Shown here: in pieces, positions 1 through 43,974 of the stretch
Position numbering within the stretch: the first letter of the stretch is position 1
Layout: each line of letters starts with the position of its first letter
IMG/VR virus record: IMGVR_UViG_3300035698_002397
Location: 1 to 43,974 of that record
Source of the DNA: a virus
Strand: one strand, 5' to 3'
Length of the DNA stretch: 43,974 bases
The notes under the pieces: model-generated
The model's database searches: none
What the model was told of the DNA's origin: nothing
Seen by the model: the letters and a program-made list of their open reading frames with translations, nothing else
Position numbers and translations under genes: made by a program

Positions 1-84
1 ACACCCTACCAGCCTTGTATGTATAAAAAAAAAAAAAAACTAATAAGAGAAACAACTCGAACAAGTGCTCAACGATTAAGGGAT

Positions 85-118
85 GGGGACGGGGCTGGGG
101 GTAAAAATGGGGGCTGGG
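85..118 (+). other. G-quadruplex-type motif
   Basis: Runs of 4, 4, 5, 5 and 3 G are separated by loops of 2, 2, 7 and 2 bases, which fits the usual G-quadruplex pattern (three or more G, loops of 1-7). It is on the plus strand, i.e. the 5'-end strand at this terminus. A matching motif lies on the minus strand at the other end. Confidence 0.6.
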
Positions 119-173
119 ATACATACCCACCGAACCGCAGCGGCAAAACGAAACATAGGTTCACCAAAGATAT
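112..173 (+). repeat. left arm of imperfect terminal inverted repeat
   Basis: Read on the minus strand, 173 down to about 112 matches the plus strand from 43801 to about 43864. The first 24 bases (150-173 against 43801-43824) are a perfect match. After one mismatch comes TTTTG in both arms, then a diverged stretch, and both arms return to CCCAGCCCC. The two copies are about 43.6 kb apart in inverted orientation near the two ends of the window. Confidence 0.8.
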
Positions 174-366
174 CAGGGATATGAACGAGCTGGGATTTGG
201 GGCGGGTGTGGAAACGGCGTGGGGAATGGGTGGGGAATGTGAATGGTGGGGTTTGGTATGGGGTGGGAAGGGCGTGGGGTGTTCGGGTGGGTGATTGTGC
301 CGCCACGAACAAGACCGCGCCGTGTGGGCGAATTTAAGCCCCATCGCCCATACGAACGCTGAACAC

Positions 367-400
367 AAAAAAGCCTCGCATGGCGTGAACCGTGCGAGGC
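367..400 (-). terminator. rho-independent terminator of the left-end gene
   Basis: A perfect 8-bp stem (GCCTCGCA / TGCGAGGC) with a 12-nt loop is followed, read leftward, by TTTTTT. It lies 23 nt past the stop codon of the leftward gene at 423-890 and would end that short transcript. Confidence 0.85.
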
Positions 401-422
401 GAAACTTGTCTATGTTGCGGGA

Positions 423-890
423 CTAGAACTGAATATTAATTCCAAGGCTTTCAGTCTCTGCCCGTGCTTTGTCATCAATCGCCTTAAGTTTGGCCGCGGC
501 GGCGTCAATCTGTGCAACCATCTCAGGCGCGGCCTTAGCATATAACGCGTCGAGATACTTGTTGCGGTCTTCCGCGTCCTTGTAGCTCTGTTGCTTGGCG
601 GCATGTGGGCGGATAACATTCCGACGATACTTAGCCAGCGGGTCACGGGTCGAGGTTGCGCGGCCAATGTCACCGGACTTAATCGCCTCCATGGTAGCAA
701 GCACAATCGCGGCCTTTTCTTCAGCGTCTTTCCCACCAGTCTTATCATTGACAAAGCGTTGGAAGCCATATGCGAATATCTTAGCCGCCGCCGCCGCGTG
801 AATGTCACCCAGCTTAACTTGTGTTACCTTACCACCAACTGTACATTCAACTGTTGGCGCATCTAATGTGATTGTGATTGTATTTGTCAT
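423..890 (-). CDS. conserved phage hypothetical protein, single-gene leftward unit
   Basis: A 155-residue acidic/Ala-Lys-rich protein, probably mostly helical, starting MTNTITITLD. A short beta-type N-terminus (ITITLDAPTVEC) is followed by Ala-rich helices. It is reminiscent of small phage proteins with an 'aYGF/LAYGL' segment (here FAYGFQRFVND, about residues 39-49), but no function is known to me. The start is supported by GGAAGGA about 7 nt upstream. It forms its own transcription unit: a putative promoter with TTGACA at 958-963 lies upstream and a strong terminator downstream, while all neighbours to the right run the other way. An abundantly made early protein is a guess. Confidence 0.8.
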   Translation of the reverse strand: MTNTITITLDAPTVECTVGGKVTQVKLGDIHAAAAAKIFAYGFQRFVNDKTGGKDAEEKAAIVLATMEAIKSGDIGRATSTRDPLAKYRRNVIRPHAAKQQSYKDAEDRNKYLDALYAKAAPEMVAQIDAAAAKLKAIDDKARAETESLGINIQF

Positions 891-934
891 TGTGTGTGTC
901 CTTCCGAGACATATGGCGTGATTGCCATGTATGA

Positions 935-963
935 ACGTTAACTCAGCCCAATGCCAATGTCAA
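935..963 (-). promoter_or_regulatory. putative sigma70 promoter for the leftward left-end gene
   Basis: On the minus strand, a perfect TTGACA (-35, plus 958-963) is followed by a 17-bp spacer and TAACGT (plus 935-940). The -10 box is poor (3 of 6), so the call rests mainly on the -35 box, the spacing and the position 45 nt before the start codon. Confidence 0.45.
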
Positions 964-980
964 CAGCTAAATTCACATTC

Positions 981-1040
981 ATCGAAATTAGTTTCAAGTA
1001 ACTCCGCTTCATCGAAATTAGTTTCAAGTAACTCCGCTTC
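981..1040. repeat. two perfect tandem copies of a 30-bp unit
   Basis: Positions 981-1010 and 1011-1040 are identical. Each starts ATCGAAATTAG and ends CTCCGCTTC. They lie in the divergent control region between leftward and rightward transcription, so they may be protein-binding sites or origin iterons. This is an inference from position only. Confidence 0.85.
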
Positions 1041-1053
1041 ATTCAATTCGTGC

Positions 1054-1110
1054 GCGTCACCAGCCGCTTCCCTCCACGCCTTCCCACTGCGTCACCAGCC
1101 GCTTCCCTCC
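1054..1110. repeat. two copies of a 22-bp direct repeat
   Basis: GCGTCACCAGCCGCTTCCCT plus CC occurs at 1054-1075 and 1089-1110, 35 bp apart start to start (just over three helical turns). It directly follows the 30-bp tandem repeat. The role is unknown. Confidence 0.8.
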
Positions 1111-1294
1111 TTCCCGCAGCGGTGAAAAGCGACTTCGACGGTACGGCCCCCTCGGACCCCGGCCAGGACCTTTCAGAAAATGTGAGTAATTTTTACGTTC
1201 CTTTCCAGCTGTATAGGTGTGCGTGGTGCAGATGGAGGTACAGCCATACTTGGAAGCGCGATCCGCGACCATACCCGACCTTGCAAATCGGCCC

Positions 1295-1323
1295 TTGCGC
1301 ATCACCATCGCCTGTGCTAGACT
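1295..1323 (+). promoter_or_regulatory. putative promoter of the rightward structural operon
   Basis: TTGCGC (1295-1300), a 17-bp spacer, then TAGACT (1318-1323) with TGC just before it (extended -10). The predicted transcript would start near 1330, just ahead of AAGGAG at 1335-1340. Both hexamers are imperfect, so a phage or host activator may be needed. Confidence 0.4.
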
Positions 1324-1347
1324 TGGTAAACGAAAAGGAGTATGGCC

Positions 1348-1956
1348 ATGTCGCTCGGTCTCGAAATTATGAAAGCAGCACGGAACATCGGAGTTCCCAC
1401 TCATGACGTGAGCATCACAGGCACACGCTCACTCACGCCCGAAGATGCCGAGACGTTCATGACTACGGACCGACCAGCCGCTGATCGTTCAGTGCGCCGC
1501 ATCCGCACTCGCCACCATGAAGCCGCTAGGCTGATGGCGTCCGGCTCAGACGATATACAAATCTCAGTCAATACGGGTCTCAGTACAAGTACGATTCGTG
1601 TACTACGCAGTGACCCTGCCTTCGCGAACCTACGCGACCACTATAACTCCCTGCGCGATGATAAGTTCGAGGTGATGCATGAACGCCTAGCCGCGCTGGG
1701 AAAGGATGCAGTTTCGGAGCTGCACGATCGCCTTGAGGACAAACCGGAAGATTTCGAAATCTCCGACCTCATCAAGCTTACAACTACCACAGCTGATCGG
1801 ACTGGGTTCGGCCCAAGTTCCAGCACGAATGTGAACGTTACAGTCGGTATCGCAGAACGCCTACAGGCCGCACGCGAGAACGTGAAGAAAATGAAAACTA
1901 TAAACGCCGAGAACGCAGAGAACGCCCTGAGCGCGGAAGGAAACAATGATGACTAG
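1348..1956 (+). CDS. probable terminase small subunit
   Basis: A 202-residue protein directly upstream of the packaging ATPase operon, the usual place for the DNA-recognition subunit of terminase. A helix-turn-helix-like stretch is seen at about residues 53-95 (AARLMASGSDD then ISVNTGLSTSTIRVLR), followed by a helical region and a polar tail rich in Asn/Glu/Ala, typical of small terminases. I chose the ATG at 1348 rather than 1342, because AAGGAG at 1335-1340 is 7 nt from the former and only 1 nt from the latter. The family assignment is by context and HTH, not by a signature motif, so another DNA-binding regulator remains possible. Confidence 0.65.
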   Translation: MSLGLEIMKAARNIGVPTHDVSITGTRSLTPEDAETFMTTDRPAADRSVRRIRTRHHEAARLMASGSDDIQISVNTGLSTSTIRVLRSDPAFANLRDHYNSLRDDKFEVMHERLAALGKDAVSELHDRLEDKPEDFEISDLIKLTTTTADRTGFGPSSSTNVNVTVGIAERLQAARENVKKMKTINAENAENALSAEGNNDD

Positions 1957-2284
1957 TCTAGTAAACATGGCTAAGACCACTGCCGAGATCAAAGAAGAAG
2001 AGAAACCCTACGAGCGCACTGCGGACAAATATCCGTGGGGGCTTGAGCTGCATCTCGGTACTGAGGAACTTACCAAGCTGGGCATGACTACGCTCCCACC
2101 TCTTGGGTCTCAGCTTAACCTTATCGCCACTGTCGATGTGGAACGTCTCAGCGAGAGCGATGACGCGGAAAGCGGCGTGAACCGCTCGGTAACATTGCAG
2201 ATCACTGACATGTCGCTGAGTTCTGAGAATGCGGGCAGTGCGGGCATTGACCCTGATAAGTACTTCGGTGGCGCTGATGTATGA
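1946..2284 (+). CDS. conserved small phage protein, capsid-staple-like
   Basis: A 112-residue protein with the pattern YPWGLELHLG, TKLGMTTLPPLGS and SVTLQITDMSL. I recognise this from small beta-rich phage proteins encoded next to terminase genes, some of which are annotated as capsid staple; I cannot verify that link here. It overlaps the upstream gene by 11 nt and the terminase by 8 nt. GGAAGG at 1935-1940 serves either ATG 1946 or ATG 1949. A later start (MAKTT, 1967) is also possible. Confidence 0.7.
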   Translation: MMTSLVNMAKTTAEIKEEEKPYERTADKYPWGLELHLGTEELTKLGMTTLPPLGSQLNLIATVDVERLSESDDAESGVNRSVTLQITDMSLSSENAGSAGIDPDKYFGGADV

Positions 2285-3755
2285 TGAGCTAATCAGTGAT
2301 CTTGCTGAGTACGCTAACGATCCTCTAGGGTTTGTCTACTGGGCATTCACTTGGGGCGAGGCGGAACTCATCAACTCACCTGGTCCCGAGCCTTGGCAGG
2401 TTGATATCCTCAGCCGCCTTGGTGAAGGCTTGCTCAGCATTGACGAAGCTATTCGCCTAGCAGTGAAGTCCGGTCACGGTATCGGCAAATCCGCGCTGGT
2501 GGCATGGATCATCCTATGGGCTATCTCCACCATGGAAGACACTAAAGGAGTGGTCACGGCCAACACCGAGAACCAGCTGAAGACTAAGACATGGGTTGAG
2601 GTCGCCACTTGGTATCGCCGGTTCATCGGTAAAGAGCTGTTCAAAATGACAGCCACTGCCATGTTCTCGACTGATCCGGAGCACGCAGCTACTTGGCGTA
2701 TCGATATGGTGCCATGGAGCACTAAGAACACCGAAGCCTTTGCGGGTCTACACAACCAAGGCAAGCGCATCCTAGTAATTTTCGATGAGGCCTCAGCCAT
2801 TGACGATCTGATTTGGGAAGTGACCGAGGGAGCGCTGACCGATAAGAACACGCAGATTATCTGGTGCGCCTTTGGAAACCCTACCAAGAACTCAGGCCGT
2901 TTCCGTGACTGCCACGACGGAGGCAAATTCGCCAAGCGTTGGAACAGCCTCACCGTAGATAGTCGCCTTGTATCTTTCACCAATAAAGGGCAGATCAAAG
3001 AATGGGTTGACGATTACGGAGTGGACTCAGATTTCGTGCGTATTCGTGTGCGCGGCCTGTTCCCTCGCGTGGATGAAAACAGCTTCATATCCCTTGACCT
3101 TGCCATCGAAGCCACCTCCCGCCCAATCTACCCTAGCATGGATGAGCCTATCGTCATCGGAGTTGATGTGGCGCGTTTCGGTTCGAATAACACTGTACTC
3201 TACGCACGTCAGGGACGCAACGCTCGCACACTCCCTATCAAAGTCTTTAACGGCCTTAGCACTATCGAAGTCGCTCAAGAGGTTGTGTTGATGATGAACG
3301 AGCTCGGCGCTGCCATTGCCTTTATCGATGAGGGCGGAGTTGGCGGAGGCGTACTAGATAACTGCCGCCACATGCGCATCCCATGCCAAGGCGTACACTT
3401 TGGAGGTAAGGCCACGAACCTGAACCTCGAGCGCGGCGTGAAGTATAAGAATAAGCGGAGTGAAATGTACGGAGCTGTACGGGACTTCCTGAAAGAGGGA
3501 GCGATCCCACTGCGCATACGTGGTGTAGAGATTGAGTTTCCTGAGGAGCTGTCCGGCCCTACCTATTCCCTTAACGAGAAAGATCAAATTGTCCTCGAAC
3601 GAAAAGAGGCCATGGCACGGCGTGGTATTGAGTCGCCCGATGTCGGAGATGCCCTAGCCCTAACCTTTGCTTACCCTGTATCAACTGGGCGTAAAGTGCA
3701 GACCGCTAGAGTTGCTAAGAACTATGACCCATTTGCACTTGAAAGGCTATTATAA
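2277..3755 (+). CDS. terL: terminase large subunit
   Basis: DNA-packaging motor: an ATPase that pumps DNA into the prohead and a nuclease that cuts it. The 492-residue protein shows a Walker A SGHGIGKS (residues 65-72), Walker B VIFDEA (167-172), and a C-terminal RNase H-like nuclease with acidic residues in GVDVARFG (D297), AFIDEGG (D351) and SPDVGDAL (D455/D458). The start at 2277 (MYDELISD) matches the natural N-terminus and has GGTGG upstream. The more upstream in-frame start would run far into the preceding gene. It overlaps the previous gene by 8 nt and the next by 1 nt (TAATG). Confidence 0.96.
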   Translation: MYDELISDLAEYANDPLGFVYWAFTWGEAELINSPGPEPWQVDILSRLGEGLLSIDEAIRLAVKSGHGIGKSALVAWIILWAISTMEDTKGVVTANTENQLKTKTWVEVATWYRRFIGKELFKMTATAMFSTDPEHAATWRIDMVPWSTKNTEAFAGLHNQGKRILVIFDEASAIDDLIWEVTEGALTDKNTQIIWCAFGNPTKNSGRFRDCHDGGKFAKRWNSLTVDSRLVSFTNKGQIKEWVDDYGVDSDFVRIRVRGLFPRVDENSFISLDLAIEATSRPIYPSMDEPIVIGVDVARFGSNNTVLYARQGRNARTLPIKVFNGLSTIEVAQEVVLMMNELGAAIAFIDEGGVGGGVLDNCRHMRIPCQGVHFGGKATNLNLERGVKYKNKRSEMYGAVRDFLKEGAIPLRIRGVEIEFPEELSGPTYSLNEKDQIVLERKEAMARRGIESPDVGDALALTFAYPVSTGRKVQTARVAKNYDPFALERLL

Positions 3756-3976
3756 TGAAAAAATCAGCTGCGGCCCCTGTCGCCCCACTACCACCACCTA
3801 CAGCTCCGTCCTCCGCAGCAGCCCGTCAGAACGGTAACGCTACATTCATGCGCGGCGGTCAATCCTCGTCAAGCGGTGCAGGCTCAGTGGGTCGCGCTTC
3901 GCTCGTGAACACCAGCACAGGCGGGATCAAAAAGAAGGCAAGTAATAAGACTAGTCTACTAGGAGGTGGATCATGA
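3755..3976 (+). CDS. small Ser/Pro/Ala-rich phage protein
   Basis: A 73-residue low-complexity protein: a Pro/Ala-rich first third, then a Gly/Ser-rich part, and a C-terminus SNKTSLLGGGS. A KT(S/L)LLG tail on a small disordered protein between terminase and portal is a recurring pattern in podoviruses. The role is unknown, possibly assembly or head-tail related. It begins with a TAATG overlap (AAAGG 8 nt upstream) and ends in an ATGA overlap with the portal, so all three are translationally coupled. Confidence 0.75.
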   Translation: MKKSAAAPVAPLPPPTAPSSAAARQNGNATFMRGGQSSSSGAGSVGRASLVNTSTGGIKKKASNKTSLLGGGS

Positions 3977-5628
3977 AGGTAACTCACGCTGAAAAGAAGC
4001 GGCTAAACTCCGTACTGAAGTCCATGTCTTCTCATCGTGAGTCGTACTATGGGCATTGGCAGGAGTTGGCCAACTTCTATCTTCCTCGCAGGTACAACAC
4101 CCTCCTCAGCGCAACCGAGAAGAAAAAGAACTTCGGGCGCAATCCGTACCTCCTTGACGCGTCTGGCACTCGGGCTGCTAAGGTCCTTGCCGCAGGCATG
4201 ATGAACGGGATCACCTCCCCATCCCGGCCTTGGTTCAAGCTTCGCGTTCCAGGCGTAGACCCTGACAACGTTAAAGTAGCTGCTTGGGTGGAAGAGGTCG
4301 AACGCCTAATGATGACTACGATGGCTGAAAGCAATTTCTATAACGCCCTCGCAGTGATGTACCTTGACCTAGCCATTTTCGGTTCCGCAGCTAACCTCAT
4401 ATACGAAGACAGTGAAAGTGTGATCCGCTGCTACACCCCGACAGTGGGTGAGTTCTTCTTCTCTAACTCGTCCCGCCTCGCCGTTGACACATTCGCGCGC
4501 AAGATCAGCATGAATGGTCGTCAAGTTCGCTCAAGATGGCCCAGTAAAAAGGGCTGGCCTACAGCAATGCGGAACAATCCTGAAGATATGGCGAAGGAGC
4601 TGGGTAGCACTTACATCGTAAACCACCTCATTGAGCCTATCACCAAGAAGATAGTGGGCGTTCCGTCCTCTCGCCGCTTCGTTGAGTACTTCTGGATTGA
4701 GAAAAACACAGAAGATTTCATCCTCGAACGCAGTTCATACGACGAATTGCCTGGAATGTTCCCACGTTGGGACGTCAGCGGCAATGATCCGTACGGCGTG
4801 TCCCCTGCTATGGACGCATTGGGTGACGTAATGCAGCTGCAACAAGAGACTAAGGCCAAAGCTCGCGGCTTAGACATGATGATCCAGCCCCCAATGAATG
4901 CTGGTATCGAACTTGAGTCCCGTGAAACCGCCCTAGTCCCTAACGGCATCAACTTTGTGAGTGATGTTAACACCCAAGGCATGACCCCAGTGCATAAAGT
5001 CGCGCTACCCCTTGGCGAACTCACCGCCGATCTGCAAGATGTACGGGCCTCAATCCGCGAAACTTTCCACAATCCCCTGTTCAACATGATTTCGCAGCTC
5101 GACACGGTACGCAGTGCCACAGAAATCGACGCTCGGAAGGAAGAAAAGCTAGTCTTACTCGGCCCTGTGCTAGAGCGCTTTGAAAACGAAGGACTCGATC
5201 CAGGAATTTCTCGAGTATTCGGCATCATGAACCGCAAGGGACTGCTTCCGCCCCCACCTGAGGAGATTGCTGACACCGATCTAGAGATACAGTACGTATC
5301 AATCCTCAGCGTGGCACAACGCGCCATCGCAACAGCACCGACCGAACGCTTCATGCAATTCGTGGGTAGCCTCGCAGCGATCCAGCCTGCCGTAGTAGAC
5401 CTGCCTAACTTCGATAATCTTGTCCGCGAGTATGGACGGAACATCGGCGTCAGCGCTCAGTCTCTGCAGGATCAAGAAGTCATCGAACAGCAACGCGCGG
5501 CCCGAGCTGAACAACAGCAAATGGCACAAGCAGCTGAGATGGGAACACAAGCAGCACAAGCAGCTAAGGTTGCAAGTGAGACAGAAGTGGGAGGCGGTCG
5601 AAGCGTCCTGAATGAAATTTTGGGCTGA
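3973..5628 (+). CDS. head-to-tail connector (portal) protein
   Basis: Forms the dodecameric ring at the capsid vertex through which DNA is packed and the tail attaches. The 551-residue length and sequence fit the podovirus head-tail connector family: N-terminal W..LA.f.lPRR (about residues 29-40), LDASGTRAAKVLAAGMMNGI with PSRPWFKL, and a helical C-terminus. The last ~45 residues are Gln/Ala-rich (AEQQQMAQAAEMGTQAAQAA), like the barrel or crown part of portals. A very strong site, AGGAGGTGG, lies 4-12 nt upstream of the ATG, which overlaps the preceding stop as ATGA. Confidence 0.95.
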   Translation: MKVTHAEKKRLNSVLKSMSSHRESYYGHWQELANFYLPRRYNTLLSATEKKKNFGRNPYLLDASGTRAAKVLAAGMMNGITSPSRPWFKLRVPGVDPDNVKVAAWVEEVERLMMTTMAESNFYNALAVMYLDLAIFGSAANLIYEDSESVIRCYTPTVGEFFFSNSSRLAVDTFARKISMNGRQVRSRWPSKKGWPTAMRNNPEDMAKELGSTYIVNHLIEPITKKIVGVPSSRRFVEYFWIEKNTEDFILERSSYDELPGMFPRWDVSGNDPYGVSPAMDALGDVMQLQQETKAKARGLDMMIQPPMNAGIELESRETALVPNGINFVSDVNTQGMTPVHKVALPLGELTADLQDVRASIRETFHNPLFNMISQLDTVRSATEIDARKEEKLVLLGPVLERFENEGLDPGISRVFGIMNRKGLLPPPPEEIADTDLEIQYVSILSVAQRAIATAPTERFMQFVGSLAAIQPAVVDLPNFDNLVREYGRNIGVSAQSLQDQEVIEQQRAARAEQQQMAQAAEMGTQAAQAAKVASETEVGGGRSVLNEILG

Positions 5629-5690
5629 TATGGCCCTTAAATAGTGCTTGCGCTATCCCTTAAACTCATATATGATTGGAGGCATAAAGT

Positions 5691-5999
5691 ATGTATGAGC
5701 ACGAAAAAGAAGACGCTAGAATATTAGCGAGGCAGAAGGCAAAGAGGGAACGAGTTATTTCCCTCGAAGCCGCAACGATTAAAGACCTAATGGGCACTGC
5801 CGATGGACGCGAGTTCGTTTGGAACCTGTTAGAAATGTGTAATGTTGGCACTAATGCTATGAGGCAAACAGATAGGCAAACAGCCTTCGCCCTCGGTGAG
5901 CATAATATAGGCCAGCGTATTTTAGCCATGGTAACTGCCCACGCGCCGGAGCAGTATATAACCCTACTCAAGGAGAGACAAAATGGACACAGAACTTGA
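5691..5999 (+). CDS. Bbp19-like small phage protein
   Basis: A 102-residue protein with the pattern LMGTADGREFVWNLLEMCNV, then FALGEHNIGQRILAMVTAHAPEQYITLL. This fits the family typified by Bbp19 of Bordetella phage BPP-1, always found among capsid genes. The biochemical role is unknown, perhaps morphogenesis. GGAGG lies 8 nt before the ATG. A 62-nt gap separates it from the portal, and its end overlaps the scaffold gene by 17 nt. Confidence 0.8.
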   Translation: MYEHEKEDARILARQKAKRERVISLEAATIKDLMGTADGREFVWNLLEMCNVGTNAMRQTDRQTAFALGEHNIGQRILAMVTAHAPEQYITLLKERQNGHRT

Positions 6000-6609
6000 A
6001 ACACCCCCAGCAGAAGAACCAGCCGCACCTGCCGCACCTGCCGCGCCAGCAGCCGGTGAAGAACCTGCTCCGGTAACACCACCAGAAGGCGAAGAGCCAG
6101 CGCCCGCACCTAAAGAGGGTGAAGACGGTGAAGCTCCTGCCGCAGTGGAACTTGATTTCGAAACTGTTGTTGTACCTGATGGCATGGAGCTTTCAGACGA
6201 TAACAAAACAACGCTCACTGAGCTTGCCAATTTCCAAGGCACACCGGAAGAGCGCACTGCTAAAATGCTAGAGGCGTCATCCGCCCTACAAGAGAAAATT
6301 CAGGCCGACAATTTAGCGGGCTGGGACAAGACACGCACCGATTGGGTAAGCACTGCAAAAGCAGATACTGAAATCGGTGGTGAGGCTTTCGACAATAATT
6401 TATTGCAAATCGATCAGGTTATCGAAAAGTATGGTAATGCCGAGCTTCGGGAAGTATTTGATGCTACCGGAGCTGGAGACCATCCTGAGATGATCCGTTT
6501 CTTGCACAAGATTGCTGTTGATATCGGCGAGAGCTTACCAGTCGTTGGTGAAACTCCTGCAAATGACACTTCAACCACGGAACAGCGCATGTTCCCAACA
6601 ATGAAATAG
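5983..6609 (+). CDS. probable scaffolding protein
   Basis: A 208-residue acidic protein. The first ~55 residues are a disordered Pro/Ala/Glu stretch with APA-type repeats. The rest is helical, with TEIGGEAFDNNLLQIDQVIE and an FDATGAGDHPEMIRFLHKI segment (about residues 165-183), and a basic tail ending RMFPTMK. This layout and a place immediately before the major capsid gene fit phage scaffolding proteins, which guide coat assembly and then leave. AAGGAGA sits upstream of the ATG. Confidence 0.85.
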   Translation: MDTELETPPAEEPAAPAAPAAPAAGEEPAPVTPPEGEEPAPAPKEGEDGEAPAAVELDFETVVVPDGMELSDDNKTTLTELANFQGTPEERTAKMLEASSALQEKIQADNLAGWDKTRTDWVSTAKADTEIGGEAFDNNLLQIDQVIEKYGNAELREVFDATGAGDHPEMIRFLHKIAVDIGESLPVVGETPANDTSTTEQRMFPTMK

Positions 6610-6618
6610 GAAAAGACT

Positions 6619-7629
6619 ATGGCTGTAAAAAGCAATCTTAATCCAACCCTGCTCGACTTTACGCAGAGCATGGATGAGTCCGGTAACATCGGTGATGTGG
6701 CGGAAATTCTAACTGAGACTAATCCGATTTTGGAAGACATGACTGTAGTTGAGGGCAACCTTATCACTGGCCACAAATCCAATATCCGTACAGGTCTTCC
6801 AACACCTACATGGCGTAAGCTATATGGTGGCGTACAGCCGTCTAAAGGCACAACTGCGCAGATCACTGATTCTTGCGGTAACCTTGAAGCCTACGCTGAA
6901 GTTGATAAGGCATTGGCAAACCTTAACGGTAATGCTGCTGCCTTCCGCCTGCTCGAAGATCGTGCCCACATTGAGGGTATGAATATCGAAATGGCTGAAA
7001 CAACTTTCTTCGGTAACGAAGGCGTTGAACCAGAAGCATTTACAGGCTTCGCACCTCGCTACAATACAGTGAACACAGCGAACGCACAAAACGCTCGTAA
7101 CGTGATTGATGCTGGTGGTACAGGTTCGGACAATGGTTCTATCTGGTTGGTCGGCTGGTCACCGTTGACTTGCTTCGGTATCTTCCCTAAAGGTTCAAGC
7201 GCAGGCTTGCACATGAATGACCTTGGTGAAGTAACCATGGAAAATGTAGACGGCAACAATGGCCGTATGCAAGGCTACCGGACTCACTACCAGTGGGAAC
7301 TCGGCCTAGTGGTTAAAGACTGGCGCTATGTAGTCCGCATCTGTAACATCGATCGTTCAGAGATTACTGCGGATGCATCAGGTAGCTCGGCTAACCTGCC
7401 GAACCTACTATTCCAAGCCTCGCGCATGTTCCCTAATATCAACATGGTTCGCCCTGCGTTGTATATGGATCGTGATATTGAGACAAAGCTATTCCAGCAA
7501 TTGTCCAATGCGACGAAAAACGCGACCCTCGTAACTGAAGAAGTTGGCGGCAAGATGGTAACTCACTATCAGCGCATCCCTCTTCGCCAGTGTACTGCGT
7601 TGGAAGCAAATGAAACTCGTGTAGTGTAA
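6619..7629 (+). CDS. major capsid protein
   Basis: A 336-residue protein directly after the scaffold. It begins MAVKSNLNPTLLDFTQSMD and contains TGLPTPTWRKLYGGVQPSKG and MQGYRTHYQWELGLVVKDWR. These match the coat protein family of Bordetella BPP-1-type podoviruses (Bbp17-like), expected to adopt the HK97 fold. It would form the icosahedral shell. Its codons are well spread and its start is preceded by AGGAAAAG. Confidence 0.9.
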   Translation: MAVKSNLNPTLLDFTQSMDESGNIGDVAEILTETNPILEDMTVVEGNLITGHKSNIRTGLPTPTWRKLYGGVQPSKGTTAQITDSCGNLEAYAEVDKALANLNGNAAAFRLLEDRAHIEGMNIEMAETTFFGNEGVEPEAFTGFAPRYNTVNTANAQNARNVIDAGGTGSDNGSIWLVGWSPLTCFGIFPKGSSAGLHMNDLGEVTMENVDGNNGRMQGYRTHYQWELGLVVKDWRYVVRICNIDRSEITADASGSSANLPNLLFQASRMFPNINMVRPALYMDRDIETKLFQQLSNATKNATLVTEEVGGKMVTHYQRIPLRQCTALEANETRVV

Positions 7630-7641
7630 GGAGCTCACAAA

Positions 7642-8091
7642 ATGATTATTGACTCACGCACAGAATTTGCTGACGCAGAGGCGCTCAGCACTTCTACAGG
7701 ACGCGGTCTAGTAGGCGATGTTATCGACCTAGGCGCCGCTAACCCTGCCCTCGGCCTAGCACAAAACTTGTTCCTTGTTGTTCAAGTTGCTACGGCCCTC
7801 ACTTCCGACGGCTCCGCCACAGTGGATTTTGAATTGGTATCTGACGCGCAGGCTGCAATCGCAGTTGACGGTTCAGCCACGGTTCATGTCGCTACAGGCG
7901 CTATGGCAATCACAGCTTTGGATGCTGCTGGCGACGAGGTACTTATCGTTCCTCTGCCCGCACGTGCAAACTATGAGCGCTATCTCGGTCTCATTGCAAA
8001 CGTAGCTACGGCTGCCCTAACTGCTGGTGCAGTTGACGCCTTCCTAACGACCTCAGTGTCGGCGTTTAAAGCGTACCCAGGAGTCAAGTAA
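7642..8091 (+). CDS. Bbp16-like capsid-associated protein
   Basis: A 149-residue Ala/Val-rich protein. It starts MIIDSRTEFADAEAL and contains VIDLGAANPALGLAQNLFLV and a beta-rich body, closely resembling Bbp16 of phage BPP-1, encoded next to the coat gene. A capsid cement or decoration role is likely from its place, but is inferred. AAGGAG lies about 8 nt upstream. Confidence 0.8.
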   Translation: MIIDSRTEFADAEALSTSTGRGLVGDVIDLGAANPALGLAQNLFLVVQVATALTSDGSATVDFELVSDAQAAIAVDGSATVHVATGAMAITALDAAGDEVLIVPLPARANYERYLGLIANVATAALTAGAVDAFLTTSVSAFKAYPGVK

Positions 8092-8334
8092 ATGACAGTT
8101 GAACTCCTCAAGACTGCTTTCGTTAATGGAAAGCGTATTCGACCTGGAATTTACGATGAGTTGCCGAAAGGCTACAAACCAAAGCTTCCAGGTGCGTATC
8201 GTGTGATCGATGATAACTCAGGCCTACCATCGCCTGAGGAGCAAGAATTGGACGCTGCGCCGTTAACGTCGAAAGGTCAGAAAGCTCCAGCGCTTGATGA
8301 GTTCGGCGAGCCACTAACAACTAAAGGGGAATAG
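8092..8334 (+). CDS. small hypothetical protein in the head operon
   Basis: An 80-residue protein that I do not recognise. The N-terminal half (KTAFVNGKRIRPGIYDELP, then GAYRVIDD) looks like a small beta domain. The C-terminal half is polar and carries two similar PLT(S/T)KG segments. GGAG lies 9 nt upstream and the start directly follows the previous stop (TAA-ATG). Spacing to the next gene is 4 nt. Confidence 0.75.
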   Translation: MTVELLKTAFVNGKRIRPGIYDELPKGYKPKLPGAYRVIDDNSGLPSPEEQELDAAPLTSKGQKAPALDEFGEPLTTKGE

Positions 8335-8338
8335 GACT

Positions 8339-9016
8339 ATGGCACAGGACGTTACATCTATTTACAACATCGCACTGAGTTTAACTGGTATTAACTCTCC
8401 TGTGTCTGCCCCTACTGAGCGGTCTCCTGAAGCTGAGATTTGCACAACCCACTACGAGTTAACGCGTAATTATGTTTTTGGTATGGCCCACTGGCCCGAG
8501 CTTAAAGGCTTCAACTCTATGGCTTTATTGGCTAGCCGTACAGATGGAGTTGCTTGGACTGCTGGTGACCCCGAGCCAGGCTGGAAATATAGTTACGCGT
8601 TTCCCTCTAACTGCATACGCCCCCGCTTCCTAGCGGATTACTCATCCTTCACTACTGGCGGAACGGATGATGCACGACACCTCTACACTAATAGTCAGTC
8701 CCCAATTCTTATCTTTACTGAAGAACGCGAGAACGCACAGAACTGGTCTAACGATTTGTACATGGCAGTTATCTACGCTCTGGCTGCGGCGATCGCCCGT
8801 CAGTCCACTGGTAAGCGCGCACTAGCAAACGACCTCAATGTGAAGGCCGATAACATTGTTAGGCAGATGCGAGCTAACTCGGCCAATGAAGAATACACAC
8901 AAGTTGAAACACTTCCAGACTGGATCACAGTCCGAGGTTTTAGCAACATTCCTACCACACGCTTTTTCTATCCCCTCAATAGCTATCTAGCTACATCGAA
9001 TGGACTTATTAAATGA
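8339..9016 (+). CDS. tail tubular protein A-like head-tail adaptor
   Basis: A 225-residue protein following the head genes and preceding the nozzle gene. It begins TSIYNIALSLTGINS and has an E.C...Y...R..V (EICTTHYELTRNYV) segment followed by WPELKGFN. These fit gp11/TtuA-type adaptors, in which a helical bundle binds below the portal. A later YALAAAIARQSTGKRALAND segment also fits. It overlaps the next gene as ATGA. Confidence 0.85.
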   Translation: MAQDVTSIYNIALSLTGINSPVSAPTERSPEAEICTTHYELTRNYVFGMAHWPELKGFNSMALLASRTDGVAWTAGDPEPGWKYSYAFPSNCIRPRFLADYSSFTTGGTDDARHLYTNSQSPILIFTEERENAQNWSNDLYMAVIYALAAAIARQSTGKRALANDLNVKADNIVRQMRANSANEEYTQVETLPDWITVRGFSNIPTTRFFYPLNSYLATSNGLIK

Positions 9017-11817
9017 GTGATGACCTTATTCAATTCGCGTTCACAGCGGGTGAGCAATCACCTAAGCTGGAGATGCGCGGTGATTTTGAGAAGTACGGTT
9101 TCGGCCTGAGCCAAGCGCATAACTGGTATGTTGATTTCCATGGTGGACTGAACACACGACCTGGTTTCGAGGGACAAGAGATTATTCAGGACATTGAACT
9201 CGGCGTGAAGCTGATCAAGTTCCAGTTCTCCAACGAACTCAGCAACAGCTATGTCATCATCCTCACTGACGATCGTATTCGGTTTACGCAGTCTGGCGCA
9301 TACGTGCTGGAAGCGTCAAAGACTATCGCGAGCATATCGCAGTCCGCGCCTTACACGGTAACTACTGATGCAGTGCATGGCTACACCACTGATGACATGG
9401 TAAAGATTTCCCTAGCTGGCGATCTGAGCAACGGCAATGATCGAGCTTTTTACGTCGATGTGACTAGCACAACCACTTTCACTCTGCGCGATACGGTCAC
9501 GAATGAAACAGTCCTTGCTGGCGATGAAAGCCTTCTCGGCACTGGCATTGTTGGGCGCGTATATACGCTGGCAAATCCTTATGACGTGGCTGACCTCGCA
9601 TCTCTCCGCAGCTACGGCATCCGCGACACCATTCGCCTAACCCATGGCTCATACCCGATCATGAACCTAACCCGCAGTGGTCATGCATCTTGGGCACTTA
9701 GTGAGGAAACAGTGGCAAGTGATGCGGCACGGCCTGGCACATTAACAATCATCAAATCCAGTACTGGTGATGCGGGCACTATGTTCACAGTCACTGCGGT
9801 ATATACAGACGGAACAGAGTCCGTACCATCCGACATCGCTTTCGTAACCTCAATGGTAGACTACGCATCCACCCTAGGTAGTGTGACACTTAACTGGGTA
9901 CCACTAGCTGGCGTAGCATACTATAACGTTTACCGTTCACTCATCTACTCCGATGATGCTGACCTTAGCGCGGCCAGTGACTTTGGCTTTATCGGTCGAA
10001 GCTACGCTGCACAGTTCACAGATAATAACATCATCCCTGATTTCACAGGCGGCTATCCTCAGCAGTTTAACCCATTCGCTAATGAAGCGATCACTCAGAT
10101 TGATGTTTCCACTATTGGCTCAGGCTATACGAACAGTACAGTCGTGTCAATCTCCACCTCTACGGGATCGGGTTTTGTTGGCTACCCTATCATATCTCGT
10201 GGCGGTGGAGTGGTTGGGGTGAACATCCTCAACGGCGGTAAAGGTTACGCAGCTACTGACACAGTGAACTTCTCCATAGGCTCAAGCGCGGTCGCGTCAA
10301 TCTCACGCAGTCCCGCTACGGGCAACTACCCTGCGATCAGCTCAATCATTCAACAGCGCCAAATATACGCGGCGACTGAGAACAGTCCACTGAGTATCTT
10401 CGGATCACAACCCGGCCTGTTCGATAACTTCGATGTGAGCACGATCACCAAGGCTAGTGACAGTTATGGGTTCGAGATCGATAGTGAAATCGTAGCTCCA
10501 CTACGCCACATTGAGCACATGCGAGGCGGTATGCTGCTGCTCAGCGGTGCGGGTATCTGGCTGCTTAACGGTGGTGATAGCTTCGCTGTATCTGCCACGT
10601 CATCATTTGCCGAGCCGCAAACACGCTTTGGTATCGCTGACATTCCGCCTATCCCAATCGACAGTAACTTGCTATACATTACGGATAAAGAGGGCACGGC
10701 TCGCCTACTATCCTACAGTGACTTTTCCAAGGTGTATGGCGGTCGCGACCTGTCCATTCTCAGTTCGCACCTATTCACGCTGGATAACAAGATCACAGAT
10801 TGGACCTATCAAGAAACGCCTAATCGCTTAGTGTACTGCGTACGCGAAGACGGTGATGGCCTCATCTTCACACTTGAGATTGAGCAAAACATTTTCGGGT
10901 GGACGCCTATCGCTACCTGCGGTAAGTTTAAACAGTTCATCAATGTGCAGGAAGACCGCAAGGATACTGTATACGCTGCCATTTCCCGAGTACGTGGTGA
11001 TAGGACAGTAGGCTACCTTGAGCGCTTGTCTAACTACGATGAGGAAAAAGCTGAGAACGCTATCTGCCTTGACTGCGCAACTGTGATCCGCCCCGAAAAT
11101 GGTACCGGCTCTCTACACTTTTCCGCTGCAACAGGCACTGTCACAATCACACTGCTTACAGGCGCGGTCCCATTCTCATCCGCTGACGTGGGTAAAGTCC
11201 TTCGCGCTAATAACGGTAAGATGATTATCACAGCCTTTGTCAGTACATCGGAACTAACGGCCAGTGTCGTCGATGACATGACCATGCTAGACTTTGAGAA
11301 GACTACGCCACGCGATGTGCTGGAAGGATCATGGTCTATGGTCGCAGGCTCCAGCACAGTCTCCGGCCTATGGCAACATGAAGGCGAAGATGTAACTGTC
11401 CTTGCGGATGGTAACGTGACAACAGGCACTGTGACTAACGGTTCCCTTACCCTGCCCTCACCCGCTTCCATGATCATCGCAGGCATACCATACAAATGCA
11501 CGATCAAAACTCTACCAATGATTATCGATGGCGCAGTCATTCAAGCGCGTCGCAAAGATATCGTAGGCATGGCGGTTAAGGTGAACAACACACGCGGGCT
11601 GAAATACGGCACGGACTTAACCAATCTGTATGAAATTAAAGAGCGCACTAATGAGGCAATGGGTCAAGCTATTCCTCTGCGTACTACCACCGACTATGTA
11701 GCTGTGAAAAGCAAATTCGACAAGCATGGTCAAATGTATATCGTCCAAGATCAACCACTGCCGGCAAGGGTCTTGGGCTTAGTACTGTCAACGGAGATAG
11801 GCGATGATAATGATTAG
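9013..11817 (+). CDS. tail tubular protein B-like / tail nozzle protein
   Basis: A 934-residue beta-rich protein with the N-terminal signature FTAGEQSPKLEMRGDFEKYG and GGLNTRPGFEGQE of podovirus nozzle or DNA-stabilisation proteins. These close the tail and hold the DNA in. A fibronectin III-like segment is seen at about residues 257-315 (TVTAVYTDGTESVPSD, then ITLNW-type and YYNVYRS). Further on come Gly-rich stretches with GSGYT and GGKGYA repeats, perhaps a carbohydrate- or fibre-docking insertion. The ATGA overlap with the adaptor and a weak own ribosome site suggest coupled translation. Confidence 0.85.
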   Translation: MSDDLIQFAFTAGEQSPKLEMRGDFEKYGFGLSQAHNWYVDFHGGLNTRPGFEGQEIIQDIELGVKLIKFQFSNELSNSYVIILTDDRIRFTQSGAYVLEASKTIASISQSAPYTVTTDAVHGYTTDDMVKISLAGDLSNGNDRAFYVDVTSTTTFTLRDTVTNETVLAGDESLLGTGIVGRVYTLANPYDVADLASLRSYGIRDTIRLTHGSYPIMNLTRSGHASWALSEETVASDAARPGTLTIIKSSTGDAGTMFTVTAVYTDGTESVPSDIAFVTSMVDYASTLGSVTLNWVPLAGVAYYNVYRSLIYSDDADLSAASDFGFIGRSYAAQFTDNNIIPDFTGGYPQQFNPFANEAITQIDVSTIGSGYTNSTVVSISTSTGSGFVGYPIISRGGGVVGVNILNGGKGYAATDTVNFSIGSSAVASISRSPATGNYPAISSIIQQRQIYAATENSPLSIFGSQPGLFDNFDVSTITKASDSYGFEIDSEIVAPLRHIEHMRGGMLLLSGAGIWLLNGGDSFAVSATSSFAEPQTRFGIADIPPIPIDSNLLYITDKEGTARLLSYSDFSKVYGGRDLSILSSHLFTLDNKITDWTYQETPNRLVYCVREDGDGLIFTLEIEQNIFGWTPIATCGKFKQFINVQEDRKDTVYAAISRVRGDRTVGYLERLSNYDEEKAENAICLDCATVIRPENGTGSLHFSAATGTVTITLLTGAVPFSSADVGKVLRANNGKMIITAFVSTSELTASVVDDMTMLDFEKTTPRDVLEGSWSMVAGSSTVSGLWQHEGEDVTVLADGNVTTGTVTNGSLTLPSPASMIIAGIPYKCTIKTLPMIIDGAVIQARRKDIVGMAVKVNNTRGLKYGTDLTNLYEIKERTNEAMGQAIPLRTTTDYVAVKSKFDKHGQMYIVQDQPLPARVLGLVLSTEIGDDND

Positions 11818-12205
11818 AGACATTCAGGGATTTACGCCTGAACTTGAAGAGGTCTTTGCAGATACTGAACGCACTACGGGAATAGAGGTACAGATTAAAC
11901 TGTCCGCCTTACAACGCCTGTGGTTAATATATGATGGGGGAAAACCGGTAATGATTTGCGGCGTATCCAAACACAGTCTTCTCGGCCCGTTCGTTTTTTG
12001 GTTCATGCCTTGTGAACAGTTCTTTCTAAAATCACGGCGCTATATCCGTGCATCGCGTGAATGGCTGATAATGCTTAAAGCAATCTACCCTAAGTTTCGC
12101 GTTGAGGTCGACGCAGATAATGTAATTAATAATCGGTTCGCTCAGGCTTTTGGGTTTAGATTTACTCATACCACTGTGAACACTAACGTATACGAGGTGA
12201 ACTAA
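11804..12205 (+). CDS. gp13-like internal virion protein, GNAT-like fold
   Basis: A 133-residue protein resembling T7 gp13 and the DUF2833 group. These have an acetyltransferase-like fold without proven activity and act in assembly of the internal core. Seen: LWLIYDGGKPVMICGV, then VFWFMPCEQFFLKSRRYIRASREWL, and a terminal FAQAFGFRFTHTT reminiscent of the C-terminal GNAT strand (n..a..fg.). GGAG lies 8 nt before the ATG, which sits inside the end of the nozzle gene. The end overlaps the next start as TAATG. Confidence 0.8.
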   Translation: MIMIRDIQGFTPELEEVFADTERTTGIEVQIKLSALQRLWLIYDGGKPVMICGVSKHSLLGPFVFWFMPCEQFFLKSRRYIRASREWLIMLKAIYPKFRVEVDADNVINNRFAQAFGFRFTHTTVNTNVYEVN

Positions 12206-12750
12206 TGGCACAAGTGGCAGCATTAGCTGGCGTACTTAGCTCAGTGGTGGGAGCGGTTGGCGCTATTATGTCCGCTCAGGCTCAGGCAGACGCGGCAAAC
12301 TATCAGGCTCAAGTGGCTGAGATGAACGCACAGGTATCTCGCGATAACGCTACTCGTGAAATACAAGTTTCGCAGATCGAGCAGCAACGTAAGGATCAGG
12401 AAAACGCGGGTATGTTGGGCGAACAGCTTTCCATACAAGGCGCATCCGGTCTAGCACTGGGCGGACAATCGCAAATCCTCACTCGTAAGAGTGCTAAGAA
12501 CCTATCACGCTCAGACGCGTTGGCAGTGCGATACTCAGGTGAATTGAACAAATACAATCACCTAGTCGAAGCATCGAACCAAACGGCAAACGCTGAAATG
12601 AAACGTATGGAAGCGAGCGCGGCAAGTACGGCTGGTTTCTTTAATGCGGCTGGTTCATTACTTGGTGCGGCCTCAGCCTTCGGGTCACGTTCACAATCAA
12701 CATCGTACACTCCAGTACCGACACAAAGCAGAGGGCTATTATCAATATGA
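12205..12750 (+). CDS. internal virion protein B-like (gp14-type)
   Basis: A 181-residue protein with a hydrophobic Ala/Val-rich N-terminal segment (residues 3-24), a long Gln/Ala helix with NYQAQVAEMNAQVSRDNATRE, and a second Gly/Ala-rich hydrophobic patch (about residues 140-165). This matches the T7 gp14-type ejection protein, which inserts into the host outer membrane. GAGGTGA precedes the start. Confidence 0.8.
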   Translation: MAQVAALAGVLSSVVGAVGAIMSAQAQADAANYQAQVAEMNAQVSRDNATREIQVSQIEQQRKDQENAGMLGEQLSIQGASGLALGGQSQILTRKSAKNLSRSDALAVRYSGELNKYNHLVEASNQTANAEMKRMEASAASTAGFFNAAGSLLGAASAFGSRSQSTSYTPVPTQSRGLLSI

Positions 12751-15700
12751 GAGTTCCATCACCAAGCGCCTCAAGCGTAGCTATTAGCAATACGCCTATG
12801 AAACATTTCAATGTCTCTGCTGCCACACCGGAAGCGTTCGGCGCAGGTATCGGTCGGGCGTTATCGGGTTTCGGTAAAGCGCTGGGATCGGCTGGCGCTA
12901 GCTATGACGCTCGTCAGCAGAAGGTTAAGACTACTCAGGGCCTAGTGGACTTGCAGCAGTTCAATACTAAGATGGCTACGACTATGACTGAGGAGCGCCG
13001 CGATACGCTGCCGAACCAGTCTAACCATTTCGAGATCGCTGACTCCAAGATCACTAACATGACAAACGAGTTCATCTCCACCCTTGACCCAGAAATTCAG
13101 GAAGACTTCCGTGTACGGGCTGGGGCGATTGCCGAAAGTGCAAAGCTTACTGAGTTCAAGTTCGGCCTTGAGCAGGAAGACGCATTCTTTTCTAAGGCTG
13201 TGGGAGAAGCACACACTGAGGCCATCGTTGGTTTCGCTGAGGGCGGCTGGTCTAAGGAACAAGCTCGCGGTCATGTGATGGAAATCATCGCCAACACTGA
13301 TTTAAGTGAGATCGAGAAAGCTGAGTCTGCGTACAAGTTCGATCTTGAGATTGCTGGGCAAGACTATAAGGCAGCGATTAAAACGCAACTTGAGTCTGGC
13401 GGTACTGGTTCTGCCCCAAGTGAGGCGCTTAGTATCATTCGTGACACTGAGGGATTTGAGACCTCTGCCTATGCAGACACACGTACTAGCACTGGCAAGT
13501 TAGATGCTTGGCGAGTGGGTTATGGTAGTGATACTGTAGTACGGGCTAACGGCAAGATTGAAACTGTGACTGCACAAACCGTTGTCACTAAAGCTGATGC
13601 GGAGCGCACACTAACATATCGCCTCGAGAACGAATTCATTCCACGAGTTAAAAGTGCGGTAGGCGATTCACGTTACGCTCAACTTCCGCCAGCAGTGCAA
13701 GGCGCACTCGCATCCATCGCATGGAACTACGGGTCCCTTCCTGACTCAGTAGCTAAAGCGGCTAGAAGCGATGACCTTAACGCACTGAGTAACGCGGTTG
13801 GATCATTAACATCTAACCCTGAGCGCAGGCAGAAAGAAGCTGAAATCATTGCAAACGCGATGAACGGCTACCGCACGAATGACCACACGAAAGTCAAGCT
13901 GGGTCAGGACGGTGACGGCTATTGGTCTGCGCCTAACGTTCAGTATAACCTCAAGGGCAAGACGCGCAATAAGCCTGTCTCTCAAGAGTATGTTCGCCGC
14001 GTATCATCAGTGCTTAGTTCTATCGACCCTTCCCTCGGCGCATCCATTACTTCTGGCGCACAACCTGCAAAAGGCCTAGCGCGTATCGGCTCACACCGTC
14101 ATGATGTTGATGGAAGTGGGGAAGGCCACACTTCTGATTTCGTCCTCACGGTTAAAGGGAAGCCTGTAACGCCAAGTGCTGATCCAGAGTTATACGCTCG
14201 TGTCATGGAAGATATGGCAGCGGCTGGGTTCACAGGTATCGGACACTACGGCTGGGGTATCCATGTAGGTGGCGGTAAGGCGGCGTTTTGGGGGCCAACC
14301 AAGAAAGGCGAAAGCGCTGACCCACGGTTTAAAGCCGCGTATGATCGAGGCCGGAAACGCGCTGTAAGTGGTATCGAAGCTGACCCACGGTTCTCTCTTG
14401 TATCGCTGGAACAACGTCAAGGCTATAAGAAAGACGCACAGGCTCAGATCGCTGCGAGTAGGGTGGCGGCAACTAAACAGGCCGACGCGGAAAACGATGC
14501 GGCAATTAACTCCTTGCAATTCGCTATCTCCGATGGTCAAGCTGGTCGTGCCGCTATCGAACAGGCGCGCTCATCGGGTGTGTTGAAAGACTTCACTGAC
14601 TACGAAGCCGCCCTGAACCAGTTGACTAAGAAGAACAAAGACGCTGAAGCGAATGGTTATTATGTAAACAAGCTGAATGATAAGGGCTTCTTCTCACAGG
14701 ACTCCAAGAAAGACAAGGATGGGGCAAACGCTTTCTTCCGTGAGTCTGGTATCATCAAAGGTATGAACAACCTCGATGAGGAAGCGGCCGCACAATTCCA
14801 GCAAGTCTCGCAGAAAGCTAAGTTCATTGCGCCTGAAGCGATGTCAAGCCTTAACGCTATGGCCTCAAGCAATGACTATGAGTCCGTGCAATATGCCAAC
14901 ACACAACTAGCCAAGCTACAAGATAGCCTTCCTGAGCAGTCCGACTTGTTGATGAACGATAAGGAAACTCGGGCGCTTAACGAATGGCGCGGGTTACAGG
15001 CTACATTGACACCAGAGCAACTCAAAGCTAAGTTCGACAACGACAGGGACCCGAACCAACGTCGCGCCAGTGATGCTGTTCGTACTACCGCAGATCGCTA
15101 TCTCAAGGAAGAGTACAATTCAGAGTATGTGCGTGGTGAGATCAATTCAAGGTACTGGACTAACCCCGAAGATGAAGGAATTGCTCCGGTTACAATGATC
15201 GCGCTTGAACGTGAATTTGGTGAGGAGTTCCGTAAGGCTATGGATAGTACAAACAACCCTGAGCTGTCTGCTGATCTTGCCATGAAGCAGATCAATAAGA
15301 ACTGGGATGAAAGCGCGGTCGGTACAGACATATTCATGAAGCACCCTCCGCAGAAATATTACACTCCTATAGGCGGTGGGCATGATTGGCTTGATGCGCA
15401 GTTACGTGCGGACATGCAACTTGACCCTGACACTCAGTATCAACTGGTGAGCGATGAGACGACTGGCAAAGATGTGGAGGCCCTACGTAATGGCACTGTT
15501 TCTCAAGGTCCTTCATATCGTGTTGTCACCACTGAGGATGGGGTGATGGAATATCTTGACGAACGCTGGTATGGTGAGATGGACGAAGCCAAGCTAGAAC
15601 AGAACGCGCAGAAAATCGAGATAGACGCGCAGATCAGAGTGCTTGAGCATAGACAGAGAGAGCTAACTCAAATCCGCACTGACTTGATGATGAACCCTGA

Positions 15701-15809
15701 GCTAGAGATACCGCCAGAAGTTGATCAGGAACTACGCGAGCTCGAAGTGAAACTTAAAATCAATGATGCCATGGCTGAGATTAACAGCTTTGTAGCGGGA
15801 GATGAATAA
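12747..15809 (+). CDS. internal virion protein with GH24 lysozyme and possible M15-like peptidase domain
   Basis: A 1020-residue ejection protein placed as T7 gp15 would be. Residues about 225-375 form a T4-lysozyme-like (GH24) domain: DTEGF (E235), AYADTR (D244), WRVGYGSDT and a helical AIAWNYGSLP-type core. The Thr of the usual Glu/Asp/Thr triad is not at its normal place. Residues about 445-520 resemble an M15-type metallopeptidase: RH (H452), GHTSD (D464), GIGHYGWGIHVGGG (H506), then FWG. The His-to-Asp spacing is 12, longer than usual, so this second domain is less sure. The remainder is helical. The enzyme would open the peptidoglycan during DNA entry. Confidence 0.85.
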   Translation: MRVPSPSASSVAISNTPMKHFNVSAATPEAFGAGIGRALSGFGKALGSAGASYDARQQKVKTTQGLVDLQQFNTKMATTMTEERRDTLPNQSNHFEIADSKITNMTNEFISTLDPEIQEDFRVRAGAIAESAKLTEFKFGLEQEDAFFSKAVGEAHTEAIVGFAEGGWSKEQARGHVMEIIANTDLSEIEKAESAYKFDLEIAGQDYKAAIKTQLESGGTGSAPSEALSIIRDTEGFETSAYADTRTSTGKLDAWRVGYGSDTVVRANGKIETVTAQTVVTKADAERTLTYRLENEFIPRVKSAVGDSRYAQLPPAVQGALASIAWNYGSLPDSVAKAARSDDLNALSNAVGSLTSNPERRQKEAEIIANAMNGYRTNDHTKVKLGQDGDGYWSAPNVQYNLKGKTRNKPVSQEYVRRVSSVLSSIDPSLGASITSGAQPAKGLARIGSHRHDVDGSGEGHTSDFVLTVKGKPVTPSADPELYARVMEDMAAAGFTGIGHYGWGIHVGGGKAAFWGPTKKGESADPRFKAAYDRGRKRAVSGIEADPRFSLVSLEQRQGYKKDAQAQIAASRVAATKQADAENDAAINSLQFAISDGQAGRAAIEQARSSGVLKDFTDYEAALNQLTKKNKDAEANGYYVNKLNDKGFFSQDSKKDKDGANAFFRESGIIKGMNNLDEEAAAQFQQVSQKAKFIAPEAMSSLNAMASSNDYESVQYANTQLAKLQDSLPEQSDLLMNDKETRALNEWRGLQATLTPEQLKAKFDNDRDPNQRRASDAVRTTADRYLKEEYNSEYVRGEINSRYWTNPEDEGIAPVTMIALEREFGEEFRKAMDSTNNPELSADLAMKQINKNWDESAVGTDIFMKHPPQKYYTPIGGGHDWLDAQLRADMQLDPDTQYQLVSDETTGKDVEALRNGTVSQGPSYRVVTTEDGVMEYLDERWYGEMDEAKLEQNAQKIEIDAQIRVLEHRQRELTQIRTDLMMNPELEIPPEVDQELRELEVKLKINDAMAEINSFVAGDE

Positions 15810-18800
15810 TGCCTGTACTACCACAACAACACACGTCAGTAGGCGCCGCACCAATTCCAAACGTTGCGCCTGAACCGGCCCCATCATGGTCCAAGCTCAT
15901 TGGCGCTGCGATGGAAAGCGAGAACGATGTATACAATGTGTACACCTTCCTGACCCAGGAAGCGTTCACTCCTGACCCTGAGTTTAAGATTGGTGATGCG
16001 TTTCGTGCGCAGCCTGACTTGCTCGTTTCACCGAATAAGAACCTGGCCGAAGCACAGTCACAGAAAGAGTTTGATTACGTCCTTGGTAAGATCGATGAGG
16101 AACGTAAGGCGCAAGAGACACTGGCAGCTGGTGGATGGGCAGGTACTGTCGCAGCTATCGGCGCAAGCATTCTCAGCCCAACCTCATTCTTACCATTTAT
16201 TGGTGCGGCTCGTGGGGCCAAGGCCGTGGCAGTAGGTGCGGGGTACGGGCTACTTGGCGCAGGCGTGCAAGAAGGTGTACTTCAATCTGCGCAGTATGAT
16301 CGCAGTGCGGACAGTACAAAGCTAACACTGGCGACAAGCACGATCCTTGGCGGTATGCTAGGCGGTTGGGCGGGTAGGCTAACTCGTGGGGAACGTGAAG
16401 CCATTGAGTCCGGTATGGCGACGGATCAATATTCCGCAACCATACCAGCACCACACATCGCCGGACCATCCGAAACACCCTCATTAAACACAGTCTCCCC
16501 TCCCAATGTGTCCGGTCGTTACGCTGAAGCAGTGGTCAAGTCCGATGTGGATGATGATGTGCTGCGACAGGTGTACGATGCGGAAGCAGTCAAAGTGCGG
16601 CAAGCTGTGCCGGAACTCAATGAGAAGCTAACGAAAGCCGAGGCCCGCCTTAGCACTGCTCTAGCACGTGTAGACGCCATTGAGAGTATTGCCGAAGATG
16701 TAAAGTTCGAAGCTGTAGCACGTAAGCAGAACCCAGCATTATTTAAAGCGCGGGAAGTAGCGACACGGACTAAGGAAGTGTTGAACGCGCGGCTCGCTGA
16801 ATTGCGTAGCGCACCTGAGGCAGCCTTGAAGAAACTTACGGGCAAACGTGCTGCGAAGATGAAGCGCGATATCGCTGAAGGTAAGACACCGACAGCTGAC
16901 GATGAGATACTACGCACCCAGCGCCTAATGATGCAGGAAGATTTCAAGCTACGTGATATGGCGATTGAGGTGTCAGACGAACTCAAAGCGGCCGCACGTA
17001 AAGCGGAGGGCTACGACACAAAGAAAGATTACGCCGAACTGAGGAAAGCCCAACAAGCGCAGGTCAATGCACTCGCCAATGTGGAGGATGAAATATTCGC
17101 ATCCGAAGCTTGGAGTGATGTACTAGTAGCGGGACAGAAGCAGGTTAATGATTTAGATAGTCTCGAACAACCAACTGCCGGCGCAGAGTTCGAGGCTTCA
17201 GGGGATGTATTCGGATCGTCCTCTGGCTCGTCGGCGGGTGCTGCCTCTTCCAGTGCACCGTCGGCGGGTAAACTTAAGGGAGTGCAAATTCCCGGACTGG
17301 TGCTGCTTAGCCCTGTGACCCGTCAACTTCGAAACAAGACCCTGCCGCTTGCTCGTCAAATGATGGCGCAGCTAAGTAACGCAGGTCTACGTCTTGAGGG
17401 CAACGCGCAAGGTATCGCCTCAGCTGTGGGCGGTAACGTGGAGCAGCGAGTTAAGACACACCACAAGCTACTCTACAATGCTCTTAAGTCCCTCGATCAG
17501 AACTATGTGAAGTGGAGGACTGAGACTGGCAACAGTGCAATGAGCCTGACCAACCGCAAGACCTTTAACGAGGAAGTGTCTAAGGCTATGCGTCAGGGCG
17601 AGAAGTTCGGCGGATCGAAAGCGGCTCGGATTGCTGCTGAGGAAGTACGCACTCAGTTCTATACACCAATGTTTGAAGAGGCACGGAAGGTTGGAATGTT
17701 CGACGATCTACCTGAGGGCGTGATCGGTGACGAAGAGTATCTGAACCGCGTATTCCGAGGCAACGTTGTCGAAGAACAGTTCCCTGAGTTCGTTAAGAAA
17801 CTTAGCATCAACTACCAGACCAAGCTTGAAGCGACCATCTCCAAGAGTGTTAATGAGATGCGAGCAAGAGAGGCGAATATTGAATTTGAACGTGACGCAC
17901 TCAACCTCCCAACCACGGCGCAGGTACGGGCAGACTACGAAACACTACTCGCTGATGCCAAGACTAAATCAGAGGCTAAGGGAGCACGTAAGCGCCTTAA
18001 GATACTGGACGATGTGGATGGCATTAAGAGTACGCGCACGATCAATGCACGGATGAAGAAGCTCGATGAGTTGTTAACCTCCGGCCGTTTAGATGAGTCA
18101 GATAAGCTACGGAAGCTTGGTGTCGAGGACGCCGACTTCGATGCGAATAAGTATGACACTGGCACAGCCGCAGCAGACCGCGCACGAGAAACAGCGCATA
18201 AGATACTGGGCACACATTCCCGCTTACCGGCTCGTGATATCCTAGTGGCGGAACGAGGTTCAGAACTCAGACGCGTATTGGACATTGACTCGACTGAGAT
18301 TGAGGAGTTCCTAGAGAACGATATCGAAGTGTTGATGAGTAAGTACCTACGCACTATCGCACCTGACGTAGAGTTGACACGGAAGTTCGGGGACGCAACA
18401 GGCTCGCAATGGTTTTTGAAACTACGTGAGGACCATGAAGCTGTGCTCGCAGACTTAGCACCGGGCAAACGGGCTGGTGCAATCAATGATTACAATGGAG
18501 CGGTACGTGACCTCGAGGCCGTGATCGCCCGTCTTCGTCATACTTGGGGTATACCTGAAAACCCTACAGGCGCGGCGGCTAGGCTAGCTCGGGTAGTGAT
18601 GAACGTGAATACCCTGCGGTTTATGGGTTCGGTGCTGATCAGTTCCATTCCTGATATGGCGCGGCCAGTGTTTCGTTATGGCCTCATCAATACATTCAGG
18701 GACGGGTTCATTCCGCTGATTTCAAACTTCCGTACAATGAAACTGAGCATGGAAGAGGCTAAACTTGCAGGCACCGCGCTTGATGTAATGCTTCACACTA

Positions 18801-19798
18801 GAGCTGCGCAGATGGCGGATATCATGGATGACTACGGCGGGGGTACGGGCATTGAACGAGGCTTGAACTATGGCGCGAACCGTATCGGCTCCAAGTTTGT
18901 CGGCGGCTTCGATGTATGGAACTCAGCCTTGAAGCAATTCAGTTCAGTCATAATCAATGGTGAACTCATGCGAGGACTGCAACATGTGGCAGAAGGCGCG
19001 ACCAGAGCTAGGTTGGCCCGTGAGAAACTGGCTAGTGTCGGTATCAATGATGAGCTGGCCGATCGCATATGGAAACAAATCACCACTGTCAATGATGGTG
19101 GAGGTAAGGTTGACGGAGTGTGGATGCCTAACACTGAGAAGTGGACTGATATGGAAGCAGTACGGGCTTACCGCGCCGCGCTTGTGAGTGAGGTTGATGA
19201 CACGATTGTTACACCTGGCGTAGAGCGGCCGCTATGGATGGACTCATCGTCTCTCGCATACAAGTTGCTAGGTCAATTCCGATCTTTCACTATGTCGAGT
19301 ACGCAGAAAGTTGTGATGGCTGGTATGCAACAGCGTGATATGGCTGTCGTGTCGGGGGCCATGGTTTCCCTTGCATTGGGCGCACTTTCGTATTATATTA
19401 GGGCACAATTGGTTGGCGGGCAATTTAAAGAAAATATGGAAAAGGCTAGTATTGCTGAGTGGGCAGATAACGCAGTGTACAATTCAGGTCTCCTTGGCAT
19501 ATTCTCTGAGGTACAGGGTATTGCCTCTAAGTTCCCAGCTACAGCACCGTACAGTACTTTTGCGGGACGAGCAGTTACCAGACGATCAGGGCAAGGTATC
19601 ATATCAGACACACTGGGACCAAGCTTTGATTTCGCAGATACCGCCCTTAACGTAGCCACAGGACTGGATGACCCAACACAGGCAACGGTAGGCCAAACTA
19701 GAAAGTTGTTACCTTATCAGAACCTTTGGTGGTTCAGGCGTTTGTTTAATGAGATTGAAGAGGCAGCTAAAGAACAGTTGCCAAAATCACGGAGATAA
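15809..19798 (+). CDS. large internal virion / DNA ejection protein (gp16-type)
   Basis: A 1329-residue protein, the longest in the window, after the gp14- and gp15-type genes. The N-terminus is Pro-rich. Residues about 105-195 are strongly Gly/Ala-hydrophobic (TVAAIGASILSPTSFLPFIG and LATSTILGGMLGGWAG). Long charged helices follow. A further hydrophobic segment near the C-terminus reads MVSLALGALSYYIRAQ. This fits podovirus core proteins that form the trans-envelope channel for DNA. No transglycosylase motif was recognised here, and the lysozyme is in the neighbour instead. TAATG overlaps the previous gene and GGGAG precedes it. Confidence 0.8.
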   Translation: MPVLPQQHTSVGAAPIPNVAPEPAPSWSKLIGAAMESENDVYNVYTFLTQEAFTPDPEFKIGDAFRAQPDLLVSPNKNLAEAQSQKEFDYVLGKIDEERKAQETLAAGGWAGTVAAIGASILSPTSFLPFIGAARGAKAVAVGAGYGLLGAGVQEGVLQSAQYDRSADSTKLTLATSTILGGMLGGWAGRLTRGEREAIESGMATDQYSATIPAPHIAGPSETPSLNTVSPPNVSGRYAEAVVKSDVDDDVLRQVYDAEAVKVRQAVPELNEKLTKAEARLSTALARVDAIESIAEDVKFEAVARKQNPALFKAREVATRTKEVLNARLAELRSAPEAALKKLTGKRAAKMKRDIAEGKTPTADDEILRTQRLMMQEDFKLRDMAIEVSDELKAAARKAEGYDTKKDYAELRKAQQAQVNALANVEDEIFASEAWSDVLVAGQKQVNDLDSLEQPTAGAEFEASGDVFGSSSGSSAGAASSSAPSAGKLKGVQIPGLVLLSPVTRQLRNKTLPLARQMMAQLSNAGLRLEGNAQGIASAVGGNVEQRVKTHHKLLYNALKSLDQNYVKWRTETGNSAMSLTNRKTFNEEVSKAMRQGEKFGGSKAARIAAEEVRTQFYTPMFEEARKVGMFDDLPEGVIGDEEYLNRVFRGNVVEEQFPEFVKKLSINYQTKLEATISKSVNEMRAREANIEFERDALNLPTTAQVRADYETLLADAKTKSEAKGARKRLKILDDVDGIKSTRTINARMKKLDELLTSGRLDESDKLRKLGVEDADFDANKYDTGTAAADRARETAHKILGTHSRLPARDILVAERGSELRRVLDIDSTEIEEFLENDIEVLMSKYLRTIAPDVELTRKFGDATGSQWFLKLREDHEAVLADLAPGKRAGAINDYNGAVRDLEAVIARLRHTWGIPENPTGAAARLARVVMNVNTLRFMGSVLISSIPDMARPVFRYGLINTFRDGFIPLISNFRTMKLSMEEAKLAGTALDVMLHTRAAQMADIMDDYGGGTGIERGLNYGANRIGSKFVGGFDVWNSALKQFSSVIINGELMRGLQHVAEGATRARLAREKLASVGINDELADRIWKQITTVNDGGGKVDGVWMPNTEKWTDMEAVRAYRAALVSEVDDTIVTPGVERPLWMDSSSLAYKLLGQFRSFTMSSTQKVVMAGMQQRDMAVVSGAMVSLALGALSYYIRAQLVGGQFKENMEKASIAEWADNAVYNSGLLGIFSEVQGIASKFPATAPYSTFAGRAVTRRSGQGIISDTLGPSFDFADTALNVATGLDDPTQATVGQTRKLLPYQNLWWFRRLFNEIEEAAKEQLPKSRR

Positions 19799-19800
19799 CT

Positions 19801-21867
19801 ATGACGATTACTGCGACAACAAACGTAGCTATTGCGGTAGGAAATGGGAGCACTACGGTGTTTCCCTTTACCTTCCGAGTAGATGATGTGGGTGAACTTA
19901 GCCTTATTCTACTCACCATCGCGGATAGCACTGAGGAAGAGATCGGTTCTTCCAATTACACTGTGGCCGGTATCGGTGACGCGGCCGGAGGCTCTGTAAC
20001 GTATAACCCTAGCGGTGTACCTGTACCAAGCACTAAGAAAGTGATCCTGAAACGGATCGTGCCTTACACCCAGCCCATTTCCCTGAATAACCAAGGCGGC
20101 TTCTTTCCTGAGGTGGTGGCGACGCAGCTTGACCGTATGGTTATGCAGATGCAGCAACTGGCTGAGGTTGGCGATCGAACAGTGACTGTGCCTACGGGCG
20201 TGACAGTTACAGACTTTAGCGCTTTCCAAATTAACATGAACCTGCTGGTAACCGCCGACATCACAACGCTAACGGCAATCAGTGGCGACATCACAACTGT
20301 GGCAGGGTTAAGCACTGAGATACTGGCTATCCCAGGTCAAGTAACGGCAGCGGGAGCGTCCGAGACTAACGCACTTAATTATCTCAACGCATTGAAAGCC
20401 TCTACCGCAGTAGCAACTACCGGAGCGATTGGTGCCTCATATGACGCGTTAACGAACCAGTTCGCGTTCACCATTCCAACCGGTGCAACTGGTAATGACG
20501 GGGCGGATGGAGCTGACGGATCGGATGGCGCGGATGGCGCGGATGGAGCTGACGGTACAAGCGGTATTGAATATACCACTGTGACATCTGCAACGACTGC
20601 TGTGTCTGGCGCTGGTTATGTGGCTGACACTTCTGGCGGTGCATGGTCGCTAACTCTTCCAGCTTCACCGGCAAACAATGATGTTATTGAAGTTCTTGAA
20701 ACTGGTGGATGGGCGACTAATAGCTTAACGATCTTGCGCAATGGTAAAGAAATTCAAGGTGTGGCGGAAGACCTCGTATGCAATGCAAATGATGCACTGG
20801 TGAAACTGGTCTTTAACTCTGCTGATGATAACTGGAAAGTTACCGTGAGCATGATGGGGTCAACTAGTAGCATCCTTAATGGGGTTGCGATTGGCTCACT
20901 TCATTGGTTCCCTAAAGATGGTGCTGTTGCTGGTTATCTTAAATGTGATGGTACGACATTTGATGCGGCGGTTTACCCTGATCTTAATACGTTCTTAGGC
21001 GGCAACACCCTGCCAAACCTAACGAACCGTGTGTTGCGGATGGCTGGCGCTGATACTGGTGCTGCGGGTAGTACGCAAGAAGATGCGATGCAAGGCCATA
21101 GTCACACTTGGATACACCAAGACGGTGGATCAAATGGTAATGGTACAACTGGTACATCAACGTCATCTTCGAGTATCGATAATGGTACTATCGGGCCTAT
21201 GTCGATCATTACTGATGGCGTAAACGGCGCACCACGAACCGCATCTGAAACTCGTGTTAAATCCTTCATTGGTGTTGCCTACATCAAAGCTTACAGCGCA
21301 ACAACTGAACAAGGTCTTCTCGATCTTGTGGCAATGGAAGCAAGTATTAACAATGCACTGTCAAAAAGTGCGCAGACGTTAACTGACACGCAGAAGGCAC
21401 AGGTGCTTGCTAATCTTGGCCTAGTAAATAATCGTGTAGTAAACAAGGTCCGTGATGTAACACTGTACGGTGCTTCTACTGACCGTCATATAGTTGAGCT
21501 GGACACATCAATCACAACAACATCTGACAGCTCAAAAGTGGAAATCCAAGCAGTTATCTCGTTTGAGCGCAACCAAGACGGTGCATTTTATCTAAAACGT
21601 GATGGTGTTGAGGTTGGGTCAGCGGATGCTGCAGGATCAAGGCACCACGGTTTGGCTGTTATCTCATACGAAACTGATAATAATAGCACAATGCAGGTTG
21701 GTTCAATTCTTTTTGAGGATGAACCAGCATCCTCTGGGAGCCATACTTACTCGGTGTGGATTAGAGGAAGTAATCATACGCTTTCACTCAATCGTACACT
21801 TACAGATACCAATAATACCTCATGTGAGAGAGTAACATCAATCGTCAAATTAACGGAGTATTTATAA
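19801..21867 (+). CDS. tail fibre protein with T7-like N-terminus, collagen-like stretch and tail-collar domain
   Basis: A 688-residue receptor-binding fibre. Residues 1 to about 130 match the T7 fibre N-terminal domain that docks on the tail (GNGSTTVFPFTF, then FPEVVATQLDRMVMQMQQL). Residues about 228-254 are collagen-like Gly-Ala/Ser-Asp triplets. Residues about 362-440 form a phage tail-collar domain (GSLHWFPKDG, GYLKCDGTTFD, YPDL, LPNLTNRVLR, QGHSHTW). A segment LTDTQKAQVLANLGLVN and a C-terminal beta domain complete it. The mix of T7-type base and collar/collagen distal parts points to modular exchange. GGAG lies 7 nt upstream. Confidence 0.9.
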   Translation: MTITATTNVAIAVGNGSTTVFPFTFRVDDVGELSLILLTIADSTEEEIGSSNYTVAGIGDAAGGSVTYNPSGVPVPSTKKVILKRIVPYTQPISLNNQGGFFPEVVATQLDRMVMQMQQLAEVGDRTVTVPTGVTVTDFSAFQINMNLLVTADITTLTAISGDITTVAGLSTEILAIPGQVTAAGASETNALNYLNALKASTAVATTGAIGASYDALTNQFAFTIPTGATGNDGADGADGSDGADGADGADGTSGIEYTTVTSATTAVSGAGYVADTSGGAWSLTLPASPANNDVIEVLETGGWATNSLTILRNGKEIQGVAEDLVCNANDALVKLVFNSADDNWKVTVSMMGSTSSILNGVAIGSLHWFPKDGAVAGYLKCDGTTFDAAVYPDLNTFLGGNTLPNLTNRVLRMAGADTGAAGSTQEDAMQGHSHTWIHQDGGSNGNGTTGTSTSSSSIDNGTIGPMSIITDGVNGAPRTASETRVKSFIGVAYIKAYSATTEQGLLDLVAMEASINNALSKSAQTLTDTQKAQVLANLGLVNNRVVNKVRDVTLYGASTDRHIVELDTSITTTSDSSKVEIQAVISFERNQDGAFYLKRDGVEVGSADAAGSRHHGLAVISYETDNNSTMQVGSILFEDEPASSGSHTYSVWIRGSNHTLSLNRTLTDTNNTSCERVTSIVKLTEYL
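20482..20565 (+). repeat. in-gene tandem GADG-type repeat
   Basis: Short 9-bp-type repeats (variants of GGCGCGGAT and GGAGCTGAC) encode the collagen-like triplets of the tail fibre. Such low-complexity coding tracts can lengthen or shorten by slippage and serve as a recombination joint between fibre modules. Confidence 0.7.
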
Positions 21868-22280
21868 TGGCTAACTACGCGGACATACTTCCAGACGGGA
21901 GAGTTGATTACATAACAAGTGCAGATAGAGATGGCCTGATAGTCGTTCCCGATGGCGTTACTACCTTGCACAGGTATATTGATGGTGAATGGGTTTTACT
22001 TCCAGAAGACGTGGAAGCGGCAAAACCACCTCGACAAACTACTGGAACCTTCATAGAGTTTAAATCTATCCTCACAGAAGAAGAAGACGATGCCATAACA
22101 GGTGCAGCAATGACGTTACTACCCATTAAAAAGTGGTATGACCTTGCTGTTGCAACAAATAGTATTGACCTTACAAACCCAACAGTGATCGCGGGTATGC
22201 AGGTGTTTGTTGATAACAACTTAATGACAGATGAGCGCAAGACTGAAATCCTTGCTCACGGCTTTGGAGTTTCATCATGA
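21867..22280 (+). CDS. tail fibre assembly-like protein, paralogue 1
   Basis: A 137-residue protein. Its C-terminal ~85 residues (RQTTGTFIEFKSILTEEE, IKKWYDLA, MTDERKTEILAHGF) clearly match those of the protein at 23047-23478, so the two are paralogues. The N-terminal half (ADILPDGRVDYITSADRDGL) is its own. It is placed between the fibre and the Gly-rich gene, as expected for a fibre chaperone or a short baseplate/fibre accessory. The function is inferred from place only. TAATG overlaps the fibre gene. Confidence 0.75.
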   Translation: MANYADILPDGRVDYITSADRDGLIVVPDGVTTLHRYIDGEWVLLPEDVEAAKPPRQTTGTFIEFKSILTEEEDDAITGAAMTLLPIKKWYDLAVATNSIDLTNPTVIAGMQVFVDNNLMTDERKTEILAHGFGVSS

Positions 22281-23047
22281 CCACATTAAAAGACCTATTC
22301 CCAAAGGTTGATCCCGAAGCTGTTTTATATTCGGCGCAGTCTCTTACTGACGCACAAAAGGCGGTTGGGCAGGGAAACTTGGGACTTAATGGCGCAGTAA
22401 TAGCCATAACGCAAGTTACATCGTCGGGTACGCATACGTTTAACGCAGATAGTAAATTTGCAGTTGTTGAGGTTCTTGGCGGCGGCGGCGGTGGCGGGAC
22501 TATTACTTCCATCGCAAGCTCTGCGGGAGCGGGAGCTGGTGGTGGTGCTGGTGGGTATTCTAAAAAATTAGTCAATCTTTCAGGTATAGCCAGTGCGACT
22601 GTGATTATTGGTGCTGGTGGTGGTGCTGATTCCGTAGGTGGTAATTCGTCTTATGCAGATGGCGTAAACACCTTAAATGGACTAGGGGGCAGTTTTGGCA
22701 CCACTACTATGAGTAGTATACTATTTTCAGGGTTTGGCGGTGCTGGCGGTGGATCAAGTGGTGGTGATATTAATACCTCTGGTTCGCGTGGTGATAGATG
22801 TATATCAACAGGGATTAACTCTACTGCAGGGAACTGGTGTTGGGCAACTGGTGGTACAGGTGCTAGCTCACTGTTTGGTGCGGGTGGCAAGGGTGGGCAA
22901 ATGTGGAACACCATCAATGGTTCTGAGGCTGGCGAAGCTGCTAACGGGTATGGTGCGGGTGGTGGTGGTGGCGCTGCGACATGGGTTGCTACTGGTAATG
23001 GTGTTGCTGGTTCGCAAGGCTGTGTAGTGATAACGGAGTACAGATAA
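22277..23047 (+). CDS. glycine-rich fibre-tip / adhesin candidate
   Basis: A 256-residue protein. The N-terminus (LTDAQKAVGQGNLGLN, about residues 23-38) resembles a segment of the large fibre. A beta strand region TSSGTHTFNADSKFAVVEV leads into many Gly-rich runs (GGGGGGG; GAGAGGGAGG; GYGAGGGGGA) and a terminal GCVVITEYR. This layout is like Gly-rich tail-tip adhesins whose stacked polyglycine helices bind host receptors. Two Cys (in GDRCIST and GNWCWAT) lie in a loop. It probably binds receptor, but this is an inference from composition and place. Confidence 0.75.
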   Translation: MTTLKDLFPKVDPEAVLYSAQSLTDAQKAVGQGNLGLNGAVIAITQVTSSGTHTFNADSKFAVVEVLGGGGGGGTITSIASSAGAGAGGGAGGYSKKLVNLSGIASATVIIGAGGGADSVGGNSSYADGVNTLNGLGGSFGTTTMSSILFSGFGGAGGGSSGGDINTSGSRGDRCISTGINSTAGNWCWATGGTGASSLFGAGGKGGQMWNTINGSEAGEAANGYGAGGGGGAATWVATGNGVAGSQGCVVITEYR

Positions 23048-23478
23048 TGAGAATTGCAAAGATTGAAAATGGTAATGTTGTTAATGTTTACTTATCAGAT
23101 AAGCTACTTAGTGTTGATGATATTGATATTACGGAAAATGAGTTACCAGTAAGTATAGGCTGGTGGTTAGAAGGTGGGAATTTTACGCCTCCAGATGCGC
23201 CAGAGACTGCGCATGTCGGGCCTATCCCACTAACTGGTCCAAGAACTACAGGTACGGCTCGTGAGTTCATGGATATTCTAACAGACGAGGAGTTGTTGGC
23301 AATTGTCACGCTCACGCAAGCAATACCGTTGATCAAGATTTGGTATGATCGTGCGATCTCTGGTGATGTGTGGATGAAACACCCTGACGTTGATACAGGC
23401 TTATCCCTTTTGGTTGACGCTGGTGAAATGACTAACGAGCGCAAAGCTGAACTGATCAACTGGAACTTTGCCGCATAA
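23047..23478 (+). CDS. tail fibre assembly-like protein, paralogue 2
   Basis: A 143-residue protein whose C-terminal part (RTTGTAREFMDILTDEEL, IKIWYDRAI, MTNERKAELINWNF) matches the gene at 21867-22280. The N-terminus (KIENGNVVNVYLSD) differs and resembles the start of fibre accessory proteins. It follows the Gly-rich gene with a TAATG overlap. The arrangement fibre - paralogue 1 - adhesin - paralogue 2 suggests each accessory serves the fibre protein just before it. Confidence 0.75.
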   Translation: MRIAKIENGNVVNVYLSDKLLSVDDIDITENELPVSIGWWLEGGNFTPPDAPETAHVGPIPLTGPRTTGTAREFMDILTDEELLAIVTLTQAIPLIKIWYDRAISGDVWMKHPDVDTGLSLLVDAGEMTNERKAELINWNFAA

Positions 23479-23714
23479 TGGAAAGCATCATTCCCGTCGA
23501 TGAGAAGTGTACTGCATGGGTTCAGGAGTTCCTCGGGTTCTCCATGAAACAGTGCTGCATTGCCCATGACTACGGTGGCAGTGACGAAGCGTTAATGCAG
23601 TGCGTTGCGAACCTATCGCCGTGGATGATCCCAATGGCACTGCTAATGTATACCGGAGTTAAATTCGGCAAACCCCTGTACAAAAAGTACTTACAATGGA
23701 GAGAAAGAAAATGA
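23478..23714 (+). CDS. small membrane protein with CCxxHD motif, first gene of lysis cassette
   Basis: A 78-residue protein with QCCIAHDYGGSDEALMQC (about residues 25-42) and one hydrophobic segment WMIPMALLMYTGVKFG (about 49-64), then a basic tail. The CCxxHD pattern recalls the active-site helix of phospholipase A2 folds, and small phage proteins with this pattern often sit in lysis modules. Whether it cuts phospholipid is unknown. It starts in a TAATG overlap and ends as ATGA with the endolysin, so production is coupled. Confidence 0.75.
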   Translation: MESIIPVDEKCTAWVQEFLGFSMKQCCIAHDYGGSDEALMQCVANLSPWMIPMALLMYTGVKFGKPLYKKYLQWRERK

Positions 23715-24370
23715 CAAAACTAAGTAAACGAGGCGTGGCAGTGATCATGGCTAAGGAGGGCATCGCGCTCTCAACCTATCTGGACTCGGTCGGAGTTCGC
23801 ACATGGTCAGTGGGTATCACCAGTAAATCAGAACACAACGTTGATCGGTATATTGATAATCCGACCTCATTGCAGCGGGCTATCGAAGTCTACCTGTGGG
23901 TGCTGGGTACGTATGAAAAGACTGTGATTGAAGCGTTTGCTCCGATCCAGCTCACCGAGCATCAATTGGCTGCGGCGGTATCATTCCACTATAACACAGG
24001 TGGGATCAACCGCGCAACATGGGTGAAGCAATTTAAGGGCGGAAACAAAGCAGCAGCTAAGAAGTCGTTCATGAATTGGAACAAGCCTCCTGAGATCAAG
24101 TCTCGCCGCCAAGCTGAGTGTGACCTGTTCTTCAGTGGTAAGTGGCCGCAACATGGCACGATGCTACAATATGATGTGAAGGCTAACATGAGACTGGGCG
24201 GATCAAAATCTGTCAACATCTTGTCTGCGCTTGCATTGGCTATGGATGGACCTGTGCTTAAAGCCGATCCGATCAAACCTGCTACGCCGACTACCCCACG
24301 TCAACCAGCGCCCGCAGAAGTTCAGGGGTTCTGGACTAAATTATTCGCAATCTTGTTTGGAGCAAAGTAA
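23711..24370 (+). CDS. endolysin, T4-type lysozyme (GH24)
   Basis: A 219-residue muramidase for host lysis. The canonical Glu/Asp/Thr triad is seen with exact T4 spacing: E16 (AKEGI), D25 (YLDSVG), T31 (VRTWSVGIT). The helical lobe includes LTEHQLAAAVSFHYNTGG. A C-terminal extension of ~45 residues ends in an amphipathic FWTKLFAILFGAK, unusual for a soluble lysozyme and perhaps membrane-touching. There is no N-terminal signal or SAR segment, so release should depend on the holin. The start at 23711 is chosen because GGAGAG lies 7 nt upstream. Confidence 0.92.
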   Translation: MTKLSKRGVAVIMAKEGIALSTYLDSVGVRTWSVGITSKSEHNVDRYIDNPTSLQRAIEVYLWVLGTYEKTVIEAFAPIQLTEHQLAAAVSFHYNTGGINRATWVKQFKGGNKAAAKKSFMNWNKPPEIKSRRQAECDLFFSGKWPQHGTMLQYDVKANMRLGGSKSVNILSALALAMDGPVLKADPIKPATPTTPRQPAPAEVQGFWTKLFAILFGAK

Positions 24371-24906
24371 TGAGTGCACTGATAACAACAATGGTGTTAG
24401 AGGCCGCTGGTCGTTTAGGCAAGCCGCTTCTAACTAAGTTCATCCGCAATCGTTTCGGCGCTAAGGCTGAGGCGGTGACCGATCTAGTATCTGACAAGCT
24501 GCTCGAAGCCGTGGCAGGTCGGGCGAAGGTATCGGTTGAAGAGCTGAATACCGTATCGCCGATGGCACTTGATGAAGCTGTGGATTATGTGGAAAGTGTG
24601 GAAGCCCCCGCGATTATCGAATATGAATTGCAGTCACAAGAAGCCGCGCATCGTTTGATGCTGGCTGAGATGGTTAAGGGGCCGTGGTATGCATGGGCAT
24701 GGCGTCCCGTCACAATGTTCTTGATTGGGTTCTTATGGCTTTGGGCGTTGATGCTAGTCCCGTTGCTCAATGCTTTCCTTACCGTGCCAATTGCGCCCGT
24801 ACCGCTTACCATGTTGATGCAATTCACGGCGTTATACATTGGCCTATACATGGGCGGACATACGGTTAAGGCCGTGTTCAAAAACATGAGCGCCGCGAAA
24901 GGGTAA
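24370..24906 (+). CDS. holin of the three-TM (GTA) type
   Basis: A 178-residue protein. A soluble N-terminal half is followed by GPWYAWAWRPVTMFLIGFLW (from about residue 99) and a second hydrophobic region (LMQFTALYIGLYMGGHTVKAVF). This is the pattern of the Holin_3TM family known from gene transfer agents and many phages. It would form the lesion that lets the endolysin through. TAATG overlaps the endolysin gene. Confidence 0.88.
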   Translation: MSALITTMVLEAAGRLGKPLLTKFIRNRFGAKAEAVTDLVSDKLLEAVAGRAKVSVEELNTVSPMALDEAVDYVESVEAPAIIEYELQSQEAAHRLMLAEMVKGPWYAWAWRPVTMFLIGFLWLWALMLVPLLNAFLTVPIAPVPLTMLMQFTALYIGLYMGGHTVKAVFKNMSAAKG

Positions 24907-24909
24907 CCA

Positions 24910-25218
24910 ATGGAATATTTCGCTTTTCTATCGTGGGAGTTTATTATCATAATGGTAATAAGCGCGGGACTAAAGATAGCTACCTCCACGTATGAGGGTG
25001 CGATTAAGTCTATACTTAGTGCTGGCGTGGGGGTGGGTGCTGCTATTGTCTTCACCCCTATCGCAGTTAGTTACACAGATTTCACTCTCGACGATACAAA
25101 CTATGTAGTGGCTATCGGGGCTTTCATTACTATAGCGGGAGAGAATTTGATAAAGGCCCTTAATAAAATGACATCGGATAGGATCATTGATGTCGTGCTG
25201 AAAAGGTTCAAGCTATGA
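24910..25218 (+). CDS. small membrane protein, second holin-like gene
   Basis: A 102-residue protein with three hydrophobic stretches (about residues 8-22, 33-53 and 64-83) and a charged C-terminus ending VVLKRFKL. Family not recognised. Size, three membrane spans and place in the lysis cassette fit a holin, antiholin or pinholin. It ends as ATGA with the next gene. Confidence 0.75.
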   Translation: MEYFAFLSWEFIIIMVISAGLKIATSTYEGAIKSILSAGVGVGAAIVFTPIAVSYTDFTLDDTNYVVAIGAFITIAGENLIKALNKMTSDRIIDVVLKRFKL

Positions 25219-25706
25219 TACAAGGTGGAACAATAAAACACCATATCACAATCTCAACTAAGGCGTGGTGGGTGGTACTGGCGTTACTGGGTTACTTAAT
25301 GTTCAACTCGGATAAGGTGGTTGACATTGTACCTGCAAGCGTGTGGCTAGAAGTGCACTCTATTCATGTGGAGGATGGTGGGAGCAGCCCGAATGATATC
25401 ATCCTCAAAGTGGCCCGAACGATACACCTGCCTTTCGGGGCAGATTGGTTAGTTGAACTTGAGCGTAAGAGGGGCGAACGATATGTGGTCATTTGCTCGC
25501 GGCGTGGTAATAATGATTACAGCACTGATGGCGCATTGCCTGACCCTTTAACTCTGGCTTGGTGGATGGATGACGATACGTGCCACATACCTAAAGGAAC
25601 GTACCGCCTCACCACCCGCTGGGATTTGGCCATCAAGTCAGGCAAGGTGGTACGTGTCATATCTAATGATTTTAATACTCGTTGGGCGCTGCTTCCCCGA
25701 TCGTAA
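25215..25706 (+). CDS. single-TM envelope protein at the end of the lysis cassette
   Basis: A 163-residue protein with a short N-terminal tail, one membrane segment (WWVVLALLGYLMF, about residues 18-30) and a periplasmic-type domain carrying VHSIHVEDGG, VVICSRRGNNDYS, LTLAWWMDDDTC and GTYRLTTRWDL. Three Cys-or-Trp-rich strands look like a small beta domain. I recall similar proteins in lysis regions of other podoviruses but know no function; a spanin-like or inhibitor role is speculative. Its last 35 nt overlap the convergent gene. Confidence 0.75.
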   Translation: MIQGGTIKHHITISTKAWWVVLALLGYLMFNSDKVVDIVPASVWLEVHSIHVEDGGSSPNDIILKVARTIHLPFGADWLVELERKRGERYVVICSRRGNNDYSTDGALPDPLTLAWWMDDDTCHIPKGTYRLTTRWDLAIKSGKVVRVISNDFNTRWALLPRS

Positions 25707-26883
25707 ACGCCAGCCCTACCTTGGGGTAGCTTTTAACCACTATCATACCTGAGTCAACCATCGTCTTGATTATAGTTTCAATCTGGTACGATGGCACTCT
25801 ACCTTGCATGAACCGGATAAGCCCCACTCTTGGCATTGGCTTTCCCTTCTGCCTGATCCCCCACTGTTGCACGAGATGCCAGACATCTTCGATAACCTTA
25901 GCGTCTGAGGTGTCAGCTTTCATGCTGCGGAATATTTCAGGCATATGTGCTTCGGCCTCGATCATCCACTCAAGCGCTGTTTGAAAATCTTGTTCCTCAA
26001 TCACCAATGAATCCGTGCGACTGGCGCAGGCTACCATCATCAACTTTAGCATGTGGGCGGTTCGGCGCGTGTTGTAGTTATATAGCTTCGGGTGGTTTGG
26101 TTCGGGTACACAACCGCCGAGCTGCCATGCGTCAATAGTGTTCGCGGCTTCCTCTGTAAACGTCATGCGACCATTCATTGCTCCGATGCTACGCAGGTCT
26201 TGCTTCATCTCCGTAAATAAAGTCTCATCCTGTTCGTCACCTGCGAATAGACTGCGGCGGCGTAACTCACTAGAGAAGATCAGGAACACACGGGACATAA
26301 AGCCATGGTTCCAAATACCCTCGGGCATACCGGAATTAAGTTGTGCAGGGGTTGTGCCTGCGATGATGTTAATCTGAGGTCGGGCGAGAGAGAATGTGTT
26401 CTTGCCCTCGCCGCCGCGTCTTGACTCACTGTACGGGTGGCCGTCATAGATATCTGTAAGCTTGCCCATCATTGATGAGTCGTATTGGGGTAGCAGCACT
26501 TGCAATTCGTTTGAACAAATCTTGAGGCTGTTAAAGTCTTCGGGCTTCTGCCCTGTCACAGTCAGCGACCGAGTAGCATTGCGCAGGTCATCGATGATGG
26601 AAGCGCTGGATGCGTTGGATGGTGCGACATGGTGCTCAGGTAGACTGCCCCATAATTCGGATATGATTTTGGTAAGGGCTGTCTTGCCTACACCTGGAGG
26701 GGAGATAAGGATTGTATAGAGGTTAGGGTATAGCATGGACTGGCGGGTGTATACTCCGACCCGCCTTTCCAATGCTCCTGCCACGGTTGCAATCGCCGCC
26801 CACTTACAGAATAGAGTGGGGGAAGTTCCGTGTTTAGTGTACTCAACGAAACTGTTAACCCATGACTTAGAGTGTCTTGACAT
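25672..26883 (-). CDS. DUF3987-type replicative helicase/ATPase
   Basis: A 403-residue protein with FVEYTKHGTSPTLFCKW (residues 12-28), LYPNLYTILISPPGVGKT containing Walker A (61-68), and SNELQVLLPQYDSSMMGKLT and INIIAGTTPAQL segments. These are typical of phage DUF3987/primase-helicase-type ATPases found beside DNA polymerase. A winged-helix-like C-terminus (LIRFMQGRVPSYQIETIIKT) may bind DNA. No primase domain is visible. It directly follows the polymerase gene (TAATG-type 1-nt overlap), so polymerase and motor would be made together. Confidence 0.85.
   Translation of the reverse strand: MSRHSKSWVNSFVEYTKHGTSPTLFCKWAAIATVAGALERRVGVYTRQSMLYPNLYTILISPPGVGKTALTKIISELWGSLPEHHVAPSNASSASIIDDLRNATRSLTVTGQKPEDFNSLKICSNELQVLLPQYDSSMMGKLTDIYDGHPYSESRRGGEGKNTFSLARPQINIIAGTTPAQLNSGMPEGIWNHGFMSRVFLIFSSELRRRSLFAGDEQDETLFTEMKQDLRSIGAMNGRMTFTEEAANTIDAWQLGGCVPEPNHPKLYNYNTRRTAHMLKLMMVACASRTDSLVIEEQDFQTALEWMIEAEAHMPEIFRSMKADTSDAKVIEDVWHLVQQWGIRQKGKPMPRVGLIRFMQGRVPSYQIETIIKTMVDSGMIVVKSYPKVGLAFTIGEAAPNEY
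25716..25734 (+). terminator. weak rho-independent terminator candidate for the rightward operon
   Basis: CTACC / GGTAG form a 5-bp stem with a TTGG loop, followed by CTTTT. It lies 10 nt past the last rightward stop codon and inside the end of the convergent gene. The stem is short, so efficiency is doubtful. Confidence 0.4.
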
Positions 26884-28466
26884 TATAGATAATCTCCAAT
26901 GCTCAATGTCTTCAATGATCTGACTTTCTGCTGGCGTTTGCGGTTGTCACCTTTACCAGTCCACTTCACCAACCCATCTGGATTGCCTCGTGGTTTACCT
27001 TCCAAGTCATAATCTACCTCACCCCAGTTCCAACCTATCTTTGCATCGGCTGGGACATTGAACTCTCTGCCACCGACAAGCTGCTGTTTGACTGGTAGGG
27101 TAGCGAGTGCCCAAGGAATGATTTCATCCTCAAGCTCTTCGGGGTATTGGAATAGAAGTGAGTCATGCACCTGACATAAGAATTGAATGGGCTTGCCAAC
27201 GCGCCATAATTGCAGCATACCATGGTTGATCTCATCCGATGTAAGGGACTGAGGCTCGTAAGCAATTGCAGCACGTAGGGTTGTCGGGTCGGTGGCACGC
27301 CCCCAAAATGATCGTTTACGGCCCATCAAAGTTGTGATGGTATGATTGGCTTCCAATTGGTTTTTGCGGTCAATGTGCCATTGGGAAAGGCACGGGAAAG
27401 CGCCAAAATAAGACGATTGAAACGCGTCAATAATCTTGACGGGCATTTTCGTATGTTTCGCCATGGTCCCAGCTGTGCCGAGGTAGTTCGTACCATGCCC
27501 TAGCTTCTTAGAGGTTTGGCGATAGCTGTCCTGCCTGTAGAAAGGTTGCTCAGCGATAAGCCTCGCCGCCTTAATATCTGTCTCATCGTCAGGCCATGCA
27601 AGGTCGCGCCATGTCATCTTGGCTACGGTTGTGTGCAGGTCACCGGACTCGCAAGCATCGAGGTATGAACCAGCGAACTCAGGGCCATGTGACTCCAAGT
27701 AAAGGTTCCAGCAGATCGCGCCAACGTTGCGGCTATCACCCTGCTCTAGATCGATGTTGCAAAGCTTCATGCCTCGGTCTGCTACGAACGCGTCACGTAG
27801 TTCTCGATCGATGTTTTGCATGTTCTTACCAGTACCGAAGTCGGAAAAGGAGGATGACATGCGGCCTGTGTTTGTACCGGCTATGTTATACGAGCAACGG
27901 AAACGATTATCTGCATCGATTGCGGTCTCAAAGAACTGGCGTTTCTTATCGAGGTCACGAAGGGCGAGGATGTGAACGCAGAATACCTCAGCGTAGTAGT
28001 ACTGCTGCAATGTTTCTAGTGCATCACGGTTGGAAGTGGGGGCCATTATACCATGAGCGTTACGCTTGCGGATTGGTTTAAGGTTCAGGTAGTCCACGCC
28101 ATAGAACATACGCTTCACCTGTGCGGGGCTGCGGTAGTTAAACTTGGGGAAGCCATAAGCATCTGCGATCAGCTGAAGGTTACCGTTGATCTTATCGATC
28201 TTGCCTCTGATTTTTTCAAGGGACTGATCACGAATTACATGGTCCATGAGGATACCGCGCAAGTTCATCTCCATCACAGGGCCGCGTAAGGCTAGGGATA
28301 GATCGTAGGTCTTGCGTGTTGTCTCGGTAAGCTGTGAGTTAAGCGCCGAATGTATCTCGTGGGTAAGGCAGCAATCAAGTGCGTTATACACCTGATCTTT
28401 TGTGTCCTGATCAAGCGCAGCTAATGTGCGCTCGTCAAGATCAGCGTTCTGGATTATGTCGGCCAT
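26883..28466 (-). CDS. family A DNA polymerase, C-terminal piece (polymerase domain)
   Basis: A 527-residue replicative polymerase lacking most of its proofreading domain. Motif A is CNIDLEQGDSR (D239), motif B RQTSKKLGHGTNYLG (R316, K320, Y328), and motif C QVHDSLLF (D435, with Ser in place of the usual Glu). The first ~45 residues still contain the Exo III motif YNALD (Y27, D31) that belongs to the 3'-5' exonuclease. The rest of that domain is encoded separately at 29307-30299. The start has AGGTGA 7 nt upstream and overlaps the previous gene by 13 nt, so it is a designed gene start, not a sequencing break. Confidence 0.95.
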   Translation of the reverse strand: MADIIQNADLDERTLAALDQDTKDQVYNALDCCLTHEIHSALNSQLTETTRKTYDLSLALRGPVMEMNLRGILMDHVIRDQSLEKIRGKIDKINGNLQLIADAYGFPKFNYRSPAQVKRMFYGVDYLNLKPIRKRNAHGIMAPTSNRDALETLQQYYYAEVFCVHILALRDLDKKRQFFETAIDADNRFRCSYNIAGTNTGRMSSSFSDFGTGKNMQNIDRELRDAFVADRGMKLCNIDLEQGDSRNVGAICWNLYLESHGPEFAGSYLDACESGDLHTTVAKMTWRDLAWPDDETDIKAARLIAEQPFYRQDSYRQTSKKLGHGTNYLGTAGTMAKHTKMPVKIIDAFQSSYFGAFPCLSQWHIDRKNQLEANHTITTLMGRKRSFWGRATDPTTLRAAIAYEPQSLTSDEINHGMLQLWRVGKPIQFLCQVHDSLLFQYPEELEDEIIPWALATLPVKQQLVGGREFNVPADAKIGWNWGEVDYDLEGKPRGNPDGLVKWTGKGDNRKRQQKVRSLKTLSIGDYL

Positions 28467-28894
28467 GGCAAATCACCTGCTGCGTATTGTTGGAGTAAGG
28501 AGATACGTTCTTTCAGAATGTCGTTCTGTAGGGCGGCATTTACTTTTATGAGTTGGTATCCTGCGCCGATCACATAGATAGGGAGGGAATAAACTTTGGC
28601 CCACATCAGTTCTATTGCCACGCCCTTGCTCTTATCCCAACCTGGTATTTGAGTGAGAACGACGCCATTGCTGTGTGACACCATATGCTCATTGAACTCT
28701 ACCCAAGCCGTAGCTGACGTGCCATGATGACGCAGCTGGTGGCCGTATACGATAGGCGAAAAGACTACGTTACCTTTCCGCATCAGGTTAGAGGTGATGC
28801 GAAGATGGGCAGCGCACATGGCCTCGAAATGCGCCTCGGGGTCTTTGCACTGTGATGCGGTCTGCGGGGAGTATGGTCCTGCGACGTATAACAT
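28454..28894 (-). CDS. DUF1937-like / nucleoside deoxyribosyltransferase-like protein
   Basis: A 146-residue protein beginning MLYVAGPYS, with VVFSPIVYGHQLRHHG, a W..fn..m (WVEFNEHMVSHSNGVVL) segment and PGWDKSKGVAIELMWA. These fit the DUF1937 branch of the nucleoside 2-deoxyribosyltransferase-like fold, where the Glu in GVAIELMWA is the expected catalytic position. It may act on nucleotides, but the substrate is unknown. It lies between the two polymerase genes. Confidence 0.8.
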   Translation of the reverse strand: MLYVAGPYSPQTASQCKDPEAHFEAMCAAHLRITSNLMRKGNVVFSPIVYGHQLRHHGTSATAWVEFNEHMVSHSNGVVLTQIPGWDKSKGVAIELMWAKVYSLPIYVIGAGYQLIKVNAALQNDILKERISLLQQYAAGDLPWPT

Positions 28895-29136
28895 TAGCGC
28901 GCACCTCCGGTTGGGTCGATAGGGGGACGGATAGCTGGTCCAGCGCCGTTAAGTACTGAGGTCATTGACCCATCTTTACCGCCTTCGCCTAGCATCTCAC
29001 GAGACACGGCGCCTCGGGTGATACGCAAAGCAGACAACGTGCTCTCAGCTTCCACGATGGCATTGTCTAGCGCCTGCAAATAGAATGTACTAGCGTCCAG
29101 TGCCTTGGCAGTGTGTGTTGTTTTAAGTCCGTTCAT
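28894..29136 (-). CDS. small hypothetical protein between polymerase halves
   Basis: An 80-residue protein that I do not recognise. The first half is predicted helical (ALDASTFYLQALDNAIVEAE). The second half is Gly/Pro-rich and ends PPIDPTGGAR, probably disordered. GGAATAGAG precedes the start, and it joins the next gene by TAATG. Confidence 0.7.
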   Translation of the reverse strand: MNGLKTTHTAKALDASTFYLQALDNAIVEAESTLSALRITRGAVSREMLGEGGKDGSMTSVLNGAGPAIRPPIDPTGGAR

Positions 29137-29140
29137 TGCT

Positions 29141-29305
29141 CTATTCCTCTAACAGTTCAGACCATGGGTCTATTGCGTTTCGTTGGGCTACCTCTTTGGC
29201 AGCGATGCGGCGGATATCCTCAACGGTCTCTGCCTGTATTTCCAGTGCGTCTTCGTAGGCAACGCCATCACTGTTCATGACTGTGTAGTGTATGCGTACT
29301 AACAT
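29141..29305 (-). CDS. small hypothetical protein between polymerase halves
   Basis: A 54-residue protein, MLVRIHYTVMNSDGVAYEDA, with a helical second half (TVEDIRRIAAKEVAQRNA). It looks like a small alpha/beta fold. The start at 29305 has AAGGAGG 6 nt upstream, and that site overlaps the stop codon of the exonuclease gene. The longer in-frame extension lacks such a site. Function unknown. Confidence 0.75.
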   Translation of the reverse strand: MLVRIHYTVMNSDGVAYEDALEIQAETVEDIRRIAAKEVAQRNAIDPWSELLEE

Positions 29306-29306
29306 G

Positions 29307-30299
29307 TTAGTCCTCCTTTTTGGTTGTGTCCTTATTGGCTCGCATGAACTTCCATTGAGGCTCATGAGAATATAATGAACCGAGGAAGCCCAAGCCCTTT
29401 TCCATTTCGGGCTGGAGTGCGTGCTGCATTAGCATCGTATCCTCGGTTGCGTTTGGTAGGGCAATGCCGTACTCCTTCCAGAGATAGGTCATGTCATAGT
29501 TAAAGTTTTGCCCTACGATCTTCTTAGCGTTGGTACACCAGCGGCGTACATATTCCCACGCTTGTAGTTCTTCTGTGGCTGTGTCCCAATAGTTCCTGCT
29601 CATCTTCTTGTGTGTGAAGAACGGGACTACGATTGCGAACTCAGGTGAAGGGGCGAAACCTACGCATGTGATCTGCGGTGTCTTGGTCTCGATGTCGATG
29701 CTCAGTAAGTCTGAACTGAGGATGCGATCATTAACTGCGGCGAGGTCATCGAGTGTGGGGTTGATCCATAGCTCACGACGAGGGCGGATGACGTCTGGGT
29801 ACTCCGCTTCACGCGCACACTTGGCAAAGTCTGACTCGATCACAGGACGCAGCTTGAACTCGGACATGACTGAACGCGGTGAGTATGTGGCGATAAGTTT
29901 GCCGAACTCAGTGGCGATCGGACTGCCGCGATACTTACGCAGAGAACGTTCGGAGGTTAGCAGCCAGAGTGGGATTTGCCCAAGGCCTATGATAAGGTTA
30001 GGAGAGATGGTAAGGAGTTGCTCCTTAGTCTCGATCAAGTCTTGTTCGTACTGGGCCAGCACATATTTGTTTGTCATCACTGCGCGTGAGTTAGCAATGC
30101 CCAGTGATTTGGGTCCGACGAATGAGAACACTGAGCTGGCGGCTTTCTTGAACACAGGTATTACTGTGACGTCAGCCATGTCAATGCCTTGCCTCTCGCA
30201 CATGCCCTTGATCATACGGCCTGAACCGTCAGCCAATAGTTCCTCGGCATCTTCGTCGCCACGGGTTTGGTGCTCGGTGAGAATTACAATACTAGTCAT
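29307..30299 (-). CDS. 3'-5' exonuclease piece of split family A polymerase, with UDG-like N-terminal domain
   Basis: A 330-residue protein. Residues 1 to about 145 look like a degenerate uracil-DNA glycosylase-superfamily domain (VILTEHQ..., SGRMIKGMCERQGIDMADVT, PNLIIGLGQIPLWLL) without the usual catalytic GExPG. Residues about 185-330 are a DEDD exonuclease: Exo I SIDIET (D202, E204) and Exo II GQNFNYDMTYL (D269), then EDTMLMQHALQPEMEKGLGF. It stops at EPQWKFMR...KKED before Exo III, which is at the start of the polymerase gene 841 nt further on. The halves presumably assemble. The start overlaps the upstream gene by 8 nt. Confidence 0.9.
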   Translation of the reverse strand: MTSIVILTEHQTRGDEDAEELLADGSGRMIKGMCERQGIDMADVTVIPVFKKAASSVFSFVGPKSLGIANSRAVMTNKYVLAQYEQDLIETKEQLLTISPNLIIGLGQIPLWLLTSERSLRKYRGSPIATEFGKLIATYSPRSVMSEFKLRPVIESDFAKCAREAEYPDVIRPRRELWINPTLDDLAAVNDRILSSDLLSIDIETKTPQITCVGFAPSPEFAIVVPFFTHKKMSRNYWDTATEELQAWEYVRRWCTNAKKIVGQNFNYDMTYLWKEYGIALPNATEDTMLMQHALQPEMEKGLGFLGSLYSHEPQWKFMRANKDTTKKED

Positions 30300-30723
30300 C
30301 CATGTTTACCCCGCAATGTTTGCAGTAATTTGTGTCAGCGCTGAATGAATTGTAAGACTCGCAAGTGTGGTCAGCTGCTATAGCGCGGTCGAACAGTGCG
30401 ATGACCTCGGCATGGGTGCGTGAGTCGTTGAACGCTACGAGCTTCTGTACATCATAGGGGTAAGCAGTGTCGCAGTCCTCGGGCAAAGCGCCAGCTACTA
30501 CGCCCATTACGTGACGATGCAGTGGGGCGAGTGTCTTGCCCATGCGCTTTTCCTCTGGGCGTACCACTTTATTGATAGCGCCTGTGATGCACCAGCAGGC
30601 CGCTTCAGGATGGTCAGGCCAAACGGCTAGGCCCATCTTATCTCTGGCGGCTGTGCCCTGTACCCAATTACTTTCGAGGAGGATGGTTTCTCGTGCGGCT
30701 TGCATTAGTTCTAGTGCTGTCAT
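30292..30723 (-). CDS. DUF6197-like hypothetical protein with Cys-rich tail
   Basis: A 143-residue protein with ALELMQAARETILLESNWVQG and AACWCITGAINKVV, as in the DUF6197 group of small phage/bacterial proteins. The C-terminus CESYN...NYCKHCGVNMDD looks like a partial zinc ribbon. No function is known. I chose 30723 because AAGGAA lies 8 nt upstream and MTALELM is the natural start. Confidence 0.75.
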   Translation of the reverse strand: MTALELMQAARETILLESNWVQGTAARDKMGLAVWPDHPEAACWCITGAINKVVRPEEKRMGKTLAPLHRHVMGVVAGALPEDCDTAYPYDVQKLVAFNDSRTHAEVIALFDRAIAADHTCESYNSFSADTNYCKHCGVNMDD

Positions 30724-30776
30724 TGGCTTTGTTCCTTGTTGACTGTATGTATTAGGAAAGGGGTTCCGCAACCATA

Positions 30777-32084
30777 CTAGGACTCACGACCCTTCCATGC
30801 GTCAACAGCTGCGGCGTAGAACTCAGGGCTTTTCTCAATGCCGAGTGCATCTTTGGCTCCAGCTTTAAGTGCGGATAGGACAGCGTTACCACTGCCACAT
30901 GTCGGGTCGAGCATCAATGTCGTGCTGTCGATATACATCTCCATGAAGTGATCGAGCATTGCGACAGGCTTCTCACTCATGTGCATGACTTTAATGTTCG
31001 AGCTGCCCACGGTGTTAGCTTTCATCTTAGCTATGAAGCGATCGCCTCGGATGCAGTGAAAGGCAGTTTCATAGATGCGGCGTGGCTGACGTTTGGCATC
31101 AGGCGCAATACCCTTGTTGTCAGTCTTGTGCCAAACCAGTGGGAACGGTGATACTATCCAGCCCATCTGTTCAAGCGCTGCCTTAGTCTCAGTATAGAAG
31201 TCCATGCTGAACCAGAACATTAAGTGTGCGTCAGGTGCGATGATCGTGTTCATGTTATCTGCGAGGGCTGCGATGAGTGCCCAGTATACATCGATACCGT
31301 CCTCGTAACTTCCGAAGTTCTTACGTGCGGACTGGTCGGAGTCTTGCATGCCCACGCCGTATGGGAAATCGCAGTGGATGAAGTTGAAATGTGCGCCCGT
31401 GTATGTCTTGGCCCACTCGGTGAAGTCAGCGTTGATCAATGGGACCTCGCCCTCTACCATTGGGGCAGGGATAACCACGCGCTCAGGTGGAAGCTGCAAG
31501 GCTGCGGGTGCGACAATGCTGCTGATCAGGTCGGCGATCTCGCTCGTCTCTTCATTGCCCTCGCGGTTGTTCTTGCGTTCAACAATACTCTTGGCGACGG
31601 AAATCTTAGGCGCCTCGATAACTGCGGTGTTGCCCTCGGCGATCTCGTTTGCAATGCTGAGCCAGTTGCGACCCGTACGATCAGTCACCCCGATCTGCGC
31701 CGATGTCTTAGCTACGTTCCAATCCTTCTGCTCTGCGCCAAGGAGTTCGTGCATACGTTTGAAAGCTGACACTTGGTCCTGCCAAGGCAGGTCAACGCGC
31801 TTGATGTTTTCTTCTAGCTCGATAAGCTGTAGCTCGTTACTGCCTAGGTCCTCAAGGAAGTGGACTGGGATATCTGTCCAACCGAGGTTACGCATAGCAG
31901 TAAGGCGGCGTTCACCTGCAATGAGTGTACCGCTTCGTGTAATGACTGGGTTGTTAATGAGGCCGACGTTAGCGATAGAGTGCATCAAGGACTCGATATC
32001 TTCTAACTTACGGCGCTGGCGAGTGTCGCGCTTAACCACTATGAAATCTGATTTTACTACGCCGTGGCTGTTCTTCTTGGTCAT
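30777..32084 (-). CDS. ParB-domain / DNA methyltransferase fusion
   Basis: A 435-residue two-domain protein. Residues 1 to about 120 are a ParB/Srx-like nuclease domain with GLINNPVI (41-48), GERRLTA (57-63) and EENIKR (91-96), followed by a helical KorB/HTH-like linker (AQIGVTDRTGRNWL). Residues about 205-435 form an N4/N6 amino-methyltransferase with CDFPYG (238-243, a DPPY variant) ahead of the SAM-binding LDPTCGSGNAV (about 392-402), i.e. beta-type order. No cognate restriction enzyme is seen, so self-protection or gene control is likely. It is the first gene after a strong terminator. Confidence 0.9.
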   Translation of the reverse strand: MTKKNSHGVVKSDFIVVKRDTRQRRKLEDIESLMHSIANVGLINNPVITRSGTLIAGERRLTAMRNLGWTDIPVHFLEDLGSNELQLIELEENIKRVDLPWQDQVSAFKRMHELLGAEQKDWNVAKTSAQIGVTDRTGRNWLSIANEIAEGNTAVIEAPKISVAKSIVERKNNREGNEETSEIADLISSIVAPAALQLPPERVVIPAPMVEGEVPLINADFTEWAKTYTGAHFNFIHCDFPYGVGMQDSDQSARKNFGSYEDGIDVYWALIAALADNMNTIIAPDAHLMFWFSMDFYTETKAALEQMGWIVSPFPLVWHKTDNKGIAPDAKRQPRRIYETAFHCIRGDRFIAKMKANTVGSSNIKVMHMSEKPVAMLDHFMEMYIDSTTLMLDPTCGSGNAVLSALKAGAKDALGIEKSPEFYAAAVDAWKGRES

Positions 32085-32109
32085 GTTATACTCGCTTAGA
32101 TGTTGGAGG

Positions 32110-32143
32110 AAAAACGAACCGGCTGGGGATTACCGGTTCGTTT
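32110..32143 (-). terminator. strong rho-independent terminator between SSB-like gene and ParB-methyltransferase
   Basis: A perfect 11-bp stem (AAACGAACCGG / CCGGTTCGTTT) with a 10-nt loop is followed leftward by a T-run. It lies 16 nt past the stop at 32159 and 26 nt before the next start. With the A-run on the other side it could also act on the opposite strand. It would attenuate transcription from the recombination genes into the polymerase operon. Confidence 0.88.
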
Positions 32144-32158
32144 CACAGTTAAAATGTA

Positions 32159-32620
32159 TTAGTCAGCTTGCATAGTCTTGCGCACTTCATCATACATTTT
32201 TTCAGGGTCGTTCTTATCAGCACGGTGAGCAATCTCAGCCATGACCGATGTACCGACTGCCGCTGTTAGCAACTCTTTCAACGGAGCATCTTCACCGACA
32301 TCAGCTTGACAATGGACTAGGCAGAACTGTTTCACATCGTACAGTGTGCGTTTGAATTTTGCTTCGTCTTCAGTGTCGAACATGAAACGCTTGCTACGAA
32401 CCTGACCAACAACATTACCGTACTCGGCAAGTTCTTCTTCGTCAACGCTGTCAGAAGGGGCAGCGATCTTCAGGCTGAAATCAATCGTATCATATTTACC
32501 ATCGGCAATTTTGTCTCGAGTATATTTTTGAACTGCCCAAACATACGCGCCCTGTGGGAGCAATGGTGGCTTTTCAATTGTGTCAATGCCTTGGTCTAGT
32601 ACGTCATCAAAATTTAACAT
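32159..32620 (-). CDS. SSB-like / recombinase partner protein
   Basis: A 153-residue protein starting MLNFDDVLDQG, with PPLLPQGAYVWAVQKYTRDK, RSKRFMFDTEDE and a terminal EVRKTMQAD. Acidic, beta-rich proteins of this kind follow Sak4-type recombinase genes in many phages and are thought to bind single-stranded DNA. The function is inferred from that pairing and not from a clear OB-fold motif. The gap to the recombinase gene is 14 nt. Confidence 0.7.
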   Translation of the reverse strand: MLNFDDVLDQGIDTIEKPPLLPQGAYVWAVQKYTRDKIADGKYDTIDFSLKIAAPSDSVDEEELAEYGNVVGQVRSKRFMFDTEDEAKFKRTLYDVKQFCLVHCQADVGEDAPLKELLTAAVGTSVMAEIAHRADKNDPEKMYDEVRKTMQAD

Positions 32621-32634
32621 TAGTTATTCCTTCG

Positions 32635-33429
32635 TTACTGTGCTTTAATCTGCTTGAATAAGTCGGCTAGACCTGTTTCGAGGGGCAGATCGTTACCCTC
32701 TATTTCCAAACTCGCGGGGGACTTTAAGTCTATTACCGCGCTGTTGGTAAACCTTAGTTTGCGCTTCACGTTAGCACCGAAGCCAGAAGCCTCAGCCATG
32801 ATAAGCGAGTCGAAGTAGGAACCAATGACTGGGCCAAGCGCCCGACCAACCGCAGCAGGGAATGACTTTCCTACTATGGTTCCGTCTTCATCAGCCTTGC
32901 CTTCTTTCAGGTGGGAGATGATGATCACGTTGGTCTTGAACTCTTCACCAGTCACCATGGCGATTACGTTTTCGACTGCCTCTTGTGAAGCCTTAAATGT
33001 TTGCCGCTTGTCCTTCGCATTGCGGTTCATACTGTCGGCCCACTCATAAGCAGCGCGACCGAGCTTAGTTAATGTATCGAGGACGAAGATTGTATCTGGT
33101 CCCCATTCCGATGGGACCGAGTCATCATCCCATTTGCCTAACGCCTTGATGCAGTTTACAAACGCTTTAGGTGCGGCACATTCTAGGCCTCGGCTTGTCG
33201 CTTTGTAAACATCTCGGAACGTTAAGTAGTCTACATTACCTGCTTTGTCTGGGCAATGTTTATTTACGAGTACTTTTAGGATTGATAATCCGTTATCAGT
33301 ATCGAGGATGCGAATTTTATATCCGGCCTTGACGAGGGAAAGGAGTGCGGCAGTCTTACCTGTGCCACTGTTACCAACCAGCATGAGCTTTACAAACTCG
33401 TTGGAGGAATGATCTGTTAATTTACCCAT
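32635..33429 (-). CDS. Sak4-type RecA-fold recombinase ATPase
   Basis: A 264-residue single-domain RecA-like ATPase with Walker A GNSGTGKT (residues 19-26), ILDTDNG (41-47) and Walker B TIFVLDT (113-119), followed by VIIISHLKEG. This pattern fits the phage Sak4/AAA_24 group, which promotes single-strand annealing or recombination with an SSB. The start at 33429 (MGKLTDHSS) follows AGGGGA, and the long upstream extension is the reading of another gene. It lies next to an SSB-like gene. Confidence 0.88.
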   Translation of the reverse strand: MGKLTDHSSNEFVKLMLVGNSGTGKTAALLSLVKAGYKIRILDTDNGLSILKVLVNKHCPDKAGNVDYLTFRDVYKATSRGLECAAPKAFVNCIKALGKWDDDSVPSEWGPDTIFVLDTLTKLGRAAYEWADSMNRNAKDKRQTFKASQEAVENVIAMVTGEEFKTNVIIISHLKEGKADEDGTIVGKSFPAAVGRALGPVIGSYFDSLIMAEASGFGANVKRKLRFTNSAVIDLKSPASLEIEGNDLPLETGLADLFKQIKAQ

Positions 33430-33613
33430 GGGTAAGCATCCCCTGAACATGCGGCTCTCGAACTGACGTCGAGGTAAAGACGAAGAGAATGGTGTCTTCG
33501 CGGGTGAGTCCCCAAGTTTCCGGTCGTGTGTCACTTTCAACTCCGGTCCCTAGTGGGCGGTTAACGAGGCGGTGTGCCCCGGCTTGTGTGCGATAAAAAA
33601 TATATTGAAACAT
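33422..33613 (-). CDS. small hypothetical protein upstream of the recombinase
   Basis: A 63-residue protein with natural-looking sequence (RPETWGLTREDTILFVFTST). GGAG lies 6 nt before the ATG, and the end overlaps the recombinase start by 8 nt, which supports it as a coupled gene. Function unknown. Confidence 0.7.
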   Translation of the reverse strand: MFQYIFYRTQAGAHRLVNRPLGTGVESDTRPETWGLTREDTILFVFTSTSVREPHVQGMLTHG

Positions 33614-33627
33614 GCTGGCTCCGTGGG

Positions 33628-34170
33628 TTAGTTTGAGGTTGAGGATTTGGTGATGGCGTTGAAGGCTCCCATCGTGCGAGATACTAACCAGTTACCAAGG
33701 CGACCGAGGAACGTACCAAAGAAATAACCAAGGAGACTGAGAGGCCAATAGAGCCACCATACTGAAATGAGGTTGATGTTTTGGTCAGGGCGGAAGTAGT
33801 TAGGGAAGAACTGTGAGGTGGCAAAGACTTGATACGCGACTTGGTCCATGCGGTTAGTCCAAGCGAGGCGAGCATCGTTAAGCCTGATTTGCCCATCAGC
33901 ACAGTTCAATCTATCATACCACTTAGCCATTGCCCAGATGAAGCCACTGCAGAGGTACGCGAAGATACCGAGGACAGCACCAAGTGGGTTAGCTGTGATC
34001 CATGCGAGAGGGTTAACGCCGAAGAACAGGTATGCGAGGACAGCGTAAAGGGTGATGGCGACTGGACCAGACCATGCGATTTCATAAAAGACTGCACTGA
34101 TACAGATGGCAATCAGGATGACGGTGAGTACGATAGGACCGAAGGCCCCAAGGAGAATGAGTTCAAACAT
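33628..34170 (-). CDS. multi-pass membrane protein
   Basis: A 180-residue protein with about four membrane segments: residues ~8-28, 35-52, 62-82 and 136-158. A hydrophilic loop (about 83-125) contains MAKWYDRLNCAD. The C-terminus is basic and polar. It sits among recombination genes rather than lysis genes, so it may remodel the host membrane or block superinfection; the sequence does not say which. Confidence 0.75.
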   Translation of the reverse strand: MFELILLGAFGPIVLTVILIAICISAVFYEIAWSGPVAITLYAVLAYLFFGVNPLAWITANPLGAVLGIFAYLCSGFIWAMAKWYDRLNCADGQIRLNDARLAWTNRMDQVAYQVFATSQFFPNYFRPDQNINLISVWWLYWPLSLLGYFFGTFLGRLGNWLVSRTMGAFNAITKSSTSN

Positions 34171-34174
34171 TGGT

Positions 34175-35119
34175 TTATCTTTCTACGAGTGGGTCCCAAA
34201 TGCGGATTGCAAAATCAGTCTTGAGAACGTTAGGGCGTACGGCAGGATCACGACCACAGACTGAACGGAACGGGCAGCCTCCGTAATTGCCGCATGATGC
34301 GAGGTTCATTGGGAAGTAACCTTCACCTGACAGGTAGCGAACGTGGTCGATGTGGTACATAGTGTTATCGTACCACTCGGTAAGCTGCGCATCAGTGCGG
34401 AAGGTAGGTGAGCGGCCGAACCGAGTGAAGCTCACCATGATCTGCGCCGCGTCAATGATCACGCCCCGTACTGGGACAGAGAAGATTGATTTACCAGCGA
34501 AGGTATACATTGACATCTGACCGTCAGTCGCGAACTGCTCATAATAGTATGGAGCAAGTCCGGCCTTAGTCGTCTTGTTATCAGTGACAAAGAACGCGTC
34601 ATCTTTAACTGCGAGACGGTCGAGGTGCCCGCAGAAAATTACATCATTGTCTACTGGGAGTTTGAAGGTATGCTCAACTGCGGGTACGCCATTGGAGTCA
34701 ACGTAAGTCTCAAGGTCATCATCTTTAAACTCAGTCACATACCAGATGAGTGTGCGAATGAGGTTCTCACGAGACTTGCCCTTCTCCTCAACCCCGAACC
34801 GATCCATAGCTACCCATGGAACGCCTGTACCTTTTACAGGATTACCGTCAGGGTCTTTGCCGTGGTTCCAAGTATCCATCAGTGCGCGGCGTACCATGTT
34901 GATCACTGCCTGTTCATACTCTGTACCAGTGGCAAGGTCTTGGTGGAAACGTTCGAGGCCTGATGCGAACCAGCCGCCGAACTCTAGGTGAACTGATTTG
35001 TTCTTAGGCTGATAGCCCATCACGATATTATAATAGTAGTATCGCATACACCGCTGAGATGAGGAGATCGAGGTGGCATCCCATGCGAACTGTTTATCGT
35101 CAGCGAATGATGTATTCAT
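34175..35119 (-). CDS. Cas4/RecB-like PD-(D/E)XK exonuclease with probable Fe-S cluster
   Basis: A 314-residue nuclease. Motifs: ISSSQRC (C24), GHLDRLAV (H165, D167), VTDNKTT (D180, K182) and the QMSMY motif (201-205). Three C-terminal Cys, C276, C282 and C288 (CGNYGGCPFRSVC), together with C24 match the four-Cys Fe-S layout of Cas4/AddB nucleases. It probably resects DNA ends for the Sak4 pathway encoded next to it. Asn replaces the more usual Tyr/Phe in the DxK motif, which is tolerated. It overlaps its upstream neighbour by 4 nt. Confidence 0.88.
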   Translation of the reverse strand: MNTSFADDKQFAWDATSISSSQRCMRYYYYNIVMGYQPKNKSVHLEFGGWFASGLERFHQDLATGTEYEQAVINMVRRALMDTWNHGKDPDGNPVKGTGVPWVAMDRFGVEEKGKSRENLIRTLIWYVTEFKDDDLETYVDSNGVPAVEHTFKLPVDNDVIFCGHLDRLAVKDDAFFVTDNKTTKAGLAPYYYEQFATDGQMSMYTFAGKSIFSVPVRGVIIDAAQIMVSFTRFGRSPTFRTDAQLTEWYDNTMYHIDHVRYLSGEGYFPMNLASCGNYGGCPFRSVCGRDPAVRPNVLKTDFAIRIWDPLVER

Positions 35120-35328
35120 TTGAACAAGTCCTCTAGGTTAAGGCCATCGACAATGGCGGCTGTGTCTGATTTAAGTTTCGGTGTGGCAGGTGCTTTAGCT
35201 TTCTTAGGTTTGGCCTCTGCCTCTTTGAAATTAACACGACGTTCACGATATACCTCAACAACTTTACTGATATCATCGTCGGTCAATTTGAGTGGATCGC
35301 GAGCAAATAATTCTGCTATATCACTCAT
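35116..35328 (-). CDS. conserved small phage protein
   Basis: A 70-residue protein, MSDIAELFARDPLKLTDDDI, with a Lys/Ala/Pro-rich linker and a C-terminal acidic-hydrophobic helix GLNLEDLFK. The N-terminal RDPLKLTDDDI pattern recurs in small proteins encoded before phage Cas4-like nucleases. It may tether a partner through its terminal helix (inference). ATGA overlap with the nuclease. Confidence 0.75.
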   Translation of the reverse strand: MSDIAELFARDPLKLTDDDISKVVEVYRERRVNFKEAEAKPKKAKAPATPKLKSDTAAIVDGLNLEDLFK

Positions 35329-35329
35329 G

Positions 35330-35512
35330 CTATTTATCTCCTATATCAGGGGCGGCGATTTCTGCATCGGCCTGACGTTCAATGGTATCAAGCGCACGAG
35401 ATACCAATTCGCGGATAACCTTTGATGCGCCTGAGTTTGGGTAGAGGACTTGCAGTCTGTCGAAGTCCCCTGCCCGTAGGTTCATTGTATGTTTGGTGAG
35501 CTTATTCGCCAT
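35330..35512 (-). CDS. small RHH-like protein
   Basis: A 60-residue protein with KHTMNLRAGDFDRLQVLYPN followed by SKVIRELVSRALDTIE. One strand and two helices resemble a ribbon-helix-helix DNA-binding unit, with the strand TMNLR as the DNA-contacting part. It may regulate a phage promoter. A GTG start at 35518 is possible, but ATG 35512 is preferred. The gene overlaps its upstream neighbour by 11 nt. Confidence 0.75.
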   Translation of the reverse strand: MANKLTKHTMNLRAGDFDRLQVLYPNSGASKVIRELVSRALDTIERQADAEIAAPDIGDK

Positions 35513-35747
35513 CTTCACTATCTTCCGTGGTTTGAACTATGTAAACCTCTTGTGGGTTCACCGTACTAAGGATGGAAATGTCCTCGATACCATTGGCAGC
35601 GAGAACTTTATAGGCCACGTTGAGAAAGATATGTTTAGGCCCGTCGAAGATTACTGACTTGCCAACCGGCTCCTCAAGAACCTCCATGAAGATGACTAAT
35701 AAATCTGACTTAAACGCGGCGCGGAGCCTAGTTTTCGTCGCTGTCAT
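35502..35747 (-). CDS. small hypothetical protein
   Basis: An 81-residue protein, MTATKTRLRAAFKSDLLVIF, with IFLNVAYKVLAANGIEDISI and an acidic tail. Family unknown. Start 35747 is chosen over the ORF's more upstream ATGs because AGGTGA ends 5 nt before it. It overlaps the HIRAN-type gene by 20 nt. Confidence 0.7.
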   Translation of the reverse strand: MTATKTRLRAAFKSDLLVIFMEVLEEPVGKSVIFDGPKHIFLNVAYKVLAANGIEDISILSTVNPQEVYIVQTTEDSEDGE

Positions 35748-36039
35748 CATCTTCACCTGCATCAGGATCATCGTAAGTTACTTCGCCTTGGCCCATGCCA
35801 TTGTACTTGGAGGAGACGACTGAGTCCATGTGGTCAACGAGGCCGACAGCGTACTCTTTACCTACGAAACCGATGAACTCGCCTTGGGCGTGAACCTGGA
35901 TCGCGTTAGGATCGTACTTGTTATCTGGCTCAGGGACGAGGGTGATTTCAGCATCGAAGTCTAGGTCATTGAAGACCTGCTTGGCTGAGGCGGGGCGGAA
36001 ATTGTTACCGCGAATAGGGAATGTGATTGTGACGTTCAT
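35728..36039 (-). CDS. stand-alone HIRAN-domain protein
   Basis: A 103-residue protein with FPIRGNNFRPAS, EITLVPEPDNKYDPNAIQV and GEFIGFVGKEYAV. These are the hallmarks of the HIRAN domain, which binds 3' DNA ends or stalled forks in larger helicases such as HLTF. Here it is alone with an acidic tail (DDPDAGEDDDSDEN). It could direct the helicase or nuclease encoded nearby to DNA ends. The domain call is by pattern and the role is inference. Confidence 0.8.
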   Translation of the reverse strand: MNVTITFPIRGNNFRPASAKQVFNDLDFDAEITLVPEPDNKYDPNAIQVHAQGEFIGFVGKEYAVGLVDHMDSVVSSKYNGMGQGEVTYDDPDAGEDDDSDEN

Positions 36040-36071
36040 TGGCTTAACTCATTGGCTTAGAGGGAAGGGTC

Positions 36072-36154
36072 GGCGGCGCGTCAAATCTGGGAGGAAAACC
36101 CGCGCCGCCATTCACTGTACTGCGGCGAACCGCAATTGGAAGGACTACAGTGAA
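36072..36154 (-). ncRNA. structured RNA 3' end: two stacked inverted repeats
   Basis: Three perfect stems lie within 83 nt: a 9-bp stem TTCACTGTA / TACAGTGAA (36111-36119 with 36146-36154), inside it TGCGG-CGAA-CCGCA (36121-36134), and next to it a GC-rich 9-bp stem GGCGGCGCG / CGCGCCGCC (36072-36080 with 36101-36109). It begins on the stop codon of the gene at 36145-36624. There is no long T-run, so it may protect or process the mRNA rather than terminate it. Confidence 0.6.
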
Positions 36155-36624
36155 AGTTCTGTGGCATCCAGAAGACGAGACTGAGCTGCAAGACGCTGCT
36201 TGGCAACCTTGATAACTTCTTCTTTGGCTGATACTGTTTCGACAGCTGCATCGAATACTTCTTTGGTGACGTCGCCTTCGCCTTCGCCGACTTTTTTCGA
36301 GGCTTTCTTCAACTGCGCACGAACAATTTCACGAGCGATCTTAGTTGCTTCAGCTTCAAGTGGGTCGCGTTTGGCTTTGCCTGCACCATCGCGGGCTGTC
36401 TTGAATGAATATTCTGCATCGTAAGCTGCTACTAATTCAGCCGCTTCCTTAGTCATTGCGTCTTCCAGCAATTTCTTAACATTCGTTGCAGTGTTGTTGC
36501 GCACGTTTTCCGTACGAGTTTGATTGAGGACGCTTGCTTCAATATCAGATAGCACATGGCCAGCTGCGTATGGTTGTGAGATCGAAAATAGCGCGCCTTG
36601 GATTGTTACATCTTTATTAGTCAT
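36145..36624 (-). CDS. conserved phage hypothetical protein, single-gene unit
   Basis: A 159-residue, mainly helical protein. MTNKDVTIQGALFSISQPYA is followed by ALNQT-type NQTRTENVRNNTATNVKKLL, then DPLEAEATKIAREIVRAQLKK and an Ala/Lys-rich tail. The ENVRNN pattern belongs to a widespread phage family of unknown function. Start 36624 fits this family. It has its own putative promoter (TATAAT at 36686-36691) and a structured 3' end, so it can be expressed apart from its neighbours. Confidence 0.8.
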   Translation of the reverse strand: MTNKDVTIQGALFSISQPYAAGHVLSDIEASVLNQTRTENVRNNTATNVKKLLEDAMTKEAAELVAAYDAEYSFKTARDGAGKAKRDPLEAEATKIAREIVRAQLKKASKKVGEGEGDVTKEVFDAAVETVSAKEEVIKVAKQRLAAQSRLLDATELSL

Positions 36625-36685
36625 GGGGTATACCTTGTGTTTGTTTCGGATTAAGTCATTCAATGTTATCATTGATGTCCCCGAT

Positions 36686-36729
36686 ATTATATGAACTCTA
36701 TCTGTGATGCAAGCACTTTCTTTCAGTGC
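36686..36729 (-). promoter_or_regulatory. putative promoter with inverted repeats
   Basis: On the minus strand, a perfect TATAAT box (plus 36686-36691) lies upstream of the gene at 36145-36624; the -35 match is poor (3 of 6). Upstream is GCACT(7)AGTGC (36713-36729) and then ATACGTAT (36730-36737). Just downstream of the predicted start of transcription is TCAATG-TTAT-CATTGA (36660-36675). Such repeats suggest a regulator or an RNA hairpin in the leader. An intergenic stretch of 175 nt (36625-36799) contains it and no gene. Confidence 0.55.
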
Positions 36730-36799
36730 ATACGTATCGGGAACCGTTTTCCACAACCATATGGGGCTGGATTATGCGCAAGTGAAATCGCAGTCTGCG

Positions 36800-37009
36800 T
36801 TACTCTTTTCCTTTCGGGTACTCTTCAGGCTGGATCGCATAACGCAGCGTGTCCGTGATACCCTTCATTGTCATAGTCTTGCCGACGAGTTCGTAAGCGG
36901 GTGCAGTGTCCGCAAGGAAGTTGATGTGCAGGGTGTGCCCGTTGCCGAGGTGTTGGCAGGTGTGCATGAACGTATCCTCATCGTAGGATAATACTTTAAC
37001 AACTATCAT
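36800..37009 (-). CDS. small hypothetical protein
   Basis: A 69-residue protein, MIVVKVLSYDEDTFMHTCQH, with LADTAPAYELVGKTMTMKGI. It probably has a small beta fold (OB-like by eye, low confidence). AAGGAGT stands 5 nt before the ATG, and it overlaps its upstream neighbour by 14 nt. Confidence 0.72.
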   Translation of the reverse strand: MIVVKVLSYDEDTFMHTCQHLGNGHTLHINFLADTAPAYELVGKTMTMKGITDTLRYAIQPEEYPKGKE

Positions 37010-37337
37010 TATGTACTCCTTTATCCCAGTTGATTTCGATTGGCCCGATCTCCATGCCGTAGTATCCGAGGGACGTGCAGCCCTCACGAACGAAATGGTA
37101 AGTGGTGTAGGACTCGGGCAGCGCGCCGTAAAGATTACCCTCGGTCTGCCTCCCACGCCCCATAGCTATGAAGTGGATTATTGCCTCGTCGGTTAAGTCT
37201 TTCCGTTCATATCCCTTGCCCGTGCAAACACAGGCGAAGGAGTTGTATGAAGCGTACAGGTCACAACGATAGAACCGCCGCGCTTGAGCGATGTAGACTA
37301 ACGCGCCTGTGCGGATGCACTTTAATGCCTCACTCAT
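36996..37337 (-). CDS. hypothetical Cys-containing protein
   Basis: A 113-residue protein, MSEALKCIRTGALVYIAQAR, then FYRCDLYASYNSFACVCTG and an aromatic C-terminus. Cys are found at C7, in YRCD and in CVC; metal binding is possible but not shown. GGAGG lies 9 nt before this ATG, and it overlaps the helicase stop by 8 nt. Confidence 0.7.
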   Translation of the reverse strand: MSEALKCIRTGALVYIAQARRFYRCDLYASYNSFACVCTGKGYERKDLTDEAIIHFIAMGRGRQTEGNLYGALPESYTTYHFVREGCTSLGYYGMEIGPIEINWDKGVHNDSC

Positions 37338-38928
37338 CTTCGTCGTCCTCCATCCATTTCTCCTGCTCCGCGGCGAGGTCCAAAGCATTATTCTCTAAGG
37401 CGCGAGCGAGTTCGTTGCCGTCTGGTGTGATAGAGGTTTCGCGCATGGCTTGTTCACGCAGGAACTCATCGAAGGCCTCTTCGTCACCATCCGCACTGTG
37501 CGAATTGAAATAGAACAGGTTCTCCTGTGCGCGGGTCTGCATCACGTAGAGGAGATTGCCATCTTGCTTGCCTTCCTCAGTGATCTTCAACAAGTGCCGG
37601 TCGAGAATGTAAACGGACGGGAATTCGAGGCCCTTGGACTTATGCCCTGTCATGAGTTTGATCTTTCCTTTCATGAACAGGAGTTTCTCGGCCTGACCAA
37701 TCGCATCACGGAGGATGTCACCCGTTTCGAGGAAGAGCATGAGGCACTGATATTCATCCCGCGCACGGCCACTGCTTTTCAGCTTGCGCTTGCGGACTTT
37801 ATACCATTGCGGCATTTTGGCTCGGATATCGTCAAGTGGTGTTGCGAGCTTACCAAGTTTCTTCAACAGCTTGACGAGGGAGGATAGCACATCTGCGCCA
37901 ACGAACTCACAGCTTCGCCCTTCCTTGATAAGCTTCATGGTCAGGGTTAGAAGCGGCGCGTTGTTACGGCATAGCACTGCGCAGCCATTGGGTAGGGTGT
38001 CCGAGTCCCATAGTGTGCCGAGGATTGAGACCTTGCCCTCCTTAGCCCATTCAGGGTATTGCATCTGCGGTGCGCGCCATCGGGCCTCGGCCACGACTTC
38101 ACGCGAGCAACGGAAGGACACGGTGAGTTCAAACTCGGTCATGTTGAACGTCTGTTTCAACTGTTCCATGGATGAGGATAGTGCGCCTCGGAAACCGTAG
38201 ATTGCCTGACGTGAGTCACCGACAGCGATGAGGCGCTTCTTCGCGATCTTCACTAGCATACGGTGATTGAGTTCGGACAAATCCTGCGCTTCATCGACAA
38301 GGACGAGAGGGTACTGCGGGAACTTGCATGGGAACAAGGCAGGCATGTAAACTTGATCGTTGAAATCCACAGTGCCTTCGTAGGCGAGTTCAATGCAACG
38401 CAGTACTACGTGCGTGATGAGCCGCTGTTCAGTAGCTGAATACGTGTAATCAACTCCCGCCCAAAAGTCTTCATTGTCCAGCACAGGCTTGCCGCGTTCA
38501 TAATGTCCTTCAGGTATCCAGCCGTAGGTTCGGGCGTAGTTCACTGCATGGGTGATCTCGGTGAGGGAATTGAACAGGTCACGCTGCGCAGCGGCAGGAT
38601 GCTTGTCTATCGCCTCTTTGATAAGGTCGTAAGCCTTACTCTTTATGAGGTTGAGGCGGGGCTTACCCAATTGTTGCGCCCATGCTCGGTGACCTGTAGA
38701 GTTCAACGTTTGACAATTGCAAAGCGAGGGCATCTTACCCTCCGCCTCGGTTGCAATGCTCTTGTTAAACGCGAGGAACAGCATAGCCGTTTTCTTTGTT
38801 GCGTTTGCGATCAGGACTAGAGTCGAAGTCTTGGCTGCTCCGGCAAGAGCTTGCACGAGGAGATTGTCTTTCGTGTCTTGCACAGCGTTAGTGATACGGA
38901 CTTGCTCTAGTGTTGGAGTGAATGTCAT
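37330..38928 (-). CDS. UvrD/Rep-like superfamily 1 helicase
   Basis: A 532-residue DNA helicase with Walker A ALAGAAKTST (residues 28-37; Ala precedes the Lys where Gly is usual), Walker B VLVDEAQD (209-216), motif III AVGDSRQAIYGFRGA (235-249), motif IV SFRCSREV (271-278; R273), motif V TGHKSKGLEFPSVYIL, and motif VI LYVMQTRAQENL. It is close in layout to the FBH1/UvrD type. The acidic C-terminus may bind a partner. It would unwind DNA for replication or recombination. Confidence 0.93.
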   Translation of the reverse strand: MTFTPTLEQVRITNAVQDTKDNLLVQALAGAAKTSTLVLIANATKKTAMLFLAFNKSIATEAEGKMPSLCNCQTLNSTGHRAWAQQLGKPRLNLIKSKAYDLIKEAIDKHPAAAQRDLFNSLTEITHAVNYARTYGWIPEGHYERGKPVLDNEDFWAGVDYTYSATEQRLITHVVLRCIELAYEGTVDFNDQVYMPALFPCKFPQYPLVLVDEAQDLSELNHRMLVKIAKKRLIAVGDSRQAIYGFRGALSSSMEQLKQTFNMTEFELTVSFRCSREVVAEARWRAPQMQYPEWAKEGKVSILGTLWDSDTLPNGCAVLCRNNAPLLTLTMKLIKEGRSCEFVGADVLSSLVKLLKKLGKLATPLDDIRAKMPQWYKVRKRKLKSSGRARDEYQCLMLFLETGDILRDAIGQAEKLLFMKGKIKLMTGHKSKGLEFPSVYILDRHLLKITEEGKQDGNLLYVMQTRAQENLFYFNSHSADGDEEAFDEFLREQAMRETSITPDGNELARALENNALDLAAEQEKWMEDDEDE

Positions 38929-38999
38929 TTTGTTTCCTTCGGGGCTGGGAGGTAGTTGTAACGCACGAGTAGATCGCGCAGTCTTGTTGTCTTTTTCAT
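38925..38999 (-). CDS. micro-gene of 24 codons coupled to helicase translation
   Basis: Encodes a basic 24-residue peptide (starts MKKTTRLRDL, ends PAPKETK). AGGA lies 6 nt before the ATG. Its start shares ATGA with the stop of the 76-residue gene upstream, and its stop shares ATGA with the helicase start, so three genes are chained by 4-nt overlaps. That exact fit is hard to explain by chance. It may be a leader for helicase translation or a small functional peptide. Confidence 0.65.
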   Translation of the reverse strand: MKKTTRLRDLLVRYNYLPAPKETK

Positions 39000-39226
39000 G
39001 TTGGTTCCTGTGGGACTAGGGTTGCGGGAAGGAGGAATGGTACGCCCGAGGCGATTTCCATGTAAGCGTCGAAGGCCGCGTCACCAGCCGCGCGGGCAGA
39101 GTACTGCGCCCGTATAACCTGAAGGGAAATGCCTTTAGACGTGAACTCGATCTTGGCCCTGTACATTTCTGTAGCTGGGTCGAAGCTGAGCTTGATGACA
39201 CAGTTTGTGAGTTGATAAATCTTCAT
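38996..39226 (-). CDS. small hypothetical protein
   Basis: A 76-residue protein, MKIYQLTNCVIKLSFDPATE, then KIEFTSKGISLQVIRAQYSA; it is mostly beta followed by a helix. Not recognised. It is joined by ATGA overlaps on both sides, and its own ribosome site is weak, so it depends on coupling. Confidence 0.7.
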   Translation of the reverse strand: MKIYQLTNCVIKLSFDPATEMYRAKIEFTSKGISLQVIRAQYSARAAGDAAFDAYMEIASGVPFLLPATLVPQEPT

Positions 39227-39654
39227 GCTTTTCTAGTCCCGTCTAAAATACCGCGCAATACTGAGGCGGCGGCTGAACCTGTAAGGCTCTTTGCCATCGG
39301 CATGATGTGCTGTTTAGTGAACTCGGCTGCGGCAGGGATAACCATCGGATTGTTAGGCATCTCCGCCATCATCTCATGCGTCTTGTTAACTACCATGAGG
39401 CCAAGGATAAGGTTGAGGGCCTGTAACAAGTGATAAGATGTTAACTCGCTGTCCTCCACTAGAACAAGGTTAGCGATGTCCGTCAGCATATCCTGATCAT
39501 AACCCTGAAGCTTGTTGTCCTCATCAAGGTCAGGTGGAAGGGTACAGGATTTATCGAACGAAGTGCGCAAGTCCTTGAACACGCTGGGATATTTAGCCAG
39601 CAGTGTCGTCAGTGGCGTTGGGGTCGAAGGATTGAAGGAAGTTTTCGAGTTCAT
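39223..39654 (-). CDS. hypothetical helical protein
   Basis: A 143-residue protein. A Thr/Pro-rich start is followed by LLAKYPSVFKDLRTSF, and helices with LLQALNLILGLMVV. Family unknown. The start has GGAGA 6 nt upstream and lies 62 nt inside the preceding gene; a later start cannot be excluded. Confidence 0.68.
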   Translation of the reverse strand: MNSKTSFNPSTPTPLTTLLAKYPSVFKDLRTSFDKSCTLPPDLDEDNKLQGYDQDMLTDIANLVLVEDSELTSYHLLQALNLILGLMVVNKTHEMMAEMPNNPMVIPAAAEFTKQHIMPMAKSLTGSAAASVLRGILDGTRKA

Positions 39655-40000
39655 GGTCTTCTCCAGTTGGAACGGTGTTTACTTTTGCGGTTCGGTGTTT
39701 ACCTGTGCCGAGGGTAAGTTCACCCTTGATGTCGGTTACAGGCGATATGAATACTGTCCTCGAATGACGAGGCAGGGAAAATACTAGGGCATCGTAAAGG
39801 CAGGTTCCTTCACCCTCATCTACCCCTCGATTACGCGCATCGACCTTGCGGAGTGCTACGCGGAACCGGTTAGCTCGCATACGCCAACGCGCGGCGTCTG
39901 AGTATTCTGGGAGCCTGAACTCTCCCCGTTGTTGTTCTTGGTTCAGGACTTGGTCCAAGATGTACTCTATATCCTTGAACTGGGATAGGTTAATTGCCAT
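39593..40000 (-). CDS. hypothetical protein first after internal promoter
   Basis: A 135-residue protein, MAINLSQFKDIEYILDQVLN, then RLPEYSDAARWRMRANRFR and a beta-rich rest. Not recognised. Start 40000 is chosen because GGAGGG is upstream and the longer frame would extend into the promoter. It is the first gene downstream of a near-consensus sigma70 promoter at 40023-40051. Confidence 0.72.
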   Translation of the reverse strand: MAINLSQFKDIEYILDQVLNQEQQRGEFRLPEYSDAARWRMRANRFRVALRKVDARNRGVDEGEGTCLYDALVFSLPRHSRTVFISPVTDIKGELTLGTGKHRTAKVNTVPTGEDHELENFLQSFDPNATDDTAG

Positions 40001-40022
40001 TGATGCAGCCCTCCTTCCCCGT

Positions 40023-40051
40023 ATTATACACAGACTGCGTCGCCCCGTCAA
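40023..40051 (-). promoter_or_regulatory. near-consensus sigma70 promoter inside the leftward arm
   Basis: On the minus strand: TTGACG (plus 40046-40051), a 17-bp spacer, TATAAT (plus 40023-40028). Eleven of twelve bases match the consensus with ideal spacing. It lies in the 66-bp gap after the ligase gene and would start transcription about 16 nt before the ATG at 40000. Confidence 0.85.
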
Positions 40052-40066
40052 TTGGAACGTGCACAC

Positions 40067-40933
40067 TCATAGTGCATCCCTCCAACCGATAAAGGCAGGG
40101 TGACGAGGTCGGCCATGCGTACCGAGGCCCTTGAACTCGTAGGTGAAGGTTCGGCCCACGTACTTGTCAGGGTTGGTCCAGATTTCCTTACGTTGCTGGG
40201 AGGTGAAACCAGTGCCTACCTCGAACTTCATCCCATTAGCTTCGTGAGTGACGGACAGTGCGCCCATCTCATTCGCACTCACTTTACCTGCCGCTTCATG
40301 ACTGCGCTTCTGCTTTCCGGTCTCGTCGAGGAACGGTTCGTTGTGGTTGCGGCATAGCTGAGACATGCCTAGCACCACGCCCTCGGCTCGATCTTTGCCT
40401 ACCTTGCGCATGAGGTAATGCTGGTTCTTAGTGCTTCGGCCCTGCTTGTATGGGGCAGAGGCTCGGCGCAGGACCAGTCCTTCATGACCCAGTGCCATTG
40501 CAATCTCATACATTGCATGGACTGCTTCAATATCTTTCAGCTCATGTGGGTAGATCGGGATGACCCATGAGGGCAGATCGCCAGAGCACTCCAGATCGCG
40601 CAATGCTTCAACCCTTGCCTCGTACTTATCAGGCATACCGGTGAAGAGGTCGAACGGACGGAACTGGAACTCCGGCTTACCGCTTTGCGTCATCACTGCG
40701 CTTTGTGTCTCTTGGAACGTTCCGGCTGTGATCTCACCGTCAAGTCCCGCAGGTAAGGTGTTGATCATATCACGAATATGCTGGTTTGGGATGGGCTTGC
40801 GGGTACGAGTAACTGCGCCGATGCTTTGTGTCATGCCGCGCACTCCGTCGAACTTGAACGTGCCCCAGAGTGGGAAGGTTAGCTTACTCTCATCATAGTT
40901 GCAGGCAAGCGTAGGGTTAAAGTTAATATTCAT
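40067..40933 (-). CDS. ATP-dependent DNA ligase
   Basis: Seals nicks in replicated DNA. The 288-residue minimal ligase has motif I KFDGVRG (adenylated K27), LDGEI (64-68), PFDLF (93-97), EGLVLRR (motif IV, 151-157) and YLMRKVGK (motif V, 173-180). The C-terminal part carries an OB-fold pattern with GRTFTYEFKGLG. The size fits T7-like and other phage ligases. It overlaps the upstream gene as ATGA, with GGAG upstream. Confidence 0.93.
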   Translation of the reverse strand: MNINFNPTLACNYDESKLTFPLWGTFKFDGVRGMTQSIGAVTRTRKPIPNQHIRDMINTLPAGLDGEITAGTFQETQSAVMTQSGKPEFQFRPFDLFTGMPDKYEARVEALRDLECSGDLPSWVIPIYPHELKDIEAVHAMYEIAMALGHEGLVLRRASAPYKQGRSTKNQHYLMRKVGKDRAEGVVLGMSQLCRNHNEPFLDETGKQKRSHEAAGKVSANEMGALSVTHEANGMKFEVGTGFTSQQRKEIWTNPDKYVGRTFTYEFKGLGTHGRPRHPAFIGWRDAL

Positions 40934-41283
40934 TGGTCGTTCTCCAGTAGGGATTTGAGGAATGTGATTTCTTCTGCCGCGAGCGCCTCGAAATGGGACT
41001 GCGCTGTATCAATCGTCACTGATTCATTTTCATATGTGCGGTTCAGCTCACTGATTAGCTCGTAAGGAGTGCCATGGCAACCTACCTGCCCTGTACGTTC
41101 GGCCACAGGACAACCGAGGCAACATGATATGAACGGCTCCACTTTCTTCGTGCCGTTCGAGTGAAAGCGCTGACACAATTCGCATGAGGCCGTGCTTAGT
41201 TGCACCTCACCGAAACTATGCTTCAGTTTCTTCTCCCATTGCCTGATACTTCCCTCCAGCGCGTCTTTAGTTGCCTCATCCAT
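40930..41283 (-). CDS. conserved small Cys-rich phage protein
   Basis: A 117-residue protein with CELCQRF (C34, C37), CCLGCPVAERTGQVGCHGTPY and a helical C-terminus. The CPV..RTG...C.GTPY pattern recurs in phage proteins of unknown role, and the Cys pairs suggest a zinc knuckle. AAGGA lies upstream. It overlaps the ATPase gene by 8 nt. Confidence 0.75.
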   Translation of the reverse strand: MDEATKDALEGSIRQWEKKLKHSFGEVQLSTASCELCQRFHSNGTKKVEPFISCCLGCPVAERTGQVGCHGTPYELISELNRTYENESVTIDTAQSHFEALAAEEITFLKSLLENDQ

Positions 41284-42502
41284 TCTCTTGTCCTTTCATG
41301 AACTGCTCGACCGAATATGTGTGGTCCAGCCCTTTGTTTTCATTCCATAACACCTCGACCGCATCGGCCATATCGTTTGGCGTTATGCCTGTGATTGTAT
41401 TGTCCGCCTTGTCACGAGCGAATGCTACACGAGCTGCACGGTCTGGAATACTTGCCGCCATCGCGCCGCTGAGGATATGGTGGAACTTCATCGGCCCGCC
41501 CAGCACCTTATCGTCCTCATACATCGCTTGCACTGCGCGGCGAGCTAACAGGGCGGGGTCGAGGCCGTTTATCGGAAGCCTCTTGAGACCTCGACGAATG
41601 ATCTCATGAATGGCGGCGCGATCAGGCATCTTGATCTCCACCTTGAACTCGCAACGCCCATCACGCAACACCGCCTGATCCAGTTCTTCCATGCGGTTAG
41701 TGGCGAGGAGAACGAACGCGCCGCACTCATCTACCCCATCCATCGCGGTCAGGAACGATGCGACTTGTGAGTCCTCGTACGAGTATGTAGCACGGCGGCG
41801 GCTCTTGCGGTTAGGCAGCAATGTCTCCGCCTCGTCGATGAAGATTAGAAGCGGAACGCCTGCGAACTGCTTATATTCCCTTGCGAACTTGAACAAAGCG
41901 TTGATGGTCTTCTCAGTCTCGCCCACGAACTTACTTTGCACCGAACCTGCGGTGACGAATAGGTAAGGCACCTCATCCTCCTTCGCGAGTTCGGCTAACT
42001 TTCCAGCCACGGCCTTTGCGAACATTGTCTTACCACATCCTGGAGGACCGTAAAGGGCTGCGCCCTTTGGCACACTCCTGTTGTAGTGGGCGTAAAGTTC
42101 AGGGTTTGTCATTGCGCCCTCAATCGCATCTTTCAATTCGCCTAGCGCCTCATCCTGCCCTACGACCTGATCCCAGCTTCCAGCCTTAGCCGCGCGCATG
42201 AACTCCGCAAGTGCTTCGGGAGGCGTTGGGGTAGTAGGCTTGTCTTCTTGCTCCTCCATATGGGGTGAGCCGAAGTCAGGGGTGAATGAGTCAACGTTTC
42301 TGAACAGCGACTCATTCACCTTGTGGAACGCCGCCACTTCACTCATTCTGCGCTGCAGGCCCACTTCCGAGGCAATGGCCTCCTGACGCGCTCTGTGGTA
42401 ATGCTCCGCCGCGCTCTGCCTTCTGGACGGGCCGGTCAGTTCTCGGCACTGTTCCTGCGCTGCGAGCATCCTCGCATTGTACGCGTTTTCTTTTTTACTC
42501 AT
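41276..42502 (-). CDS. AAA+ ATPase of the Cdc48/FtsH/proteasomal type
   Basis: A 408-residue protein. A helical, charged N-terminus (1 to about 95) precedes one AAA module: GPPGCGKT (152-159), a pore-loop-like KFVGETE (191-197; F192), LLIFIDEAE (218-226), sensor LLATNR (265-270), and LRDGRCEFKVEI (279-290), where one of the two expected arginine fingers is replaced by Phe. This is the unfoldase type rather than a clamp loader. There is no protease domain, so it would remodel a protein. TTG 42514 is rejected, since GGAG falls inside it and serves ATG 42502. Confidence 0.9.
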   Translation of the reverse strand: MSKKENAYNARMLAAQEQCRELTGPSRRQSAAEHYHRARQEAIASEVGLQRRMSEVAAFHKVNESLFRNVDSFTPDFGSPHMEEQEDKPTTPTPPEALAEFMRAAKAGSWDQVVGQDEALGELKDAIEGAMTNPELYAHYNRSVPKGAALYGPPGCGKTMFAKAVAGKLAELAKEDEVPYLFVTAGSVQSKFVGETEKTINALFKFAREYKQFAGVPLLIFIDEAETLLPNRKSRRRATYSYEDSQVASFLTAMDGVDECGAFVLLATNRMEELDQAVLRDGRCEFKVEIKMPDRAAIHEIIRRGLKRLPINGLDPALLARRAVQAMYEDDKVLGGPMKFHHILSGAMAASIPDRAARVAFARDKADNTITGITPNDMADAVEVLWNENKGLDHTYSVEQFMKGQENG

Positions 42503-42855
42503 AGCATTCTCCAAATTAATTGTGATAATAACATTGTGCCGCTCGCCCAGCCTGCGGCCGCGAACACTACGCCGAACAGGTTGCCGGTCATATACGTCCG
42601 CACAGTCTCATTACGCGCTTTCCTGAGCCTCGCTTGCTCCGCTTCCACGTCACGCTGCTGGGTGCGAGCATACCCCAGTTCTTTTTTCATGTGGGCGCGT
42701 TTGGTGAGGTTGATGTCGCTATTCAGTGCTTGAAGCACTCGCGCTTCCATGTCCTGTAACTGGAAGATAAGGCTATCACCCCACTCGATCAGGCCGTTAA
42801 GCTTCTGCACGAGTTCTCTCTCCTTCACCATTGCTGGCGTTTCTAGTGTTCTCAT
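42499..42855 (-). CDS. coiled-coil protein with C-terminal membrane anchor
   Basis: A 118-residue protein with a long charged helix (about residues 10-90, Glu/Arg/Lys/Gln-rich with KKELGYARTQQRDVEAEQAR) and a terminal hydrophobic segment LFGVVFAAAGWASGTMLLSQ. This is a tail-anchored layout. It could tether the adjacent AAA ATPase to the membrane, since their genes are joined by ATGA (inference). AGGAGG precedes this ATG. Confidence 0.78.
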   Translation of the reverse strand: MRTLETPAMVKERELVQKLNGLIEWGDSLIFQLQDMEARVLQALNSDINLTKRAHMKKELGYARTQQRDVEAEQARLRKARNETVRTYMTGNLFGVVFAAAGWASGTMLLSQLIWRML

Positions 42856-43337
42856 CGTTGTTTCCTCCTTCCGAGGATATAGTCTGGCCTGCGTTTCGCG
42901 TTCGGTGGGCATACTGCGAGGAGACGCCAGCCCTGATCAAGCATGTCTTGCAGATCCTCGGTGCAAGCGTTTTCTTTCCAAGTGACCTCGTCCATGAGTA
43001 TCAGCCCCATGTCGGGCACTGTGATCTGAACCAGCTCCCCTGTGCGCTTGCCATGGTCATCTTTCAGCTTGGTAAGCATCATTCCCTGACCATAACCGCC
43101 CGCAACCTTCACAGTCCCTTTCGGTGCGTCCTGCATAATCGCGTCCAGCTCTTCCGCAGTCACACGCAGGTCCGGCACAGTATTCCACTGCTTATCTTCA
43201 CCCTCGGCTGGGAGGTCGGGTAGCGCCATGGGCCAAACTTTCCTGAACTCCTCGTACTGTTCACGCGAGTAGCGCCCCATCTTCACCTCTTGCTGCACGT
43301 CATACCAGTCCAGCTGGGCCATGAACATCACACTCAT
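42852..43337 (-). CDS. hypothetical protein with C-terminal QGWRLLAVCPPN motif
   Basis: A 161-residue protein. N-terminal YDVQQEVKMGRYSREQYEEF looks helical; a central beta part contains GGYGQGMMLTKLKDDHGKR; the C-terminus DLQDMLDQGWRLLAVCPPN then RRPDYILGR recurs in phage proteins of unknown role. It overlaps both neighbours by 4 nt. Confidence 0.72.
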   Translation of the reverse strand: MSVMFMAQLDWYDVQQEVKMGRYSREQYEEFRKVWPMALPDLPAEGEDKQWNTVPDLRVTAEELDAIMQDAPKGTVKVAGGYGQGMMLTKLKDDHGKRTGELVQITVPDMGLILMDEVTWKENACTEDLQDMLDQGWRLLAVCPPNAKRRPDYILGRRKQR

Positions 43338-43459
43338 CGCATCAGCCTCTCACAGGTTTGCGTGCTGTGCCGCATCTTGCACGCCTCGTTCCCTTGTCCC
43401 AGCACCTGCGCCGCCCAGAACCCGAATAGCACCACCGCTGCCGCGCCTAGCATTCTCAT
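43334..43459 (-). CDS. micro-gene of 41 codons with N-terminal hydrophobic segment
   Basis: A 41-residue peptide, MRMLGAAAVVLFGFWAAQVL, then a polar tail with two Cys (NEACKM and TQTCERL). The ATG overlaps the stop of the first gene as ATGA, and its stop overlaps the next start as ATGA, filling exactly the space between them. GAGGAAGAGGG precedes it. The N-terminus looks like a signal or membrane segment, and the two Cys could pair in the periplasm. Function unknown. Confidence 0.7.
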   Translation of the reverse strand: MRMLGAAAVVLFGFWAAQVLGQGNEACKMRHSTQTCERLMR

Positions 43460-43671
43460 CCCTCTTCCTCATCCGCAGTTTGCGATACGAATTGAAAGTT
43501 CACCTCATCATCAGCGAACATTTCCGCCCCACTACCCATGATGTACAAGTCACACCTCACATCAGCGCCGAGTTTCTCATCAGCGCGAACCAGCGCCTCC
43601 AACTCCCGTAACGTATATGTTAGCGTCTCAGTCTTAGTGCTTAGCACCACCCGTTTCACTGTTCGTTTCAT
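43456..43671 (-). CDS. first gene of the leftward operon, hypothetical
   Basis: A 71-residue protein, MKRTVKRVVLSTKTETLTYT, with LRELEALVRADEKLGAD and an acidic tail. Family unknown. GGAAGGA lies about 8 nt before the ATG, and a near-consensus promoter is 75 nt upstream. As the promoter-proximal gene it should be among the first made after infection. Confidence 0.75.
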   Translation of the reverse strand: MKRTVKRVVLSTKTETLTYTLRELEALVRADEKLGADVRCDLYIMGSGAEMFADDEVNFQFVSQTADEEEG

Positions 43672-43745
43672 CGTCTATCCTTCCAGTATGTATGTTTCGC
43701 ATAATCCTTGCGTTGCCTCGCCCACCGATGTTGCGTGGTGTGTCT

Positions 43746-43774
43746 ATTTTACCAATACTGGGTATGGCTGTCAA
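43746..43774 (-). promoter_or_regulatory. near-consensus sigma70 promoter of the leftward early operon
   Basis: On the minus strand: TTGACA (plus 43769-43774), a 17-bp spacer, TAAAAT (plus 43746-43751). It stands upstream of the first leftward gene and within 30 bp of the terminal inverted repeat. The predicted leader is about 68 nt. Confidence 0.85.
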
Positions 43775-43800
43775 CGTGTTTCCATATCCTTATATTTCTA

Positions 43801-43864
43801 ATATCTTTGGTGAACCTATGTTTCATTTTGGGGCGTCGTGGCGGTACACCCATACCCCAGCCCC
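43801..43864 (-). repeat. right arm of imperfect terminal inverted repeat
   Basis: Inverted partner of 112-173. The 24-bp core at 43801-43824 is identical to the complement of 150-173. A divergent middle and a shared CCCAGCCCC follow. It lies between the early promoter and the C-rich tract, i.e. at the mirror position of the left arm. Confidence 0.8.
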
Positions 43865-43895
43865 ACACCCTCCCACACCCTCCCACACCCTCCCT
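43853..43895 (-). repeat. C-rich 10-bp tandem repeat; G-quadruplex-type motif on the minus strand
   Basis: Three copies of CCACACCCTC (43863-43892) lie beside CCCC runs. On the minus strand this gives about eight runs of 3-4 G with loops of 1-3 bases, a strong quadruplex pattern. It mirrors the G-rich plus strand of the left end. Confidence 0.7.
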
Positions 43896-43908
43896 CTCAC
43901 AGATGGCC

Positions 43909-43974
43909 ACGTCATCCCGGAGGCGCCCTATCTGCTCGAGCCGCTGATCGACGCTTTCGCGGAGGAGACGTCGC
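43909..43974 (+). other. GC-rich terminal stretch, coding-like, possibly foreign
   Basis: The last ~65 bases are much richer in G+C than the genome. One frame is open to the window end (DGHVIPEAPYLLEPLIDAFA...) and nearly every third base is G or C, as in genes of a high-GC organism. It has no start here and no match to other proteins in the window. It may be host DNA, a different phage or an assembly chimera. Confidence 0.45.

Follow-up and report, generated by a model that had tools for sequence, protein, structure and literature searches.

Gene Layout of the Window

The stretch of DNA analysed here (the window) comprises 43,974 bp and makes up a complete virus record, which is classed as 'linear' and has the gene content of a podovirus. 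Between approximately 1.3 and 25.7 kb, genes for terminase, portal, capsid, tail and lysis functions are read rightward, while the replication genes form a leftward block that enters from the right end (43.7–25.7 kb), as shown in Table 1. The DNA polymerase was assigned to PHROG 17, and its alignments are with PolA-type polymerases of phages; it is split, with two small genes separating the polymerase and exonuclease parts, and the same split was observed in Caulobacter phage Kuura. An AAA ATPase is encoded at 41276–42514 (−), its best annotated phage match being a 'proteasome-associated ATPase' from Brevundimonas phages (44% identical), and the gap before the TerS-like gene (978–1112) contains two short direct repeats with periods of 30 (978/1008) and 35 (1054/1089).

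No Pfam match was obtained for TerS, the gene at 423–890 or the small early genes tried, the whole window gave no Rfam match at gathering scores, and a tRNA scan of it detected none. Searching solved structures with a four-row TerS alignment returned weak and unconvincing matches, and no relative of the polymerase was found in the sequenced bacterial and archaeal genomes, so that no host could be assigned.

Table 1. Coordinates of the genes and sequence features discussed in the text.
Feature	Position	Strand	Remarks
A15 tract, element centre	25..39	+	sole A/T homopolymer of at least 8 in the window
G-quadruplex-type cluster	80..118	+	between A-tract and right arm
Right arm of inverted repeat	144..173 (perfect core 150–173)	+	sequence match
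G-quadruplex-type cluster	260..291	+	outside right arm
Stem-loop followed by T-run	373..400	−	likely terminator of the 423–890 gene; read from sequence
Small leftward gene	423..890	−	adjoins element; homologs in L003, L005 and L006
TerS-like gene	1342..1956	+	named from position and homology to Kuura's putative small terminase
Terminase large subunit (TerL)	2229..3755	+	
DUF3987 primase/helicase-like protein	25672..26883	−	
DNA polymerase (polymerase part)	26883..28466	−	
DNA polymerase (exonuclease part)	29307..30299	−	separate gene
Sigma70-like promoter, leftward	43746..43774	−	TTGACA-17-TAAAAT, match 11/12; beside left arm
Left arm of inverted repeat	43801..43830 (perfect core 43801–43824)	−	sequence match
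G-quadruplex-type cluster	43849..43894	−	inside left arm; holds 10-bp tandem repeat 43862–43889
GC-rich contig tail	43900..43974		possibly a chimeric extension

The Inverted Repeat and Its Surroundings

The two cores listed in Table 1 are perfect reverse complements of each other over 24 bp, and local alignment lengthens the repeat to 144–182 and 43792–43830 with 35 of 39 positions identical, which bears out the first-pass annotation of this DNA, where a 24-bp core with partial identity beyond it had been described. No other inverted match of at least 16 bp was returned when the entire window was scanned, and the number of 24-bp inverted matches expected by chance in 44 kb is about 3e-6 (estimated as n^2/2 x 4^-24). 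The same annotation had placed G-rich runs at both ends, with the G-rich strand as the 5′ strand at each, and this also held, as three of the four G-quadruplex-type clusters fall in the two end regions and the fourth occupies an inner site (11444–11463, −).

Once the ends are joined, the order would be leftward promoter, left arm, C-rich stretch, A15, G-rich stretch and right arm; we refer to this arrangement as the element. The arms are 287 bp apart if the window ends simply abut, a figure that does not fix the true spacer because the contig finishes in ~75 GC-rich bases that could not be placed. This tail is readable as an open frame and has no exact match in IMG/VR.

Contig Ends and Genome Ends

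Two relatives, L005 and L006, whose terminases are 76% and 73% identical to that of the window, respectively, carry the homologs of the right-end genes (helicase, ligase and 40930–41283) directly to the left of the homologs of the left-end genes (423–890, 1342 and terminase) on one contig. G001, the complete record of L005, runs from the homolog of the gene at 24370 to the homolog of that at 23047, and its ends overlap by 127 bp, of which 126 are identical, giving a circular map that is a cyclic permutation of the window. Overlapping ends (23–144 bp, with 0–7 mismatches) were also observed in 11 of 20 further full-length family records. Five records (G005, G006, G007, G009 and G014) are cut at the A-tract and have the tract at both ends, and two of these five belong to the 11 as well; in four of the five, the end copies are unequal in length or full of errors, and this points to an assembly break at the homopolymer. 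In the window itself, the cut lies 24 bases away from the A15, and a second contig of the same species, 99.99% identical to it (L003), begins at window position 151, one base into the repeat, where a 24-bp repeat may have stopped short-k assembly. The window contig was thus probably cut by the homopolymer and the G-rich repeats and not because the virion DNA ends there.

Since the end regions lie side by side in relatives and G001 is circular, the reading of the inverted repeat as genome ends is probably wrong. The end regions adjoin in these relatives, and the arms would therefore flank a divergent intergenic region, being probably the two halves of one internal control site that was opened by assembly. 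The circular map is compatible with direct terminal repeats or with headful packaging, and it argues against inverted terminal ends.

It is accordingly very improbable that the arms are true terminal inverted repeats of a linear genome with protein-primed or hairpin-ended replication, which the first-pass annotation had put forward as one possibility on placing the arms at the two ends of the genome. Such termini would agree with the position of both arms within 175 bp of the contig ends and with the start of L003 inside the repeat. However, the relatives have circular maps and contigs across the junction, with at least 92 bp of DNA between the arms, and the isolate Kuura has direct terminal repeats. 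Protein-primed phages generally use a family-B type polymerase, and that of the window is PolA-type. Arms at physical termini would be unjoined on their outer sides, and in the relatives where this could be followed (L005, L006 and G001) they are joined. The arms there sit in the middle of a circular map, the outcome that the first-pass annotation had named as refuting its idea, at the level of contigs in relatives rather than of reads from the window itself. A hairpin-telomere phage was dropped as a candidate, as it needs a near-continuous palindrome and the joined window would leave 287 bp between its arms; no protelomerase gene was detected among the window proteins scanned against PHROGs, a set with only some of the small ORFs. 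Bases 1 and 43974 of this 'linear'-classed contig could not be confirmed as ends of the genome, and among the functions proposed earlier, replication and a packaging signal stay as the leading candidates, while inverted genome termini, along with replication of the protein-primed or hairpin kind, were left unsupported.

Recurrence of the Element in the Terminase Family

At the same place, L005 and L006 carry inverted repeats of other sequence around an A-rich centre, of 26 bp at 116 bp apart and of 37 bp at 153 bp apart, respectively. Of 80 terminase loci, 48 were examined and 32 were set aside, mostly with little upstream DNA. Among the 48, which include the near-duplicate pairs L012/L013 and L051/L054, a repeat scoring at least 15 was found within the upstream 5.5 kb at 20 loci, at 15 of them around a homopolymer of at least 8, and such a homopolymer was present at 29. 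At L010, L063 and L075, a GTT- or GT-rich stretch replaces the A-tract. In a full-genome control (14 family genomes, repeat score of at least 14, gap of 30–420), 24 inverted repeats were detected in total, and 10 of the 14 genomes have one around the homopolymer locus. Exactly one homopolymer locus of at least 8 is present in 12 of these genomes, and in G013 the locus consists of two tracts at a distance of 24 bp; an A-tract with no repeat of score 14 was seen in G012 and G019, and repeats with no A-tract in G021 and G023.

Across 26 regions picked for an A-tract of at least 7, the 8-mers common to both sides of the tract numbered 379 in inverted versus 167 in direct orientation. Compared with random positions of the same locus, the inverted excess had P < 0.01 in 21 and P < 0.05 in 23 of the regions, and it was not significant in L060, L062 and L073. 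The inverted 8-mer peak at the element ranks first or second genome-wide in 10 of 14 genomes, and the motif AGCCATA/TATGGCT occurs in 22 of 30 regions, where 2.1 would be expected. The AT skew is −0.26 to the left and +0.23 to the right of the A-tract (27 regions). Aligned with each other within a genome, the arms reach normalised scores of 0.42–1.0, a similarity that is partly by construction because the arms were found as repeats, and between genomes the mean is 0.29 and the maximum 0.60 (45 pairs from 10 genomes). The arms hence match inside a genome and mostly do not match across genomes. Together, these data support a real inverted repeat whose layout is kept by selection.

Of 26 regions, 8 reached a promoter score of at least 9 on the leftward side, as against 0, 2 and 0 of 26 for the other three choices of side and strand, and the sigma70-like promoter beside the left arm of the window was also detected in L005 and L006. 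At L060, L078, L079 and L082, the best promoter-like match lies to the right of the A-tract, the opposite side from that in the window, though about as far away (344–363 bp).

Genes with Which the Element Travels

The DUF3987 protein matched 25 of 50,697 phage records, about 11 lineages by our own grouping, and 12 of the 25 were inspected. In ctMlz233, Desulfofustis phage, Mel-JY34, VS-ABTNL-3, ctLwi270 and vir526, a repeat scoring 19–29 is located within the divergent region or next to it, although that of VS-ABTNL-3 counts as weaker because its genome is very AT-rich. All six have the polymerase, exonuclease and DUF3987 genes of the family, and their TerL, portal and MCP are not in common with it. 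PaP2 and PaMx41 have a repeat in a neighbouring gap, Kuura has an A12 and a weak repeat (score 12), and no clear repeat was seen in the divergent region of Tiera, Aeromonas P5 and the partial EBPR podovirus 3, where the replication genes are present. Conversely, AF, PfDIW6, phiV10 and vir555, which have TerL, portal and MCP in common with the family and other replication genes, showed no repeat around an A-tract.

Polymerase, exonuclease and DUF3987 genes are present in 14 of 14 family genomes and in 9 of 9 outgroups, the latter partly by construction, as the outgroups were picked for having them, and TerL homologs were found in none of the nine. TerS was detected in three outgroups by one profile, and ctMlz233 was added with a profile of 53 sequences; in all, TerS homologs were picked up by profile in Kuura, Desulfofustis phage, ctMlz233, PaMx41, PaP2 and Tiera, and none was detected in the element carriers ctLwi270, vir526, VS-ABTNL-3 and Mel-JY34 (best E 0.03). 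From this pattern of presence and absence, the element tracks the replication genes most closely, with TerS in second place. Its inheritance is with the replication genes rather than with capsid and TerL, the exceptions being Tiera, P5 and the partial EBPR podovirus 3.

Several observations were made in passing. In the methanogen-assigned contig vir526 (L190), which has the same replication genes, the intergenic stretch 404–992 holds TGCATTTT-type repeats arranged in perfect inverted arrays. The 43.6-kb genome of VS-ABTNL-3 (L150) has six copies of AATTTTTA/TAAAAATT, five of which lie at 40665–40790, in inverted groups around a T8. A ParB-like nuclease domain fused to a DNA methyltransferase domain (window 30777–32084, −) has homologs in five of the nine outgroups. 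Inverted repeats picked by eye at the ends of the PaMx41 record were dropped, as their matches do not exceed 11 and the junction score is 9.

Candidate Functions of the Element

By kind, we call the element a putative origin-like or pac-like site. Comparison of the sequences established its architecture, position, recurrence, arm-sequence turnover and co-occurrence with replication genes, and inverted repeated sites were found to flank an AT-rich or A-tract centre. From the inverted sites, the bendable and meltable centre, the early promoter and the co-inheritance with the replisome, we infer that the element is, on balance, probably a replication origin in which inverted initiator sites surround a bending or melting tract. 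It would be a single internal element, an A-tract enclosed by inverted arms that commonly consist of short repeat units, set in the intergenic region where the leftward operon for replication diverges from the rightward operon for packaging and structure. A putative phage initiator would bind the arms, and the T-rich/A-tract/A-rich centre would bend and might melt. The DUF3987 protein, the PolA-type polymerase and the exonuclease would load there as the replisome and start replication, and through the leftward promoter next to one arm, initiation would be linked with early transcription. The genome-wide GC skew, however, lends no support to an origin, since it makes no turn at the element of the sort that a simple bidirectional origin would give, and no initiator was found among the genes examined.

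The main rival is packaging, which we consider unlikely: the arms would be binding sites of the small terminase, the A-tract would bend the DNA, and the terminase would cut in or beside the element, start packaging and set the genome end. It owes this rank to Kuura, whose reported terminus lies inside its element, and to the frequent co-occurrence of TerS relatives noted above. The direct terminal repeats of Kuura measure 606 bp according to PMC9959647, or 608 bp when the stated genome length is subtracted from the record length, and on the left they begin some 54 bp away from the A12, between the A-tract and the right arm. The TerS-like gene lies 1–2.5 kb from the element in the window family, and SPP1 offers a parallel with TerS sites on either side of the cut and a bent pacL (PMC4856287). 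Against packaging stand the four carriers of the element in which TerS went undetected, the unrelated TerL of all nine outgroups, the four TerL relatives that do not have the element, and Tiera and PaP2, which have a TerS homolog yet no repeat in the main divergent region. It is also rather doubtful that the arms bind a phage regulator controlling the leftward early promoter and a divergent operon. The promoter that adjoins the left arm of the window and recurs in L005 and L006, and its enrichment across the regions, agree with such an operator, but the other side of the window has no matching promoter, what comes after the right arm is a leftward gene with its likely terminator, and the long A-tract at the centre would be left unexplained.

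The element may tentatively be regarded, with somewhat less than even confidence, as belonging to a class of phage origin not described before, in which paired inverted arms evolve in concert while their sequence changes from phage to phage. By the same tentative reading, a genome-unique A-tract or a GT-rich stretch would form the centre, and the class would occur in a wide range of podoviruses and virus contigs with PolA, exonuclease and DUF3987 genes, whatever their capsid or terminase. No description of this inverted-arm/A-tract element was found in the literature available as open-licence papers. The origins of most podoviruses are unmapped, and if the reading is true, one long A-tract inside one strong inverted repeat would serve as an alignment-free origin predictor in many uncultured phages. 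The signature would also point to a putative fast-changing initiator, and it would explain why assemblers often cut such genomes here, with the cuts then mistaken for ends.

Resemblance to Known Systems

Lambda-type origins have iterons in the O gene. The element resembles them in having repeated initiator sites adjoining an AT-rich stretch, but an origin of that type, with direct iterons in an O-like gene, was rejected because the element is inverted and intergenic and no O-like match was found. The closest documented layout is oriS of herpes simplex virus (PMC12543377), where oppositely oriented initiator boxes flank an AT-rich spacer as the arms do in the phage element. This virus is unrelated, however, and in the phage element the spacing is longer and variable, the arms differ between species and the initiator is only putative. 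The pac site of SPP1 (pacL-pacC-pacR) similarly has two protein-binding segments around a centre, one of them intrinsically bent, but pacL and pacR are described as having no sequence identity (PMC4856287), whereas the arms of the element are near-identical inverted copies. Kuura (OQ067476) is alike in gene layout, in the homologs of its replication genes and TerS-like gene, and in an A12 at the same place; it differs in its TerL, portal and capsid, which gave no match, in its weak inverted repeat and in its published direct terminal repeats. An 'oriC' predicted by Ori-Finder between the divergent modules of another podovirus is reported in PMC13299392.

What the first reader, a model, noticed from the sequence alone, without database searches (positions are those of the whole stretch)
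26883..30299. Family A DNA polymerase split inside its proofreading domain, with three genes between the halves
The 330-residue gene carries Exo I (D202, E204) and Exo II (D269) but stops before Exo III. Exo III (Y27, D31) is at the very start of the 527-residue polymerase gene. The halves are separated by 841 bp holding three small genes, each with its own start signals. A working proofreading site would need residues from two polypeptides. If they assemble, this is a naturally split exonuclease site; if not, the phage polymerase would be error-prone. Exo and Pol motifs are established; the assembly is inferred.
Basis: partly seen in the sequence, partly recalled or inferred. Interest (0 to 1): 0.85.

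Follow-up and report, generated by a model that had tools for sequence, protein, structure and literature searches.

The report
Phage DNA polymerase made in halves
A large, mostly uncultured group of tailed phages makes its DNA-copying enzyme as two separate proteins cut through the middle of the proofreading site, and evolution has kept every catalytic residue and matched contacts on both pieces, so the halves very probably rejoin to proofread.

Summary
The family A DNA polymerase is encoded as an exo half (330 aa: UDG-like domain, Exo I, Exo II) and a pol half (527 aa: Exo III, polymerase), 840 bp apart.

It is not an error or decay. 250 distinct loci, including cultivated Caulobacter phage Kuura, carry the same break just before Exo III. 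Spacing runs from a 4-bp ATGA overlap to about 5 kb. None of the split-clade scans returned a fused gene. On a tree, split and fused forms are separated by one branch (SH-aLRT 99).

The five catalytic residues, divided between two proteins, are kept in every legible sequence; omega is 0.10 (exo) and 0.088 (pol). The halves co-evolve: exo 286-pol 58 (acid-base) and exo 294-pol 57 reach z about 12.5, against at most 6.2 for exo with a neighbouring gene, and the changes recur independently on the tree (p about 0.0005). A natural read-through relative models as one Klenow-like enzyme (pLDDT 91, pTM 0.88).

No intron family or intein segment was found at the break. Best reading: a two-subunit polymerase whose proofreading site is completed in trans. 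Split polymerases are known; a clade-wide one cut through the family A proofreading site was not found described.

The parts
29307..30299 (-). Exo half (330 aa): UDG-like N-terminal domain, then 3'-5' exonuclease with Exo I (D202, E204) and Exo II (D269), ending before Exo III
   Evidence: PF01612, phrog_17, fold matches, alignment with fused relatives
26883..28466 (-). Pol half (527 aa): Exo III (Y27, D31) followed by the family A polymerase domain (motif A D239, motif B K320/Y328, motif C H434-D435)
   Evidence: PF00476, phrog_17, alignment
29688..29696 (-). Exo I codons D202-I203-E204
   Evidence: invariant in 247 of 247 legible split loci
29493..29495 (-). Exo II codon D269
   Evidence: invariant in 248 of 248
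28374..28388 (-). Exo III codons Y27 to D31, in the other gene
   Evidence: Y27 250 of 250, D31 249 of 250, the exception being a start-call error
29415..29444 (-). Exo residues 286-295, one side of the co-evolving interface
   Evidence: DCA couplings to pol 42-58
28293..28343 (-). Pol residues 42-58, the other side of the co-evolving interface
   Evidence: DCA couplings to exo 286-295
29310..29354 (-). Conserved C-terminal tail of the exo half (W316-K317 ... T-K-K-E-D)
   Evidence: W-K in 250 of 250 split loci; tail low confidence in the model
28452..28466 (-). New N-terminus of the pol half (M-A-D-I-I), strand-like in the modelled homologue
29141..29305 (-).
28894..29136 (-). Gap gene 2 (80 aa), no family match, singleton
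28454..28894 (-). Gap gene 3 (146 aa), DUF1937/DUF4406, nucleoside 2-deoxyribosyltransferase-like; its cluster occurs in the gap of 44 split loci
25672..26883 (-). Downstream neighbour: DUF3987 primase/helicase-like protein, the control partner in the co-evolution test
30777..32084 (-). Upstream neighbour: ParB_N/DNA methylase, synteny marker shared with fused and split relatives

Best explanation
The two genes encode the two subunits of one family A replicative DNA polymerase. An ancestral single-chain UDG-like/exo/pol enzyme was broken once, in the loop just before the Exo III helix. The pol subunit carries the Exo III helix (Y27, D31), which docks into the exo subunit beside Exo I/II (D202, E204, D269) and completes a DEDDy two-metal proofreading site in trans. 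Contacts between exo 286-295 and pol 42-58, perhaps with the new N-terminal strand of pol, hold the heterodimer together. Shown: the split, its single branch on the tree, conservation, purifying selection, co-evolution across the split, foldability of a read-through homologue. Inferred: physical assembly of the separate chains, metal binding, exonuclease activity, dependence of exo on pol.
For: Same break in 250 distinct loci with gaps from -4 bp to about 5 kb. D202/E204/D269 invariant and Y27/D31 invariant after correcting one start call. Omega 0.10 and 0.088. Cross-half DCA couplings z 12.8 and 12.5, 8.1 and 13.5 when the gap exceeds 200 bp; control with linked DUF3987 at most 6.2. Recurrent independent co-changes, median p 0.0005. 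Read-through homologue pLDDT 91.4, pTM 0.88, Klenow TM 0.76 over 648 columns. Split/fused on two sides of one branch, SH-aLRT 99.
Against: No biochemical data and no two-chain model: the complex was assessed through a read-through relative, which is covalently joined. Distances between catalytic residues were not measurable. Co-evolution shows contact but not whether the chains are separate or joined. State groupings in the tree test were chosen after seeing the pair tables. MI-APC did not recover the top pair among the 46 small-gap loci.
Confidence: 0.87

Rival explanations
1. The exo half is a relic: the pol half works alone as an exonuclease-minus, error-prone polymerase, and the exo half is decaying or serves only through its UDG-like domain.
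For: Neither half alone has the full set of Exo residues. Loss of exonuclease is known in divergent phage PolA (PMC11348598).
Against: All Exo residues are kept in every legible split locus, including Exo III on the pol half where a relic would drift. Omega of exo 0.10. Exo and pol co-evolve. No loss of the exo gene was seen where flanks were long enough.
Confidence: 0.05
2. The halves are joined after all, by a trans-spliced intron, a split intein, or ribosome bypass or read-through, into a single chain.
For: Some loci (L018, L122) have the two genes in one frame separated by one stop codon, and phage DNA polymerases with split inteins exist (PMC6892783).
Against: No Rfam family at 25500-31000. 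New ends of about 14 and 23 residues leave no room for intein halves. Spacing from -4 bp to about 5 kb with changing cargo genes and frames does not suit read-through or bypass. Pol has its own start and SD-like site.
Confidence: 0.04
3. Sequencing or assembly error, or a recent frameshift.
For: Metagenomic contig.
Against: 840 bp with open genes, not one base; the same arrangement in 250 distinct loci and in the isolate Kuura, whose assembly was checked by restriction digest (PMC9959647).
Confidence: 0.005
4. On origin rather than function: a homing endonuclease gene inserted before Exo III broke the gene once, and later cargo replaced it (compatible with the best explanation).
For: HNH_3 genes sit in the gap in two ORF clusters, 13 ORFs in all, of 134 loci with a gap over 60 bp. 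An AP2-HNH ORF has cut the exo half again in L008. T4-like precedents (PMC2988022).
Against: Most gaps carry other genes, and 46 loci have gaps of 30 bp or less; the HNH genes may be later arrivals.
Confidence: 0.35

Closest known systems
Single-chain UDG-like/exo/pol family A polymerases of related phages (MW202489, Microcystis phage Mel-JY34, the fused IMG/VR loci; PHROG phrog_17)
   Same: Same domains in the same order, similar gene neighbourhood, same catalytic motifs
   Different: One gene and one chain; about 18 residues between the conserved W and Exo III instead of two new ends of about 14 and 23
Split gene 43 (gp43A/gp43B) of T4-like Aeromonas phages 25 and 44RR
   Same: Replicative phage DNA polymerase encoded in two pieces that co-purify and have polymerase activity (PMC2988022)
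   Different: Family B; reported in a few related phages; where its break lies relative to the exonuclease residues was not checked here
Split NrdA of Aeromonas phage Aeh1 (mobE insertion)
   Same: An enzyme cut by a mobile gene that works from two polypeptides (PMC2988022)
   Different: Ribonucleotide reductase, reported there for one phage; here the state is clade-wide
Split PolA of OM43 phages MEP401/MEP402
   Same: Family A phage polymerase in two ORFs with a small gene between (PMC10580990)
   Different: Broken inside the polymerase domain; the exonuclease is intact on the first ORF; authors suspected an intron
ExnV1 (PDB 7r0t)
   Same: Stand-alone exonuclease domain of PolA type from a viral metagenome (PMC9629493)
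   Different: Carries all Exo motifs including Exo III; thought to be a truncated gene
Fractured genes with split inteins (e.g. PolB of phage MIJ3)
   Same: Polymerase gene in pieces with a gene in the gap (PMC6892783)
   Different: Joined by protein splicing; no intein segments here

Membership tests
Family A DNA polymerase (PF00476) | Polymerase domain with motifs A, B and C | tested here: met
   PF00476 E 1.6e-26; D239, K320, H434-D435 invariant among legible sequences, 328 Y or F
Family A DNA polymerase (PF00476) | DEDDy 3'-5' exonuclease residues present | tested here: met
   Present but divided between two proteins
Family A DNA polymerase (PF00476) | Exonuclease and polymerase on one polypeptide (usual form) | tested here: not met
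   Two genes in every split locus
Trans-assembled split phage enzyme (gp43A/43B, NrdA type) | One ancestral gene now in two ORFs with separate starts and stops | tested here: met
Trans-assembled split phage enzyme (gp43A/43B, NrdA type) | Halves bind each other and the complex is active | not testable with these tools
   Indirect support only: co-evolution and read-through model
Trans-assembled split phage enzyme (gp43A/43B, NrdA type) | Homing endonuclease at the break | tested here: inconclusive
   None in the window gap; 13 HNH-cluster ORFs among 134 gapped loci
Split-intein fractured gene | Intein N- and C-segments at the break | tested here: not met
   Only about 14 and 23 residues beyond conserved positions
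Intron-interrupted polymerase gene | Group I/II intron RNA in the gap | tested here: not met
   No Rfam hit up to E 0.1 at 25500-31000
Family 4 UDG / UdgX (N-terminal domain of exo half) | UDG fold | tested here: met
   Profile and fold matches to family 4 UDG and UdgX
Family 4 UDG / UdgX (N-terminal domain of exo half) | Conserved T-Y-H-P motif and glycosylase activity | tested here: inconclusive
   Most of the clade has TYHP/TFHP/TWHP; the window has TYSP; activity not tested

The most novel reading that the evidence does not exclude
The split is functional, not just tolerated: pol subunits free of the exo subunit act as an exonuclease-minus, strand-displacing polymerase, and the exo:pol ratio, set by gene spacing and translational coupling, tunes proofreading and so the phage mutation rate. 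That would be a replicase with a detachable proofreading subunit whose active site is shared with the polymerase subunit.
Probability: 0.15. Interest if true: 0.88.

Novelty: new variant of a known kind. Interest (0 to 1): 0.73.

Why it matters
The split polymerases found in the literature here were isolated cases or broken elsewhere. Here a whole clade, with pol identities down to about 38%, has kept a replicative polymerase cut through its proofreading site, with the catalytic residues shared between two proteins. It gives a natural test of how a two-metal active site can be built at a protein-protein interface, supplies co-evolving contact pairs to test, and offers a polymerase whose proofreading might be added or left out by mixing subunits. 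It also means that many phage genomes carry a 'hypothetical' exo gene and an apparently exonuclease-less polymerase that are mis-annotated, as in Kuura.

Tried and rejected
Assembly error: rejected by recurrence. Decay of the exo: rejected by conservation and omega. Intron or trans-splicing: Rfam at 25500-31000 found nothing. Intein at the break: no segments. The apparent D31N in L110 came from a mis-called start caused by an intein-like insertion in pol; D is present. L044, which seemed to lack exo within 5 kb, has it about 5.1 kb away.

The first DCA run exceeded memory. MI-APC gave a weaker, noisier signal than mean-field DCA: 286-58 still ranked first overall and at large gaps, but not among the 46 loci with small gaps. 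A scan with a seven-member fused alignment failed for lack of conserved stretches. The exo 178-pol 4 coupling (z 5.9-6.5) is at the level of the control maximum (6.2) and is not relied on. Literature searches covered open-access PMC only.
Full report
Observation. On the minus strand the window carries, in transcription order, a ParB_N/DNA-methylase gene (30777-32084), a DUF6197 gene (30292-30771), the exo half (29307-30299), three small genes, the pol half (26883-28466) and a DUF3987 primase/helicase-like gene (25672-26883). The exo half has PF01612 over profile positions 7-124 of 173 only. Its D202-I-E204 and Q-N-x3-D269 are Exo I and Exo II, and it stops 14 residues after W316. The pol half starts 26 residues before Y27-N-A-L-D31, the Exo III motif, and continues through motifs A (D239), B (K320, Y328) and C (H434-D435). 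The gap is 840 bp. Pol has its own SD-like AGGTG, and the first gap gene has AGGAGG over the exo stop.

The split is a clade-wide character. Among the phage records found, only Caulobacter phage Kuura shows the same arrangement: exo annotated 'hypothetical protein', two small genes, then 'DNA polymerase'. Seven IMG/VR scans with window, exo or pol queries contributed to 413 split loci, 250 of them distinct; an eighth scan with fused relatives as query gave the fused group. In the split loci the break lies between the conserved W-K and Exo III. None of the split-clade scans returned a fused gene. Spacing: -4 bp (22 loci), -1 (11), 0 (6), up to 1924 bp, median about 400, and about 5.1 kb in L044. 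One contig has the two genes on opposite strands. Three MAG contigs also hold the split form.

One origin. Fused relatives (MW202489, Mel-JY34 and IMG/VR loci) have one gene in a similar neighbourhood. On a 185-row FastTree the split/fused state needs one change. On a 73-row IQ-TREE with a mixture model the split rows are one side of a branch with SH-aLRT 99. That the ancestor was fused is inferred, since Klenow-like polymerases in general are single-chain. The W-to-Exo III interval is about 18 residues when fused and about 14+23 when split, so the halves gained new ends (exo tail ...T-I-K-K/R-E/D-D; pol start often M-K/R-I-I-x-T).

Function is conserved on both polypeptides. D202, E204 and D269 are present in 247/247, 247/247 and 248/248 loci, Y27 in 250/250, D31 in 249/250; the exception, L110, carries D31 and an intein-like insertion that misled start calling. 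Median omega over 38 close pairs is 0.10 (exo) and 0.088 (pol), maximum 0.19.

The halves co-evolve. Mean-field DCA on 239 paired sequences (Meff 188; pol residues 1-200) gives cross-half couplings exo 286-pol 58 (z 12.8), exo 294-pol 57 (12.5) and exo 292-pol 42 (7.9), among the strongest of all long-range pairs. At 286-58 the pairs are E/K 62, H/R 52, D/K 21, E/R 19, D/R 17 against D/L, G/L, H/L and N/L, which looks like a salt-bridge rule. With gap over 200 bp the first two remain at 8.1 and 13.5. A control with the same exo sequences against the linked DUF3987 protein never exceeds 6.2, while exo x pol on the same loci gives 11.4 and 11.4. Random re-pairing gives at most 4.3. On the tree, changes at these pairs recur on independent branches: about 12 in the same direction to 0.1 opposite for each of the two top pairs, median p 0.0005 (state groupings chosen after seeing the tables). 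The coupled segments are the strand-helix after Exo II (exo 284-295) and the end of the Exo III helix with what follows (pol 42-58).

Structure. The window's exo half alone models at pLDDT 91.1; Foldseek matches include family 4 UDG/UdgX, ExnV1, Klenow and G20c PolI, with phiLo PolA on top; sequence profiles place the UDG match on residues 3-169. In locus L122 the exo stop TAA is followed directly by the ATG of pol; reading it through gives a natural 837-residue chain. With an alignment of 68 rows, only two of which span both halves, the model has pLDDT 91.4 and pTM 0.88. Only the exo tail (327-337) falls below 50, pol residues 2-5 form a strand of low to moderate confidence, and the Exo III helix is confident. 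It aligns to Klenow 1kln over 648 columns (TM 0.76 by target length) and to G20c PolI over 747 (0.71). Atomic distances were not available, so convergence of the catalytic residues is inferred from the Klenow-like fold.

Mechanism. The simplest reading is a heterodimeric polymerase with a composite proofreading site. Overlapping stop/start codons in 33 loci suggest coupled synthesis where the genes touch; elsewhere the gap carries cargo: DUF1937 genes in 44 loci, DUF7768 in 29, HNH_3 genes in two smaller clusters totalling 13, of 134 loci examined. The HNH genes, and a fresh HNH-AP2 cut of the exo half in L008, make a homing-endonuclease origin plausible but unproved.

Joining by other means. 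Rfam found no RNA family at 25500-31000, and the short new ends leave no room for intein halves. Undetected trans-splicing cannot be formally excluded.

Known or new. T4-like gp43A/43B (co-purify, active) and split NrdA show that phage enzymes can work in pieces (PMC2988022). OM43 phage PolA is split within the polymerase domain (PMC10580990); MIJ3 PolB has a split intein (PMC6892783). A survey of Caudoviricetes polymerases did not mention this form in the passages searched (PMC11348598). I found no report of a family A polymerase divided inside its exonuclease site, nor of such a split kept through a whole clade; the library searched is open-access PMC only.

Noticed in passing
L008:2828-4432 (IMGVR_UViG_3300028800_001401): The exo half is cut a second time: a 170-aa UDG-like piece, a 180-aa AP2/HNH_3 ORF, then a 201-aa exonuclease piece, so this polymerase appears to be in three parts.
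   Followed up: partly
L110:6363-8798: The pol half carries an intein-like insertion of roughly 290 aa (starts Cys after FGTG, ends ...TGN before TNLQN) inside the polymerase domain; identified by eye, no Pfam intein hit.
   Followed up: partly
L003:1906-5040 (Vibrio phage vB_VspS_VS-ABTNL-3): A related polymerase is fused at the exonuclease but broken inside the polymerase domain, with a 185-aa ORF between the pieces.
   Followed up: no
L195:679-3383 and L241:3456-6127: In two members of the fused clade the exonuclease region is interrupted by a short stretch of about 236 bp that breaks the frame; no Rfam match.
   Followed up: partly
L141 / L410 (IMGVR_UViG_3300020045_019936): The exo and pol halves lie on opposite strands of one 5.8-kb contig: a real inversion or a mis-assembly.
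   Followed up: no
window 29307-30299, residues 1-170: UDG-like domain of the exo half with TYSP where most of the clade has T-[YFW]-H-P; possibly a non-catalytic version in the window's own subgroup.
   Followed up: partly
gaps of split loci, e.g. window 28454-28894 and L280:1336-1827: Two DUF families, DUF1937/DUF4406 (44 loci) and DUF7768 (29 loci), keep turning up in the polymerase gap; DUF1937 matches nucleoside deoxyribosyltransferase PHROGs. Why nucleotide-type genes recur there is unexplained.
   Followed up: partly
window 1-24000: Short-tailed (podovirus-like) structural genes: large terminase, head-tail adaptor phrog_332, major head protein, internal virion protein with endolysin domain; consistent with Kuura being a podovirus.
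   Followed up: no
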